From Cristatella mucedo (taxonomy: Eukaryota > Bryozoa > Phylactolaemata > Cristatellidae), in assembly GCA_009760855.2 (NCBI GenBank), contig WPIO01000034.1:2240001-2304000 (forward strand): a stretch of 64,000 nucleotides of DNA, given 5' to 3'. The translations under genes were made by a program, and so were the position numbers. Each line of letters starts with the position of its first letter. Position 1 is the first letter of the stretch. This document shows positions 1 to 64,000 of the stretch, one piece after another. The notes under the pieces were generated by a model. It was not told the DNA's origin. It did no database searches and worked only from the letters and a program-made list of their open reading frames with translations.

Positions 1-490
1 ACTAGAATACAGTATCGGCTGCAAACTTTACATGCAGCCGCCTTGGGCGGTCACTGGGATTGCAAATAAGCTGCAAAATAAAAAACCGTTTCTGACAGTT
101 ATTGACAACTTTTCGGACTTCTGACACGGTCATGATTTCTATAGCTATTCCCGTGTCACCATTAGGCTGTGGAGTAGCAAAGCATGCATGTTGCACTAGA
201 AATCCTTTTCTAGAGGCAGCGCATCGACACTAGGCATGTTCTCAGTGATGAGTTAGTTGTGGTGAAGCATGCCTTTCCCATTTAAAGTAAATAGGTCAGA
301 AATGGTTTGGGATGCAGTAAGATATCAATGAAAATGGGTACGGAGTTAATAAATCTACCTAGTACATTGTTTAAATGTAAGCTCCTTGAAACTATGTTCA
401 CACTCTATAGCGGAATATCCACTCTGCACCTTGAAACGTGTAGGTACTTCAGAGAACTCCGACGACTGCATTCCATCAAGTGAAATACGC
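1..490. other. no recognisable feature
   Basis: Unique-looking sequence. I see no convincing exon, repeat or RNA gene here; the one open frame on the minus strand has no recognisable motif. Confidence 0.4.
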
Positions 491-507
491 CCCTGGGTAT
501 TAGATTA

Positions 508-646
508 GAAGGTCAGGTGCTCGAGGATTAAAGACGCAGGTCGCGAGTTCGAGCCCCGAAGCAAGCGATCCTTTATGGGCCAGTGCAAGAAGGCTACAAC
601 TGCTTTGGCTCCACCGATGCTATATAAATGAGGCCACTGAATCAGC
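508..646 (+). mobile_element. tRNA-derived SINE, degraded copy
   Basis: A B-box-like GAGTTCGAGCC lies about 35 bases from the 5-prime end. It is followed by the body (gcgatcctttatgggccagtg) and the conserved tail tatataaatgaggccactga-atcagc shared with the other SINE copies in this window. The A box is poorly preserved. Confidence 0.6.
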
Positions 647-1071
647 CTACCCTCTAGTTTTTCTATTACTTTTGATGTAAGCCGCAGAAAGACGTACCTG
701 GTCGGCTGACCAGCACTCAGTGAAGCCGGTCTGCGTTGGCTCTGCATACTCGGTCGCTGACCGAATGACAACATGATCGGCGTTGTCGGAGACGGTGATA
801 AAGGTGTAGTACGTCCACTAGCCTGGGCCGACCAGTTGCACTGCCGCACTAGATCTGCAAAATGACCGCACGGCACCGTGCCTGACATGGCAATATGCCT
901 GCTGCATCCGAAAGGAATTGCAAACAGGCACCCACAATATGTATCTAAAAAACGCCAAGCTCACTCCTTCACTCACACAATCTGCACGAAGAAATTTTCA
1001 GGCACTTTTTCTTGAGTAAGCCCACCATCAACCGACTTTGCGTGAGACCTGCTCCCATAAATTGCTAAGAG

Positions 1072-1216
1072 TGTTCTCTCTCCTCTTTTTCTCACTTTTA
1101 TACTAGCTCCTCTCTAAGTCTGTGTCCCTCTCTCTGTCTCTGTCTGTATGTCTCTGCCTGTCTGTCTCCCCTTCACTACTAGTCTCTCACTCCCTTCTTT
1201 CCATTATCTCTTTCCG

Positions 1217-1288
<72 letters not shown>

Positions 1289-1376
1289 CGCTCTCTCTCC
1301 CTCCCTCTGTCGTTCTCTCTCTCTCTCTCCTCTCTCCCTCTCTCTCTCCTCTCTATCTCCCTTCTCTCTCCCTCTC

Positions 1377-1445
<69 letters not shown>

Positions 1446-1640
1446 CGCTCTCTCTCCTTCTTCCTCCCTCTGTCGTTCTCTCTCTCTCTGTGTCTCTCCT
1501 TTCTCTCCCTCTCTCTCATCTCTCTCACTCTCTCTCCTCTCTATCTCTCTCCCTCCTCTCTCCTCTTCTTTCTTCTCATCTCTTCTCTACTGCTCTCCTT
1601 TCTCTTTTCCTTCTTCCCTCCTTTCCTCCATCATTCTTGC
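1072..1640. repeat. long polypyrimidine tract with (CT)n cores
   Basis: Almost pure C/T on the plus strand for over 500 bases. Near-perfect (CT)n cores lie at about 1219-1282 and 1388-1441, joined by imperfect tcc, tgt and ttc interruptions. The long Ser/Leu-rich and Arg/Glu-rich open frames across it are artefacts of the repeat. Confidence 0.95.
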
Positions 1641-1830
1641 CCCTCCGTTGCACGAGCTTATTCTGAGACCACATACACAGCCATGATCAATGATATAAAT
1701 TGAACTAATGAGCAGTAAGGCCACGGTTTGCCTTCCACCACACAGTCAGCGCAACGTGACTTCTCCTCTGACCCGGCAACTCGATTATTGCACGACATCA
1801 CAGCAATTTGCATGCATCGATCGAAGTTAC

Positions 1831-2020
1831 CTGAATCGTAGCAGCCACCAGTATTAGCCAGCTCGGTTGCAGGTGTGCGCATGCCCTCGCAGTCACCATA
1901 CTCGCTAGAGCCATCACTAGCAGTAGCACTTTCGGAGCATGGGCTCTTGGGAACTACACCAACGAGGTTGTGCTTCCTCCGGGTGCCACTGCAAGGTTCA
2001 AGTCGAGTGACCACACTCGT
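1831..2020 (-). CDS. candidate internal exon, unidentified protein
   Basis: Read on the minus strand, a good acceptor (cacgattttcag) precedes 63 open codons plus one base, ending at TCAG|GTAACT, a good donor. The peptide is Ser/Thr/Cys-rich and looks disordered, with segments such as SSEYGDCEGMRTPATELANT and VPKSPCSESATASDGS. I do not recognise a family. The matched splice sites and non-repetitive composition make it a better candidate than neighbouring frames, but no partner exons were identified. It may be part of the same unidentified minus-strand gene as the candidate exon at 11045-11143, or chance. Confidence 0.33.
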
Positions 2021-2640
2021 CTGAAAATCGTGACACAATCATGTTGTGGCGGATTGGCATACGAGATGATTACATGGAAATGTGTTAGCTAGTCGCCAGC
2101 ACAAGCATGCAGAAAGCTACTGATAAATAGCACATAGTCATGTGGCAAGTCACGGGGCAGGTGTCGACAAGCAGTATGAGGCAGACCGATCGATGCCCAT
2201 GCTTAGTGCATGATCCATTTATAGAGAGGCGTATGCCTGGCGTATGCCAGTAGTTGGCTCCACAACTTCTGCCGGGCACGGAGAGAAGCTGCTGCTACCG
2301 AGTGCGACAACATCGACTAGTAATCGGTAATGGGATAAAGTATTGAAGTATTGGCTGACAGCCTACTTATATGCAACTTGACGTCTTATCTAATACCGAC
2401 ATATTGAGCACCGAAAAAGTACGTCTTACAGACTCCTCTGCCTTAATGCCTCTGCACTATGTGTCCACTCCCAGCCCAAGCTGCCTCGCCGGAAATTGGA
2501 AACGATATGCTCCAATCGACAAAAGCACGCGAGAGCTCGCTCAATGCAAACTTTGCTGAGCGAGTCGAAGCAATGACTCCGTGGGAAGTCGTGGCTAAGA
2601 AAGGAACAACATTAGCTCTAAAGGCCCGACGACAATCATA
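2021..2640. other. no recognisable feature
   Basis: Nothing supportable seen apart from short unremarkable open frames on both strands. Confidence 0.35.
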
Positions 2641-2654
2641 GGCATACGAACTTG

Positions 2655-2925
2655 CTGCCCATTTGCATCCTTACTCGCAAACTCTGTAGCTAGGCTTGTC
2701 TGTCGTGAGCATCAAAGTGGCCACATCACACCAATTCTTACCAACCTACACTGGCTTCCAATCAAGCAGCCCATCGACTTTAAGGCCCTGTAATTCACTT
2801 TTAGGTCGATTCATTCTTTGGCTCTAGCCTACCAGTCAGAACGACTCTTCAGCCAGGCAAGGCATCGTAGAAAGATAGTCAAAAAGAAAATCAAAAGAGC
2901 AGCTAGTCAAGCAAGTGCTGGATCC
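2655..2925 (+). mobile_element. non-LTR retrotransposon, RT C-terminal fragment
   Basis: Plus-strand translation carries the CR1/L2-type signature that follows the reverse transcriptase core: a CREH-x-HITPIL motif, then LHWLPIKQPIDFKAL, then a region resembling YLSELL. An in-frame stop interrupts it, so it is a dead fragment. It abuts an oppositely oriented copy starting at 2937. Confidence 0.7.
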
Positions 2926-2936
2926 GCCATGACTGT

Positions 2937-3485
2937 CCACCTTGTAATGTAATGTAATGTATCTCCATCTGTAACCCCACAAAGCGACAAAGACTATATG
3001 GGTGTTATGTAGGAGAGTTTTGTATAGCACACTCACAGCGTAAGCGGCTTTCAGTACGCATTCGGTAGCCAACCCACGCAACAAAGAGAAAGTGAGAAGC
3101 ATAGCAGAGTCAGGAGAGCAGTTGAGGTAGTGAGTAGCATAGAAGTAGCAGCTCAGGACTGCTGGAAAGGATGAGCCATAGTCGACAGCAGGAGAGTAGT
3201 TCTAGCGTAAGAATAGTGGAAGCGAGTTCCACAGTCTAGGACCTGCAGAGCTAAAGCTCCTGTTTCCAATGGCCTTTAAGCAGAGGAATGGAACAGCTAA
3301 TTGATTGTCCATACAGGACCTGAGGGAACGAGGTGACTGCAACTGATGCAGCAGTTCTGCTAGGTATGGATGAGCCAAGCCGTAGCGAGCCTTGAGGGTC
3401 AGCGTAAGAACTTTGTTCTGTATACGTAGATTAATCGGCAGCCATCCTAGCTCTTTTAGCAAAGAAGATACGTGGTCAAACCTCT
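2937..3485 (-). mobile_element. non-LTR retrotransposon 3-prime end
   Basis: The minus-strand frame encodes LGWLPINLRIQNKVLTLTLK and then RSFSSAGPRLWNSLP, typical of the C terminus of CR1/L2-like ORF2. It runs into a 3-prime UTR shared with copies near 4.9, 19.3, 22.7 and 48.6 kb. The element ends in a short (ATTAC)n tail at about 2937-2958 on the plus strand. It is a 5-prime truncated, dead copy. Confidence 0.8.
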
Positions 3486-3807
3486 GGGATTAAAAACTAG
3501 CCTTGCAGTAATATTCACAGCCATTTGTGGTGGCCTAGTTGCTTTGAGTAACATTACATTACACAATAGCAGCAAGTGACAGCAGAAGGAAGTCGTGTTG
3601 AGAAATTAGTGGCCACGAAATCGGACTGGTATTTGTGGCTGACAACGTAATAAGCTCATCAATGGGATCTAAGCACTGCCTATTGCTTCAGCCGGGCTAT
3701 GCTCGTGGCTTACCGGTTAAGTGCTGACCACTTTCTGACCATGATGCAACTAGCAGCAAGCTAGAAGGCGTACAGTTCAATTCGGCTGGTCTAAGTGACA
3801 AGCTGGC

Positions 3808-3940
3808 TTGGTTCAGTGGTCGAGGTGCTCGCCCGAACAAGGTCTGGCTGAGGTCGTGGGCTCGAGCACCGAGGCATATGTGAAGCCCCCCCCGAATAGT
3901 GATTAAGCTCTCCTAGGGTGCTATACAAATGAATTATATA
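3808..3940 (+). mobile_element. tRNA-derived SINE, second family
   Basis: The head is ggttcagtggtcgaggtgctcgcc and the B-box region is GTGGGCTCGAGCACC, matching copies at 19560 and 34264. The tail ggtgctatacaaatgaatta is shared with them. This head differs from the main SINE family. Confidence 0.65.
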
Positions 3941-4039
3941 TATAAGCTTAAAAATGACTTTGACACTTACTATGAATGACAAGTTTGTGAATGATTTTGC
4001 TAGTGACTGCAAATGGCAGGACTGTGAAAGTTGGTTCGG

Positions 4040-4300
4040 TAGGTAATAATAGTAATAATACATTTGCATAGTGCCCTCGGAGAACTTAATTTCTTTCTGG
4101 GCACCTTACGTGTGATGAAAAGGAAGCATGATCAAACGAGCAGTGGTAACAGGCACAAGTGATGTCAACAACCATAACACGGTTTGAGGGGGCATGCACA
4201 GTGTCAACATGTAAAATATGGTTAGGTGGCTCTAATCGATGCAAGCTCTGCCTAGGGATCGACTAACCATACATTCTACATCAATGCAGTTCATAGATAG
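4040..4300 (-). mobile_element. non-LTR retrotransposon 3-prime UTR and tail
   Basis: Starts with taataatagtaataatac (the AAT-type tail read on the plus strand), then a degraded match to the family motif gccctcagagaactcaatct. The aaaggaagcacgatcaaa and atggttaggggtgacatgca blocks that recur in at least eight places follow. Confidence 0.75.
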
Positions 4301-4589
4301 CATTTCACGAGAGACTCACTGAGGAGCGTTCGTTCCCCAGAAAACAGGAAAACAGTAAACTGGTAGTTGCCGAGTAGCTTTGACCACAATGTGAGTTGGC
4401 GCTTTTGCATGGGTTCAGATACCTCCTGCCGACCACTGTCAAAAGTAAGCCGCTTAGGACAACTGAAAGATGCTGTTTTAAAAAGAGCGGTGAATCATCG
4501 ATAGTTAATTGAACTATCGGCAGATAGTTTTTGTTTTATAGAAGCAGACTGTCGTTTTTACTGAAGCAGACAGATTCAGCCTCCTTGTG

Positions 4590-4990
4590 CCCTCGGGTCC
4601 TTTATGGACACTAAATTAGCGATTCCATTCCTCTGCTTGAAGATCATTGTCGGCAGAAGCTTTTGTTCTGCAGGTCCTAGATCGTGGAACTTGCTTCTAC
4701 AATTCTTACACAACAATGTCTATCCTCCTGCTGCCGGCTGCGGCACATCCTTTCCGGCCATCCTGAGCTGCTACTTCCATGCTACTCGCAACCTCAACTG
4801 CTCTCCTGACTCAGCTACGCAAATCACTTTCTCTATGTTGCATGAGATGAAGTCTGTTGGCTACTGTATTCACACCGAAGGCCACTTAGGCCTGTGAGCC
4901 CATTACAGAAAACGTGGCTGCATAACACACACCTAATCTTTGTGGCTTTGTGGAGTTACAGACCGAGATACAGCATGTTACAATTTTTCA
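4590..4990 (+). mobile_element. non-LTR retrotransposon RT C terminus and 3-prime UTR
   Basis: The frame starting near 4604 reads LAIPFLCLKIIVGRSFCSAG then PRSWN, followed by LNCSPDSATQITFSMLHEMK, both diagnostic for this element family. The 3-prime UTR (tttgtggctttgtggagtta) is the reverse complement of that at 2937-3100. Confidence 0.75.
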
Positions 4991-5319
4991 GGGCAGTGAC
5001 TGGTGGCTACCAGCAGGTAAAGTAGATTCTAATATTACTGCATAGCACTAGCAGCTGCAAGGTGGCAAGGCAGATGCTGGAACCTCACTGCAGTTGGCGC
5101 ATTACAGGCTAGATAGGGCAGCCACGGCCATTATGCCACTAGCCTGAGCACCTCGGAGCAACGTTGAATAGATTCTTTGCGCCGAAGCCTAACGCCGGCT
5201 GGTGGGGGGCTGCAGCCTAAGCGGCATCAATAAATGGACTAGCTGCTGTTGCAGTGGCTTGGCTATTTGCTGTTGCAGTGGTTTGGCACTTTTCCGAGGA
5301 GGCCAGATGTGAGGGCAAG

Positions 5320-5322
<3 letters not shown>

Positions 5323-5390
<68 letters not shown>
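5323..5390. repeat. (GT)n microsatellite
   Basis: About 34 uninterrupted GT units, followed by atgtgtgagg. Cys/Val and His/Thr frames across it are artefacts. Confidence 0.97.
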
Positions 5391-5396
<6 letters not shown>

Positions 5397-5399
<3 letters not shown>

Positions 5400-5445
5400 G
5401 GGGGTTCAGAGTAAGCACAGCGTAGGCTTTCAGGGCTTACCGACT

Positions 5446-5479
<34 letters not shown>

Positions 5480-6660
5480 ACCCGGCAGCCGCGGAGCTCT
5501 TTGGCAGCTGCCTAAAACAAGCAACGGTCCACTAGCAAGTAAAGGTAAACAGGGCCCGGCTAGTCATTGACGCTTGGAGACTTACTGCCCACCGGCCTGT
5601 TTGCCCACTCCGGCTCTTCGTGTCGTCGGCAGGTCAAGCAGACAGCCTGCCTCCACAGCGGCTTTTTGGCTCAGAAGCTCAAGTGCAAGCCAGCTGCCGC
5701 TACCGCTGCTGCTGGGCTGCTGTCACAGAATGGCCTCCCAAGAAACGGCTCGCTTGCACGAACGGCAAGGTTGACCAGACTAACGAGAGTCGAACCGTGA
5801 AAGAAAAGGTGCCTGCACACAGTTACCCAGTGCCATGTTGCTAATGGGCTATTCAGCCGTCCTGACAATGCCCAGACAAAGCTGGCGCTACAAATTCTTT
5901 GGCGCCACCAGAGCCAGACAAGAGCCGACCGACGGGTTAAGACAAAAGCGGCAGGCCAGCAGGTCACAGATTATGTCACGCAAGCGAGTGAAGGCTGCTA
6001 GCCCCAGCAGCCGCGGGCAATGGCCTATAATCAGCTGCCAGCACAGATCAGCCGTGGTGTCAGGCGATCATGGGCAGCACCCCATAGTAGAGGAAGTCAA
6101 CCATGGCTAAGGTTAAGGGTTAAGCCATATGAACCGGACTGCATGTCGACGAAGCCTCGGGGTAAAAAGAGCCTCCCGACAAGTCGCAGAGCTTCGTCTA
6201 GCCGAGGAGCAGTGGAACGAGCATGGGAAAGCTCGGCAGTCATTCGATGTCAGCCGACAGCCCAGCACGGAGCTACTACGCGTGCTTTTCACCATCAATT
6301 TCTAGATGCCATACACTATTCCAGGGCGAATTTCACGAAGCAGAGTACAGTCGGACTTCTGCCAACACTATGCAGAGCCCAGTGGGTGGCTGATACAAGG
6401 AAAATACTCTTCGTAGGAAGAGTTTCTCATTGCCAAATAGCCGAGGTGCCTCGTTGCTGCTCGTGCCCTGCAGGTGGTAGCCTGCGGTCATCGACCTGCG
6501 AGCAGGACGACCACGGAGAGCTGCAGGCAGCTCTCTAGCTTGAGGTAAGCAACGACAGATGCCTCGTCCTCCATGCTCCGAGCATCTGAGCTCGACAAAT
6601 AGGCAGTCATCGGATAGCAACAGGTCGTGGCTGCTGTGCTGTGCCCCTTGCAGAGGTGAG
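5397..6660. other. no supported gene; several open frames of doubtful status
   Basis: Moderately GC-rich sequence with overlapping plus-strand frames, the longest 172 codons at 6020-6538. None shows a family motif, a good initiation context or matching splice sites, so I do not call a gene. Confidence 0.35.
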
Positions 6661-6821
6661 CCGTGATGACATGCTTGGTAAGGCAGTTGCTTTTAACGAC
6701 CTCGATGTCGAGTTCATGGGTTCGAATCCTGTGCTAGGCGATTCTTTATTGCCGCTGCAAGCAGTGGTGATAGCTGCAAATGCTCTTCAGTCGCTATAAG
6801 AAAGAGGCTGTTGAATCGGCT
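6661..6821 (+). mobile_element. tRNA-derived SINE, main family
   Basis: Head tgcttggtaaggcagttgct, perfect RNA polymerase III B box GGTTCGAATCC, body ttgccgctgcaagcagtggt and tail aaagaggctgttgaatcggc. It is nearly full length. Confidence 0.85.
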
Positions 6822-7394
6822 AGAGATAAAGAATATTGATTGGGCTTTTGCCACTTAGTGCATCAAACCCTAGTTGAGCAAATGCTCACGGATTGGGGGG
6901 TTGGGCCTTCTCTCTCCCTCCCTAAATGGGATCACGGCTTGCTGACATTGTCTTCCGAGTCCTTAGGTTATTCGTCTGGGGGGGGGGTGGGCCTTCCAAT
7001 CCCAGCATAGCCATCAAGTTGCTGGCTTTGGAGCCTCATATCATGATAATCATCATCGTCGTCGTCATCGTACATTTTCATTGCGCCCCAAGAGAACCAA
7101 ATCCCTTTCTAGGCACATCGAACAGGCCAGAAATGAGCGTGTCAAGCAATTAGCGCTATTGTTCATGCACAACTGCAGCAACCACAAGCAACAACGAACG
7201 ATTCAAGTGGAAAGAGCAAATGATGTGAGGAACATTGTTTTGGAGATGCTCAATAAATTATTTCATCGATTTTCATTATTCTATTAGATTGTATTGGCAT
7301 TTCCAGATTCTCTATCTATTATGGTTCGGTCTGCTTCCATGCTGGCCTCCTCGCATGCGCACACGTAAACAGACTCACATGCACACACGATCAC

Positions 7395-7545
7395 ATGCCT
7401 TAGCCTAGGGGTAAGATGCTCACACTTGACCATCCAGGTCGTGGTTTCATGACCTGCAGCAGACATCCCTATATTGTTTGTTGCAAGCCGGGTGATTGCC
7501 ATCAAAGCTCTTCGTCTTCTATTTTAATGAGGCTGCTGAATCAGC
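7395..7545 (+). mobile_element. tRNA-derived SINE, degraded copy
   Basis: Head cttagcctaggggtaagatg, a decayed B box (GTGGTTTCATGACC) and the tail taatgaggctgctgaatcag. It aligns end to end with the copy at 6661-6821. Confidence 0.7.
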
Positions 7546-8740
7546 CGACCTTTAGGTGAACTTTAAGAACTTTAACTTTAGGTGAACTTTAGGTGGTAGC
7601 GATGGTCGAATTTTGGGCGTTACAGTAAGGCCGAAGCCGAGCTGAAGCACGCTGAGCTGAGCACCTGACTTCTGTGCAGCTGCACTGTAATCCGTTGTGT
7701 TGCCAGCTCGTATGACCTCACTCGGCTGCCACTCTGAGTCTGCATTTGCAGCGCAGGTTTGCAGCCTGGGCTGCTATTAGGGCGATGTTTATTCAGGGAG
7801 TCGAGCCGCAAGGACTTTGAGAATGCATCGCACAGAGTACACACTGAGATGCATGCTGCTCTGAGATTCATAGTGCGAATCCCGAAGACCTGTCACGTGA
7901 GAGGTTATTCACTAACTACAATGGCTGCTCACCTGGCTCTGACTGACAAACCGTAAATGCAGACAAACAGGAGCCGATTCTAGGACTCCTGCACAGCATG
8001 CTTACCTTGGCTGGAGTCGGCCGAGGCGAGTGCATATCGTGCAGCTGCATGCCGAGGCCGGCATAACTGCAAACAGCAAAGTTGTGCTCTAACATAAAAA
8101 AGAAGGCAGACTCTGCTTTTTGCTTTATTTGAAAACACCGCTCGAAAAAAGATACCCAGCTAGGCGTAGGCCAAAACTGCAGCTGAATTTGCTACAGAGC
8201 CAAGCCCGTGATAGGTGGGAAGATCAACTTCGGAAGTGATAGTGTGCAATGACTATTACTAGGCTATGTGAACATGATTTGACAGGCTACCCAGTGATCC
8301 AGGACACAGCAAGCATGCTAGGTCTGCATCTGGCAAGAACAAAGCCAGCATTAATCAGTTGGACAACCTATCGTGTACAAAAGCTGTGTACACAACTCCT
8401 CTCTGAGACGCGATCCCAGAAGGATTGCCGGGGGAAGAGGGAAAGTGTCCGATTTGTAACACGAATACTTGAGCCCAAACCATAATCAGGCCACAAACAC
8501 GCCTGAGCAAAACGACTAGATGACAGCTATCACCTTACACAAGCATCCATCAGCAGTTTCTAGTCCTACTTAACTAGGATATCTGTGAGGCTATAAATAG
8601 TTTTTACTGATACAGCAAGTCTCTTAGAAACGTGACAACTCAGAATGATGCAACTATTTTGGAAAGCAAGGTCCTATTCAGCATGGCCGCAATACTTTAA
8701 CGGGGTGTTAGCATGCGAGTGTATGCATGATTAAATGCGT
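7546..8740. other. no recognisable gene
   Basis: Contains a small local duplication of ttaggtgaactttaa at about 7550-7595. Otherwise nothing supportable was seen on either strand. Confidence 0.35.
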
Positions 8741-8742
8741 TT

Positions 8743-8747
<5 letters not shown>

Positions 8748-8815
<68 letters not shown>

Positions 8816-9015
8816 TGTAGGTGTGTGTGCGTGTGTCTATGTAGGTGTGTGTACGTGTGTTTTTAGTGCATGGTGTGCAAGTGTGTGTGGTGCATGTGCA
8901 CGTGTGTGTATATATGTGTAAGTAAATGTGTGAGTGTATGCGTGAATGTGTGTGTGTGTGTGTGTGTGTGCGAGCGTGTGTAGGTGTGTGTGTGTGTACA
9001 CGTGTATGTGTGTGC
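8748..9015. repeat. (GT)n microsatellite cluster
   Basis: A long (GT)n core to about 8810 is followed by a degenerate GT-rich tract with gcgt, tatg and tagg interruptions, and a second (GT)n core near 8949-8969. Confidence 0.95.
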
Positions 9016-9454
9016 GCACGTGCCTCGGTGCCATTATTTGATATCCGTACCGACAATGGATGGTGGGAAGACCGTCGGTCTGTATTTTGCTAGCCACCAG
9101 TCTTGAACGAAGTATTCACAGGCATGCATAGTGGGATACACAATCTGAACAACCTATAAGAGGTGAATGATCAGTACAAAAATAGCTACTGGCTATGACA
9201 GCATACTGAAGATTACATTGCATTGTTACATACATTGTTACATTGCATAGATAGAAAGCAATTGTAGTAGGCTCTAGAAGTAGAGTACTGCTCTATCCCT
9301 CTGTGTGCCATTTCCATCAAATATCCCCAATAGGTTAGTCACAAGTCGATAGCTACATATCTAGTGTTATGTTCTTAGGGCAAAATATTGCTAAGAAATA
9401 TACATTCAAAAGTAGTAAGTTTTAATGAGGGACAGAGCATCAAGCAGAAGCTCT

Positions 9455-9512
9455 GGAGAGAGAGAGAGAGAGAGAATGTGTGTGTGTGTGTGTGTGTGTG
9501 TCTGTGTGTGTC
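9455..9512. repeat. compound (GA)n-(TG)n microsatellite
   Basis: (GA)n from about 9455 to 9474 passes directly into (TG)n to about 9512. Confidence 0.93.
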
Positions 9513-10324
9513 TCAGTCTGTGAGTGTGCGTGAGTCGTAAAGCGGCCGGCCTGATATACCATGTCTGTGGTACTTGGTGCACCAGGGCGGGCCTACTGCT
9601 GGTTAATAGCAGTGGCAGGCCAAACTGAATAGCCACCGCACGAGGTTGGCCCGTCCGAGCCAAACTCAAAGGCTTCGTCAGCCACCGCACGTTGCTTCGT
9701 GGTAGCTGGCACCACAATATCTAGAGTTACTCCATTACAAGCTTTAGTAAAAGAGATTACTACTGACTACAGTGTTATCAAATTTCTGAAACCCTACAAG
9801 GTCCACCCTATGGAGACGACTCATTTGCAATCCCAGGAACAAATCCATAAGCAGTCCAAGTTTTAGAATGGAAAGACGCGATCTTTTCAAACACCTAGAA
9901 AACACCTAACACCAAAATCCTAGAAGCACTGGTGCTGAAGTGTAAATCGATCTGAATTTAATGTACTCGAAACTGTCCTATTCCTAGTGCCAAGGATGCC
10001 TCACTCGATGCTATCCCACACTATCCTTTAGGTGCACTCTGACTTGGGAAAAGGTGGTGACCCATTTTCAAGCACGTGGAAGGGAATCAGTAAGTAACAA
10101 ATCTCCAACCGACCTGACAGCTGGATCAGCAAATGAATTTGCTGAGTGAAGAAATGTCAGTGAACTGAGCATGGATAATATTCAGCACCAAGTTCTCCTT
10201 GAGCCCAGATCATCTCGCCTGAGCATCACTGACTGCACTGCAATGGCTCGTCCTATATCATTTCTCGTACCGTGCCTTTTCTCTCTCGACGTTGGTCTCA
10301 CTCAGTTAATCTCTCTATGCACTC
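9513..10324. other. no recognisable feature
   Basis: No repeat or exon recognised. Confidence 0.35.
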
Positions 10325-10390
10325 ACTCTCTCTCTCTCTCTCTCCCTCTCTCTCTCTCTCCCTCTCTTTGTCCCTCTCTCTCTTTCTCTT

Positions 10391-10441
<51 letters not shown>

Positions 10442-10512
10442 AGGTCACTCACTAGGTCTCGCTGTATCTAATAGCTTCTCCCTGGAATCGCTAGGACTTT
10501 CTTCGGGTCTTC

Positions 10513-10566
<54 letters not shown>
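10325..10566. repeat. (TC)n and (TCTG)n microsatellites
   Basis: (TC)n with ccc and ttt interruptions, a pure (TCTG)n block near 10395-10422, a (TC)n block to 10441, a unique spacer of about 70 bases, and a second (TC)n block from about 10516 to 10566. Confidence 0.95.
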
Positions 10567-10568
<2 letters not shown>

Positions 10569-11044
10569 GTGTCCCTATTTTCTTTGCCTAAAACTCAATC
10601 TCTCCGTCTCTTTCTCTCAACTCTTTATAGTCCTATTCATCAGAGGACGACTCTTAAATTCCCAACAAGACTTAAAAGCATATTTTCGCGGGCAGTGCAA
10701 CGCGTGAGGGGTCTAATCGAGCAACGTTAAGCCCGTAGTGAGCTAATCTAAGCCAGCCATCCCGGATGCTTTCACATTCCGTACCACGGAATTCGTTCCC
10801 AACGATCGTATATTAGTTTCAACTTAATTAAAATTATAATGCAATAACATACGCTAAATGAACTGGAGAGTCGCACGATGTTGGTCAGCCTGAGCGCCGA
10901 TATATAATAGGAGAGCTGGAGAGGCAGCCAAAGCGGCTGCTAATTCCCGGCATGCAGCAGCAGCTATTCCAGGCCCAGTAACCCAGTGTCGCCGCACTCT
11001 TTGAGGCTCTATGATTAAGAGTGCGCATAATGCACGCACCTTAC

Positions 11045-11143
11045 CTCTGCCACGACGGAGTCTCCACTTCCATTGAGTACTAGAGCCCTCCTCCAAAGTC
11101 GAGCTATAGCGTCGTACGGCTCGACTATGTCATCGCTTCGAAC
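11045..11143 (-). CDS. candidate internal exon, unidentified protein
   Basis: On the minus strand, an acceptor (tatcaagcag) is followed by exactly 33 open codons and a strong donor, GCAGAG|GTAAGG, phase 0 at both ends. The peptide contains DDIVEPYDAIARLWRRALVL and NGSGDSVVAE, a composition typical of a folded, amphipathic helical segment. I could not place it in a family. No flanking exons were identified, so the gene is unresolved. Confidence 0.38.
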
Positions 11144-13390
11144 CTGCTTGATAACAGTCGGCTAACCCTATCGCTAGTCACAGCCAGTCTCTTTCACCAA
11201 GAACGCGAAGTTGTTAGCAAACAAATCACACAGCTCCTCTCCACGCATTGCCGCCCAACTGCACTACGGGGCTGCATAGGGGCTGGGTTGGCCAGAGCGT
11301 AGTCACGTGCTCACGCTGCTAAGGGCCACGGGGCCCCTGCGTTTAGTCGCGGGTGCTTCGGCAATTTCATATCCGGTGGCACTGCAGGTAACGAAACAGA
11401 CTCAGTTTCAGTGTTTCTTATAAAACCTACTGCTTCTTTACTTATTTATTTTTAGCCTTTGACATTTTCCACGTATATAATTATCTGAAGTATCGACTGC
11501 GTTTCCATGACGGTTAACAGTTGCTTACTTGACTGGGGAGCCGCAGTAGCACGAAACGTCCGATCTGGCTTTGTCAATTCAGTGCCTCCAGCACTGATCA
11601 ACTTTCTCACAGCGCTGGCTGCGATACGCCCTTTAGTCGTCACTTGTTCAGAGATCCCAGTTAATCTACCTCATCACACGTCTTAGCAAGGTGAGCGGAT
11701 AAGTGGAATGCACCCTCTCTCTCGCTCTCGGCCGACATGCACGAGGTTTGTAACCTTTTTTTTTTAACTTATTTAGAAGGGCACAGAAGGTCTGCTTCCC
11801 GTTGGGTGTTTCCTTTTTCTTTTCATACGGTCGTGCGATCTTTACCCTGAGACTACGCGTTTTCTTAATCGGCAACGGTGTGTTTTACACTTTGGCAATC
11901 CGATGGCGGCCAGCGACCTCCTGATTAACCAGGATGTCCCTCGTTTTGTATAGGCTGTCCTTTTTGGCAGGCCTTCGCCCCTTGGGGCCCTTGTGTGTAA
12001 CTCGGCCAGCACTCAATGCCTTTAGCATGACGTAGCTCACCCATTTTGAAGAAGACTGTCGCCTCCGATCCAGTTAGTTAGCTGACGTTTGAAAGCCGCA
12101 AGCTTTCACCGTGGACCCTGTAACGTCTCTTTCTGGCCTAAAGGGCTAGCCAGCGCTGCAAAATAAGGCTGGGAACATCACGCCAATACGACAGTCCTGC
12201 GATTTTTGGAAAAGCGATTGTGTCTGTTAGCCCATGGCTGACAGTGGCAGCTTGGTCATGCTGATTCGAAAGGTCGGATGTAACTGCGGTATGCTGTTCT
12301 TAATTATAGCCTCTACCAGGCTATCGCTGTATGCTTTCTAGATCGGAATCCAGCTTGGCCACTGGCTGGTCAACTACTGCGACTGCCTCTGCCATCCATT
12401 GAACCCATTGGGCTGGACGCAGTATCATCTGCTAATATCAGTATCATCTGCTCCTCGGTCCTTGTGCCGATTCAAGACTGGCATGAATTTTCTCTGGCTC
12501 TTAGTAAATTGCCTGACTCTCCCACGAAACTACATCTCTACTGCCTGTATATGCCTTTGAATTCTTGATACGTTGCGACTTGTCCCTTTTCGGGCAGATT
12601 GCACGTCTCGTATTTTCAGGCTTGACTCGACTCGAGCACACGGAAGATTCTTTTCTGTGGTGCAAATCTCTGCTCTCTGTTTTTTGCCATCTTACGATCT
12701 CGGGTTCCTTCATTTATACAGCAGGCCCCCAACTCGTGCCTTTGGCCACCGCACGTGACTGTTTCACACTAGTTTAAAGCCGCATATTTTCATGAAAGTA
12801 GCTGTCGCGTCTCTTGGGGGGCACGCACGCACCTGCAGATTATCATGACTTTGTTGCTGCGAGAGGGCTTACTCTCTGAGCTGCCCTGGGGCCACTTTAA
12901 ATCTGTTGACTAGGCTACCGATGCATCTCTTCAATGCACGACCAGCTGTGGCTCTTTGCAGATGCTTGCAAGAGCAGTGATGTGTCCGCGAGGTGCACTG
13001 GGGGACGGCAGCCCCACCCCCACCACCACAGCCGAGTGGCAGGCCGTAATAATGCAGGCTCGGCATCTCTTTTGCCTCCCGAATGCGGCGAGGTCACTTC
13101 ACTGCCCCTCAGAAGACTTGCTGGCTTTGGCACTGCTGCTTAAAAAAAAGTCTATGCGGTAAATCTCGGACCGAGCAGAACTGAGCCAACCAGAACGATG
13201 TCACGACTGCTGCTCGAACCCCTACAGCTGTGCCCGCCCTTTTCGGTCGCACCTGCTTATGCGCCGGGCAGTCGGCCGCACTTCAGTTAGCTGCACAGAA
13301 GGCGACGAGAACCTATCCTTAGCTTCTAGAGCTGTCCTTTCAGCGACAGCACCTCAGAGCACGACGATCGACTGTCACACTAGCCGCCGC
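11144..13390. other. no supported gene upstream of PACRGL
   Basis: Unique sequence with small open frames on the minus strand (for example near 11452-11643 and 11666-11875, the latter Lys/Arg-rich). Neither has a convincing acceptor and donor. Presumably it includes the PACRGL promoter; I see no TATA box in a useful position. Confidence 0.35.
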
Positions 13391-14092
13391 ATGGCCAACG
13401 AGCGGAAGCTGTCCGCCGAGCAGCGGCGAATGGGCGGAGGCGCTGCTCCAGTGGCGCCGGCCAGACAGGGGCGCAGTGCCGAGAGTGTCGCCTCGCGAGT
13501 GGCGCGACCGTCCGACCGGCTGAACCCGAAGACGGTCGATCCGTTCGCCGACGGCGCCAAGGGCGGCGGCCACAAGTCGGCCTTCGCGTCCGTGTACGCC
13601 AAGGGCGGCGTGCCATGCCGCCTCGTGCACGGCTCGGTGAAGCACAAGCTGTCCTGGGACGCGCCGCCCGAGCAGCTGCCCTTCGACCCCGTGCTGGTGA
13701 CGCTGGCCGAAGGCGTGCGCGAGGAGGTGCACCCGTACACGTTTGTGGCTCGCACCGGCTTCCGCGAGCTGCTCGCCACGCCCGGTGCACGGGCCAAGGT
13801 TGTGCCGCTGCTCGGGAAGCTGGTGGGCCCTGTGCGGCTGGCACTGCTGCACGCCAGCAGCGGCGTGTTCGACGCCGGCCTCGACGCGCTGCAGCAGCTG
13901 AGCGCCAGCGCCGGCCCGGCGCTCAACCCGCACCTTAAGGGCCTGCTCGGCGCCCTCGTCAAGCGCTCGTCGGACAAGGCACACCGGGAGCGAGTGCTGG
14001 CCACTCTGCAGGCGCTGGAGCAGAACGGTGGTCGCGAGTGCCTGGTCGTCATCAAGTCCAAGGTGCCCACGTACAGCTCTGTGCTCACGTGA
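13391..14092 (+). CDS. PACRGL: PACRG-like protein, intronless and complete
   Basis: PACRGL is the paralogue of PACRG, a helical-repeat protein of ciliary doublet microtubules; the cellular role of PACRGL itself is poorly known. The 233-residue product has a disordered N terminus (residues 1-45), then the family hallmarks PSDRLNPKTVDPFADG, FASVYAKGGVPCRLVHGSVK, VTLAEGVREEVHPYTFV, GFRELL and LNPHLKGLLGALVKR. It ends with IKSKVPTYSSVLT, equivalent to the vertebrate C terminus. Length is close to the human protein (about 248). The start at 13391 lies in a near-ideal Kozak context (gccgccgcATGg); the frame stays open upstream to an ATG at 13259, which would add 44 low-complexity residues and seems less likely. 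The whole domain sits in one exon, whereas vertebrate PACRGL is multi-exon, suggesting retroposition or intron loss. The coding sequence is strongly GC-rich at third positions. Identification is confident. Confidence 0.95.
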   Translation: MANERKLSAEQRRMGGGAAPVAPARQGRSAESVASRVARPSDRLNPKTVDPFADGAKGGGHKSAFASVYAKGGVPCRLVHGSVKHKLSWDAPPEQLPFDPVLVTLAEGVREEVHPYTFVARTGFRELLATPGARAKVVPLLGKLVGPVRLALLHASSGVFDAGLDALQQLSASAGPALNPHLKGLLGALVKRSSDKAHRERVLATLQALEQNGGRECLVVIKSKVPTYSSVLT

Positions 14093-15149
14093 CAGCTCAC
14101 GTGACTCGAACTGCTGCGCCGGCAGCTGTGCACATCCCCGTGGGCGGTGGCGGCAGCTTTGCCAGGCACTGGTCAGTCGCGTGCTTTCAGTTGCCGCAAG
14201 GTGGCTAGCCCAAAGCCAGCTGCATTCGGAGCAGTGCTTTGGTCGACTTATCCAGTTTGCCGGCAGGCGAGCCCCTTTCGTCTCGGCCAAGTGTCGTAAG
14301 AGGCTGCTTGTCAGAGCCGAAACGATGCTAACGATGCTACGGTGTGCTTTGTTTCTGCTGAGTGCTCTCACCAGCATTCCAGCCATGCCACGGCCCCTCA
14401 CTGCCGGCTTGCTGCCAGCTTGTTCGGTTGGCTCCTTTAAAGTCAATATGATCTGCTCAAATGCCAGGTCATGCGATCCACTTGATTTTGTTCGGCCGCT
14501 TGTCGCGAGGCTTACTGCACGATATCTGCACCGTGACCTGCTGATGTGACTTGGCGTAACTTGGCGTGACGTGACTTGGGCAGCTCAGTCTGAGTCAACA
14601 CGAAATCTCACTTTCTTATGATAGCCAGCAACGTGTGATGCGAAGTTGCCACGACAATAGCACGAACCTGCAGCGGTGTGTTTATTCTGGTTGCTAATAT
14701 TTACATCTCTGCAGCGGTTGATGCTTATGGCAAATCGTAGTTAGTGTTTGATCCTTGGTTAGTGCTTGATCCTTGAGTGCCGATCATCTGTCGATCGAGC
14801 AGCTCGTGCCAACAACGCGTTAGCAGGACATAACCTCGGTGGCAAAGAGTGTGCCATTGGGAATATTGTGAGGTGGTTTCGATATCGGCTTGAGAGCACT
14901 AAATCTCTATCCATGCTCTTTACAACTCCTGCAATAGAATCAGCAACCGACCAAGTGTAAATGACTCGCATGTATCGTACTCGGACCAACATGTATGAGC
15001 ATGTAAGAAGGTACTCAAGGCTACAGGTTAGTGTAACCCTACCCCCACCCGTTAGAAGCATGCACTAAAGTATTCTCACGTAATCGCCCAAATAGGACAA
15101 CGAAGTCAAGTTCACTGGGGCAAAGAGACAGATGGGCAGATTTCGTAGA
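14093..15149. other. PACRGL downstream region, no further gene
   Basis: It should hold the PACRGL 3-prime UTR, but I see no AATAAA in the first several hundred bases. It contains a short direct duplication (gtttgatccttggttagtgc) near 14748. No exon was recognised. Confidence 0.4.
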
Positions 15150-15429
15150 TGTTGCTTCTTTATCTCTTACCTCAATGATGCAAAGTCATTGTAGGCCGTG
15201 AAAGAAGCCGGAGGCAATGTCCAGACTTTTGGTGCATACGAGCCGAAAGCCCGATAACCAAATGTTTTCAATTTAGTGCAAGGAACGGTGCGATGACTAC
15301 AAGCTGAAAAGGTGGTTCGAGAGCTGGCAACTGGACGAGCAAGGCGGTCGAATATGTAGGTTTCGGCAAGCTAGTGATGCTTAATAGGAAGCCAGTGAGC
15401 TGAGACAGACGATGATGCGACAAATAAAT

Positions 15430-15600
15430 CCTAGCTGATTTAGCAGCCTCTTTTTGTATAGCGACAGGAGAGTCTTTACGGCTATCACCACCGCTTGCAG
15501 CAGCGATTAAAGGATCGCCCACTACAGGATTCGAACCCACGACCTCGGGGCCGAGGTCGTGTAAAGCAACCGCCTTATCTAGTGAGCCATTACGACTCAC
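15430..15600 (-). mobile_element. tRNA-derived SINE, main family
   Basis: On the plus strand the reverse-complement B box GGATTCGAACC is followed by cacgacctcgg and aagcaaccgccttatctagt. The body tgccccgcttgcagc-type block and the tail gctgatttagcagcctcttt lie to the left. Confidence 0.85.
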
Positions 15601-15670
15601 GACGCGATGTGGCAGCTATGCCGTTAGCGACGACCCAGGTGAGCTTCTTGAGTTTTATGCTTGCTGCAGA

Positions 15671-15715
15671 AAATTTCCTGTATTCATGGCCATGAGCCAT
15701 GAATACAGGAAATTT
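15671..15715. repeat. perfect inverted repeat (20-bp stem, 5-nt loop)
   Basis: Arms 15671-15690 (aaatttcctgtattcatggc) and 15696-15715 are exact reverse complements separated by catga. It lies inside the retrotransposon relic and creates the odd reversed peptide at its edge. Confidence 0.95.
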
Positions 15716-15890
15716 AGCAATGCTGACGCGATATCACGAAACCGTTGGGCTGCCGTACTCTTGCCTAGACAGGCCCTGATTTTGGCGATGTTCCTTACCT
15801 GTAAGTATGCTGACTTGACAGTGGATGTAATGTGATTATCCAATGACAAATCGTTTTGGGATAGCTCACCCATACTACGGGCAGACGGTA

Positions 15891-16684
15891 CTGGAATGAC
15901 AAACCCATCCCAAGGGTGAAGTCTTGAATTTATAACTTGAGGGCGACTCTAAGCTTTACGATAACTGTTTTGTCGCAGTTGCCACCGTGATTCGTGAAGT
16001 CCGAGGCTGTTTATCAGATTCCTTCCCTCAAAGCTAGCAGTACAGGACGAATGTCAATGAAGAGCAAAGCAAGAGCGAGCACCTTACCTCCTGGGACGTC
16101 TGTCAGTGCTGCCTCGAGGCCAAGGCAACTTAAATTAGAGAAAACGCTCGACGATGGCTTTCAAAAGCGAAGCGGCAAGGACCGAGCAGCTTTCTTTCCG
16201 GTCTGAGGCTGTTGACAATTTCCGCGTGGGAAGGATAGTCGGTAACCGCTCTCGCGAGGCCGATCGCTGCACCGATCCTCGATCGGTCTCTATAAGTAGG
16301 TATCACCCCAGGTACGCCGTCGTATAGGCCGTCGTGTCGAATCAGGAAGTTGGTAGCGGCGCGTCGTTTAAAATCCGCGACGCCGGTAGCTTTAGTTTGC
16401 TATAACAAATGGAAAACGTAAAACTCGAACGGGACTTTTTCACTCGGTCAAATGAAATTCAAATGAGAGGACGCTGAGCTGACGGCGTGAACGCCGGCGT
16501 CAAGTAGCGTCCGGCAACCTCTTCCCCGTGCGCCGACGCGACAAGGCTTTGCGAAATAGGTTCGCCAAGACGGGTGGACAGCAGGAATTAAGCTTGGATA
16601 TGTACAGGAGAATATTTTTGCATTTAGTCACGCCTCTCTATTGACTGCCGAGGATAGTCGCAATGTATTTACTGCGTTTTAAGT
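15891..16684. other. no supported gene; small SINE fragment
   Basis: A fragment near 16062-16098 (agagcgagcaccttacctcc) matches the reverse complement of a SINE head as at 39340. Nothing else was recognised. Confidence 0.4.
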
Positions 16685-17230
16685 GATAATAACAGTAATA
16701 CATTTGTATAGCACCCTCAGAGGACCAACCCTCTTTCTATGCACTTTACATATGCTGTGAAGAACCCTGTTAACGTGGGTAAGTGTTGTATGACAGTGTC
16801 TCCGGCGGCGACAGGTCTTGCGGGAGTCTCACGGAGGCACAGCGGGCAAACGTGCGCGGTATACGAGACTCTCCTTTATTACTCTCAGCGGGCGCCATAC
16901 ATATATGACAGCTCGATCGATCGCAGCAGACGACACGAAATACAACATGCACTCGTGGCCTGACGCTGCGTCGAGTCAATGGCTGAACTATTGGCCACAG
17001 GTGAGGCGTGTACATTAGTGTCAAGGCGATTCGCTGGTGATTACAACAGCAGAAGCCGCAGGCGCACATTACCTACGGGTAACGTGCACAGTATGTGCGC
17101 GCATAAGCACACCAAAGACAGCTCACAGAGGCCCGGCGTATGCTGCGAGGTTCAGGTGCGTTTTTAGCTTCTTTTTAAATGTCAAGTCAGGGGATGTCGT
17201 GACGTCTCCAGGCCCTTATGGAGCATACGA
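16685..17230 (-). mobile_element. non-LTR retrotransposon 3-prime end
   Basis: The plus strand starts with a short AAT-type tail (aacagtaatacatttgtata) and gcaccctcagaggaccaac-like family sequence. An unrelated stretch of about 230 bases follows, and then the family resumes near 17090 with the conserved tcaagtcaggggatgtcgtg and gcatacgagctaaaggcgcg blocks seen at 32.8 and 42.9 kb. Confidence 0.65.
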
Positions 17231-18985
17231 GCTAAAGGCGCGGCTTCCAAATGATTTAACTTCTGTACAAGCGTCCGCAAGCCTACCAACCATCTGGCGC
17301 CCGCCGGGTTTGCCTCCTCCCCCCGGTTGGCGCTCTGGACGGCTGTTGGTACGTCGTCTCTGTCAGGAGCTTTGACGTTAATGTTGCGCCGCGGGTCCTC
17401 TCCTCGCCCAAATGCCAGCGACAGACGGCCTCTCGTCGGCGCAGCGGGCATCCGATAATCGTTATCAAACCAGCATCGTTCAGCTGTGTCACCTTGCGAT
17501 AATAAAAGCTATTTTTCCCAAGGTTCCACAGTTGAAACCGTCAAGCGCATGTCTGGCCTATTGAGCCACGAGCACCCTGCAGAATTGTCAGCCTTCTATA
17601 TCGTTGCGTCGAACATGCATGCCGGTCCTCAGCCGCCTGGTTGATACCAGCCGACTTTCTATAAAATTTCTGTGTGACAAGTGAGCGCTCGCTAAAGGTG
17701 AGCCGTGCAAAAATCGCCATTAATTCCATTAAAAAAACGTGACTGTATTCTAACTGGCAAACGAGCTATTTGGCCTACTGAACCTAGGATATGGAATTCG
17801 ACTCGCAGTTTTATGCGGAGAGTTTGCGAGCGTTTCCTTACGATCCGACGATTCCTCTGCAGCCGTTCTCCGCTGCTATTCCTCGCTGCTCACTTCCGCC
17901 TCTCTTGCTCATTACTCGACCTCATGGTTTCATTATTGCGTGCTACGAACTGCTATTGGCTGTCCGTTTACAGTGCATATACACTGTACATATATATACA
18001 CAGGATCTTACGCATACGCTAAGCCCTATTCTAAGCGAGATAAATTTTTGACGAACCGTTGAAGCTCCCTCCGTGTAGCACCTGCCTTACGCGAGTCCGC
18101 CGGTTAGTGAGTCCGGCGTAAGCGTGAGTCGTTGACGCCCCGCTTACGCTGCGTCCTTGGTGATAATTACAATACTACAAGGGCGGTACAGCTACGACGA
18201 GTGTCGTGTAGAAATGAAGGACGGGGTAGATGGTCTACCGATATGCATCAGTAGCCACACCATGACATCTCCTAGTAGAAATAGTAAATACAATTGTGAA
18301 TTGAATAATGAAATGGCGATTACAAAGCCTTTGATCGGCAAGTTATTTTTATTTGTACATATAAGCGCTGTGGAAGTTATCAGTATAATAATAAGGAGCT
18401 TGACCAGGATGCTCAGTCTTAGATATGGTCTGCTAGTCGGTGAGTCATCTCGAGGCTGAAGCAGCAACAACTTGAAGCTACACGTATGGCCTTTAATTTT
18501 CCAATTAAGTCTCCTCTCAATACCTCACTAGTAGACGCTTTCATTGTGTGCTCGGAATTTAGGTGTCTTCTTTGATAACTGCTCGCAGTTTAGGAAGCTC
18601 CACCAATTAAGGAGACGGCTTCAGCTGCTAGCCATCGCGTTCGATCTCTAAGATTAGGAGCTGGCTACCACGCTGGCTTGCTAAAAAATATTACCACCTC
18701 GCCTAGTTCTGCCTCGCTGGACCACTAGAATCAGTTTTGGTTTGACTACCGAAAAAAGAGTTACTAAGCGTCTGCAGCCGGTGATGAAATACGGCTGCAC
18801 GATTAGCCAGCAAACTTTAAGCCGTTCAACCGCGCTCGTCTCCTGTCTCGTCTTCCTGCGTCGTCTGCTGCTGAAGCGGCTGCTGCGATGGCTCGATGGG
18901 TCAATCAGCTGATGAAAAGCGAATAAATTAGGGGTCTCTACCTGATCCACAAAGCCTGGCGCGGTGTAACCATTCACCTACCTTG
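17231..18985. other. no supported gene
   Basis: Open frames near 17791-18051 (+) and 18681-18977 (-, Arg/Ser-rich) lack recognisable domains. A good pyrimidine-rich acceptor (cttttcatcag on the minus strand, near 18910) is present, but no matching donor or homologous peptide was found. Confidence 0.35.
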
Positions 18986-18989
18986 TTGA

Positions 18990-19420
18990 GCTGCTGCACC
19001 AGTTTCATCTGGCTCGTGCTCTCAGGTCGTCTGTGGACAGACACTTGGCTGTTCCGTTCCCACGCTTACAGACGGTTGGTATCATAACCTCTGTTCTGTA
19101 GGTGATAGACTAGCGAAGTTCACTTCCACAATTCTCATTAAACTTTATTTACTCTCATGCTGCCGACTATGGTACATCCTTGCAGCTGTCCGGTGCTGCT
19201 AATTCCATGCTACTCACCTACATGTCCCTGCTCTCCTGACTCAGCTATGCCTCGCAAGTTCTCTATGCTGCACGAGATGCAGTCTGCTGCAGGCTACCGT
19301 ACGCGCATCGGACGTCGGTTAGGCTTTGGTTAGGCTTTGGTTAGAAAACTCTCCTGCACGACGCACACGCAGTCCTTGTGTGGGTCTGTGGAGTTACAGA
19401 CGGAGATTTATTACATAAGA
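18990..19420 (+). mobile_element. non-LTR retrotransposon RT C terminus and 3-prime UTR
   Basis: Plus-strand frames include LAVPFPRLQTVG and a NSM-x-YMSLLS region with stops, then the UTR tgtgtgggtctgtggagtta. It is a degraded copy of the same family as 4590-4990. A short direct repeat of taggctttggt lies at about 19319-19342. Confidence 0.7.
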
Positions 19421-19559
19421 TTCCAGCTCGCTCGTCTTCAGTCGTTCGTGGTTAGATTGTCGCGGTTAGACTGTCGTGTCTGTTGTTCGTTGTTATTGTT
19501 GTTGTACGCGTGTATTGTTGTACGTGTCTGTTGTTCGTGGTTAGACTCGCTGAGCCGCA

Positions 19560-19662
19560 ATGTCGCTGAGCCGGTTTGGTCCAGCAGTCAAGGTGCTCGC
19601 CCCGGCCAAGGTCTGGCCGAGGTCGAAAGATTAAGTTCTCTTGGGGCACTATACAAATCAAT
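19560..19662 (+). mobile_element. tRNA-derived SINE, second family
   Basis: Head gccggtttggtccagcagtc then aaggtgctcgccccggccaa, and tail ggggcactatacaaatcaat. It lies head to tail with a main-family SINE starting at about 19664. Confidence 0.75.
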
Positions 19663-19663
19663 T

Positions 19664-19832
19664 ATATTAGGTAAGGCGATTGCTTTCCACGACCTCGGTT
19701 CCGAGGTCATGGGTTCGAATCCTGCGTTGGGCGTTCCTATACTGCCACTGCAAGCGGTGGCGATAGCCTTTAAAGGCTCTTCTGCCTTTAAAGGCTCTTC
19801 TGTGCAACAAGGGGCTGTTAAATCAGTAGTGA
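19664..19832 (+). mobile_element. tRNA-derived SINE, main family
   Basis: Head taggtaaggcgattgctttc, perfect B box GGTTCGAATCC, body ctgccactgcaagcggtggc and tail ggggctgttaaatcag. An internal tandem duplication of ctttaaaggctcttctgc lies near 19770-19803. Confidence 0.9.
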
Positions 19833-20129
19833 GTGTCTGGGCTTGAAGCCTCAACGTTTGGGTTATTGGGGGTGTGGAGATTACGTTGCAGATTGGTTAA
19901 ACTAAATTAGCCGATTATACAGGCTCATTTATACAGCAACAGGAAAGTCTCAACAGCCAATGCTTACAGTGGGCAATACATTATCATTCACTGTAGGACT
20001 CGATTCCACGACCTGGGAAGCCATTATCGTTTCTTAGCCAGTTTTCAACAAATGTGTAGTCGTGAATGGCTGCCAGTCACTTCAAAAGGCCAAAATGGAC
20101 GTCAAGAAAATAATAAAAAAGTTTTTTAT

Positions 20130-21600
20130 TGTGCCATACTATAACTAATCCTCATTTAGTCAGTTGACATATGTTGGAAATGAAGTGTGCCATTACATGC
20201 ACAACTTTTTCAGCACGCATAAGCAAAAACTAAATTCATACGAAGAAAATACTGAGATAAACTGAATTTTGTGTCTTTCTTTTAAATGTGTGGGCATTAG
20301 TGATGCCAGCTGGTAGTACATTCCAGGATTTGGGAGTACGGGAATTGAAGAAATGGTCTCAAGAGGATACGAGATTCTGCTGGTTAGGCACGGCTACACG
20401 ACTTGAGTTAAGAGAGTTAGAGAGGAGAAGGGTCTGATGGAAGTCTTAAGAGTGCGTATTCCATTAACTACGTAGGTACTCTCGCCTTAGCAAGAGCATG
20501 AAGGTTGCTCTTTAACTACTTGATGGGGAGCCTGAGCAGGTCGGTAAGATGTGAAATGTCTCAGCTGCGAGTCATGAATGAAAATCCAGCTGCAAAATAT
20601 TGCACCATTTTTAAATGTGTTAGTGCACAAGCAAGAAGACTTTTACGTGCCAGTAATGAAAGGCATGAAGTCTAGATTGTTGGATTCCAAAAATATGGCG
20701 GTAGTAACCTTCTGGCAGCAACCCTAAATTTTCGAAATTATACGTAGGTGTAAGAGGACAAACTTGAAATGCTGAGCTGATGCGGTCACCTAGCGAAAAG
20801 TCATTTCGAAGTAGGTCACCCAGATTCCGTGCAGGGGCTACAAGAGAAATGCTGTCCCAAACCTTTTTGAGGGTAACCGTTTCTTAGTAACTCGGGGTTT
20901 TTCTACTAAGAATAAATAGTTTGAAGTGTCGTCTAGTGTGATCTAAATGTGAATAACACAATACTGTAAAGGTATGGGTGAGTTTTGAGTCAATGGATGG
21001 CAGGTAGGGATCCAAGTTCACTGCTCTGCGTCGTCTGAATAAATGAAAGTCGAGATTGTGCTTGACGATTACATCTCAAAGAGTGAAGTATAAACTGTGC
21101 AAAGCAGTGGACCTAAAACAAATCCTTGGAGTAGTCAGTGTTTCAAGGCTTCGCCGCTTGACCATAAGCCGTATACAAAGAATCCATGAAATTTCCCAAC
21201 TATGCTAGGACGCACTACATAGCAGTGCCCGTGACACCCAGGCGAGATAATAGACCCTCAAGGAATTGGTGATCAATGGTATCAGATGCTGCCAACAAAT
21301 CAAACGAAAATAGTAGGCTTGATTTAAGTCAGCTTAGAAAGTCGTTATTTAGTCTAAGCAGTGTTGACACTGTGGATTTGCTCTTAAATCTGACAGGAAC
21401 TTAGATACTCAATTTGATGTTTGAAATAAGAATTTGGGTGATCTGCCACTCATCTCTCCAGTGTCTGACAGGAGCGGCAATAGGGAGTCTGGGTGAAAGT
21501 TTTGGGTTCTCGTGGTCTCGTGTCTCCTTAATGAGTGGTCTGACGACAGCCTTTTAAGGATACAAGAGAAAATGACGAGGCTATGTTTATATTTAATATG
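20130..21600 (-). mobile_element. long degraded non-LTR reverse transcriptase copy
   Basis: Minus-strand reading in changing frames gives a collinear series of RT landmarks: VRPLIKET, FDLLAASDTIDHQFLEGLLS, ARNLGDLLRNDFSLGDRISS, and a C-terminal NSRTPKSWNVLPAGI. Many stops and frameshifts are present, so it is long dead. It is probably of the same CR1/L2-like family as the other copies. Confidence 0.7.
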
Positions 21601-21985
21601 TTAGTTACGCAGGTCAGCATCAAATTTATGCCTCTCGCAGAAAAGAAAGTAGGTATGCATCTGTCGACACGGCTAGAAGTCGTCTTCGACTGGGCAATGA
21701 AATTCTAGGTGAAACAGCAAGAAATGGAGGGTGAAAACTCCACTGGTACGTTTCCTTAGGGATGGATTATCTGGTCCATAATGTGACCATTTTTTATATG
21801 ATTGTGGAGATGTTACCTTAGGCAAGAGACTGGACTCTTCGCTTCGCCTCTATGATTGACAATAGTGCTGTGCTCCATAACTTGCATTGTCGAAGCCAAA
21901 AATTAAACCAAATTCTGTGGGAATTGCGGGGATCGAGGTGCCGCGAAGGCACTGGCCTTCGAACAAAATTATCACAATTGTAGTG

Positions 21986-23294
21986 TCAATTTTCAAAGCT
22001 AACAATACATACATTTATATTGTCATAGCAAAAAATACTATAGTCTGTTATTGTAATTGTAAACACAATGTTTAGAGAATTATCAACACTGAATTTCCAT
22101 TCCAACAGAGAGTGAACAGAGGCAACTTCATCTGAATCCAACCGTCCTTTGCTCCGATTCTCAATCTTGATGATGGCTGTCTCAAATGAAGGACTGTGAA
22201 CAACACCTGCACTATTTCCCAGGTAAGTCTCGAAATCAAATGAGGAAAACGATGCAATCAGTGAATGGAACAGGACGGGTGATTCGGCGATAGTTCTATC
22301 ATGAGCTTTAAGTTCGAAAGTAATATATCTAAAACCAGCCAAGGCCGCTTCATTCCGACGGACATTTCTTTCCGATGACAGAAATTGTGCAATGTAGGCT
22401 TCAACTGTCGAGTTGAGACGATGAATGTGGCAGCCCAACAACGGCCGAGCAAACAGATTACCTGTTGCAGCGTTTGTAAAGCAATTGTCACTAATCAGGC
22501 TGACTACTCGTTCGGCTGATAAGTTGTACCGCTGCAGTCTTGCACGGATCAACTCTACACGGTTCAGTTTAAAGGCTGTCAATTCAAGCAATGGGGCAAA
22601 AGCCAGGTAGAAAATCCGGGGCTCAATGCCGACCTCTTTTCCAGTCAATTTAACGAAGAATATATTTCCGTCTGTAACTGCACAAAGCCACAAAGACTAC
22701 GAGAGTGTTACGACGGAGAGTTTTGCATAGCGCATTCAAAGCGTAAGCGGATTTCGGTACGCATTCGGTAGCCAACCGACTTCATCTCCCGCAACAAAGA
22801 GAAAGTGGTAACTATAGCCGAGTCAGGAGAGCAGTTGAGGTATATATGTAGCGAACACGAGCTACAGAAATGACTTAAAAAATTGCATCCAGGCAAGGAA
22901 CTTAACAATAAATTGGGTTGAATCTTCTGATGCGACGTGCAAGAGGGCATATTGCAATGATGCATTTTCAAAAGTCAATATTTTCTTTCCAACTGCTGAG
23001 ACCAATCGGAACACGTTATTCTTCAACGTCTTTGTGGAAATTTTGTGGATAGGCTGCTTGGCATTCGCTCTCATGCATTGTTTTTCGTGGAACACTTGCT
23101 CTCGCTCGTCCATGACGCTCCAATCGCTGCCATTTGCAGAAGTTGGTAGCTTTGGAGTCGATCGTGTAGTCCAGAGGCAACTGACCAGTCGCCGAGTTGG
23201 TTTCAGCACTGCCCGTTGATAAAATGCTTTCAGCAGCGTGCGAGTAGAAAACTTCCAAGTAGAATGGGTGCTTGGTTTTTATGTGGGCATACAT
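21986..23294 (-). pseudogene. hAT-superfamily transposase relic
   Basis: The 5-prime part (23294 down to about 22870) encodes a BED-finger-like YAHIKTKHPFYLE and a helical segment. The 3-prime part (22693 to 21986) has VVSLISDNCFTNAATGNLFA followed by PLLGCHIHRLN. The SDN and C-x-x-H-R-x-N patterns match the second catalytic Asp region and the CxxH motif of hAT transposases. The reading frame is broken between the halves, where about 200 bases of non-LTR retrotransposon (22650-22860) are inserted. No C-terminal dimerisation block is intact. I found no certain terminal inverted repeats or 8-bp target duplications. It is a dead DNA transposon. Confidence 0.7.
22650..22860 (-). mobile_element. 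non-LTR retrotransposon 3-prime fragment inside the hAT relic
   Basis: Contains tctgtaactgcacaaagcca and the gcataagcgg-type and caacaaagagaaagtggtaa blocks collinear with 2960-3110 and 48530-48690. It splits the hAT transposase frame. Confidence 0.75.
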
Positions 23295-23403
23295 AAAGTA
23301 ATAAATCTAATATATTATATTTATATAATATCTATACAATACAATATAATATAATATAATATTTATATAATATCGACAGTAATTTGAATTCAAATTACTG
23401 TCG
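23290..23403. repeat. AT-rich (ATAAT)n stretch ending in a 30-bp perfect palindrome
   Basis: Degenerate tataat repeats run to about 23373. At 23374-23403 there is an exact palindrome with 15-base arm cgacagtaatttgaa and its complement, no spacer. It lies just upstream of the hAT transposase start and could belong to that element or be a separate short fold-back insertion. Confidence 0.85.
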
Positions 23404-24614
23404 CCTGTCCTAGCGACGCAACATTTTTCGCTCCAAACCACAGCTACATTTTCAGAGTTTAAACACTGGATCCTTTGAGGCACTGCAAAAGAAAAGGCGG
23501 CTGATGGCTTTGTTGGACGGCGGAACAGTGGGACGACCCAGCGAACTGACAGATACGCTGCTACGGAGTTACGCAGTCCTTAATACCCACGATGCGGTCA
23601 GACTCAGGCTGCTGTTAAAACTTAAAAGACTAAACTGCCCAACAAGTATTGCAATAATATTGATATTGTTCATCTGGATACAAAATAACATTGATATTAT
23701 TACGGCACCCAATACATTACATTTTTGCCACACAACATAGTGTATTGTCAGATACATTTATTTTTTCGGAGGTCTTATGCCGTCTAGCCTCGAAGCCAGA
23801 ATTCAAGGTCATCAGTAGTTCAGACGGTTAAACAAGCGATAGCAGAAGCTATACTCCTGAGATCGCTGAAGCCTGCTACGGTGGATATAACAGTATCTGC
23901 ACCCGACCTTTCGTTTCAACGTATTAATGTAATTCCTGTTCACAGCCATTTCCACCACAAAAGTTCGCTTGCGGGCGAATACGTCGTAATTTCTAGTGCG
24001 GTACATGAGCCACCCATTGTTATGCCCGCACGACCCTCGCTAGTTCGGGTAGCGGCAAACCACGTGCAACGTGCCACGACCTGAAGCTCGCAATACGCCG
24101 ATGATAATAATAACACAACGCTCGATATTCTGCAAGCAGCGCTTACAACAAAAACGTTTTAGATAGAAAAAGTACAATGATAGCCTGTATATTACGGCTG
24201 ATACAACAGGTGACTTCTACCCGACTCGCTAACAGGCTCGCAGCAGCTCACGCTCAGCACTAGGACTCACCGACAGTCAAACCGTTGCTCCAAGAGAGCA
24301 ACTGAGGTCAGGCCCATGCGGTTTACAAGTCATGCCATAATCTCGTTCGTAGATAATAATACATCACGCTCCTCATTAGCCTCGGCGTATTGCTGCTATT
24401 GCATAAGCGGCACAGTTCTAATTCAACGACAAAGCTTATAGTTTGGCAAAGCTCAAAGTTCGCAATCGAGGCTCAGCCGTCAAGCTCATATAGACAGTCC
24501 ACAATCGCGGTACATTTTACACCGTAACTAAGAGCCTCACTCCATCGGTACAGATCATATGACCCTCTGAAGGTCGACGTCCCCTAGGCCGGTGTCGGCG
24601 GTTCGTCGTGAAGA
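23404..24614. other. region upstream of LAMTOR1, no supported gene
   Basis: No exon or known repeat recognised. It presumably includes the LAMTOR1 promoter and 5-prime UTR. Sequence on both sides of exon 1 is moderately GC-rich. Confidence 0.4.
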
Positions 24615-27600
24615 ATGGGCTGCTGCCAAAGCAGCCTGGATGACAGTGAGGTGCGTCGCAGTTTTTTGTACTCTGCTTTCTTATTATAACGGCAAGCTAT
24701 TGCGGCTCGTCCGTCGTTGGACTGTGAGCTCGCTCCGTGTGCGGCCGTAACCCGGTTTCGGCTCTGCCCGCCGACGGGTAGCTGAACGTGCGGGTCCCGG
24801 CGCACAGACTCGCCGGACGCGAAAGAGCTACCGAGGCTTCCAGTGTCTGCATCTGCGAAGCTTTTTTCGCTGCTCTCCAGCCGTCGTGCTGAGTAGCCCG
24901 AGCCGAGTACCTGTGTGACCGCGCCCGTGTAATCGTTGTCCTGTGCATGTCGCGTGTGATACCTCATATCGCGAGGCGGCAGACCTGAGCACACTCACGC
25001 GTTTGAACGTAGCCTGCCTAGCTATATAAGTACGGAGGAACAGTTGGAAACGGCCATGATACAGGTGAAGGGTGACAGAATCAGGAGTGACGTAAACCTT
25101 TGGACACCGTACCTTTAGTTCGTTTGCTTCCAAAGCCGGGCACTCACTCCCGAAGCACGTCACATGACCCCTGACATGACGATATTTAAAAAAAGCTTAA
25201 ACGTACTTGTTTATCACAGCATTTATCGGGTCTTTGTGGTCCGTCCTTCGTGTGCGTATGCATGCTTACACCCTGCCTGCTGCTTGCAGATGTTACTACC
25301 AATCATTTGTGATTACTTTCTATACAGAATCTGTAAAGTGCCCAGAAAGAGATTCAATTCTCCGAGGGCGCTGAGCAAATTTATTATTACTGTTATTATT
25401 ATGTGACAGCAAGTGACCGAGGCGACAGATCTGGCTGAGTAGGTACATGGTTGTGGATAGGCTATTCGATGACGTATGCTCCACCGATGCTATGTCACGA
25501 GAGAACGTGTGTGTGAGATCGCTTGATATAATTCTCGGTGTCTATAGCTAACGCAAGGATCAGACTCCCTCCTACGGAGCTTGCTGGTTCGAGACTCAAA
25601 GCCTACCAGATGTATCACATCCTCAAGGCTCCATCCAGCAGACGCCAGCCGCTTCAAGACGGTCAGACTTAAGTCTTCTTGTGTGTTGAGCTGCTGTGCT
25701 CCAAAAATTTTGCCAGAGAGCACCTGTGGTAGGTGAGCTCCATGCAAGCTGTCAAGACTGGCCCAGAGACTTACGTTTGGTTGCACATGGCATTTAGAAC
25801 TTGGTCTAGCACGGCAACGATCGAAGCTGGCAGGTTTCTCAAAAGATGGTGACTGCTAAGAGATTTGAAACGAAAAACAGACCTTTTATAGTTTAAGCGT
25901 CCAAAAACTATGTAAGCAGAAGATAGCCAGCTAGCACCTAGCCTATTTTTGTAAGGTGCTTGCTTGCCTTTATGACCCACGTGGTGGGTTCAAGCCGTGA
26001 AGCGGCAATCCGAAACGCATGCTGCAAGCAGGGGTTATGGCTTTTATGGCTTATACGACTCTTTTCACGAACCAGATCCTGGGTCAATCCTTTATTGCTC
26101 ACTTCGAGTAAATGGCCGGCATGGCTCTTCTGCTGCTATACAAATGAGGCTGTCAAATCAGCTACTTTTTTTCTTTTGCAATGTAAATGATGCTGTTGAT
26201 GAGCCAACCTTTACCTTTTTACACAGCTGCTTATCAATGATGTTGTCTCAGTTCTTCTCTTTGTCAGTGCATCGGCACCTGACGATCCCTCGGTGATAAT
26301 GTAGGCGAATGTGCGAATATGAGGTTAGGCAATGATCACACGCCGCGCACGTGCAAGCACATCGTGGGAGGTAGATTTGAAGAGGGTCGTGGCTGAATGG
26401 CTCTTCCCCATGACAAGGCTAGTATCTAGTATCTATGGTATGTTACCACGGGGAATAGAAATCTCGCGAATTAGCGCCGCTAACCACAAGTGGCTTTATG
26501 GGTTTCTCTCTTTGCCACCCTGGTTTGGCCTCGGGGTTAAGATGCTCGCCTTTGATGACCAAGCTCGTGGGCTCGAGCCCTTCGACATACACTGCCCTCT
26601 CTATTTGCTAAGTTTGGCGTAGTGAGTAACTGCATTCGCTGGCAACCGAGTGAACTGCTCTGTGTAAATAGATGGGCATTGTGATCAAGTGACTTCAGCT
26701 CCTCTTGGAGGCCTTCTAGCAGAACCTGTTTTTTGCCCGGTTAGTCAACGATGATGCCACGGCCAGTGAGGAGCTAAGGTAGCCGGATGTTTCCTTGACC
26801 TGCTGGGGTCAGTCCCTGCAATATTGATGCTCGGTACGCGTCCTGAACATGCCGCCATTTGCAGTTTTCTTAAGGTACAGGAGAGAATTCTGTGTCCCTC
26901 CGCTGAGAAGGCAAAGCAAACCGAGAAATTGCGAGGTTGGTGAAGACCTCAGAGAGTACTTTCAGGAGCATTATAAGGAAACATCTGGACTGCAGTACCA
27001 CAGAGGCCGCTCGCTTGAGCTTCCCTCGAGTAACTTCTCCGAGGAAGGACGGCTCCTCAAAGCATGGCTCTGAAGGACAGGTTTGCCACTGCTAAAATGC
27101 ATCGTCAGAGTCTCTACCAAGTTAGTGGACTGGTCTTCAGCCAAAGCACCGTGAGTAGACGGCTTAACGAACAAAGACTGAATGCAGGTGGCCAAGTGCA
27201 AGCCATTGTTGAATGGCGTTGACTGTGCAGCATAAAATAGCAAGGCTGGATTCTGTTCGGCGATATCATCACGGGACAGCTTTGCAGTGTAGCAGAGTGC
27301 TGCGCACTGGTGAATCCAAATTCAATCCATTTGGCTCCGACAAAAGGAGGAAGTACGTTTGCCGGCAAATGGGTGAAGCATACATGGGCAGTTGTCTGCA
27401 AAAGATCGTGAAATTTGGAGGTAGACGTGTAATGTATGGGGCTGCTTCTCAACTTCCGGTGTTGGGCTGCTGCCCAGGATTCAAGGAATCATGAGTCAGA
27501 ATGTCTGTCTCGACATTGTGTAGCATGTTTGTCTTGCCAGCTGCTTATGCTTCACGGGCTCGATTTCTGCTGGTAGCATGACAACGAGTCGAAGCACACT

Positions 27601-29235
27601 GCTGTGGTAAACAGTTTTTCACTAACCGAGGATTACGGCCTCAGAGCCAATTTAGTTCATGCAGTGGCCAAGCCAAAGCTGGAGCTTGAACATAATAGAA
27701 ATCTATGGGACAGAGTCGACCTCGCTCCAAGGTTCAGAGTTCTCCGGTGCATGAAACCCGACGAGGTCTTTGTGGTTTAGAAGGATTGCTGGGCGTCAAA
27801 TTCTCTATAAACGTGCTGGAATCGACCTCGCTCCAAGGTTCAGAGTTCTCCGGTGCATGAAACCCGACGAGGTCTTTGTGGTTTAGAAGGATTGCTGGGC
27901 GTCAAATTCTCTATAAACGTGCTGGAAGCTGATAGAGCCAATGCCGAGACGACTGTGTGAAGTTATAAAAAATCATGGTGCCTCGACAAGTTATTGATTG
28001 TACCCAATAAATTGCATTTAAATATATATTCTTAGCTTTTCTGCTTAATCAAAACTGCTAGAGAGATAGATCCAAACTAAATCTTGCATGTTTAGAGTAA
28101 ACTAGTGTGCTGGTACCAGGTGCATAGAAACTCTTGGAAGGCAGTGTACAGTGCTGGCCCGAAAAATCTGCAATCATGGAAATTACCAACAATCTGAAAC
28201 TTTGCTGAGTTTAAAAAACCCGCGGCCAAAGATACTACAAGGTAAGATTATTATGAGGAAGCAATAAATGTACCAGATAGTTTATGCTGCCACCTCGGTT
28301 GGACTACTGGTTGCTGAAAAACATGCACAATCAACTTGTTTGGTGGTTTCACGTGGGTGCTGAAACAGTTGCGGTTTTCGAAGGATTGTTTTTTGGCAGC
28401 ACAAACAGAAGACAAAGTGAAGTAAGATTGTATTGGATGTGCCGGATATACCTCTCTAGGAAAATGCATCTTAACAGTTTCGGGCACTAGTTTGGGGAAT
28501 GTTCAAGGTTTGAGACTTCTTGCTTTGCGCATGCATGCACATACACAGGCCAGATCTGGTTTGAGAATATGTGAGAAGTCGGTAGTGCGTTTAGAGCAAG
28601 AAATCAGCTCATTACGTTTCTTGATCGGCTCGTGTGCAGGTGGCTTAGGCCGTTTTTGTATGTGTACAGGTAATTGTGATTTATATTGCCGTTTCCTTTT
28701 CATGCTTCTTCACGAAACTTGCGAAACACGGCACGTCCGGGCAACCCTTCCCATTTTGTCAGTCAGTTCTGGGGGTCGTTGCTGTTCACACTTTTTAATT
28801 GGGGCCCACATTCATCATCGGCAGCCTCTGCTTACGCTTTTTGCTAGGCTTTATTCAGGGCGGCATGTTCTTGCTCAACCCGAGTACATTAGCTTGTGGG
28901 GAAGGGGGCCGACTGGCTAGATCTGGTTTCCGATCGCTGTTCCGACTGTTTACCTGCATTGCATGTACTGGGAAGACCACACAGGTCTGTGGAAGCATCG
29001 CTGCTGGCCACGAGTTCGCATATCGGACCGACAGATTTAATTTTCTTCAAGGCCTATTCGTAAGAGCTTTTCCCATCCCCTTTGTTTAGGGACCTCTTCC
29101 ATCGTGATCGTTGGCCTTACCAGGGGCAGCCAATGTAGGCTGGCATGCAGCAAAGTCCTCCTTGCTCCAGCTGCCCCTTCTGGGTAGGTAATAATAAAAA
29201 TAATAATTCATTTGTATAGCCCCCTCGAAGAGCAG

Positions 29236-29303
<68 letters not shown>

Positions 29304-31809
29304 GGCACTCTACAGAAGCTGCATATAAAGCATTACCAAGTGTTTGCTGGTAACATCCACAAGCAGCAGGCACAGTGCAGGCAGGTGCACGCACACGAAG
29401 GACGAATCACAAAGACTCACAGACGGTCCTGTTGCCTGACTCATGGTTGATGTTATTGCGTTCGCTCTGCCGAGCTGTTCTTTGGCCTGGGTGTCTGGCA
29501 GTTTGAGCTTGCATGCTTGGCTCTACCGTCCAGGGCAATAGCCACACAACGTTGTGGAGGGACCCGAGTTCGGGTTTGATTCTGAGCAGCTGCACTATTG
29601 TTCCCGACAGTCGGCCTGGAATTTGGGTTTGGAGTTCACATCGGGCTCGGATGGAGCGGTGAGTTTTTGCAACTCTTCCTTCCGGCTTACGAGGTTGTGG
29701 CTTGGAATCCCGAAAAGACGACACACACGTATTCTTGCTCTCTCCTGATCCTCGAAAGTGGATGCGTCTCTGTACGAATTCGGATGTTAGTCAGGCCACT
29801 CACCGCAGTGGGCTCTGTCGCACAGGTAGCCTGCTTCAGCACCCTGTGTATGACGTGCCGCGGCCTCTTGTCGTTTCTGTGACTTTCAGCGAGGCCGCCT
29901 TAGCGAGTGTGGCACTCATGGGATAGATGGCCGGCTGGATGGAGCAGCCGTCACTCTGCTCCTTCACCTACTTCACTGCTACTGCTGCCTGGCTCGCTGT
30001 CTCTTGCTGCACACGCAACTCAGAGAGTGGAACTGGCCCCCCCTGATGCAGCACCAGTGGCAGCGACTGTTCGGAGCCCGGCTCCTGCTGACTGAGCAGT
30101 CGCGATGGCAGCATTTAGGTGCTGAATCAGTTGAGCAATGCTTTGGTCAGGCTTCGTTTGGTTCCAGCAGCAGTAGTTGTCATTTTGCTGCAGACTCTGA
30201 ACAAGCTAGCCTTTCGCCTCCTGAAATCAGCAGTTTTTGTCTCGATAACTCCGACCAAAACACTTTGCTTGTCTCGTGATCTCTCGAGGATATGCAAATG
30301 ACCCTAGCAAATGCTCTGGTCAAGCCACGGGTGAGAGATTGCTATTGAGACACCAGATCCAGATAATAAATGGTAGCTAGCTGTCAACACATCTTGAGAC
30401 CTTGGCTCTTCATGCCACCACACTGAGTGCCACGTCGGCCTGCCTAGACGCAGCAGCTGCAGCTGTTCGAGAATCTAGTTTCAATGCTGCTGCCGAGTAA
30501 AAGGGGCGCGTCACCTTAAAAGGCATATGAAACTCGGCGGTGCAATTGCCTTTGGTCACAGTGAAACGACCTTTTCTTTGGTGTATATGTGTGTGCGTGT
30601 GGTGGGTGTATGTGTGTGTGTGTGTGCGTGTATGAGTGAGTGAGTGCACGTGTGCAGAGGTCTTCCCGATGGAATTCTCGTCCGCTAGCATTATGCCAGC
30701 GTTACGACTCTTTCGAGGACTAAGCTAAGTTGGCAGCCGGCAGATCCCACCAGCCCATGGGATCCGCTAGATGTGAAGATTGCCCCCAGGTCGACGTGTA
30801 GACCTTCTGCCGAAGGCTGTTGTCCGAACGCCCACGAGTTTAGTTAGACTTGTCGAGTGCATCGTCGGAGTGAATGAACGCTGTTAAACTTAGGTGAGCG
30901 CCGCTTCGGTTTTGCTGCATCTTCGTCTTTTTATCGAGTCGCTTTTTTGTTTGTTTAAATGAGCGCTCGATCGGCATCCGGGCTCACTGTTTTGCCGCGG
31001 CTTTGCAGGAGCGGCGGCCAATTCTGTCAGGATCAGGACCCACGCCTACCGGAAGCAGCGGTGCCGTGGAGCAGCCGTCCAACCCTCTGCTCAGCCCCGT
31101 GCCGCCTAAATCAGACGAGCAGGCAAAGCTGCACCACATCCTGCAGGTCACAACACAGTAAGCTCGCAGCCACAGCAGCTGCCTGCTGCCACCGCTGATG
31201 CGCTGGACCATGTACAGCTGCTGCCACTGGTGGTACTTTCTCCGGCTGTGAGCATCTGCTGCATCTGGTGCTTGCTGCGAACCTTATAGAAGTATCATCA
31301 ATGTCGCGGCCGACAGTCAGACGATTGAGCAGGACGAGTACAGAAACACGAGCAAGCAGTACAGGTAGTGAGCAGCCAGCTGTTCACTGAGGGTTTGTCG
31401 CTGCCCGCCCGCATGCTTGGCCGTCACTGCATGACCCATGAACGTCTGCATGTGCTGTGTCAGAAGCAGATGTGACATGTGGGGGGTTAGCCCTTCTCGG
31501 ACCTGTCAATGGGCGCCTATTGAAGAGATTGCCGCACTCGGTGCTTCCGCATGCATGGCTGGCAGGAACTAGCGCAGCAAGTGCCATCGAATTCAAGACC
31601 GGTGCGCTGAAAGAAGAATGCTTGGCTTTATCTCGATACGAATGTCATGTTCTGTCCATGTGAGTCGTAGCCTAGGGATAAGGTGCATGCTCCTCACGAC
31701 CCCAGTCTTGTAAAATTGAGTCCTATCAGGCAAGTCATTATTGCCTGTGTGTGTCTATATAAATAAATAAATAAATAAATAAAATAAATAAATAAATAAA
31801 AATAAATAA

Positions 31810-31841
<32 letters not shown>

Positions 31842-31845
31842 ATAA

Positions 31846-31881
<36 letters not shown>

Positions 31882-32134
31882 GAAGGGTCAGATAGACCAA
31901 GACCCCCAGATTGCATGCTGGCCAAGCAAACTTAGTAAGCTGGTTATGTCGTCATTCAATTGAAGAAAGTTTGCTGCCATTCTATTGCAAATTTGCAAAT
32001 GTCAGACGTACATGCTGCAAGGGAGTAGAGAGACTTCGAGGTGCTAGAAGTCAGAGAGTGATAAAAGTGCAGTTACAGCTATTTGTAACCTGCATAATGG
32101 AAACCTAAATTGTCCTTTTTGATTACATCGCTAT

Positions 32135-32205
<71 letters not shown>

Positions 32206-34840
32206 TTCATTGTGAAAAAAGTGAACTAAGAACAGGTCCCTAGGGTACCCCGTATTTTATAGGCTCACCGAATGACCCTTGGCTATTGAGTCTATGCTCT
32301 GAAATCTCCTTCTGAGATAGGACCTTAACCATCGCTGTGAACTGCCAGTGATTCCCTGATGAGATGGTAGGCGCTCAAGAAGGACATGACGATTAATAGC
32401 ATCAAAATTTACCAACAGATCCAGCAGAACTAACAGAGATTCTACTTAAGTCAGCATACCTAAGAAAGTTATGTAATAATAATAATAATAATAATAATAG
32501 TAATAATAATAATAGTAATAAGACATGTTGTATAGCATCCTCAGAGAACTCAATCTCTTTGTAGGCACTTTAAATTTGCTGCAAAGGAAGCACGATCAAA
32601 TGCTTAGTGGTAGCATGCTCAACAAACAACAAGAATAACATGGTTAGGGGTGACATGCACAGCATCAGCATGCAAGTATGGTTAGTGGCAGCATGCAGTG
32701 TCAGGTCGCATAAGCACATAAAGGTCGAATCACAGGGACCCACTAAATGCTGTGAGAAATAGATGCATTTTTTAGTTTCTTTTTAAACGTGGTCAAGTCA
32801 GGAGATGTGGCAAAAATCGGGAGTGAGTTCTAGGCTTTGGGAGCAAACGAACTAAAGGCACGGTCTCCAAAGGGTTTGTACAAGGTATAGGTAAACAGTT
32901 CGATTACAAAAAGTGGGTGGTACAATGCTGAGCCTGGTGGGGGAGTAGATCTGATAAGTAGGCTGGAGCCAAAGGATGAAGTGACCTAAAAGTCAGTGAC
33001 AGACCTCTGAAGTCGATGCGTTGCTTGACTGGTAGCCAGTACAGGCCGGCAAGTAGTGGTGAGATATGGCAACTGCGACGCTCACGACAGACAAGCGTAG
33101 CTGTCAAGTTTTGCACTAGCTGTAAGCGCCTGATTACACTGGCCGGTAGACCAGCAAGCGAGTTACAGAAGTCAAGACGGGATGTCACAAATGCATGGAC
33201 CAATTTAGATGTGGTGTCCCTGTAGTTGCAGTGTTGGTGACACAGCCGAAGGATTTGCTTTAAAACCTGACCAATTACTCTTTAGGTTTTATCGTTGCTT
33301 AAAGAGTTTTGTCATTTGCTGGCCACCTCTCGCCTAGCCACCATTGGCCAGCTGGCCCCCTCCTGACACCCCCACTGACTGCATCGACACGCCCACTGCC
33401 CCGTCCCGGCCTTCCACTTACACCTGCATTTCCATTGCACTTCCATTTGTACCTGCACCGTCTTTAGATCTGAGGTCATTCACTCGCTCGAGCTCGTCGT
33501 CGCTATGCTCCTTAGACAGGGAGAATGCCACGAAAATGGGCAACGAAACACGGGAATGAGCACCTTTTGACATGTGTAGGAGTGGCCTTGATGCTGCTGC
33601 TGATCACCGCTGCTGCCCTCAATGGCCTGTGGCAGCCAGCTCGACTGCTCAGGTGGCTCTTTAATGGCATGGCTCGTACTCATCTTTCGATTTCTTTTTG
33701 CAGTCAGAAGATATTGAGGGGCGGCCTGAGGTTCGGCAAGCCCTACCGGCTGCCCTCCGTGCAGACGGCACCGGTCCAGGCGATACTGGCCATGCCTCCG
33801 CCGCCACCAGAAGATCTGGTCGCGGTGCGTGGTTCGCCAGCGCCCCAATCTGTATATGTCTCTATCTATCTTTCCACGCACACACACACACACACATTAT
33901 AGCTTGCAGCTTGTTTCGCGGTTCCGCTGCTGCCGTCGGTCGTGTTGCTGCCTAGAGGATGTGCCCAACCGATGCAGAAGGTGTAGAGGACGAGTCGCGC
34001 GTTTGGCTTGCAGCTCTCGTGTGCGCACGACGCTATTGAGGCTGTGGCCGAGCGATCGGCACTGCTAGAACTGAGCTGTTTATGTCGTGTCACTTAATTT
34101 TGTGTCCCTTCGTTCACTTGCTCTGATCAATCCATTGAAGCCAGTGCTCCTCGGTTGCCCCCCCCTTCTCGAAGCCACTCCTCCGACTCAGGTTATCTAG
34201 CTGTGCCTCAAACCGGCGATCCTCTGTAGACTGTGCCTCTGACCAGCGTCAAAACCTTTTTAGCCGAGCTGGTTTGGTCCAGTGGTTAAGGTGCTCGCCC
34301 CGACCAAGGTCTGGCTGAGGTCGTGGGGTCGAGACCTCTTCCCTGTGAATCGTCCGGCATGTGCCTATGCATGCTACCGTTGTGTGCATCTTTGGATACT
34401 ATAAATGGCTTTATTATATTGTTACTGCTCGAGCTCCGAGGGGGGCAAGCATTTTACTAGGACTGGCTGCAACCGTGCATTCCACCCTCCCTGTCAACCC
34501 CGCCAGGAGGTTCATATTATCGCATAGCAATATATTACTGTCATTATTATCGTTATTACCACAGTTTGCTGTTCGGGTTGTGCTGCTATTGGCTCTACCG
34601 AGAAAAGAAACAGTTTGAGACAGCCGGGGCCGTGGTGGGGAGGCTTGTCTTTTTTCTTTTCATGCACCTACCGTAGCTACTTGCATCGAAACGCCCGGAC
34701 ATCGGGGATGTGAAACTGACTTCTAACGCGTCATGTTTCTTTTGCAGGTGATTGCGGCTGCCGACAAGTGCCAGCAGTACAAGTCGAAAATAGCCGTCGT
34801 TCACAAAGAAGAGCTCGTGGTGCCATTCGGAGTGCCCTAG
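24615..34840 (+). CDS. LAMTOR1: LAMTOR1, Ragulator complex membrane anchor (5 exons)
   Basis: LAMTOR1 (p18) tethers Ragulator to late endosomes and lysosomes and so recruits Rag GTPases and mTORC1. Exons: 24615-24650, 31009-31157, 31290-31364, 33704-33824, 34748-34840 (TAG), 157 residues (human 161). Exon 1 encodes MGCCQSSLDDSE, with Gly2 for myristoylation and Cys3/Cys4 for palmitoylation, in a good start context (gaagaATGg). Exon 2 has KSDEQAKLHHILQ, exon 3 IINVAADSQTIEQDEYRNTS, exon 4 LPSVQTAPVQ and PPPPPEDLVA, and exon 5 ends KEELVVPFGVP, matching the human KEELVVQFGIP end. Donors are GTGCGT, GTAAGC, GTAGTG, GTGCGT; phases 0, 2, 2, 0 all fit. An upstream open frame running into exon 4 mimics a membrane helix but is not part of the protein. 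Intron 1 is 6.4 kb and full of transposons. The gene ends about 1 kb from the convergent DCUN1D gene. Confidence 0.94.
25185..25405 (+). mobile_element. non-LTR retrotransposon 3-prime end
   Basis: Plus-oriented UTR (tttgtggtccgtccttcgtg) followed by the family end agtgcccagaaagagattca and a tail of attattactgttattattat. It lies in LAMTOR1 intron 1. Confidence 0.8.
25950..26163 (+). mobile_element. tRNA-derived SINE with internal insertion
   Basis: Head gtaaggtgcttgcttgcctt and B box GGGTTCAAGCC, a disordered middle about 60 bases longer than usual, then the tail ctgctatacaaatgaggctg. Confidence 0.6.
26522..26600 (+). mobile_element. tRNA-derived SINE head
   Basis: tttggcctcggggttaagat, then gctcgcc and a B-box-like GTGGGCTCGAGCCC. 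The 3-prime part is missing. Confidence 0.6.
27050..27960 (+). pseudogene. Tc1/mariner transposase relic
   Basis: Collinear Tc1 landmarks in shifting frames: FATAKMHRQSLYQVSGLV, STVSRRLNEQ, then GESKFNPFGSDKRRKYVCRQ and VKFGGRRVMYGA, then DNESKHTAVVNSF, and NRNLWDRVDLA near the end. In the block that normally holds the first catalytic Asp (DESKF), Asp is replaced by Gly. Frameshifts, stops and a 106-bp tandem duplication confirm it is dead. It sits in LAMTOR1 intron 1. No clear terminal inverted repeats were delimited; a Tc1-like tacagtgctggcc lies at about 28147 but its partner was not found. Confidence 0.75.
27716..27927. repeat. perfect 106-bp tandem duplication
   Basis: Copies 27716-27821 and 27822-27927 read identically, each starting tcgacctcgctccaaggttc and ending acgtgctggaa. 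It lies over the 3-prime end of the Tc1 relic. Confidence 0.97.
27961..29180. other. LAMTOR1 intron 1, no further feature
   Basis: Apart from the isolated Tc1-end-like motif at 28147, no repeat family or exon was recognised. Plus-strand open frames at 28284-28920 lack motifs. Confidence 0.35.
29185..29420 (-). mobile_element. non-LTR retrotransposon 3-prime end with (TC)n expansion
   Basis: Tail aataataaaaataataattc, then tatagccccctcgaagagca, a (TC)n block at 29240-29302, then taggcactctacagaagctg and the UTR. In other copies the same place reads aatctctttctaggcacttt, so the microsatellite grew from that motif. Confidence 0.8.
29421..31008. other. end of LAMTOR1 intron 1
   Basis: Contains a GT-rich microsatellite at about 30585-30650. 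Serine- and leucine-rich open frames at 29900-30300 were considered and not supported. Confidence 0.4.
31665..31750 (+). mobile_element. tRNA-derived SINE head
   Basis: gtcgtagcctagggataagg with a decayed B box (AATTGAGTCC). The 3-prime end is replaced by an AT-rich microsatellite. It lies in LAMTOR1 intron 3. Confidence 0.55.
31756..31876. repeat. (AAAT)n and (TA)n microsatellites
   Basis: Alternating blocks of aaat units and ta units, about 120 bases, starting where the SINE tail would have been tatacaaatga. Confidence 0.95.
31900..33230 (-). mobile_element. degraded non-LTR reverse transcriptase and 3-prime end
   Basis: Two adjoining minus-strand pieces. At 31900-32470 the RT core (FDAINRHVLLERLPSHQGIT, then RWLRSYLRRRFQSI) is interrupted by (GA)n at 32136-32205. 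At 32474-33230 an (AAT)n tail, the 3-prime UTR, and a frame with HAFVTSRLDFCNSLAGLPAS and LYWLPVKQRIDFRGL follow. Both lie in LAMTOR1 intron 3. Confidence 0.8.
34264..34350 (+). mobile_element. tRNA-derived SINE head, second family
   Basis: gagctggtttggtccagtgg, taaggtgctcgccccgacca and a B box GGGTCGAGACC. This is the best preserved head of the second family. It lies in LAMTOR1 intron 4. Confidence 0.75.
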
Positions 34841-35590
34841 CGCATGCACTGGCCACGCTGTTGTCCAACTGATTGTGTGCGTTATGGGGGTGGCACGTTG
34901 GTGCAGAGAGAGAGAGAGAGGGATTTTGTGCTCTGCAGCAGTGGGTGAGTGCAGGAGGCGAGCCGGCCACACACACGCACACACTCTCGTCTCACACTTC
35001 GTTTGCCGATGTTGCTACGTAAGGCGAATTAGCTTGGCTTGCCGCTAAAAGCTATGTAGCACCGTAGCACACCACCTGACTGCAATGTGGACCTGCCTTG
35101 TACGGCCGATCGCCCCTCCACGCTGTCAGCCTCCACTCGACATAGTGGCCCCATCTCCTCGGCTGTTTTATTGCAAGAGTGCTTTGAGCCGGTTTCGACG
35201 GCTGATCGGCGCAGCCGTGATCTCTTGAAGAGAGAAATGGGAAGCGCTGCATGCTGCGGCCACTGAGCTCAGCAGCCTTGCAGTGGTTGGTGTACACATT
35301 TTTAAATATAGTGTTCGCCGATGAATGCACCGTCTAAGCCTACAGGTGGCTCAGCAGGCACACAGGCACCTCACCGGTGGCTACCAAGTGTTGTTCTGCT
35401 GCCCTTGCGTGATGACTCTTTTTAGCGTTTGTCACGTTCCCCCCTCCCGGCAGGTGAGCTGCAGTCTGCATCAGGAAGAGCATTTGCCGGCGTCCCATTT
35501 GCCGGTAGCTTAGCGACCACTGGATGCACTGCTTGGCACTCTAGTCACCTCGGCCGGCCAGTTGAGGAGAGGCCAACGTGGCGCGACATC

Positions 35591-35596
35591 TTTATT
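35591..35596 (-). promoter_or_regulatory. polyadenylation signal of DCUN1D4/5
   Basis: AATAAA on the minus strand, about 280 bases past the DCUN1D stop codon and the first canonical signal downstream of it. Confidence 0.55.
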
Positions 35597-35873
35597 GAGG
35601 GACCACGCAACAGAATCCGTGAACCTCGTTAGACAATAAGCTCATTGTGGGCGTTTGCTTCCTCGAGTATTAGCATTGCTGGTGAGCTATCCCCGGATCG
35701 GCGTTTCGTTTTTTTCTCACTTAAAATCGCACTTTTACTGGCTGAACAACAATGCCAGACACGATCGGAGCAAGAATGCATTCCCGTGAGCCTTCGATCG
35801 GTGATGTGGCTATTGCTACAGCTGGAAGCAGGCACTCGGGCTAGTCGTACAGGGTGTGACAGGACAGAGCCTG

Positions 35874-38800
35874 TCACGATCCCGAGACCGCGACATGTGG
35901 ATCTCGGTTCCTCATCCACAGAACAAACTCGTCTAGAAGAACTGGCCCTGTAAAGATGAAAAAATCGCGTAAGCGACGAGAGGCCTACTCAGCAGAACTT
36001 GAACAAGAAAGAATTCACGCAGGTCAAGGTGGCCGGCCACGGGCTAGGCATAGCTGAATTGTCAAACTTACATGCCCCGTCTTCGTCATAATTTGACAAG
36101 TCGTCTTTAATAGCTCGGCTAAACTCTAAAATGTTGTTCCATTGGTCTCGATTGACGGTGCGATACTTTGTGCACTGAAAAACGAGTGGATTTAGGTCGG
36201 CAAGCAGAGCAACAAACTGCTGTCGACACGATGCTAGATAGAGTCTGCCGGCTGTAACAGCACCCACCAGGGCATGCAGTAATGCAGTCAGTGCCTGCAG
36301 TGTGAGGCCGGGAGTTAAGCCATTGCAGGATACCTACTCTATCTAACCCTCACCCGACAACTACTTGGCCACACTGTTTATCGCATAGGCTCGTGCGATA
36401 TTGAGTTCAGACAGGCCATTTTGGCAATACAAGTTGCTGCCTCTACAGCGTGGCTGCAAGCACAGTACCATCCGAGTATGCCTTACTCAGCCCGTGCACA
36501 GTGTGTATACAAAGCAGAGCGTGTTAACAATGTCGGTCAGTGGATACCCAGTTGAACGCTGTGCACACGAATTGGGCCTAACAACACCTAGTGGCTGTCA
36601 CACTGGCAAGGCTTGACCGTTGAGGCTATTAGCTAGAAAAGACAAAAACCAAAGTTACCGCTTGTAAGGAGTCTAGACACGTTTGCCAGATTTGCCGTAT
36701 CTCGGGAGGAGAAAACGTTCCTGCAGTTCAGAGTGAGCCAGACTATCGTCGACGCCTAGCAATCGACATTGATGACTTACCAGCAGGAACTGGTTAAAGT
36801 GGGGACACATCGGCCACGTTCTTCCGAGGAGCAGCTGCAGCATGGCCTGTGCTAGGTCGATGTCGAGGTTTCGCATATCTTGCTGCTGAAAGGAATCGCA
36901 CGTAATTGAGATGCCGGCAAACGTCGAAATGCACTGCAATGTGCACTGAAGCACAGAGTACTTCCAGAAGAGCAAATCAAGTGGGAGACCAGTGGATTAA
37001 GCGGCGCAAGGCAGGTCGCACTGCATGACTCTGGTCGAGGGTTTAAGACCTGCAGTGCGCAATCCGGAAACCAGTTGAGGTAGTGACTAGCATGGAGGTA
37101 GCAGTTTAGGACGGCTGGAAAGGATATGCCACAGCCGGCAGCAGGAGAGTAGTTATCGTTGCGGAAGAATCGTGCAAACGAGTTCCACAGTCTACGACCT
37201 GCAGAGTAAAAGCTTCTGTTGCCAACGGTCTTTAAGTGGAGGAATGTAACGGCTAATTTATCGTCCATACAGGACCTGAGGGCACGAGGAGGCTTAAACT
37301 GGTGCAGCAGTTCAGCTAGGTATGGAGGAGCCAAGCCGTGGCAGACCTTGTGGGTCAGTGCAAGAACTTGGCTCTGCATCCATTGATCAACCGGTAGCCA
37401 TCCAAGCTCATGCACCAAATGAGACACATGGTCAAACCTATGAGATTGGTAAACTAGGCTTGCAGCCATATTCATCGTCAGCTGCAGTGACCTAGTGGCT
37501 TTTTTTCGGTAGCCCAGAAAAGGAATCACAATAATCTAAGCGAAACGGAACTAAGGAGCTAGCTAAATTCTTTGCAAGCCACTGTAGGAGACAGTTCCTA
37601 ATCTTAGATAGAGATCGGATGTGATGGCTAGCTGTGGAAGCGGTCTTTTTAACAAAGCTCTCAAAATTTCGGCAGTTGCCGAAGACGACACCTAAATTAC
37701 GAGCAGATGGCAATGGACGCATAGCAGCATCGCCCATTAGAAGAGCAAAGCTTTCTAGTTCAGCCGCAAGCTTGGGGTGGCATGCACGCACGCTGGTGCT
37801 GCTCCCTGCTACCCACGCGCAGTGCGTGTGCACGGCCTCGAGATGCATACTACGCCGCGAAGAAGCTTCCTGCCGCCCTGCCTTCCCGGGGTGGCCAGGT
37901 TGGGGGCAGACGGGCGAACTGCTAAAGCAGAGGTCGGCAAACTTTTCGGACTACTGGGCCATTTCATTTCAGGAGGTCAAGAAGGCACACACCAGGCCAG
38001 ACGAGACCACGCCCACTCCACAGGGCTGCCCGGAAGAAGTGTGGCCAGACGAACAAACAGTAGCAACAGAAGCACAAATACAAACGGGAATTATAGGGGT
38101 AGACATTTATCCTCCCTCCCCGGTCAGCCACTTCGGTTTCATACAAGTGCCTGATATCAGTTCTAACAATAAACACAGGCCAGAGACAACTTGAGCTGCA
38201 ACCAGCAGTAACGAATGGGAATAAAACCGTGACAACTAAATTAGGCCGGACCCAATAATAAGTAATAAGTAGGGGGCGTAAGGCCGAACTGGAGTACTAG
38301 CTAGGTCACATCTGGCCTAAAGGCTGCAGTTTGCCGACCTCTGTTAACGCTCCAGGTTCGGCCGCATATACTTGCCTTGGCAAAATCGAATGCATACTGA
38401 TAGATGCTCCTGAAAGAGTTAGCCTCCAACAAGTAGCTCCTCAGAAAGTCCAGCTTTTCCTTAAGCTTCCGCATGCTGTCGCATCTGGAATGGAGCTCGC
38501 AATCAGTGATAGTGGCTCCTGAAGCATCTGTAGCCTGCGGGGGGGGGGGGGGGGGGGGGGGGCAATGGCCTGTCACAGACGTCGGAGCTTCCAATGCTGG
38601 GAGGAGGGCAAGCGCGGTGAGGCAGAGGGGATGCGGCAGCTAAGGCGGACAGCAGAAAGAAGCGAGATCGAGTGTGAAATCGCACGTTCACTCCAATCGG
38701 ACTGAGAAACCGATAAACAGTAAGGGCCGATCCCTAACGCGAACCGGAGGAAAAAGTACGAGCGGCACAAAAGCTAGCTGTTCAAGCTGCTTCTTTTGCA

Positions 38801-41800
38801 ACTTTTCGTGGCAGAAGAGCCTTGGCAGCCCCATCAAGATGCTTGCAGCTGGCAAAAAGGGAACTGTCCGAAGCAGGACTAGAGCCCACGACCCCGGGTC
38901 GCCAAGAGAGTGCACCCGGGCTCGCGAGGTCGCCCAAAAAGTAGCCAATAAAAAAAAAAGAAAGAGCATCGGATCGGAAGCGATGCACAGGACTGATGCT
39001 CACGATTTGAGAGAGAGAGCGGGGCTTGCACACACACACACACACACATCGCCAGCGAAATGCAAAACATAGCTTGGCGACAGAATCAGCTAAGTCGCTG
39101 GCACGTTCGTCAACCGAGCATGTGCTTCGAGTCACCTGAATCGTGCAGCCGAACCTGCTCCGAACGCTGCCGATGGGCAGGCACCGGGCACGCGGCAGCA
39201 ACGTGGGGAAGGCACACACAGAAAAGCTGATTTAACATTTAGATAGCGGCAAGGAGCCTTCACGGCTATCGCCACTGCTTGCAGTGGTCACTGCGGGATC
39301 GCCCACTGCAGGACTCGAGCCCACGACCTGCTGGGTCGTGAAAAGCGAGCACCTTACCTCCTGGGTGAGGAGGGGGAGGAAGGCGGTGCCCATTAGCGGG
39401 GCCCACTCGAGCGGAGCTTTCGCAGGGGCCTTCGCATAGGGCCAAAATCGAAACGACAGGGCGCACGACGGATCGAGTGGGCTCGACCTGAAGTTTGCGC
39501 TCGAACCGTTTGCGCTCAAAACGCTACGTGGCCTGCTTGCCGAGCGCCCAAAGGGGAGCAAGGTTGAATCGAACAAAAGCTGTAGACAACTGCTTGTACT
39601 AAGAACTCGCTACACTCTCTTCTCGGTCAATTTCCAAAGGGAACGATTGAAATTTGACTCGTCTGCGGCTGTCTTGCTGCCCTTGCAAGTAAGCCCCCTT
39701 CCATATTCCATATTGCTTGCCATCCAATAAGGAGATTGCTATTTCAAGCTTTCGCTGCGTACTGGAACAAGCAGCATCCATCGACAGACATTGCACAACG
39801 ATTCGGTGCCGGCAGCCAAGAGGTCACTCAAGCAAGCTTGTTATTCACAAGCACGTTCTTCAGCAACGGTCTGGCAGCCTTGCCTATTTATGTCTTTCAT
39901 AGTCGGAGGACAATTTGCAATAACCGGTAGAGCACAGATGGGCAAAGCAAGGGCGATTTCTGCATTCACAAAACGTTTGATTCAGGTACTACATTTGGAA
40001 GGCTACAACAAGGTACACATTGCAAGAGCGCCCATGATTTCCAACAGTGGGCTACACTATTAAGAAGCAATTGCAGCTTAGTACGGCTGATCTAAGCTGA
40101 CAAACGATCGGGATGACAGGGCCTTGAAAAAAGCCTTGAAGAACAGATAAAGTGTCACAACACTTAAAATACAATAGGGCGTAAGCTGAGCAAGTCAAGC
40201 GTTTGTGGAGGCTACGCCAAAAAGTTATACTCACTAGAATTGCCTATATTAAACGCTTGCTTCCTAAGAGGTCAAATTAAGCTGCACGAAATGGGCTACG
40301 GACCACGCCCACTGTACTTTGGTTGACATGCAGAGCTGTCAAGACTGACGATGAATCGACGTTCGCCGTTTTCAACACTGACAGAAGAGCATATGTGAAG
40401 TAGAGTATTAGAGAGGTGTACAACGGGGACTGCCTTCAGAAGACGGTAAAGGTTGCTGGAAAAGGTGTGCCGATTTGGGGCAGCTGGGCAGCAGCTGGGC
40501 AGCAGCTGGTACCGGAATGCTAAATCGCACGTAAGGCATCACGAATCAGCAGACTACTTAAGACATCGTACATCGTCTCGCTTTTCCAAGAGCAGCGGCC
40601 CTTAAGAAGGAAATACATTTTATAAAATTTTTCTGGCCAACAGGATAACGCTCTTAAGCTCACTGCACTATCGCTGAGAGAGTTTTCCAATGATAGTTCC
40701 AATCACTGGTACTTCCACTGACTTCATTTTGCCAAGGTCAAACAAGCATCACCTCAACCCTAATGGGAAAACTTCGGGAAGCTTTTAAGTTTAAAATACA
40801 GTAAATAAAATAAATATATAATATACAACAAATATATAGTAAATACAGATTAAAATCATATAAAAATAAAAAGTGTATACTATCGTCAACTATTCATATC
40901 ACCTCAGGCGATGTCTTACTTGAAGGTCGATATCAATGTGACAAGACTCTGGAATAATGTACAAGGATCATGGCTTCCATGCCAACCCGTAAACAGGAAG
41001 CGATTGTAAATCATAATGGAACCATTCCCTATAAGCCTGAGTCATTTAGTAATTAAATACTTGGGCATAACTTGTTTATCTCTCACCGTGCCATATTCAC
41101 ACGCAAACTGATGCTCCAGAGATCATTGCAGGATGAATTACCAGAGAATTTCACACAATTCCGGTAAGTAAGGACAGCCGTCTAAACTATGATGGCATCT
41201 GCACACTTGGAGCGTAACCACCCAAAAACCATCAGTACTTACTAGTTGTTAAACTGCACGGGTTCTTTATGTGCACTTTGAGTGCACAGCAGCAGCAGCA
41301 AGGCCGTTGAATGCAGGGCGGACTAAGGACTAGTGGCAAAGCTGAAGAAGGAAATGCAGTGGGGGAGAAGGTGCAATGGAAGTTACTGATGGATGAGGGT
41401 GGGGCAGAAAAGGCAAAACCGGCAGCAGCAGGAAGAGGAAGTTGAGTGAGGATGTCGAGCACGAGTCAGAGTGCTTGTGCTCTCGAGTGCTCCTCTAGTG
41501 CATATGCAGCACCAGCAAACGCTCAGCAGCCAGCAATGCGCCGTGGCAGCACCAGCAGTCACGTGTCGATGCACGTGGCAGCATCAGCACCGTCTCACTA
41601 CAGCTACTCACTGCAGCTCAGCCATGCCGCTCAGCCATTCAGTGACGGTGAAGAATCCCATCTGCCTTGCCTGCAGCTTCCAGGCCAGTACGAGCATCAC
41701 GACGTTCTGTGGCTCGACGCCGAGATCTTCACAGAAGCTCTCCATGCCTTCGGGCTCGATGACCCTAAGACTGCTGCTACTGCTGCTGCCACCTACGCAA

Positions 41801-44800
41801 ATGCCAAAGCTCAGATGCTACCGTTCAAGCTGTGGAAAAGCATCCTGCAAGCATTCTGTACAGGGTGCACGTGGACTGTGATAACTACTTGAATAATGGT
41901 CAAAATTATATGCAAATAGGCTAAAAATGTCGAGCTCGGCGAGTTCTATACGTCAGCAGATTGACAGCGATTTCGAAAACTAAGATTTTTATTGTGCAAG
42001 TGCAAAGCAGATGACCAGATTCAGGGCAAGGATCCAGGGCTCGATCACGAAAATTGAGCCTATTATTTTCGAGAAATAGCTCAAGATTGGTGGCTGATTT
42101 GGGGCAACCGCTGGTGCCTTCTTCGGGTGCCCCACAGAGCGTACCTGCACGCACGGAGCAGCTTTCTGTGCTGATGCTCTTTTTTTGCCACGAGTCTGCG
42201 CCATATCGGTTGCCGCTGCCACCGCCCCGCCATAATTGTCAGGATCTTCGTCCTCACCATCAGCGATACTACCCAGGCGAGCACTGGCGCCGCGATTCCG
42301 GACCTCCTGCACAATCTTTTCAGACCAGCTGGTGGCAATGAAGTTCCCAGAAAAAGTTTACAAGAACTTGCACACCAGTACCATTGCGTTGTTAAGAACA
42401 TCATTGCTAACATCTTTTATATCGTCATTATAGCCAACCATAGTGTGCATAATTTCATTGAGCTCTTGCACACATAGTTGTTCAGATTGCTTCGACATGA
42501 TTCTGACGGTGCTGCTCCTGAATCAGGTCAACGGCGTTTTCGACTTCGAAACGCTATACTTGTTAAAGTAGCTATCCGCAAAATAAATAACTAATTGCGA
42601 TTCTACTTGCAGAAATTCGGTAACCCGGGTTACCACTATAGGGCTCATATGCTGAAAACAAAGCACGATCAAATGATTAGTGGTAACGTGCAGAGTGTCA
42701 ACAAGCATAACATGGTTAGAGGTGACATGCACAATGTCAACATGTAAAACGTGGTTAATGGTAGCATGTACAGTGTCAGGACGAATAAGCACACCAAGGA
42801 CAAATCACAGGTACCCACAAAATGCCGAGACCAGCAGATGTGTTTAGCATTTTTTAAATATCATCAAATCAGGGGAAGTCGTGACGTCAGTCGAGAGTGA
42901 GTTCCAGGCTTTGGGAGCATACGAACTAACACACTGTCTCCAAAGGATTTGAGGTTCGCAGGATAGATAGCAAAACGACTTTCAGTCAGAAAAGCAGGTG
43001 GTACACCTGGTGGAGGAATTGTTCTGATCGCTTGGCTGAAGCCAGAGAATGAAGGTGCAAGTGTGTGACAGAAGCTTGAAGTTGATATGCTGCATGAATA
43101 GAGCCAGTGCATATCGGCTAAAAGTGGTGTGATGTGGCAACGGCAACGCTCACGATGGACAAGCCGATGTGCAGAGTTTTGCACCAACTATATGTACCAG
43201 ATTGCACAAGCCGGTAGACCAGCAAGCAGTTAGTTACAAGAGTTGAGAAGGGATGCTACAAATGCAGTATCCCTACCTGTCCAAGCTAGCCCGAAATTTT
43301 AGCAACGTTATGCAGCTGAAAGTAGGCAGACTTGACTGAGGAGCTGATATGGTGGGTTAGTGAAAGGTCACTTTAGAACAGGAAACCTAGATTTCGTGCA
43401 GATGCATCAGGAGATTTGCTACCAGAGCCAATTTTGAGTGTTAAGCTATCTTATTTCCAAGTCACACGTGGTTTTCCCATAACTACTAAGTTGGTTTGTC
43501 ATCATTCAATTCGAGAAAGTTTGATGCCATTCATGAGGTGATGTCAGCAATACATGCAGCAAGGGAGCTGAGAGAATTTGGCATACTGAATGGATGAAAG
43601 GGATCTGAGGGAATGTAAAATGGAAGAAAGGTAAACTGAGTTGTCATCTGCATAAAAGTGAAAGCCTTTGTTGTGCTTAGCGAGAGTGAGTGAGTGAGTG
43701 AGTGAGTGAGCGAGCGAGCGAGAGAGATAGAGAGAGATAGAGAGAGAGAGAGAGTATACACTGTGAAAAGAAGCAGACCAAGCACTGAGCTCTGAAGTAC
43801 CCCATACTTCAGTGGTTCTTCTGATGATCTCTGTCCATTCAGATGAATTCTCTAAAGTCTCCCACTGAGATAAAACCTAAACTATTGCAGCAGAGTACCA
43901 CTAGTATCAAATTCTGCCAAAAGATTAAGCAAAACAAGCAGGAAGACTTTTCCTAAGTCTGCATTCCTAAGACGGTCGTCATACACCGAAGCAATGCCGA
44001 CTGTGAGTAATTAGCTCTAAAACCAATCTGGAACTTACTTGCTAGGCTTGAAGTTTCAATAACGGAGTTCAGCTGGTCTATCACAACTCATTCCAGTACT
44101 TTCATAGGAAAGGTAGAACGGAGATTGGGTAAAAGTTGCCCAAGTTCTCTTGGTCTAGCGGCGCTTTCTTAATTAGTGACCTAACTAGAGCCTTTTTGAA
44201 AGGTGCAGGGACATGATCTGAGACTAAGGACATATTTATTATGCTACTGATGCATGACAGCAGCAGATATATGCATCCTAAAAGTAGAAGAGTTGAAATA
44301 GGGTCCAGAGGACTGGTGATCTTCTTTGACTGGAAGATGAATTTCAGGATGAGGTCACTCGTGGCATCCTTTAATGTAGACACTGAGTTGCTGCACAGAA
44401 CTTAAAGAGAGGAGTCCCGTGGGATTGCTATTGAGGGAAAGGAGTCCAAAGGGGATACCTTAGGGATGAACTCTCTGACCTTGTCTATCTTTCCGACAAA
44501 GAACCTAGAGAAGCGATCAGCAGATCACCACAAGGATCATTACGTAAAGAGCTAACCTCGGAGCGATTACGGAGATAGTTAAGGACCGTGATAGCCCACG
44601 AGGTAAGGCGCTTGCTCTTCACGACTGAGGTCGTGGGTTCGAATCCTGCAGTGGGCAATCCGGTATAGCTAACTTCAAGTGGTGGCAATAGCCGTTAAGG
44701 CTCTTCTGCTGCTATACAAATGAAGCTGTTAAATCATCTATTTCTTAAATATTCTTGATGATAGACATCAGCATTTTTGGATTGTGCATCTGTGATTCTA

Positions 44801-47800
44801 CAACATTTTACAGAAGCTGCTTTGTAACACACACTGAATCATGACAAAGTAAGCAAAGCACACACACAAGTTTACTAGAGCACAGGGAAAGCTCTGAACT
44901 GATACAAAGTTATTGCAGCTGGTGTCAAAAGCCAGAAGCAAGTAGTAGACCTTCAGTGCATGCGAACTGAATGCCCGATTACCAAAATATTTTAATTTAG
45001 CATGAGGAGTGGCTAGTCGACTAGAAGCCGTGGAGCAGGTTGTGTGAGAGCACACTGGAGAAGCAAGGAGGTCGGATAGGTAGGTTGGGCTGTAAGTGAC
45101 TGGAGCGATCGGTCTGCCAGAGAGAGGATCTTGAAGCTGATTGGATGCTTTATAGGGAGCCATCAAAGGTCGGACGGAAGTGGTGCAATGTGGCAGCGGT
45201 TGACAACACATCAGCCGAGAGGGTGAGTTTCGCACCAGTTGCAACGTAAGTCAAGTGACAGAATGGCACTTTTCAAACCCAACAATCTGCCTAAATGTAC
45301 TAGGTTTAACAGCTACAGGTAGTATGCTTTGAGCCAGTAAAAAGAGCCCCAATAGTTTAATAACCAGCTTTTGAAATGAGCAGTCCTCAACTGTGGCTGC
45401 AATTTCTGCTTGCCTCCACTTCAGCATAACTGGCACTTTAAGCTCACACAGTGACTGAACTCCTGCACATTGCACTCAGAGCCGTTGTGTTGGCAAGCAG
45501 GATTGGTAAGTTGGCAAGCAGGAAGTGCTTCCGGAAGCTGAGCAACCCTGGCCGATGCACACAGCAGCAGCAGCAGCTGTGGTGCTACACGACGGTACCG
45601 GTTGCTGCCCAGCAGGCCAATTGATCGAGCAGCACAGATGAAGACATCTAGATGCAACTGCGTGAGATGTGAAAGAAGGCCCCTTTCCCCTCCCCCGGCA
45701 CGTACGGGCACCCTGCTACTGCATGAAGTGGCCCTTACACATACACGCATGCATTTGCGCTTGCGCACGAACTCAAGAAGGGGCTGCGAGTCAGCAAACT
45801 GCGCAGAAGGACGGCAGGGACTTTTCTGGCAGTCCCCAGTGATGCATTTATATGGGAGGCCATGCAGAACTGTGATAAACTTAGAGACCTGACCAGGGAA
45901 GTGCATTTACAAGCTGATTCAATGAATGAGCCAAGTGTGGGTGAACTTCCGTACAGCACATGGCCCACATAGGCGGTGGAAACGAATAAACCGTTCTCGG
46001 CTGCCTCAGCCATGGCAGGTAGTTGACTTAATTAGCAGAGCAGCAGTCCCATAAACGAAGACAAAAGTAGGGAGGGGCCGGATCATAGCATTCCAATTTC
46101 ACCTACTGACTGATTCATTTTCTCTGGTGGCCCATGTGCATGGTCCCACTCACAACAAAAGGTCACAGACTCGATCAAATCTTCTGCTATCATTGAGTGC
46201 TGAAACCTCCTACCATAACCATATACCACAAAGTCTGACCGCATGTGGATCTCATTCAGTCTGCAGTTTAGAATCATCTATGAATCACAAAACCTTGAGA
46301 CTCTTGACATCGATGCTGTCCACACGAACACAGCTTTCTGGCCCCTGCCACTCAATCTTCCAACAAACATGTCCCCACAGATGGAATGCTATAACAACAC
46401 TGGTTCTCGAGTTTCTTCTCTGACTAAGCCGACAATACACACCTTTGCATAGATGGCCGATGGGTCACAGCAGACACTAAACTGGCCAGAACTACTAAGC
46501 ACAAGCTTGAGAAAGCATTCAATCGTGCACCCTTTGCAGCAAATATGAAGTGCCTACAAAGAGACTGATTTCTCTGAGGGCACTATATCAAATGCATTAT
46601 TATAATTTAAAAGATCAAGAGTGACTGTTCCTCGAATGGCATTAAAGTAGCATTATCCATCGTACCGAAATCACAGGTGCATAATCCAAAATGCTGATGT
46701 CGATCATGAGCTACATTTTTTCCTGCTCCCAGGTCAGCATCTTACATCGTGATCATAGTTGTGCTCTAGCAGACACATTCTCAAGCTTCTTTCCCAGCAT
46801 CGTAGACAAGATCAGAGAATCAATCCCCGAGGTAACATCCCACTGGACTGTTCTTCTTCAGTAGCATCCCCACTGGGCTACTATAACTCAATTAAATTCC
46901 CTGTAGTGCCTCAATATCCACCTTCAAGCCAGCCACAAGTGACCTCATCTCGAAGTTCGATTCCCGGTCTAAGAAGACTACTAGAACTCTAGACCCTACC
47001 TAAACAAACTATTCACCCACTGAGAAAAATCGAATTGCTGCTGCTCTGAATAACCAACAAGCTAAATATGTCATTAACCTCAGGTCTTATCCCTACACCT
47101 TACAAAAAGGCTGTCGTTAGGCCACTCATTAAGAAGGTAACACTAGACTAGGAGAATTTAAGCAACTTAAGCCCAGTCTCCCTATTGCAGTGCCTTTCGA
47201 AGACACTGGATGAGTAGCGGTAGACCAGCTAAACTCTTATATCAGAACGTCAAACCTAGCAAGTAGGTTCCAGCCTGGTTTTAGAGCTGATCACTACCCT
47301 AAGTTAGCACTGCTGAAAGTGTTTAAGGACCTCTGAAATGCAGACTTCAGTATAGTATCTCTGCTTGTCTTGCTGGATATTTCGGTGGCATTTGATACTG
47401 TTGATGAGCCGTGATGGCACACTGGGTAAGGCAGGTGCTTTTCACGACCTCGATCCTGAGGTCGTGGGTTCGAATTCTGCGGTGGCTATCATTTACGGCC
47501 GCTGCCAGCAGTGGTAATAGCCGTAAAGGCTTTTCCTTTGCTGTACAAAAGAGGCTGCTAAATCACATAATATTTTTTATTTTTATGATCACAAAGTTCT
47601 TCTTGAGCAACTCTCATCTTGCCTGGGCATCACTGGCACTGCACTGCAATGGTCTAGGTCCTAGCTCAGTGGGAAACTTCAGAGCATCGATGTCATTGGG
47701 CAATAGTCATCCAAGGAGCCTCTAAAGTAAGGGGTACTACAGGGATCTCTGCTCGGTCCCCTTCTTTTCACAATGAATACTCTTCCTCTAGCCGATGTAA

Positions 47801-50644
47801 TCACGAAGCACAATCTGGGCTTTCATTTTTTAGCAGATGGCACATAGCTACACCTGTGCTTTAATCTATTCCTACCATCCAGCTCCTCAAACTCTCTCAA
47901 GTCTGTTGCTGCCTGTATTGCTGACATTTGCACTTGGATGGCAACAAACTTTCTAAAATTTAATGATGATCAAACCAATTTACTAGATATGGGCAAACCT
48001 AGTGCTACTCAAAAATTGGAAAACCCATCCCTCACAATTGGCTCGGCCAACATGTCTCAAGCAGTATCTGCACGATATCTGGATGTCCTGTTCCAAAATG
48101 AACTTTCACTAGACGATCACATCAGCTCCTCGGGTAAGTCTTCTGCCCACTTTCAGTTAACATGGCAAACATTTGGTCCTGGTTAGACAGGGACACTACA
48201 TCCCAGTTGGTCCATGCATTTGTGACATTTTGTAGTAACATATGTACCTCACAACTAGCAGGTCTTGTGCCTGTTGAATAAGGCACTGACAATTAGTAGA
48301 GAACTCTGCAGCTAGATGTATCTGTCTATAACAGCACAGTTGCCACATTAAACCACCACACCTCACAGACATGCACTGGGCCCCTATCAAACAGCATATC
48401 GACTTCAAGGTTTAGTCCTTCACTTTTAGGTCACTTCACTGTGTTGCTCTAGCCCTACCTATCCGAACTGCTTCTAAATCAGGCTAGGCATCGTACCACC
48501 CACTCTTAATGTAATGTAATGCATCTCTGTATGTAATGCCACAAGGCCACACAGACTATGTGGGTGTTACGAAAGAGAGTTTTGTATAGCCCACTCACAG
48601 CCTAAGCAGCTTTTAGCACGCATTCGGAAGCTAACAGACTTGCATCTCATGCAACAAAGAGAAAGTGAAAAGCATAGCTGAGTAAGGAGAGCAGTTGAGG
48701 TAGTGAGTAGCATGAAAGTAGCAGTTTAAGACGGCTAGAAAAAAAGTGCCATTGTGGGCAGCAGGAGAGTAGTTTTGACTCAAGTCGTTTAGCTGAGACC
48801 CAAATCAACCTACAATCTTTTACAGACCGTGCCTTTAGTTCGCATGCTGCCTGAAGCCACCACTCTTCAACCCATGTTTTCACTATTTAAAAATGGCTAA
48901 AACTCAACCTGCTCCTCATATAATTTGCTTTCAGTTGATCAGTGTGACTTGTCCTTTGTGTGCTTATACATCTGACTCTACATGCTATCACTAACCAATT
49001 GACACACTTCCTTCAAAGCATTTCCAAAATGCCGCAAAAAGATTCGTTCTGTTTGTCCTATCATTACTATTCCTGTGTGTCTTATCATTGTTATTTCATC
49101 ATAAACTAGGGACCAGTAGAACCAAACAGCTGAGGGCACAGAATTGTCAATAGATAGCCATGGGAATGCTTGGATCTGACTTAGTCATCATTTTAATCAA
49201 ACGATTGGCAGGCTGCATCTGGCTCTTACAATGGTCGATGCAAAAGTGCAGGATGCACAAGGTGCACCCTGCAGCAATGCACAATTACATCTGGATAATG
49301 CTACTGCATACTCATATAGAATCTTTGGTTGACCAACCAAAACAATCGCCATCGCCACCTGCTTTGTCAAAAGTGTGGTGCTGCGGAGCACATAGCCTTA
49401 GCACGCCGTATGAAGGCACAGCAAACAAGCAGCCCTAACACATTATCAGCAAAATTGCACCGGCGACAAATATTATAAGCGAACGTCACACAAAAACTGT
49501 CGCATGCATGGCGGTTTGTTACTCACTTGCATACTCGTTGAACCAGGCCTCACAGCGCTTCTGCGAGAACGGTGTAATGAACAGATCTTGTACACTGGGA
49601 ATGCTGTAAGGAGAGCAGCGCTGGCTGCATGCACGTCAAGCTGAGCCCGAGTCAAGCTTGCGCAGGCACGCACCCAACACCCACATAGCCTAGCTCGTGC
49701 ACCTGTACACCCAAGCATTCAGACCCACTCGTGCGCACGCAGATGCACTCACATCATCACACACGGCTGAAGATCATAGCAGCAGGCAATCCTTCATGTT
49801 CAACCGTTTAGCATAATGTAAACCTTGCCGGTAGCTCAGTCGATACAGCCTCTGTGCCAAGTGATCGGAGCAGCTAGCAGACCAGACAATCGTCCAAAGA
49901 GTGCTCAAGACAGAGAACATTAACTGCAGTTAATCTTGGGCTCTCTGACGCGATCATCTATCAGTGCCCATTTGTAAGAATAAAATTGAGCCAAACGGTA
50001 ACAGCTGTGCAAAGGAATTATAAATCGGTCAATAATCCGTTAAACGTAACGCCTTGCAGTCCACGTACACTGAAACTCGAGCACAGACAGCAATATTCAC
50101 TAAATTGTCGATGCATTGTACAGAAGAACGTCATTCACCCGGCCAGCAGATGCCTCTAGTTCTCAGCAGCACTCTTGTGAAAAATTTGGCTAGATAGTTT
50201 TCAAGTTTCAAACGCAAAGAGTGGCCTGAGATTCTGCCACTCCAAAATGGTACACTGGTGTATATGTGCCAAATATCGGCTCGCACAAAGTCGATACATC
50301 AAGACGAGTCCTCGCCATCTTCCCACCAATTCGTTCATGCAATGTTTTAATAACACTAATTCTTATCCCATAAATAAATGGTGTCAGGCAAGGCTTCTTT
50401 GCATTTCACTGCTTGAAGGACCTGTCTGGTCAGCAGTAGCACGTGATGGCTATAAGTCTTATTAGACGGCGACATACACTGGCATGAGCAAATGAAAATT
50501 TGGTGTCAACGATCTCAGTATGCCAAACGTCCGCATCAGGGTCGAATTCACAGCATACCTGCAGTCGTCCTGTTTACTCTTCTTCGTCTCCCGACCCCCG
50601 GCATCGGGAGTGACTGTCGAGCAGACACGCTTTTTGGGCGGCAT
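35874..50644 (-). CDS. DCUN1D5: DCN1-like protein 4/5 (DCUN1D4/5), 7 exons
   Basis: DCUN1D proteins bind cullins and NEDD8-charged E2 and act as co-E3s for cullin neddylation. Exons in transcript order: 50644-50559, 49603-49527, 41792-41612, 38484-38376, 36885-36781, 36174-36072, 35947-35874 (TGA); 244 residues versus about 237 in human DCUN1D5. Exon 1 gives the basic leader [10 protein letters not shown]. Exon 2 has [11 protein letters not shown]. Exon 3 has [20 protein letters not shown] and [12 protein letters not shown]. Exon 4 has LDFLRS and [10 protein letters not shown]. Exon 5 has [19 protein letters not shown]. Exon 6 has [10 protein letters not shown] and LSNYDEDGA. Exon 7 has [10 protein letters not shown], so the PONY domain and cullin-binding DAD region are present. 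Oddities: a Ser run at the exon 3 start, a GC donor after exon 4, and a divergent C-terminal tail after VLW. Animals outside vertebrates usually have one DCUN1D4/5 gene, so the symbol is approximate. Confidence 0.94.
36990..37850 (-). mobile_element. non-LTR RT C-terminal half with SINE fragment at its 3-prime end
   Basis: Minus-strand frames 37848-37492 and 37529-36852 encode [34 protein letters not shown], then [20 protein letters not shown] and [14 protein letters not shown] frameshift separates them. A small SINE-like piece (gtttaagacctgcagtgcgc) lies at about 37030-37065. The whole sits in DCUN1D intron 4, between exon 5 (36885) and exon 4 (38376). Confidence 0.8.
38539..38562. repeat. 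24-base homopolymer G run
   Basis: Uninterrupted G on the plus strand, so C on the DCUN1D sense strand, 54 bases upstream of the exon 4 acceptor. Confidence 0.97.
38830..38950 (-). mobile_element. tRNA-derived SINE, degraded
   Basis: Reverse-complement B-box region ggactagagcccacgacccc followed by gccaagagagtgcacccggg. DCUN1D intron 3. Confidence 0.6.
39240..39375 (-). mobile_element. tRNA-derived SINE, main family
   Basis: gccactgcttgcagtggtca, cactgcaggactcgagccca and gcgagcaccttacctcctgg in reverse orientation. DCUN1D intron 3. Confidence 0.75.
39720..40490 (+). pseudogene. second Tc1/mariner transposase relic
   Basis: From the ATG at 39938 the frame encodes the N-terminal helix-turn-helix ([20 protein letters not shown], then ISNSGLHY). 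[12 protein letters not shown] segment, [11 protein letters not shown], and after frameshifts [18 protein letters not shown] and [19 protein letters not shown] follow. The first catalytic Asp block (DDEST) is kept, unlike the copy at 27 kb. The C-terminal third is missing and stops are frequent. DCUN1D intron 3. Confidence 0.75.
40792..40880. repeat. AT-rich low-complexity stretch
   Basis: Irregular aaata and tata units; no coding potential. Confidence 0.8.
41989..42498 (-). pseudogene. unidentified ORF broken by one stop, PIP-box-like motif
   Basis: From an ATG at 42498 the minus strand is open for 46 codons ([20 protein letters not shown]...), meets one TAA, and continues in the same frame for over 110 codons. 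That part includes an acidic stretch ([12 protein letters not shown]), a basic Lys/Ala segment ([11 protein letters not shown]) and QPPILSYF, which fits the PCNA-interacting pattern Q-x-x-[ILM]-x-x-[FY]-[FY]. A 33-nt segment around the stop is flanked by GT and AG, but such an intron would be very short. It is nested in DCUN1D intron 2 on the same strand. It may be a processed pseudogene, a transposon ORF or a small gene; I do not recognise it. Confidence 0.4.
43683..43755. repeat. (GTGA)n-(GA)n microsatellite
   Basis: gagtgagtgagtgagtgagt grading into gcga units and then (GA)n with gata interruptions. It occupies the same position in the retrotransposon as the (GA)n at 32136-32205. Confidence 0.95.
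44588..44740 (+). mobile_element. tRNA-derived SINE, main family, well preserved
   Basis: Head tagcccacgaggtaaggcgc fits the A box, perfect B box GGTTCGAATCC, body ttcaagtggtggcaatagcc and tail tgctatacaaatgaagctgt. It is inserted antisense in a retrotransposon relic. Confidence 0.92.
46100..49105 (+). mobile_element. degraded non-LTR retrotransposon copies with SINE insert
   Basis: A 3-prime end with tail attattataattt at 46535-46607 is followed by an RT copy: [17 protein letters not shown] near 47100, [10 protein letters not shown] region near 47380, [10 protein letters not shown] at 47950, and AQHVSQAVSAR-like sequence near 48050. The UTR shared with 2.9 kb lies at 48510-48780, and further 3-prime sequence runs to 49105. 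Plus strand, antisense to DCUN1D intron 2. Confidence 0.75.
47405..47568 (+). mobile_element. tRNA-derived SINE inserted in RT
   Basis: Head tggcacactgggtaaggcag, B box GGTTCGAATTC, body cgctgccagcagtggtaata and tail aagaggctgctaaatca. RT coding (tttgatactgttgat) resumes after it as gatcacaaagttcttcttga, so the insertion split a Val-Asp-His codon run with a very short target duplication. Confidence 0.88.
49826..49862 (+). other. isolated tRNA-head-like sequence
   Basis: cttgccggtagctcagtcga resembles a tRNA 5-prime end with A box, but no B box or acceptor-stem complement follows. Probably a SINE head remnant. Confidence 0.3.
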
Positions 50645-51116
50645 CTAAACCGTTACCTGTGAACGAGGAGATCAAGGGCAATAAACTATCGTTAAATAGA
50701 TCTTATGACGGCTGAAGGATGGTGGATCAGACGCTACGGCACCTCATGTCTGACATCGAAGCACAGACGACGGTGAAACTTACGGACGACTATCGAGCAG
50801 TCCAGAGGCAATGCCTCAAACTCCGATGAAGCAAACAGCGCTGGATACCAAAATCTCGCTCCAAGATTTACTGCATTTCAAAGGAATAGCAAGACAAAAA
50901 GGCAGCTTTGTGACACCAGACTTGTGAGCTGCAGACAAGCACAATCCACGGCAACCCAACCCAACGACGCTTCCAGACCCACAGGAAGCAGAATTATCTA
51001 TGACCCCTGGCCCCGCTCTCACTGTAGGCTAAGGACGATTGGTCAGCTCGTTGGCGAATGGTGCCCACTGGTGGAGTGACATTCCATTCGGATGGAGGCT
51101 CATGGCGTACGCCGGC

Positions 51117-51128
51117 TTGGCTAGCAAC
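51117..51128 (+). promoter_or_regulatory. RFX X-box-like site
   Basis: ttggctagcaac fits the RFX consensus GTNRCY/RGYAAC with no spacer and a mismatch at the first base. RFX factors drive many ciliary genes, and DYNC2H1 starts 1.2 kb downstream. A 12-base near match can easily be chance. Confidence 0.25.
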
Positions 51129-51697
51129 GGCCACGAGTGAGGTAGGCCGCTGCGATCGCTGACTTCTAAGCATACATTATATTATAGCATTGAACTCGAG
51201 AACCAAAATCCCAGGCGCACATTTTAATCCCGCAGTCCGATGAAGACTAGAGGACTTGAAAACGGCCTTCGAAAACACTGGGCAGCGTCCTGATGGGAAG
51301 CGTTTGCCGCCGAAAACGCCTCAATTAATCTTACCTCGAAGATCCGCCTGTCGTCAACGAATGGCGTTAGCCGCTTAACATCTCATTTTGAATGCTGAAT
51401 GATATATAGGCATAGTCATTTGTGGTAAGATTCCGCCCACCGAGTATTCAATGTTGTGGAGGGTCGTCTGCCGGTTTATATATATAAGCTACAGAGAGAG
51501 TCGAGTAATAAAAAACTTGCCTTACTCACAAGACCAGAGGCACAGAAGCCTCAAAAATTTTTAATTTCAATAAGAACACGTGACGTTATTTGGTCGTACA
51601 GACAGGCAGGAGTATCGATTTGATATGACTGAAAATGGAATCCTGTGTAGCGATCAGCCTGCTGCTGCCCTAGTCGTTAGCAGCCAGTAGAGGCCTA

Positions 51698-51701
<4 letters not shown>

Positions 51702-51777
<76 letters not shown>
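51702..51777. repeat. (TC)n microsatellite
   Basis: About 38 uninterrupted TC units in the DCUN1D-DYNC2H1 intergenic region. Confidence 0.97.
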
Positions 51778-51779
<2 letters not shown>

Positions 51780-52305
51780 CTCTGCCATAGGTAGCTGGCT
51801 TTGCACTTGCTGTCCGAGTGAGTCTGACAGGAAAACTGCTCTGTTGAACCTTTCTCGGGTTAACGGTTGCACTCACCGGCATCAGCTGTTCGCCAGCTGC
51901 CAAGCCTTGTGCCTGCCTACTGCTCGTGGTCTGTGTTGCTCTGCAGGGGAGGGGATTACTAGCCAAGGCGACCTGGCTGGCCTGACTTCGGTCGAAAGGC
52001 CCTCACCAAGGGTTGTTGCTTGGTGCTTTACTGGATATTCCTCTGTGAAGCACGAGATCTCCACTGAGGCATGTTTACCATGCTGTGCTTGTACTTGGAT
52101 ATGAACTGTCTATCTATCAAACCAAATCTATCTACCAAACCAACAGGGTGTCAGCTCCCACTACCCCTTCGAGTGAAGTTTATTTTATCAGTCCCAATTC
52201 ACGTTCAATCATCTTAAGAGCGTTTATTTATAAGAAGACGTTGACGCACTGCCAGCACGACGCGTGATGTTTCTGGCTTACTGCAGCAGTAATTATTTTA
52301 TTAGG

Positions 52306-55300
52306 ATGCCTGGGGCTGACTCGAGAAAAGATTTTCTCGTAACGACAATCGCGAATCACTTCGGACTATCGACGTCAGAGGAATCTGTCAGCTCACTATT
52401 CAACCACGAAGCCCTCAACTCGTTCCTTGACGATGGAAACGTCGCCGTTTTGGTAGCTAAGGCAGGCGATGGAGGTCGAAGAGCGATATTGCTTAGCTCT
52501 AAGGTACACTTTAATGACCTGCAGGTCTACAAATTTCGTGCGTGCAATATTCCTTGCGGTCAAAGTTTCCTCAAGTGATATGCTGCTGTTGCTGCTGTTT
52601 GTGTCCCTTAAACTTAACTCTTCATCATGCCAATTCCGGCGATACTACATACCCCTTAAATACCAGATTGGTTTGTGGTCCGGTTTGGGATAGATCCTCA
52701 GTGGAAAATTGTTCATTACCTTACAAGGGAACACAAAATGTCAGAAGCTGTCAAATTTTGGTCGATATTGGTAAGCTTATGTGAATCTCTTGCCTCTGGT
52801 TTTCTGAGGTCGGGATTCAAGTCTTGACTATGACATGCCATATCTATTTATTATGTGTAGCTCGTAATAAAACTTCTGGCTGACGGTCCAGCTAGGTAGT
52901 TGGCTATTTTGTAATCTTACAAAACTAAGGTGCATAGTAGTAAACAGCATGGTTTTGCAAGGTGACTTGTAATGCAGGAATTTCTACTCCATCAGTATTT
53001 AGCATCGCATACTAGCTTTACAGATATAAAGTTAACATCAAGTCGTTCATGCACGAACATGTTAGCTGCCTCAGGCACCTTCCACCTTTGAAGCACATTA
53101 ATGCATTCTTAAGGTGGGGTTTGGGTCCATTGGCAAACGAGTAGCACGCATCATTGTAAATCCCAAGACGGAAATAATTGTGACAATGCAGACGTGTTAT
53201 GCGCTCTCACACAGGTATGCTCACATGCACCGCCACTTCGAAGCTTGCACTCAGTCGTATGTGTATGCGTTCATTCATTTACCGACATGCACTATCGCTA
53301 TGCCGAGGGACTGTGATAGCAAAGGAAATAGCACCGGTCAGCTGGAGCTGCACACAATGGGAGCCGTTCTACAGCAACGGGGGGGGGGGGGGAGGGTGCT
53401 ACAATTAGCAACCAGCCATTACCAAGCACTCTTTCCTCGAAACCAGCCATTACCGAGCAGCTGACTGGCAACTGCATTACTGAGAGACAGCTTACCGAGT
53501 GAGCACTTGCCGGAGCATAAAATCCTCCGACGCTCTTGCTGCTCTAATCTCTTTTGGGCCTGCCTTGCAGTGCTTGCTCTGTCTGAGGGATAAGCTCGGC
53601 GGCACTGGACTAGCAATGGAAAAGTGCAAGTACCCGAAAGCACGACGACCCAAGTGCGTAGTAGCAACCTTGACCCCGAATGCCCGAAAGTAGGCTTCCG
53701 ATTGGGGGATTAGCAAGTGTTTCCACCTCTCTAATCCTTGGCCACCTTATCCCATCTGAAATGAGCTAGAGTGTAGCTAGCAAGGAGTGGCAGGTGATAG
53801 CAGGTAAAGTGCCGCAGTAGCAAAAGGGCCGTCTGAGGGCGCTAGGTGCTTGCTTGTTACTTCATCGGTTTGCTTGCATTAACTGTAGGAATCTTTCCCT
53901 CTGCCCTCTGCTTTTTGCAGGCTCCTATAACTCTGCTGGTCGTAGGAGCTCTTTTGCATAAGTATGAGCAGAACAAATCTCTTTTCCCCAATAATATAAT
54001 GCCCTATGTTTTATGGCATCTGCTTTGTTCCCCCAGCGCTAATGTTCTGCATTCGTGGAAATGCTTGGATGTCAGTGGCTGTTGAATAGTTTTCTTCACG
54101 GCTGTCAACCTTATAGTTTCCGTTAGCTTGTATCTCTAATAATAATTATTATTATAATAATAATAATAATTATAATAACACACTTGATATAGCACCCTCA
54201 GAGAACCCAATCTCTTTCTAGGCACTTTGCATTTGCTACAAAGGAAGCACGATCGAATGGTTAGTGGAAGCATGCTCAATAAGCAACATGAATAGCATGG
54301 TTAGGAGTGACATGCACAGGGTCAGCATGCAAGTATGATTAGTGGCAGCATGCAGTGTCAGCATGCACAAGCACATAAAGGACGAATCGAAGGGACCCAC
54401 TAAATGCTGCTGATCAATAGATGAGTTTTAGCTCGGAAATGCAAACCGGTGACCTTGGAATAGGGGGTTGCATTTTGATGCCCCTCATTTCTATTGGGCA
54501 CCGAGTGCTAGCCATAAGATCAATAAGAAAAGACTTCCGATGGTGATAGCAAATCCCTGTGTTGTGCTACCGACTTTTCTGTGATGTCGTCGTTTCTGAC
54601 ACTTTGCCATTACACATTGGCTAGGTTATCACGGCCCTAGAGAGTATTAGGGATTCCTGAATTACAGCCTATCGGAATTGACTATTTCATAAACTATATA
54701 TTCAAAATGTTTAACCGGATGTTTGAAGTCGTAGTTAGCTGTATTTTGTGCTTCTAATCAGTGTTCTTTGGGCTTCGAACTGTTTCATACCCTCTACGCA
54801 ATACCTTGTGCTGTACACATTGTGCAGCCTGTGCAGCCTGTCGAAAAGGCTGCTCTGCGCTTTGGCATTGCGTACGTACATATTACCCACTGCACAGACG
54901 CATAGATTACATATCAACTTACGGTTACAAGCCTCTAGCAGCAACCATAGCAGCTTGCTACTGGAACTCAGTACCCAATTGACTTCACGACATCACCTGA
55001 CTCGTCAAAATTATTTTTAAAGGAGTTCAAAACGTACCTGTTACTCAAGTCATTTCTTTGGTCCTTTCTATAGCTAGCTGACACCATGTATGTTACCGCT
55101 CGTCATAATATAGCTGTTGACACAATGATGCTTTAACCGACGGTATAGTCATGCGTTTTACCTAGATTTATCGTGCGTAACGAGGGATTGTTTTCTCAGT
55201 TTCAAGGACACGGACTTGTTATATTGAGCGAGGGCACGACCCTTTAGTGCTTCCCTACCCCCCTCCGGCATACCTGCATGTGTCGAGGCAGCAGCTGTTA

Positions 55301-58300
55301 CTCGCTAGCCGTGCTTTGAGGCACCAGCTTCATAGGTATTTGCCGTGCATTTGCAAGAACTATTAAAGTCACTAGTGCTGTCTTTGTGGCAAAAAGCTTA
55401 AGGCAAGCAGCTACATTCTAGCACATTCGTTTCACTTCCCGATTCGGGCATTGTGGAAATGAATTATTTCAAGCAGCTTTTTAATGCCGGTGAGAAAATC
55501 TGCCACCCTGTGCACTAGGTATATACTTTTCGAAAGTTGTGTACATGGTCAAGGTCATGCTCGTATGCTGCTGAGCAGTTCCAACTGTTCTTGAAAGTTA
55601 CAGGTCCTGTACTGTGGCCCAGCCATATTTAGAGTACACTCGAGGTCATATATTAATCAGGCATGAGTCCAGGCATTTGACAGGTCATTGCAGAGCCGAG
55701 CATTAACTTGACAACAGGCTATTTAGCTGTCTGCCACGATGACATGGAAAACTTGCTCACCTATCGTCTTGGGGTGGAGTATTTGCCTTGAGGATGGGAC
55801 TCGTGAGTCGGTGGAAATAGTTGGCAGCCTGAACAGAATAATAATAGTTATAATAATTATAATAACACACTTGGTAAAGCGCCCTCAGAGAACTCAATCT
55901 CTTTCTGGATACTTTACATTTGCTGCAAAGGAAACACGATCGAACATGCTCTCAGAAGCATAGCTCTGCCTTTATTTTCAAGCGACAACAAATATTAGAA
56001 GCGTAGCACTTTTCATTTGTCTGGCAAGTTTGCTGAGCAGGGCCATGTGTGATCGAAAACGTTGCTATGGGGCACGTCCTGCATTTACTGTGACCAGAGG
56101 TCATGGTCATATTTGTCTTAAGTCCATGTGTATTATTTGTTGCACCTGTCTATAGCTTGGGATATACAATTGTGTGCAGCCCCTGTGGCCGCAGACTCGA
56201 TAGACGGGCAAGCGTTTTTGGATTGACTCGCCTTATGTAGTAGCCACTTAGTGGCTTTGCCTTAGTCGAGTTGTAGGCCCTGCTGCATTACTTCTCTATT
56301 ACTATTTTCTGGCAGGCTGACCGAGAATGTGATTCATTACCTGCTGGTCGAAACTACCTGCTGGTCGAAAGCTGCCGCTCAGTTGTTGCTTACACTTGAT
56401 CGATCGTGCTTTCTGGACATTGATGAGAATTTAATTTCCCTTTTCCCACTGCATGTATGTGCATACGTGCATGTGTGTGTGTGTGTGCATGTTTGTTTGT
56501 GTGTGTGTGTGTGTGTGCGTGTGCGCGTGTGTGCGTGCGTGAGTTCGTGTGTATGCATGCGTGTGTGCATGTACGTGCGTGGGTGGGTGCGTGCGTGCCA
56601 AGCTTTCTAGTTGCTGCTTCGTGTAGCTGACCTGCAACGGTTACAAGGTACAGATAATTACAGCGCCACCATTGCTATTCATGAGCTGCACGATTCCGGT
56701 GTCAGGCTGCTCTGATGCTTTGCTCTTACCGATGATATATTATGCCAAGCTAAATGTAGTCTCGATATAGTCTGCACTTTCGAAGTATATAATTTTGATG
56801 CACCACCAGAACACTATAAATTAAGATTGATTTATGCACCAAGCTTACCCCTCTCAAAAAGTGCATCTCACCGAGCATCCCGTGCATGTATCAAGTATAT
56901 ATATATAAGTATGGGTCCACTGTAGCGTTTGTCTGTTCGAGGTCTTACAAAGACACGACTTTAAGGCAACTGTTTCGTTGTCGAGGTAGGTGGTGGTTTG
57001 CTACTGCCACCGTAACCCATAGCACTCAGATAACTAGCCATCTGGTATCTTGACAGCAGTGCAGCCATTGGTGAGTAAGTAACCAAGCATGTCGCCAAGT
57101 TTCCCCCTCTCTAAAAATGCATCGCCTTGGGCATTTCGTTGGTAATTATCAAAGGATTGCTACTATGCAGAAGCAAGCTAGACATGGTTCGAAGTGTTTT
57201 AAGAAGTCAACGGAGCAGTAAAAAGAAAGAAGGAATCTCTCCCAACAGACCTTTCAGATGAACAGGAACTTTTCAGATGTACAGTGACTTCCAGCTTTAT
57301 TTCAAACCTCTTCCCTGATAGTAGCTTGCTTGGTGTGCCAAATGTGTGTACTCAGGTCATCTTCCTTATCATGACTTAATGGACACCTTTTAAAACACGT
57401 ATGTCACCTGGTTTTGGCATCAACAGTGTTTGCTAAGACTTCTAAAGCAGCCGCATCTGGTTCTTCAGTAATTTGTCATCAGGAAATGCACTTGTGTGGC
57501 CACGCTCAAATTGCACTACCAATTTCTTGCGTACTCTCGAACCATGTCTGGTCCTTGTCTGCACGTGCAAAAACCGAATGTCGAGATACATGTTTTGAGA
57601 GGGCAACAATGGGCACTTCCAATGAACCTGAACCCCTAGGCATATTCTGATAGTGGTATCAAGCTATCCCTGGAAAATTGCAACTGCTTCCTAACTTGCT
57701 TGAAAACCTGTCGCAAGCTCATTTCACGAGTCCTTTAAAACCAGTAGGTTAATCAAGGCTGAAGCTAGCATAATTTGTATAAAAATATTGCTTCCACATA
57801 GGCATTTAAAAAGAACTTAGAAACACCTATGTAGGACAGCATTTAGTGGGTCCCTGTGCTTCGTCCTTCATGTGCTCATGTGTGCTGACACTGTGCATGC
57901 TGCCACTAACCACAGTTGTACATTTAAAAAGAACTTAAAAACACACTTATTTAGGACAGCATTTAGTGGGCCCCTGTGATTCGTCCTTGATGTGCTTATG
58001 TGTGCTGACACTGTGCATACTGCCACTAACCACATTTGCGTGCTGACCCTGTGCATGTCACCCCTAACTACATTGTTCATGTTGTTTATCAAGCATGATA
58101 TTACTCACGATTCAATCGCATTTTCCTTTGCAGCAAATGTAAAGCGCCTAGGAAGAGATTGAGTTCACTGAGGGTGCTTTATCAAGTGCATTATTATTAT
58201 TATTATTATTATTACTGACTTAATGCTTCCTGTGGGGTGTTCCGGCCTCGATTTTGTAAACTTGGCCGCATTTGAAGTTGTCTGTCCATGTCCGGGCTGC

Positions 58301-61300
58301 ATGCATTGGCGGTCCAGCACCTGTACACACATGCAGGTGCATGCATATGCATGTATTTATCGATGCATGCAATGCACACCTGCATCTTTCTCTAAGCTCA
58401 ACGGCAACATCGATGCTCTTGTCGCGTCGCTCTAGGTTGATGCTGGCGATGGCAACGACCAGGTGATAGTCTTCTTCAAGGTGAAGCCCGCCGTCATAAC
58501 GCCCGACAATCTTCACCGCGATGTCTTCGTCTCGACGATGCTCGACTCGCCAGTCAGCGCCCTGTATCACTCGGTGCAGAAGGTGTTCGCGCCGCTGCTG
58601 CTGAAGAACGACAAATGGAGCGTCGATCCCAAGCTGCAGTCGCTCCTCGGCGAGCTGGAAGCCGGCCTCGGCACGGTGCTCAGAAGGCAGGCCGACAAGG
58701 CTGCAGGCAGCGGCCGGGCGACCGCCTCGGGCGCTAAGGAAGGCGAGCTCAGCTTTGCCGGTACGATCAGAGCAGCGTGGGCTGGAGCCTCTCGGTCGGT
58801 GCGCCTGGCGCCCCCTCCCCGTCGGAGCGCGCCGGGTCGGTGCGCCTGGCGCCTTTGCTCTCGCTGCCTCGCCCTCGATGTCAGCTTCGTCGCCTGCCTG
58901 CCGTTTTGCTAGGAATCCTCACACCGCAAGACGAGTTCCAGTACTGGGCCGAGGTCTCACTCTCCGGAGGCAAGCTGGACATCAAGGAGCGAGCGCAGCA
59001 CTTCGATGAGCTCTTACAGCCGATGGCGCGCGACTTCAGCACGCTGGACAGCTCGCCGGAGATTGCCGACGTGCAGGACCTGGTGGACATCTGTCAGGAC
59101 ACGCTCGACGACCTGTGGAAGCAGACCGATGTCAGTCCTCCGTACCCTGAAAACCGGATGAGGCATCTGCTAGAAGTGATCGGTGGGTACCGCCGGGTCG
59201 TGCACGACCCGGCGTTACTGTGGCGTTTCTCTCGGTCCTTTTCCGTTTGGTCGCTTGCCGTTCGTCAATGTTTCGGCTGCAAATCGCTCTGCTGCCTGAC
59301 GGCGCGAAGTGACGTACGTCGGCGTGCGTTTGCGACCGTTGGCCTGCGTGACAATATAGCTTGCAGCTGCCGTCAGCCGCTCCCTGCTACACATTACCCT
59401 GGTGCAGTGGCATGTTCCTTGGCGACGGAAAGTGTTTGCAGTGCGATCGTGCAGGATGCGCATTTTCCATTTGCCCCTTTCTTACTCTCTTCTGTACGAA
59501 ACCTGTTTTTATCGCTGTGTGCCTGAGATATGTCTGGCATCGATGCTCGGCTTTGACACTGAGGATTGGTGTACAGGTTTTAAGGCTTCAGCACACAAGG
59601 CCTTCTTTTCGAGCCTAATTTGGTCACTGCTGTCGCTGGGCAGTACACTTTAGGTTTTGGCGGACCCTGTATGTCGCTTCAGCCTAGACATCTGACTGCT
59701 TCGGAACACGCCCACGAGGGTGCACAGGATTAGATCTGTCGTTGCCGGATATACCTCGCGATGTAGTTAGGATCGAGACTTTTTTCTTTGCACAGTTACT
59801 AGTGTGTTATGACCACGGTGTAGTAGCCACAGATATATCTTTCGCACGAAGCAAAGCGCACCGTACGTAGTGCTAGAGCTCACAGACGCCTGACTGAATA
59901 CTGCACTTCAGACCCAGGTCGCGAGCCCGAGACCGGCAGCAGGCAATCCTACATTGCCCACTGCAAGCGGAAGCGACAGCCGCTAAGGCTCTTTTGCAGT
60001 TATAGGAACGAGGTTGATGAATCGACTTGTCTTATTACTTTTTTAACTTAAGTGGTTGCTCTAGCGCCTTGAAGCGCTGCGAGCAAATCTCAAGTGGAGG
60101 AGAAGGGAGAAGGGTTACTCCAATGCAGGCGCGCCCACGAGCGTGGTGCACGACGGCAGTCATACTTGCCCACATCGCAGCAGCAAGTCCTGTGCTCTCC
60201 GACTCCATGCGGCTCAGGGCCAGAGGCCAGAGGGCAACCAGAGGTCAGTCCAGGGCAGATGCACAAAGGAGACTCGTCGAGTATTGACACGGTGATGCCG
60301 TGGCTATCGTCGATGATGATGATGATGATAAGGCTGCCCACGAAGTTTGTAATCCTCATAATTCAGGAACAGCTATCATCGCTAGATGCAATGATCGCGC
60401 TCATATTGGCGCCGGCCTGGCAATTCGACAGGCCTATCCCGCTAGCTCGTTTGTGCTCGCACTTGCCTAAAGCCATCTAGGCGGACCAACGCTTCATCAC
60501 AGGACTGGTCGCAGCCCTTTCGGGCTAGTCTCGTGCTAGGCTCTTATGTTGGCCAGGTCGACTTTCGTCGGCCTGCTCGCAGTGATTTGCTGGGTTATTC
60601 CTATAATTCCAACGTATCCTTGCATATTAGGAAGTTGACTCAAGCCCGCCCCATCACCACCACCACCGGCAAATGAATACACAAGAGAAAGCTCACCGTT
60701 AGTGAGCTCAGAGAGAGCTCAAACCAGTTTGAAAAGCTCGAGTCGACGCTATCCCAATCAAAGAAGACAACTAGTAATCGAGATCCAATTCCCACTATCC
60801 TGCTTAACCGATGCATGGATCTGCTGCCGCCATGCATATCTAATACCATAAATATGTCATTAGGCTCAGGTCATGTCCCAGCACTTTTCAAAATGGCTGT
60901 AGTCAGGCCACTATTCAAGAAATCAACAATAGACCAAGAGAACTCGGTGCATGCTGCCACTAACCACATTTGCATGCTGACCCTGTGCATGTCACCCCTA
61001 ACCATTTAATTCATTTGTTTGTTTTTCAAGCATGATTTTACTTACTATTCAATTGCACATCACTTTGCAGCAAATGTAAAGCACCTAGAAAGAGATTAAG
61101 TTCTCTGAGGGCGCTTTATCAAGTGCATTATTATTATTATTATTATTATTATTAGAACTGGAGCGAATTCCGCCCAGTTTCTTTTCTACCGTTTCTCTCA
61201 AAGACACAGGAACAAGTCGACGCTCTGATTCTCTGATTTAAATCAGAGAATCAGAGCATCGACTCGAGGTTGACGCCAGATTCTCTGATTAGTGGTCATG

Positions 61301-63669
61301 ATTAGTGGTCTTGGTAGTGCCGCTGCCTCGGCTGCTACAGCTACTCTGGCAAAAAGTAGTGGCAGCTGAAAATGAAAAAAAAATAAAAAAAAACATCCGC
61401 TGACGTGCATCGCGCAACTTGCCTCCCGCAGGTGGTGCCCTCGGCCGACACATTCAGAAGCGGCTTAGCAAGGAGGACGTCATGCTCGGACCATTCTCGC
61501 GCGTCAAGGAGCAGCTGCGGCTGGCGTTGAGCGTCTGCGAGCGCTGGGCGGCGGCGTGCGATACGCTCACCAGGCAGTTCTGGAAACGCTATGAGCTGCA
61601 CCCATGGACCGGACCTCCGTTCGCTCCCGACGACCTGCAGCGGCTCGCTACTCGACTCGAAGAGGTTCGGGCACTGTCGTCGGCCGCCATTGCGCGAGTG
61701 CAGGCTGGCTCATTCCGCTCAGCCTCGAGGGGCACGCTCGCATGCAGGCAGAGCAAGCCGTGCTCGCCGTATGCGCACCGAATGTGGCACCAGCAGCGCT
61801 TTCAGCAGCGCTCTCGCGGCATGTGCAGCCCAGGCCTGCTTGCACGCCCAGGTTGCTGAAGTTTTGAATGCAGCTATCAGCTGTCTCAACTGCCTCGTGT
61901 ATGTGCGAGACAGAAGAGCGCTAGTGGCTGTCGCCGGCTCGTGTGTGTGCCTGCACGAGGGGGACGATGATTCATACCCACGACCTAGGTATTGGAGAGT
62001 GCGAGCACCCTATTTATTGCTGAGCCAAGACTAAGCCCTCTTACCGCTAGGTCTTTGCCCATGTGGTAAGAGTGACATCCGTCCTTCATTTTGCTATGCT
62101 GCCTCTGCTTTCAGTTACTAGTTGTCTGTTACAGCTGTCTCACTCGTTCTTTCTCAGCCGACAGTTTTCCTCAACCGAAGCCCGGGGTGCAAACCGCAAG
62201 TGCTCGACATGCCTCTACATTCAATCGATTTTGACCTTTCCTTCTGCACTCGCCGGAACTTCCACTGTAGGCCTGCCTGGCAGGTGCTGTGCCACAGCGA
62301 GGCAGTTTTTCCTTTTCCCCTCTTCCCGCCATGAGTGAGATAATAACAAATAATAATAATGCACTTGATGAAGCGCCCTCAGAGAACTCAATCTCTTTCT
62401 AGGCGCTTTACATTTACTGCAAAGGGAGATGCGGCCAGGCCTGTGTAAAAGTTCCTTGCGCTCCCACAAACCGTTACTCTCCAACGTTATTTTGGTGCTC
62501 CAACTGTGCCATCGCATGCCAAGGACAGGGCAGCTTTGGTGACGGCCACATCTTCTTGCCGGTCGGGCGTGTTGGCATTTTTGCATTTCGCGATCTTTTG
62601 AAATGCATTTCTGCTTTTGCCACTTTCTCACTTCCTCGTGTTGCATTTAGCTTGTTCGCAATGTGTAGATTGTTTCCACCGCCGCCTCGTAGGACGACAT
62701 CGCCCGGTAGCGATGACCTACTTGCTTGCTTGGTTTTGCAAAGCTCGCTCATCGGTGCGCTCAATTCCTTTGCTTCCCGGTTCACCCACACAGATTCTCA
62801 CCGTGCGTCTTGTGCACGAGCAGCTCATCAACCTGCTGCCTTCGTCTGAGCAGCAAGAGCTGCGCAGCGGCGGCAGCGGTGGCGATGCCCTGGCCCCTTT
62901 TGCTGGCCTCAATCCGCTGCAGTACAACCCGTACACGCAGCCTCTGTGGCGGGCCGCCATAGCTCAGCACGAGAAAGCGCTTGCACCAGCTGAGCAGAAA
63001 GTGGCAGGCCGATTACGCCGTCAGCTGGCTGCCGTCGGCTCCAACTCGCAGCAGGTTAGTTCCGATTGGCGTGCACTTCCGATCGGCACTTCCGCCAGCT
63101 GAGCTGTTTGCCTCGCATTCGGCCGTGCTTATCTTGCAAAGATGCAAGGCCACGATCGCAGCTTTGCTCCTTTCGACAGCTGCTTCGCGAGTTCCAGCGG
63201 TACCAGCAGCTCATAAAGCGACCGTCCATCTCGCGAGAGCTACTGACCGAGAGGTGAGGTGCCAGCTGCCTCGCTTGCATGCGTGAGTGGAGAGAATAGG
63301 GTGGTTGGTGTAGCAGCAGCAGCAGTAGCGATTGCAGCAACAAGAGCCTCAGCAGCTGTAGTAAAAGAAGCAGTAGCAGCTACGCCAATAGCTGCAGAAC
63401 CGGCAGCAGCATTTTCAGCAGCAGTAGGAGCACTTTTAGTATGCAATAGTCTGCGAATGGCAATCCCCAGGTCTGATGCTGATGTCTCATTGCTGCCATC
63501 GTGCTGCTTCAGGGAGACACTGCTCGGTCAGCTAACAGTGTTCGTCAAGCAACTGGAGACCGACTTTGATCAGCGCAGTGGCGGGGTTGGTGACAAGCAG
63601 CCACCCAAGGGCCAAAACCTGCCGGAAGTCGTCAATGGCATCGTGTGGGCTCGTCAGCTAGATGCCAAG
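52306..63669 (+). CDS. DYNC2H1: cytoplasmic dynein 2 heavy chain, N-terminal exons 1-7 (partial)
   Basis: DYNC2H1 is the motor for retrograde intraflagellar transport. Exons: 52306-52503, 58436-58760, 58913-59182, 61432-61664, 62794-63054, 63180-63253, 63513-63669, giving about 506 residues of the N-terminal tail; the motor domain lies beyond the right edge. Landmarks: RKDFLVTTIANHFGL and LNSFLDDGN in exon 1; QVIVFFKVKPAVITPDNLH, SPVSALYHSVQKVFAPLLLK and ELEAGLGTVLRR in exon 2; ILTPQDEFQYW and PENRMRHLLEVIGG in exon 3; LGRHIQKRL and WKRYELHPW in exon 4; GLNPLQYNPYTQPLWRAAIA in exon 5; LIKRPSISREL in exon 6; LPEVVNGIVWARQLDAK in exon 7. The start aligns with the human start and has A at -3. 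The phases (0, 1, 1, 0, 0, 2, 0) all agree and lengths match human almost residue for residue except a longer linker in exon 2. The exon 4 donor (GAG|GTTCGG) is weak. Intron 1 is 5.9 kb. Confidence 0.95.
52504..54129. other. DYNC2H1 intron 1, 5-prime part
   Basis: No known repeat family recognised except a 14-base G run near 53379. No additional exon is needed, because exon 1 and exon 2 join at exactly the human spacing. Confidence 0.5.
54130..54430 (-). mobile_element. non-LTR retrotransposon 3-prime end
   Basis: (AAT)n-type tail at 54139-54180, then gcaccctcagagaacccaat, tctctttctaggcactttgc and the UTR blocks identical in order to 32474-32750. DYNC2H1 intron 1. Confidence 0.85.
54760..55075 (+). 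mobile_element. RT C-terminal fragment of a related element
   Basis: Frames around 54900-55060 give AATIAACYWNSVPN followed by a helical segment resembling the APRLWNSLP-x-LR-x-FK end of CR1-like ORF2. Weak but collinear. Confidence 0.45.
55835..55960 (-). mobile_element. non-LTR retrotransposon 3-prime tip
   Basis: taataattataataacacac, gcgccctcagagaactcaat and tctctttctggatactttac; truncated after about 120 bases. DYNC2H1 intron 1. Confidence 0.85.
56465..56600. repeat. degenerate (TG)n microsatellite
   Basis: tg, tgca, tttg and cgtg units over about 135 bases. DYNC2H1 intron 1. Confidence 0.92.
56601..57779. other. DYNC2H1 intron 1, no feature seen
   Basis: No repeat or exon recognised; a plus-strand frame at 57414-57650 lacks motifs and splice sites. 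Confidence 0.4.
57780..58215 (+). mobile_element. non-LTR retrotransposon 3-prime end with internal duplication
   Basis: The UTR block starting catttaaaaagaactta occurs at 57803 and again at 57921 (period 118), followed by gcgcctaggaagagattgag and an (ATT)n tail ending 220 bases before DYNC2H1 exon 2. Confidence 0.88.
59905..60035 (+). mobile_element. tRNA-derived SINE, degraded
   Basis: caggtcgcgagcccgagacc (B-box region), body ttgcccactgcaagcggaag and tail gaacgaggttgatgaatcga. DYNC2H1 intron 3. Confidence 0.7.
60945..61153 (+). mobile_element. nested 5-prime truncated retrotransposon tail
   Basis: cggtgcatgctgccactaac through aaagcacctagaaagagatt to (ATT)n, bounded on both sides by agaact (60939-60944 and 61154-61159). 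Confidence 0.85.
61222..61257. repeat. 36-bp perfect palindrome
   Basis: Arm gctctgattctctgattt followed directly by its exact reverse complement, no spacer. It lies at the 3-prime edge of the RT fragment in DYNC2H1 intron 3. Confidence 0.97.
62338..62430 (-). mobile_element. non-LTR retrotransposon 3-prime tip
   Basis: taacaaataataataatgca, gcgccctcagagaactcaat and ctctttctaggcgctttaca. DYNC2H1 intron 4. Confidence 0.85.
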
Positions 63670-63809
63670 GTGGCTTTCTTACCACCACCATTGTCTCTTA
63701 CTCTCTCCTCCTTATCTGTGTTTCTCTCTATCTCTTGATTTGTTTGTGTGTCTGTCTGCATAGCTATCCCTCTAATCCTATCTGTATGTCTCTTTCGCTG
63801 TGTGACTTG

Positions 63810-63814
<5 letters not shown>

Positions 63815-63879
<65 letters not shown>

Positions 63880-63900
63880 CTGTCATGGACTGCCTCTGCT

Positions 63901-63940
<40 letters not shown>
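63815..63940. repeat. (TC)n microsatellites
   Basis: Two (TC)n cores, about 63815-63875 and 63906-63937, within a pyrimidine-rich stretch reaching the window end, in DYNC2H1 intron 7. Confidence 0.95.
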
Positions 63941-63943
<3 letters not shown>

Positions 63944-64000
63944 CCCTTGCTTTTCTTCCCTATATCTTTACTCCTTTTTCTATCTCTCGCTCTCAGTCTT

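Follow-up and report, generated by a model that had tools for sequence, protein, structure and literature searches.

The window analysed here, a stretch of 64,000 nucleotides of the bryozoan Cristatella mucedo genome (contig WPIO01000034.1, positions 2,240,001 to 2,304,000), contains two divergent genes, DCUN1D4/5 on the minus strand and DYNC2H1 on the plus strand, whose start codons are 1661 bp apart (Table 1). The preliminary description had named both genes, their head-to-head orientation and a spacing of 1.66 kb, and all of these were borne out by an in-frame gene model, by matches in PDB and by the positions of the two ATGs (50644 and 52306).

Table 1. Features at and around the DCUN1D4/5-DYNC2H1 locus (positions in the window unless another segment is named)
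Feature	Position	Strand	Basis or remark
DCUN1D4/5 coding region	35874-50644	-	7 coding exons; ATG at 50644 and stop codon ending at 35874; start as in the preliminary description
DCUN1D4/5 coding exons 1-4	50559-50644, 49523-49594, 41612-41770, 38376-38484	-	joined model, tblastn
DCUN1D4/5 coding exons 5-7	36781-36885, 36072-36174, 35874-35947	-	joined model, tblastn
Stretch between start codons	50645-52305		1661 bp; includes a (TC)38 microsatellite at 51702-51777
DYNC2H1 first coding exon	52306-52503	+	tblastn with human sequence; first ATG at 52306
DYNC2H1 exon	58436-58687 (3' limit approximate)	+	tblastn; PDB match
DYNC2H1 exon	58912-59182 (5' limit approximate)	+	tblastn
DYNC2H1 exon	61432-61676 (3' limit approximate)	+	tblastn
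DYNC2H1 exon	62794-63054	+	tblastn
DYNC2H1 exon	63174-63254 (limits approximate)	+	tblastn
DYNC2H1 last exon in window	63514-63669	+	donor AAG/GTG read from the sequence; end as in the preliminary description
PACRGL-like gene	13385-14071	+	Pfam ParcG, 2.9e-43
APTX-like gene	L026:5-727	+	Pfam DcpS_C, 2.8e-25; HIT, 1.4e-11
POLR1E-like exon	L017:5847-6029	-	Pfam A49 family, 1.3e-5, slightly under the curated cut-off
Weak IQ motif	L027		Pfam, below cut-off

The exons of DCUN1D4/5 were located by tblastn with human sequences, and the seven coding exons joined in frame to give an uninterrupted protein of 235 aa. The modelled junctions use AG acceptors and GT donors, the one exception being a GC donor at 38376, which makes one intron of the model GC-AG; the junctions between exons 1 and 2 and between exons 2 and 3 were picked to keep the frame and to approach the human length, and here the model is least certain. 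Compared with PDB, the protein matched DCN1-like protein 4 best (5v89, 275 bits), followed at a distance by the other paralogues (DCNL1, 152 bits; DCNL2, 150 bits; DCNL3, 102 bits), and it was 55% and 58% identical to the human DCUN1D4 and DCUN1D5 sequences, respectively. The cullin-binding domain is thus nearer to DCNL4/5 than to DCNL1-3, which at the level of sequence points to membership of DCUN1D4/5. The introns of the gene are rich in repeats common to the neighbourhood, which account for 42% of the gene and 67% of intron 2.

DYNC2H1 extends beyond the end of the window, and the seven exons found by tblastn within it stand in the same order as in human DYNC2H1. The comparison with PDB covered five exons, of which one lies inside the window and the other four in the downstream flank; human DYNC2H1 was the best match of each, and the matches were colinear on the 6rla chain (residues 281-357 for the exon in the window, 3e-25; residues 1508-1626, 2826-2901, 4191-4258 and 4401-4466 for the flank exons). 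The exon matching residues 1508-1626 scored 188 bits against DYNC2H1 compared to 59 bits against the next dynein, and the exon matching residues 2826-2901 scored 94 bits compared to 52 bits, while the remaining three matched DYNC2H1 entries only (E up to 0.001). The last of the tested exons corresponds to the human C-terminus, which gives the gene a span of approximately 73 kb (about C277:2292306-2365000, on the contig of the window). Over the five exons tested, from the N- to the C-terminus, the heavy chain appears nearest to cytoplasmic dynein 2, as expected of a DYNC2H1 member.

The stretch between the start codons has a GC content of 0.488 and a CpG observed/expected ratio of 0.79, compared to 0.77 for the window. 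Apart from the (TC)38 microsatellite, no other sequence in it was matched within 264 kb (low-complexity filter on), and an Rfam search of the window returned 0 matches. An in-frame upstream ATG for DYNC2H1 was read from the list of open reading frames at about 52267, and a splice-acceptor-like AG directly precedes both ATGs (50645-50660 and 52290-52305), so the 1.66 kb is a distance from ATG to ATG, not between transcription starts. The 5' leaders of both genes may be spliced or trans-spliced, through leader introns or the addition of a spliced leader. Nothing seen in the assembled sequence pointed to a bad join, and the window contains 0 N. Just upstream of the window, C277:2230001-2240000 contains 5000 N, which may represent an assembly gap.

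For the flanking genes, a small codon model trained on DCUN1D4/5 and DYNC2H1 delimited 123 coding-like segments, 10 of which were submitted to Pfam. The matches included, beyond those in Table 1, a ring-hydroxylase domain, leucine-rich repeats and a DUF7285 match (below cut-off), and three of the 10 segments were without match. The names PACRGL, APTX and POLR1E are our reading of the Pfam families together with human sequences. The PACRGL-like gene occupies for the most part a single open frame, some 22 kb past the 3' end of DCUN1D4/5; its family, PACRG, has ties to cilia. The POLR1E-like and APTX-like exons flank the region, and both human genes presumably lie on 9p, a hint of an older shared linkage group.

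The family search covered the 572-Mb genome (688 contigs), and its copy counts are lower bounds. At least three Cullin_binding matches were obtained among six scored candidates, one of them on the contig of the window; the other two, classified by visual comparison with human sequences, in part those of the PDB entries, were one DCUN1D3-like and one DCUN1D1/2-like. One member each of DCUN1D4/5, DCUN1D3-like and DCUN1D1/2-like would be the set expected before the vertebrate duplications and would suit an invertebrate, and it is the single unduplicated DCUN1D4/5 found, at this lower-bound count, that adjoins DYNC2H1. When an alignment of three DCUN proteins was used to scan other collections, no pattern match was confirmed as a relative of DCUN1D4/5 (0/135 in genome_contigs, 0/49 in viral_contigs), as expected because these collections are non-animal.

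We take human DCUN1D5 (minus) and DYNC2H1 (plus) to be adjacent and divergent at 11q22.3, that is, the same genes in the same orientation as in Cristatella mucedo. The two arrangements differ in the gap, which we assume to be about 17 kb in human compared to 1661 bp here, and in the outer neighbours, presumably MMP genes and PDGFD in human compared to the PACRGL-like and POLR1E-like genes, the nearest recognised ones, in Cristatella mucedo. Among the recognised genes, conservation is therefore confined to the pair. An extended 11q22 block was likewise rejected, since none of the recognised genes is known from 11q22, with the reservation that 10 of the 123 segments went to Pfam and genes may be missed. 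The human DCUN1D4 gene presumably stands without DYNC2H1 alongside.

Published work places the two vertebrate genes near each other. On chicken chromosome 1, according to the consulted part of PMC6449956, DYNC2H1 and PDGFD are the genes nearest to the associated region, with DCUN1D5 in an adjacent linkage block; in human tumours, DCUN1D5 and DYNC2H1 both fall within one amplified 11q22-24 region (PMC4527746, in part). Both gene names also occur, without position, in one association-signal table in an excerpt of another paper. As far as these excerpts go, they support closeness of the two genes in chicken and human, without orientation. Among the literature matches listed (titles and abstract starts), no paper concerned the DCUN1D4/5-DYNC2H1 pair as such, and neither gene was named in the main-text parts on conserved pairs consulted from PMC3815023, PMC2871058 and PMC8851819.

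Provided that the assumed human map is right, chance adjacency is very unlikely and common ancestry is the best reading. We estimate that a named pair would be adjacent with a probability of about 2/20000, with a quarter of such cases in a given orientation, giving about 2.5 in 100,000. We therefore consider it likely, leaning on that map, that the head-to-head order was inherited from the common ancestor of Cristatella mucedo and vertebrates. The preliminary description had proposed a microsynteny conserved since an early animal ancestor; its gene identities, orientation and distance are right, and inheritance is the most likely explanation, but the human half of the comparison is assumed, and the literature excerpts supply closeness only.

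The preliminary description had further suggested that the pair links a neddylation cofactor with the IFT-dynein motor and is possibly kept by shared regulatory DNA. Among the matches listed in a partial view of the literature on IFT, cilia and neddylation, nothing was seen that connects DCUN1D4/5 with IFT. In the consulted sections of a primary cilium study in prostate cancer (PMC13232477), DCUN1D5 is listed among spindle and microtubule genes; a sperm-tail paper (PMC11245616, in part) cites a title according to which sperm individualisation in the mouse needs the paralogue DCUN1D1; and an excerpt of PMC8511677 names DCUN1D5 apart from cilia. The spindle lists and the sperm role are hints at most of a connection to cilia, and the proposed functional link was left unsupported by the literature seen in these parts.

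We next weighed a shared bidirectional promoter or enhancer that would hold the pair together by co-regulating the cullin-neddylation cofactor and the IFT dynein motor. The divergent order with 1661 bp between ATGs would suit it, as would the occurrence of DCUN1D5 in the gene lists of the cilium study. The gap also lies within a 5115-bp run (49022-54136) free of repeats that recur in the 264 kb, whereas such repeats, counted only where shared within the 264 kb and with the low-complexity filter on, make up 22% of the 264 kb and the proportion of the DCUN1D4/5 gene given above. However, among 5114 windows sampled at the size of the gap, 1310 were equally repeat-free, and four longer runs exist in the 264 kb; the repeat-free gap was accordingly rejected as a signal of constraint. 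Scanning 18 consensus motif sets in the gap likewise gave none that survived correction. The lowest uncorrected P values were those of a TATA-like run, present on both strands close to the gap midpoint (51475-51488, P = 0.013), and of FOX-like sites (P = 0.043), bearing in mind that consensus scans can miss elements. The FOX-like count of 3 represents two sites, one of them caught by two patterns, and the E-box count comes from a single palindrome that reads the same on either strand; shuffles were counted likewise in both cases. A scan for bacterial-type promoters gave 5 compared to 1.5 in shuffles, which is meaningless for an animal gene.

Shared ciliary control through RFX found no support either, since the X-box was not above chance in the gap or in the window: the loose X-box occurred 0 times in the gap compared to 2.5 expected, and the X-box with up to 2 mismatches occurred 8 times in the window compared to 7.15 expected, and 0 times in the gap. 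A human gap of the assumed length also speaks against a shared promoter. In addition, one survey found short divergent gaps to be without special conservation in animals (PMC2871058, in the part consulted). On these grounds (no X-box above chance, no motif after correction, a gap whose freedom from repeats is unremarkable), maintenance by shared regulatory DNA is unsupported, and we regard a shared promoter or enhancer as unlikely. A deeply conserved regulatory unit of animals, older than the bilaterian radiation, in which one shared control region couples retrograde intraflagellar transport with the capacity for cullin neddylation, would be more improbable still.

An independent, chance origin of the linkage in the Cristatella mucedo lineage and in vertebrates draws on the comparison of two lineages only and on recognised flanking genes that are not common to both; with the chance of the pair in the given orientation estimated at the order of 1 in 10,000 or less, we consider it highly improbable. 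An assembly artefact fusing two unlinked regions is hardly credible, since, even with the microsatellite in the gap, the window is free of N, the contig reaches 4.17 Mb and a false join would need to arrive by accident at the pair assumed for human.

With inheritance as the preferred reading, two unrelated genes would have retained their ancestral head-to-head order. Their persistence would be passive, with no need of co-regulation, perhaps mildly helped by the short gap, in which most breakpoints would damage a promoter or a 5' leader, and so one or other of two needed genes. If the assumed map holds, it is DCUN1D5 that would have remained next to DYNC2H1 in vertebrates, whereas the second copy, DCUN1D4, would have lost that place.

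Such a pair would resemble known classes of conserved neighbours. In the parts of PMC2871058 consulted, divergent and co-directional conserved pairs are much commoner than convergent ones, and pair conservation in animals is highest for gaps near 10 kb. A catalogue of ancestral microsyntenic pairs exists (Irimia et al. 2012, as cited in the excerpts of PMC5429095 and PMC3815023), with 60 unambiguous ones in a sponge (PMC5429095, in part); the pair described here would be like them in that, as far as these excerpts describe the class, unrelated neighbours keep the same order and orientation across distant animals. One explanation of ancestral pairs given in the same part of PMC5429095 joins a developmental regulator to a bystander gene. 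Unlike in such pairs, neither DCUN1D4/5 nor DYNC2H1 is known to be a developmental regulator. Bidirectional-promoter pairs of the HSPD1/HSPE1 type (PMC2871058, in part) share the divergent orientation, which is probably conserved here too, but have transcription starts less than 1 kb apart, whereas here 1661 bp separate the ATGs and a shared promoter is only putative.

The arrangement is thus probably a new case of microsynteny conserved among metazoans, and one of an ordinary kind. If confirmed in several phyla, it would add a clean, functionally unexplained pair to the ancient gene neighbours of animals. Confirmation would also show that DCUN1D5 is the vertebrate duplicate keeping the ancestral place. 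Because the gap would differ about tenfold between the two lineages, given the human length assumed above, the pair would then offer a simple test of whether such pairs persist through shared control or through inertia.
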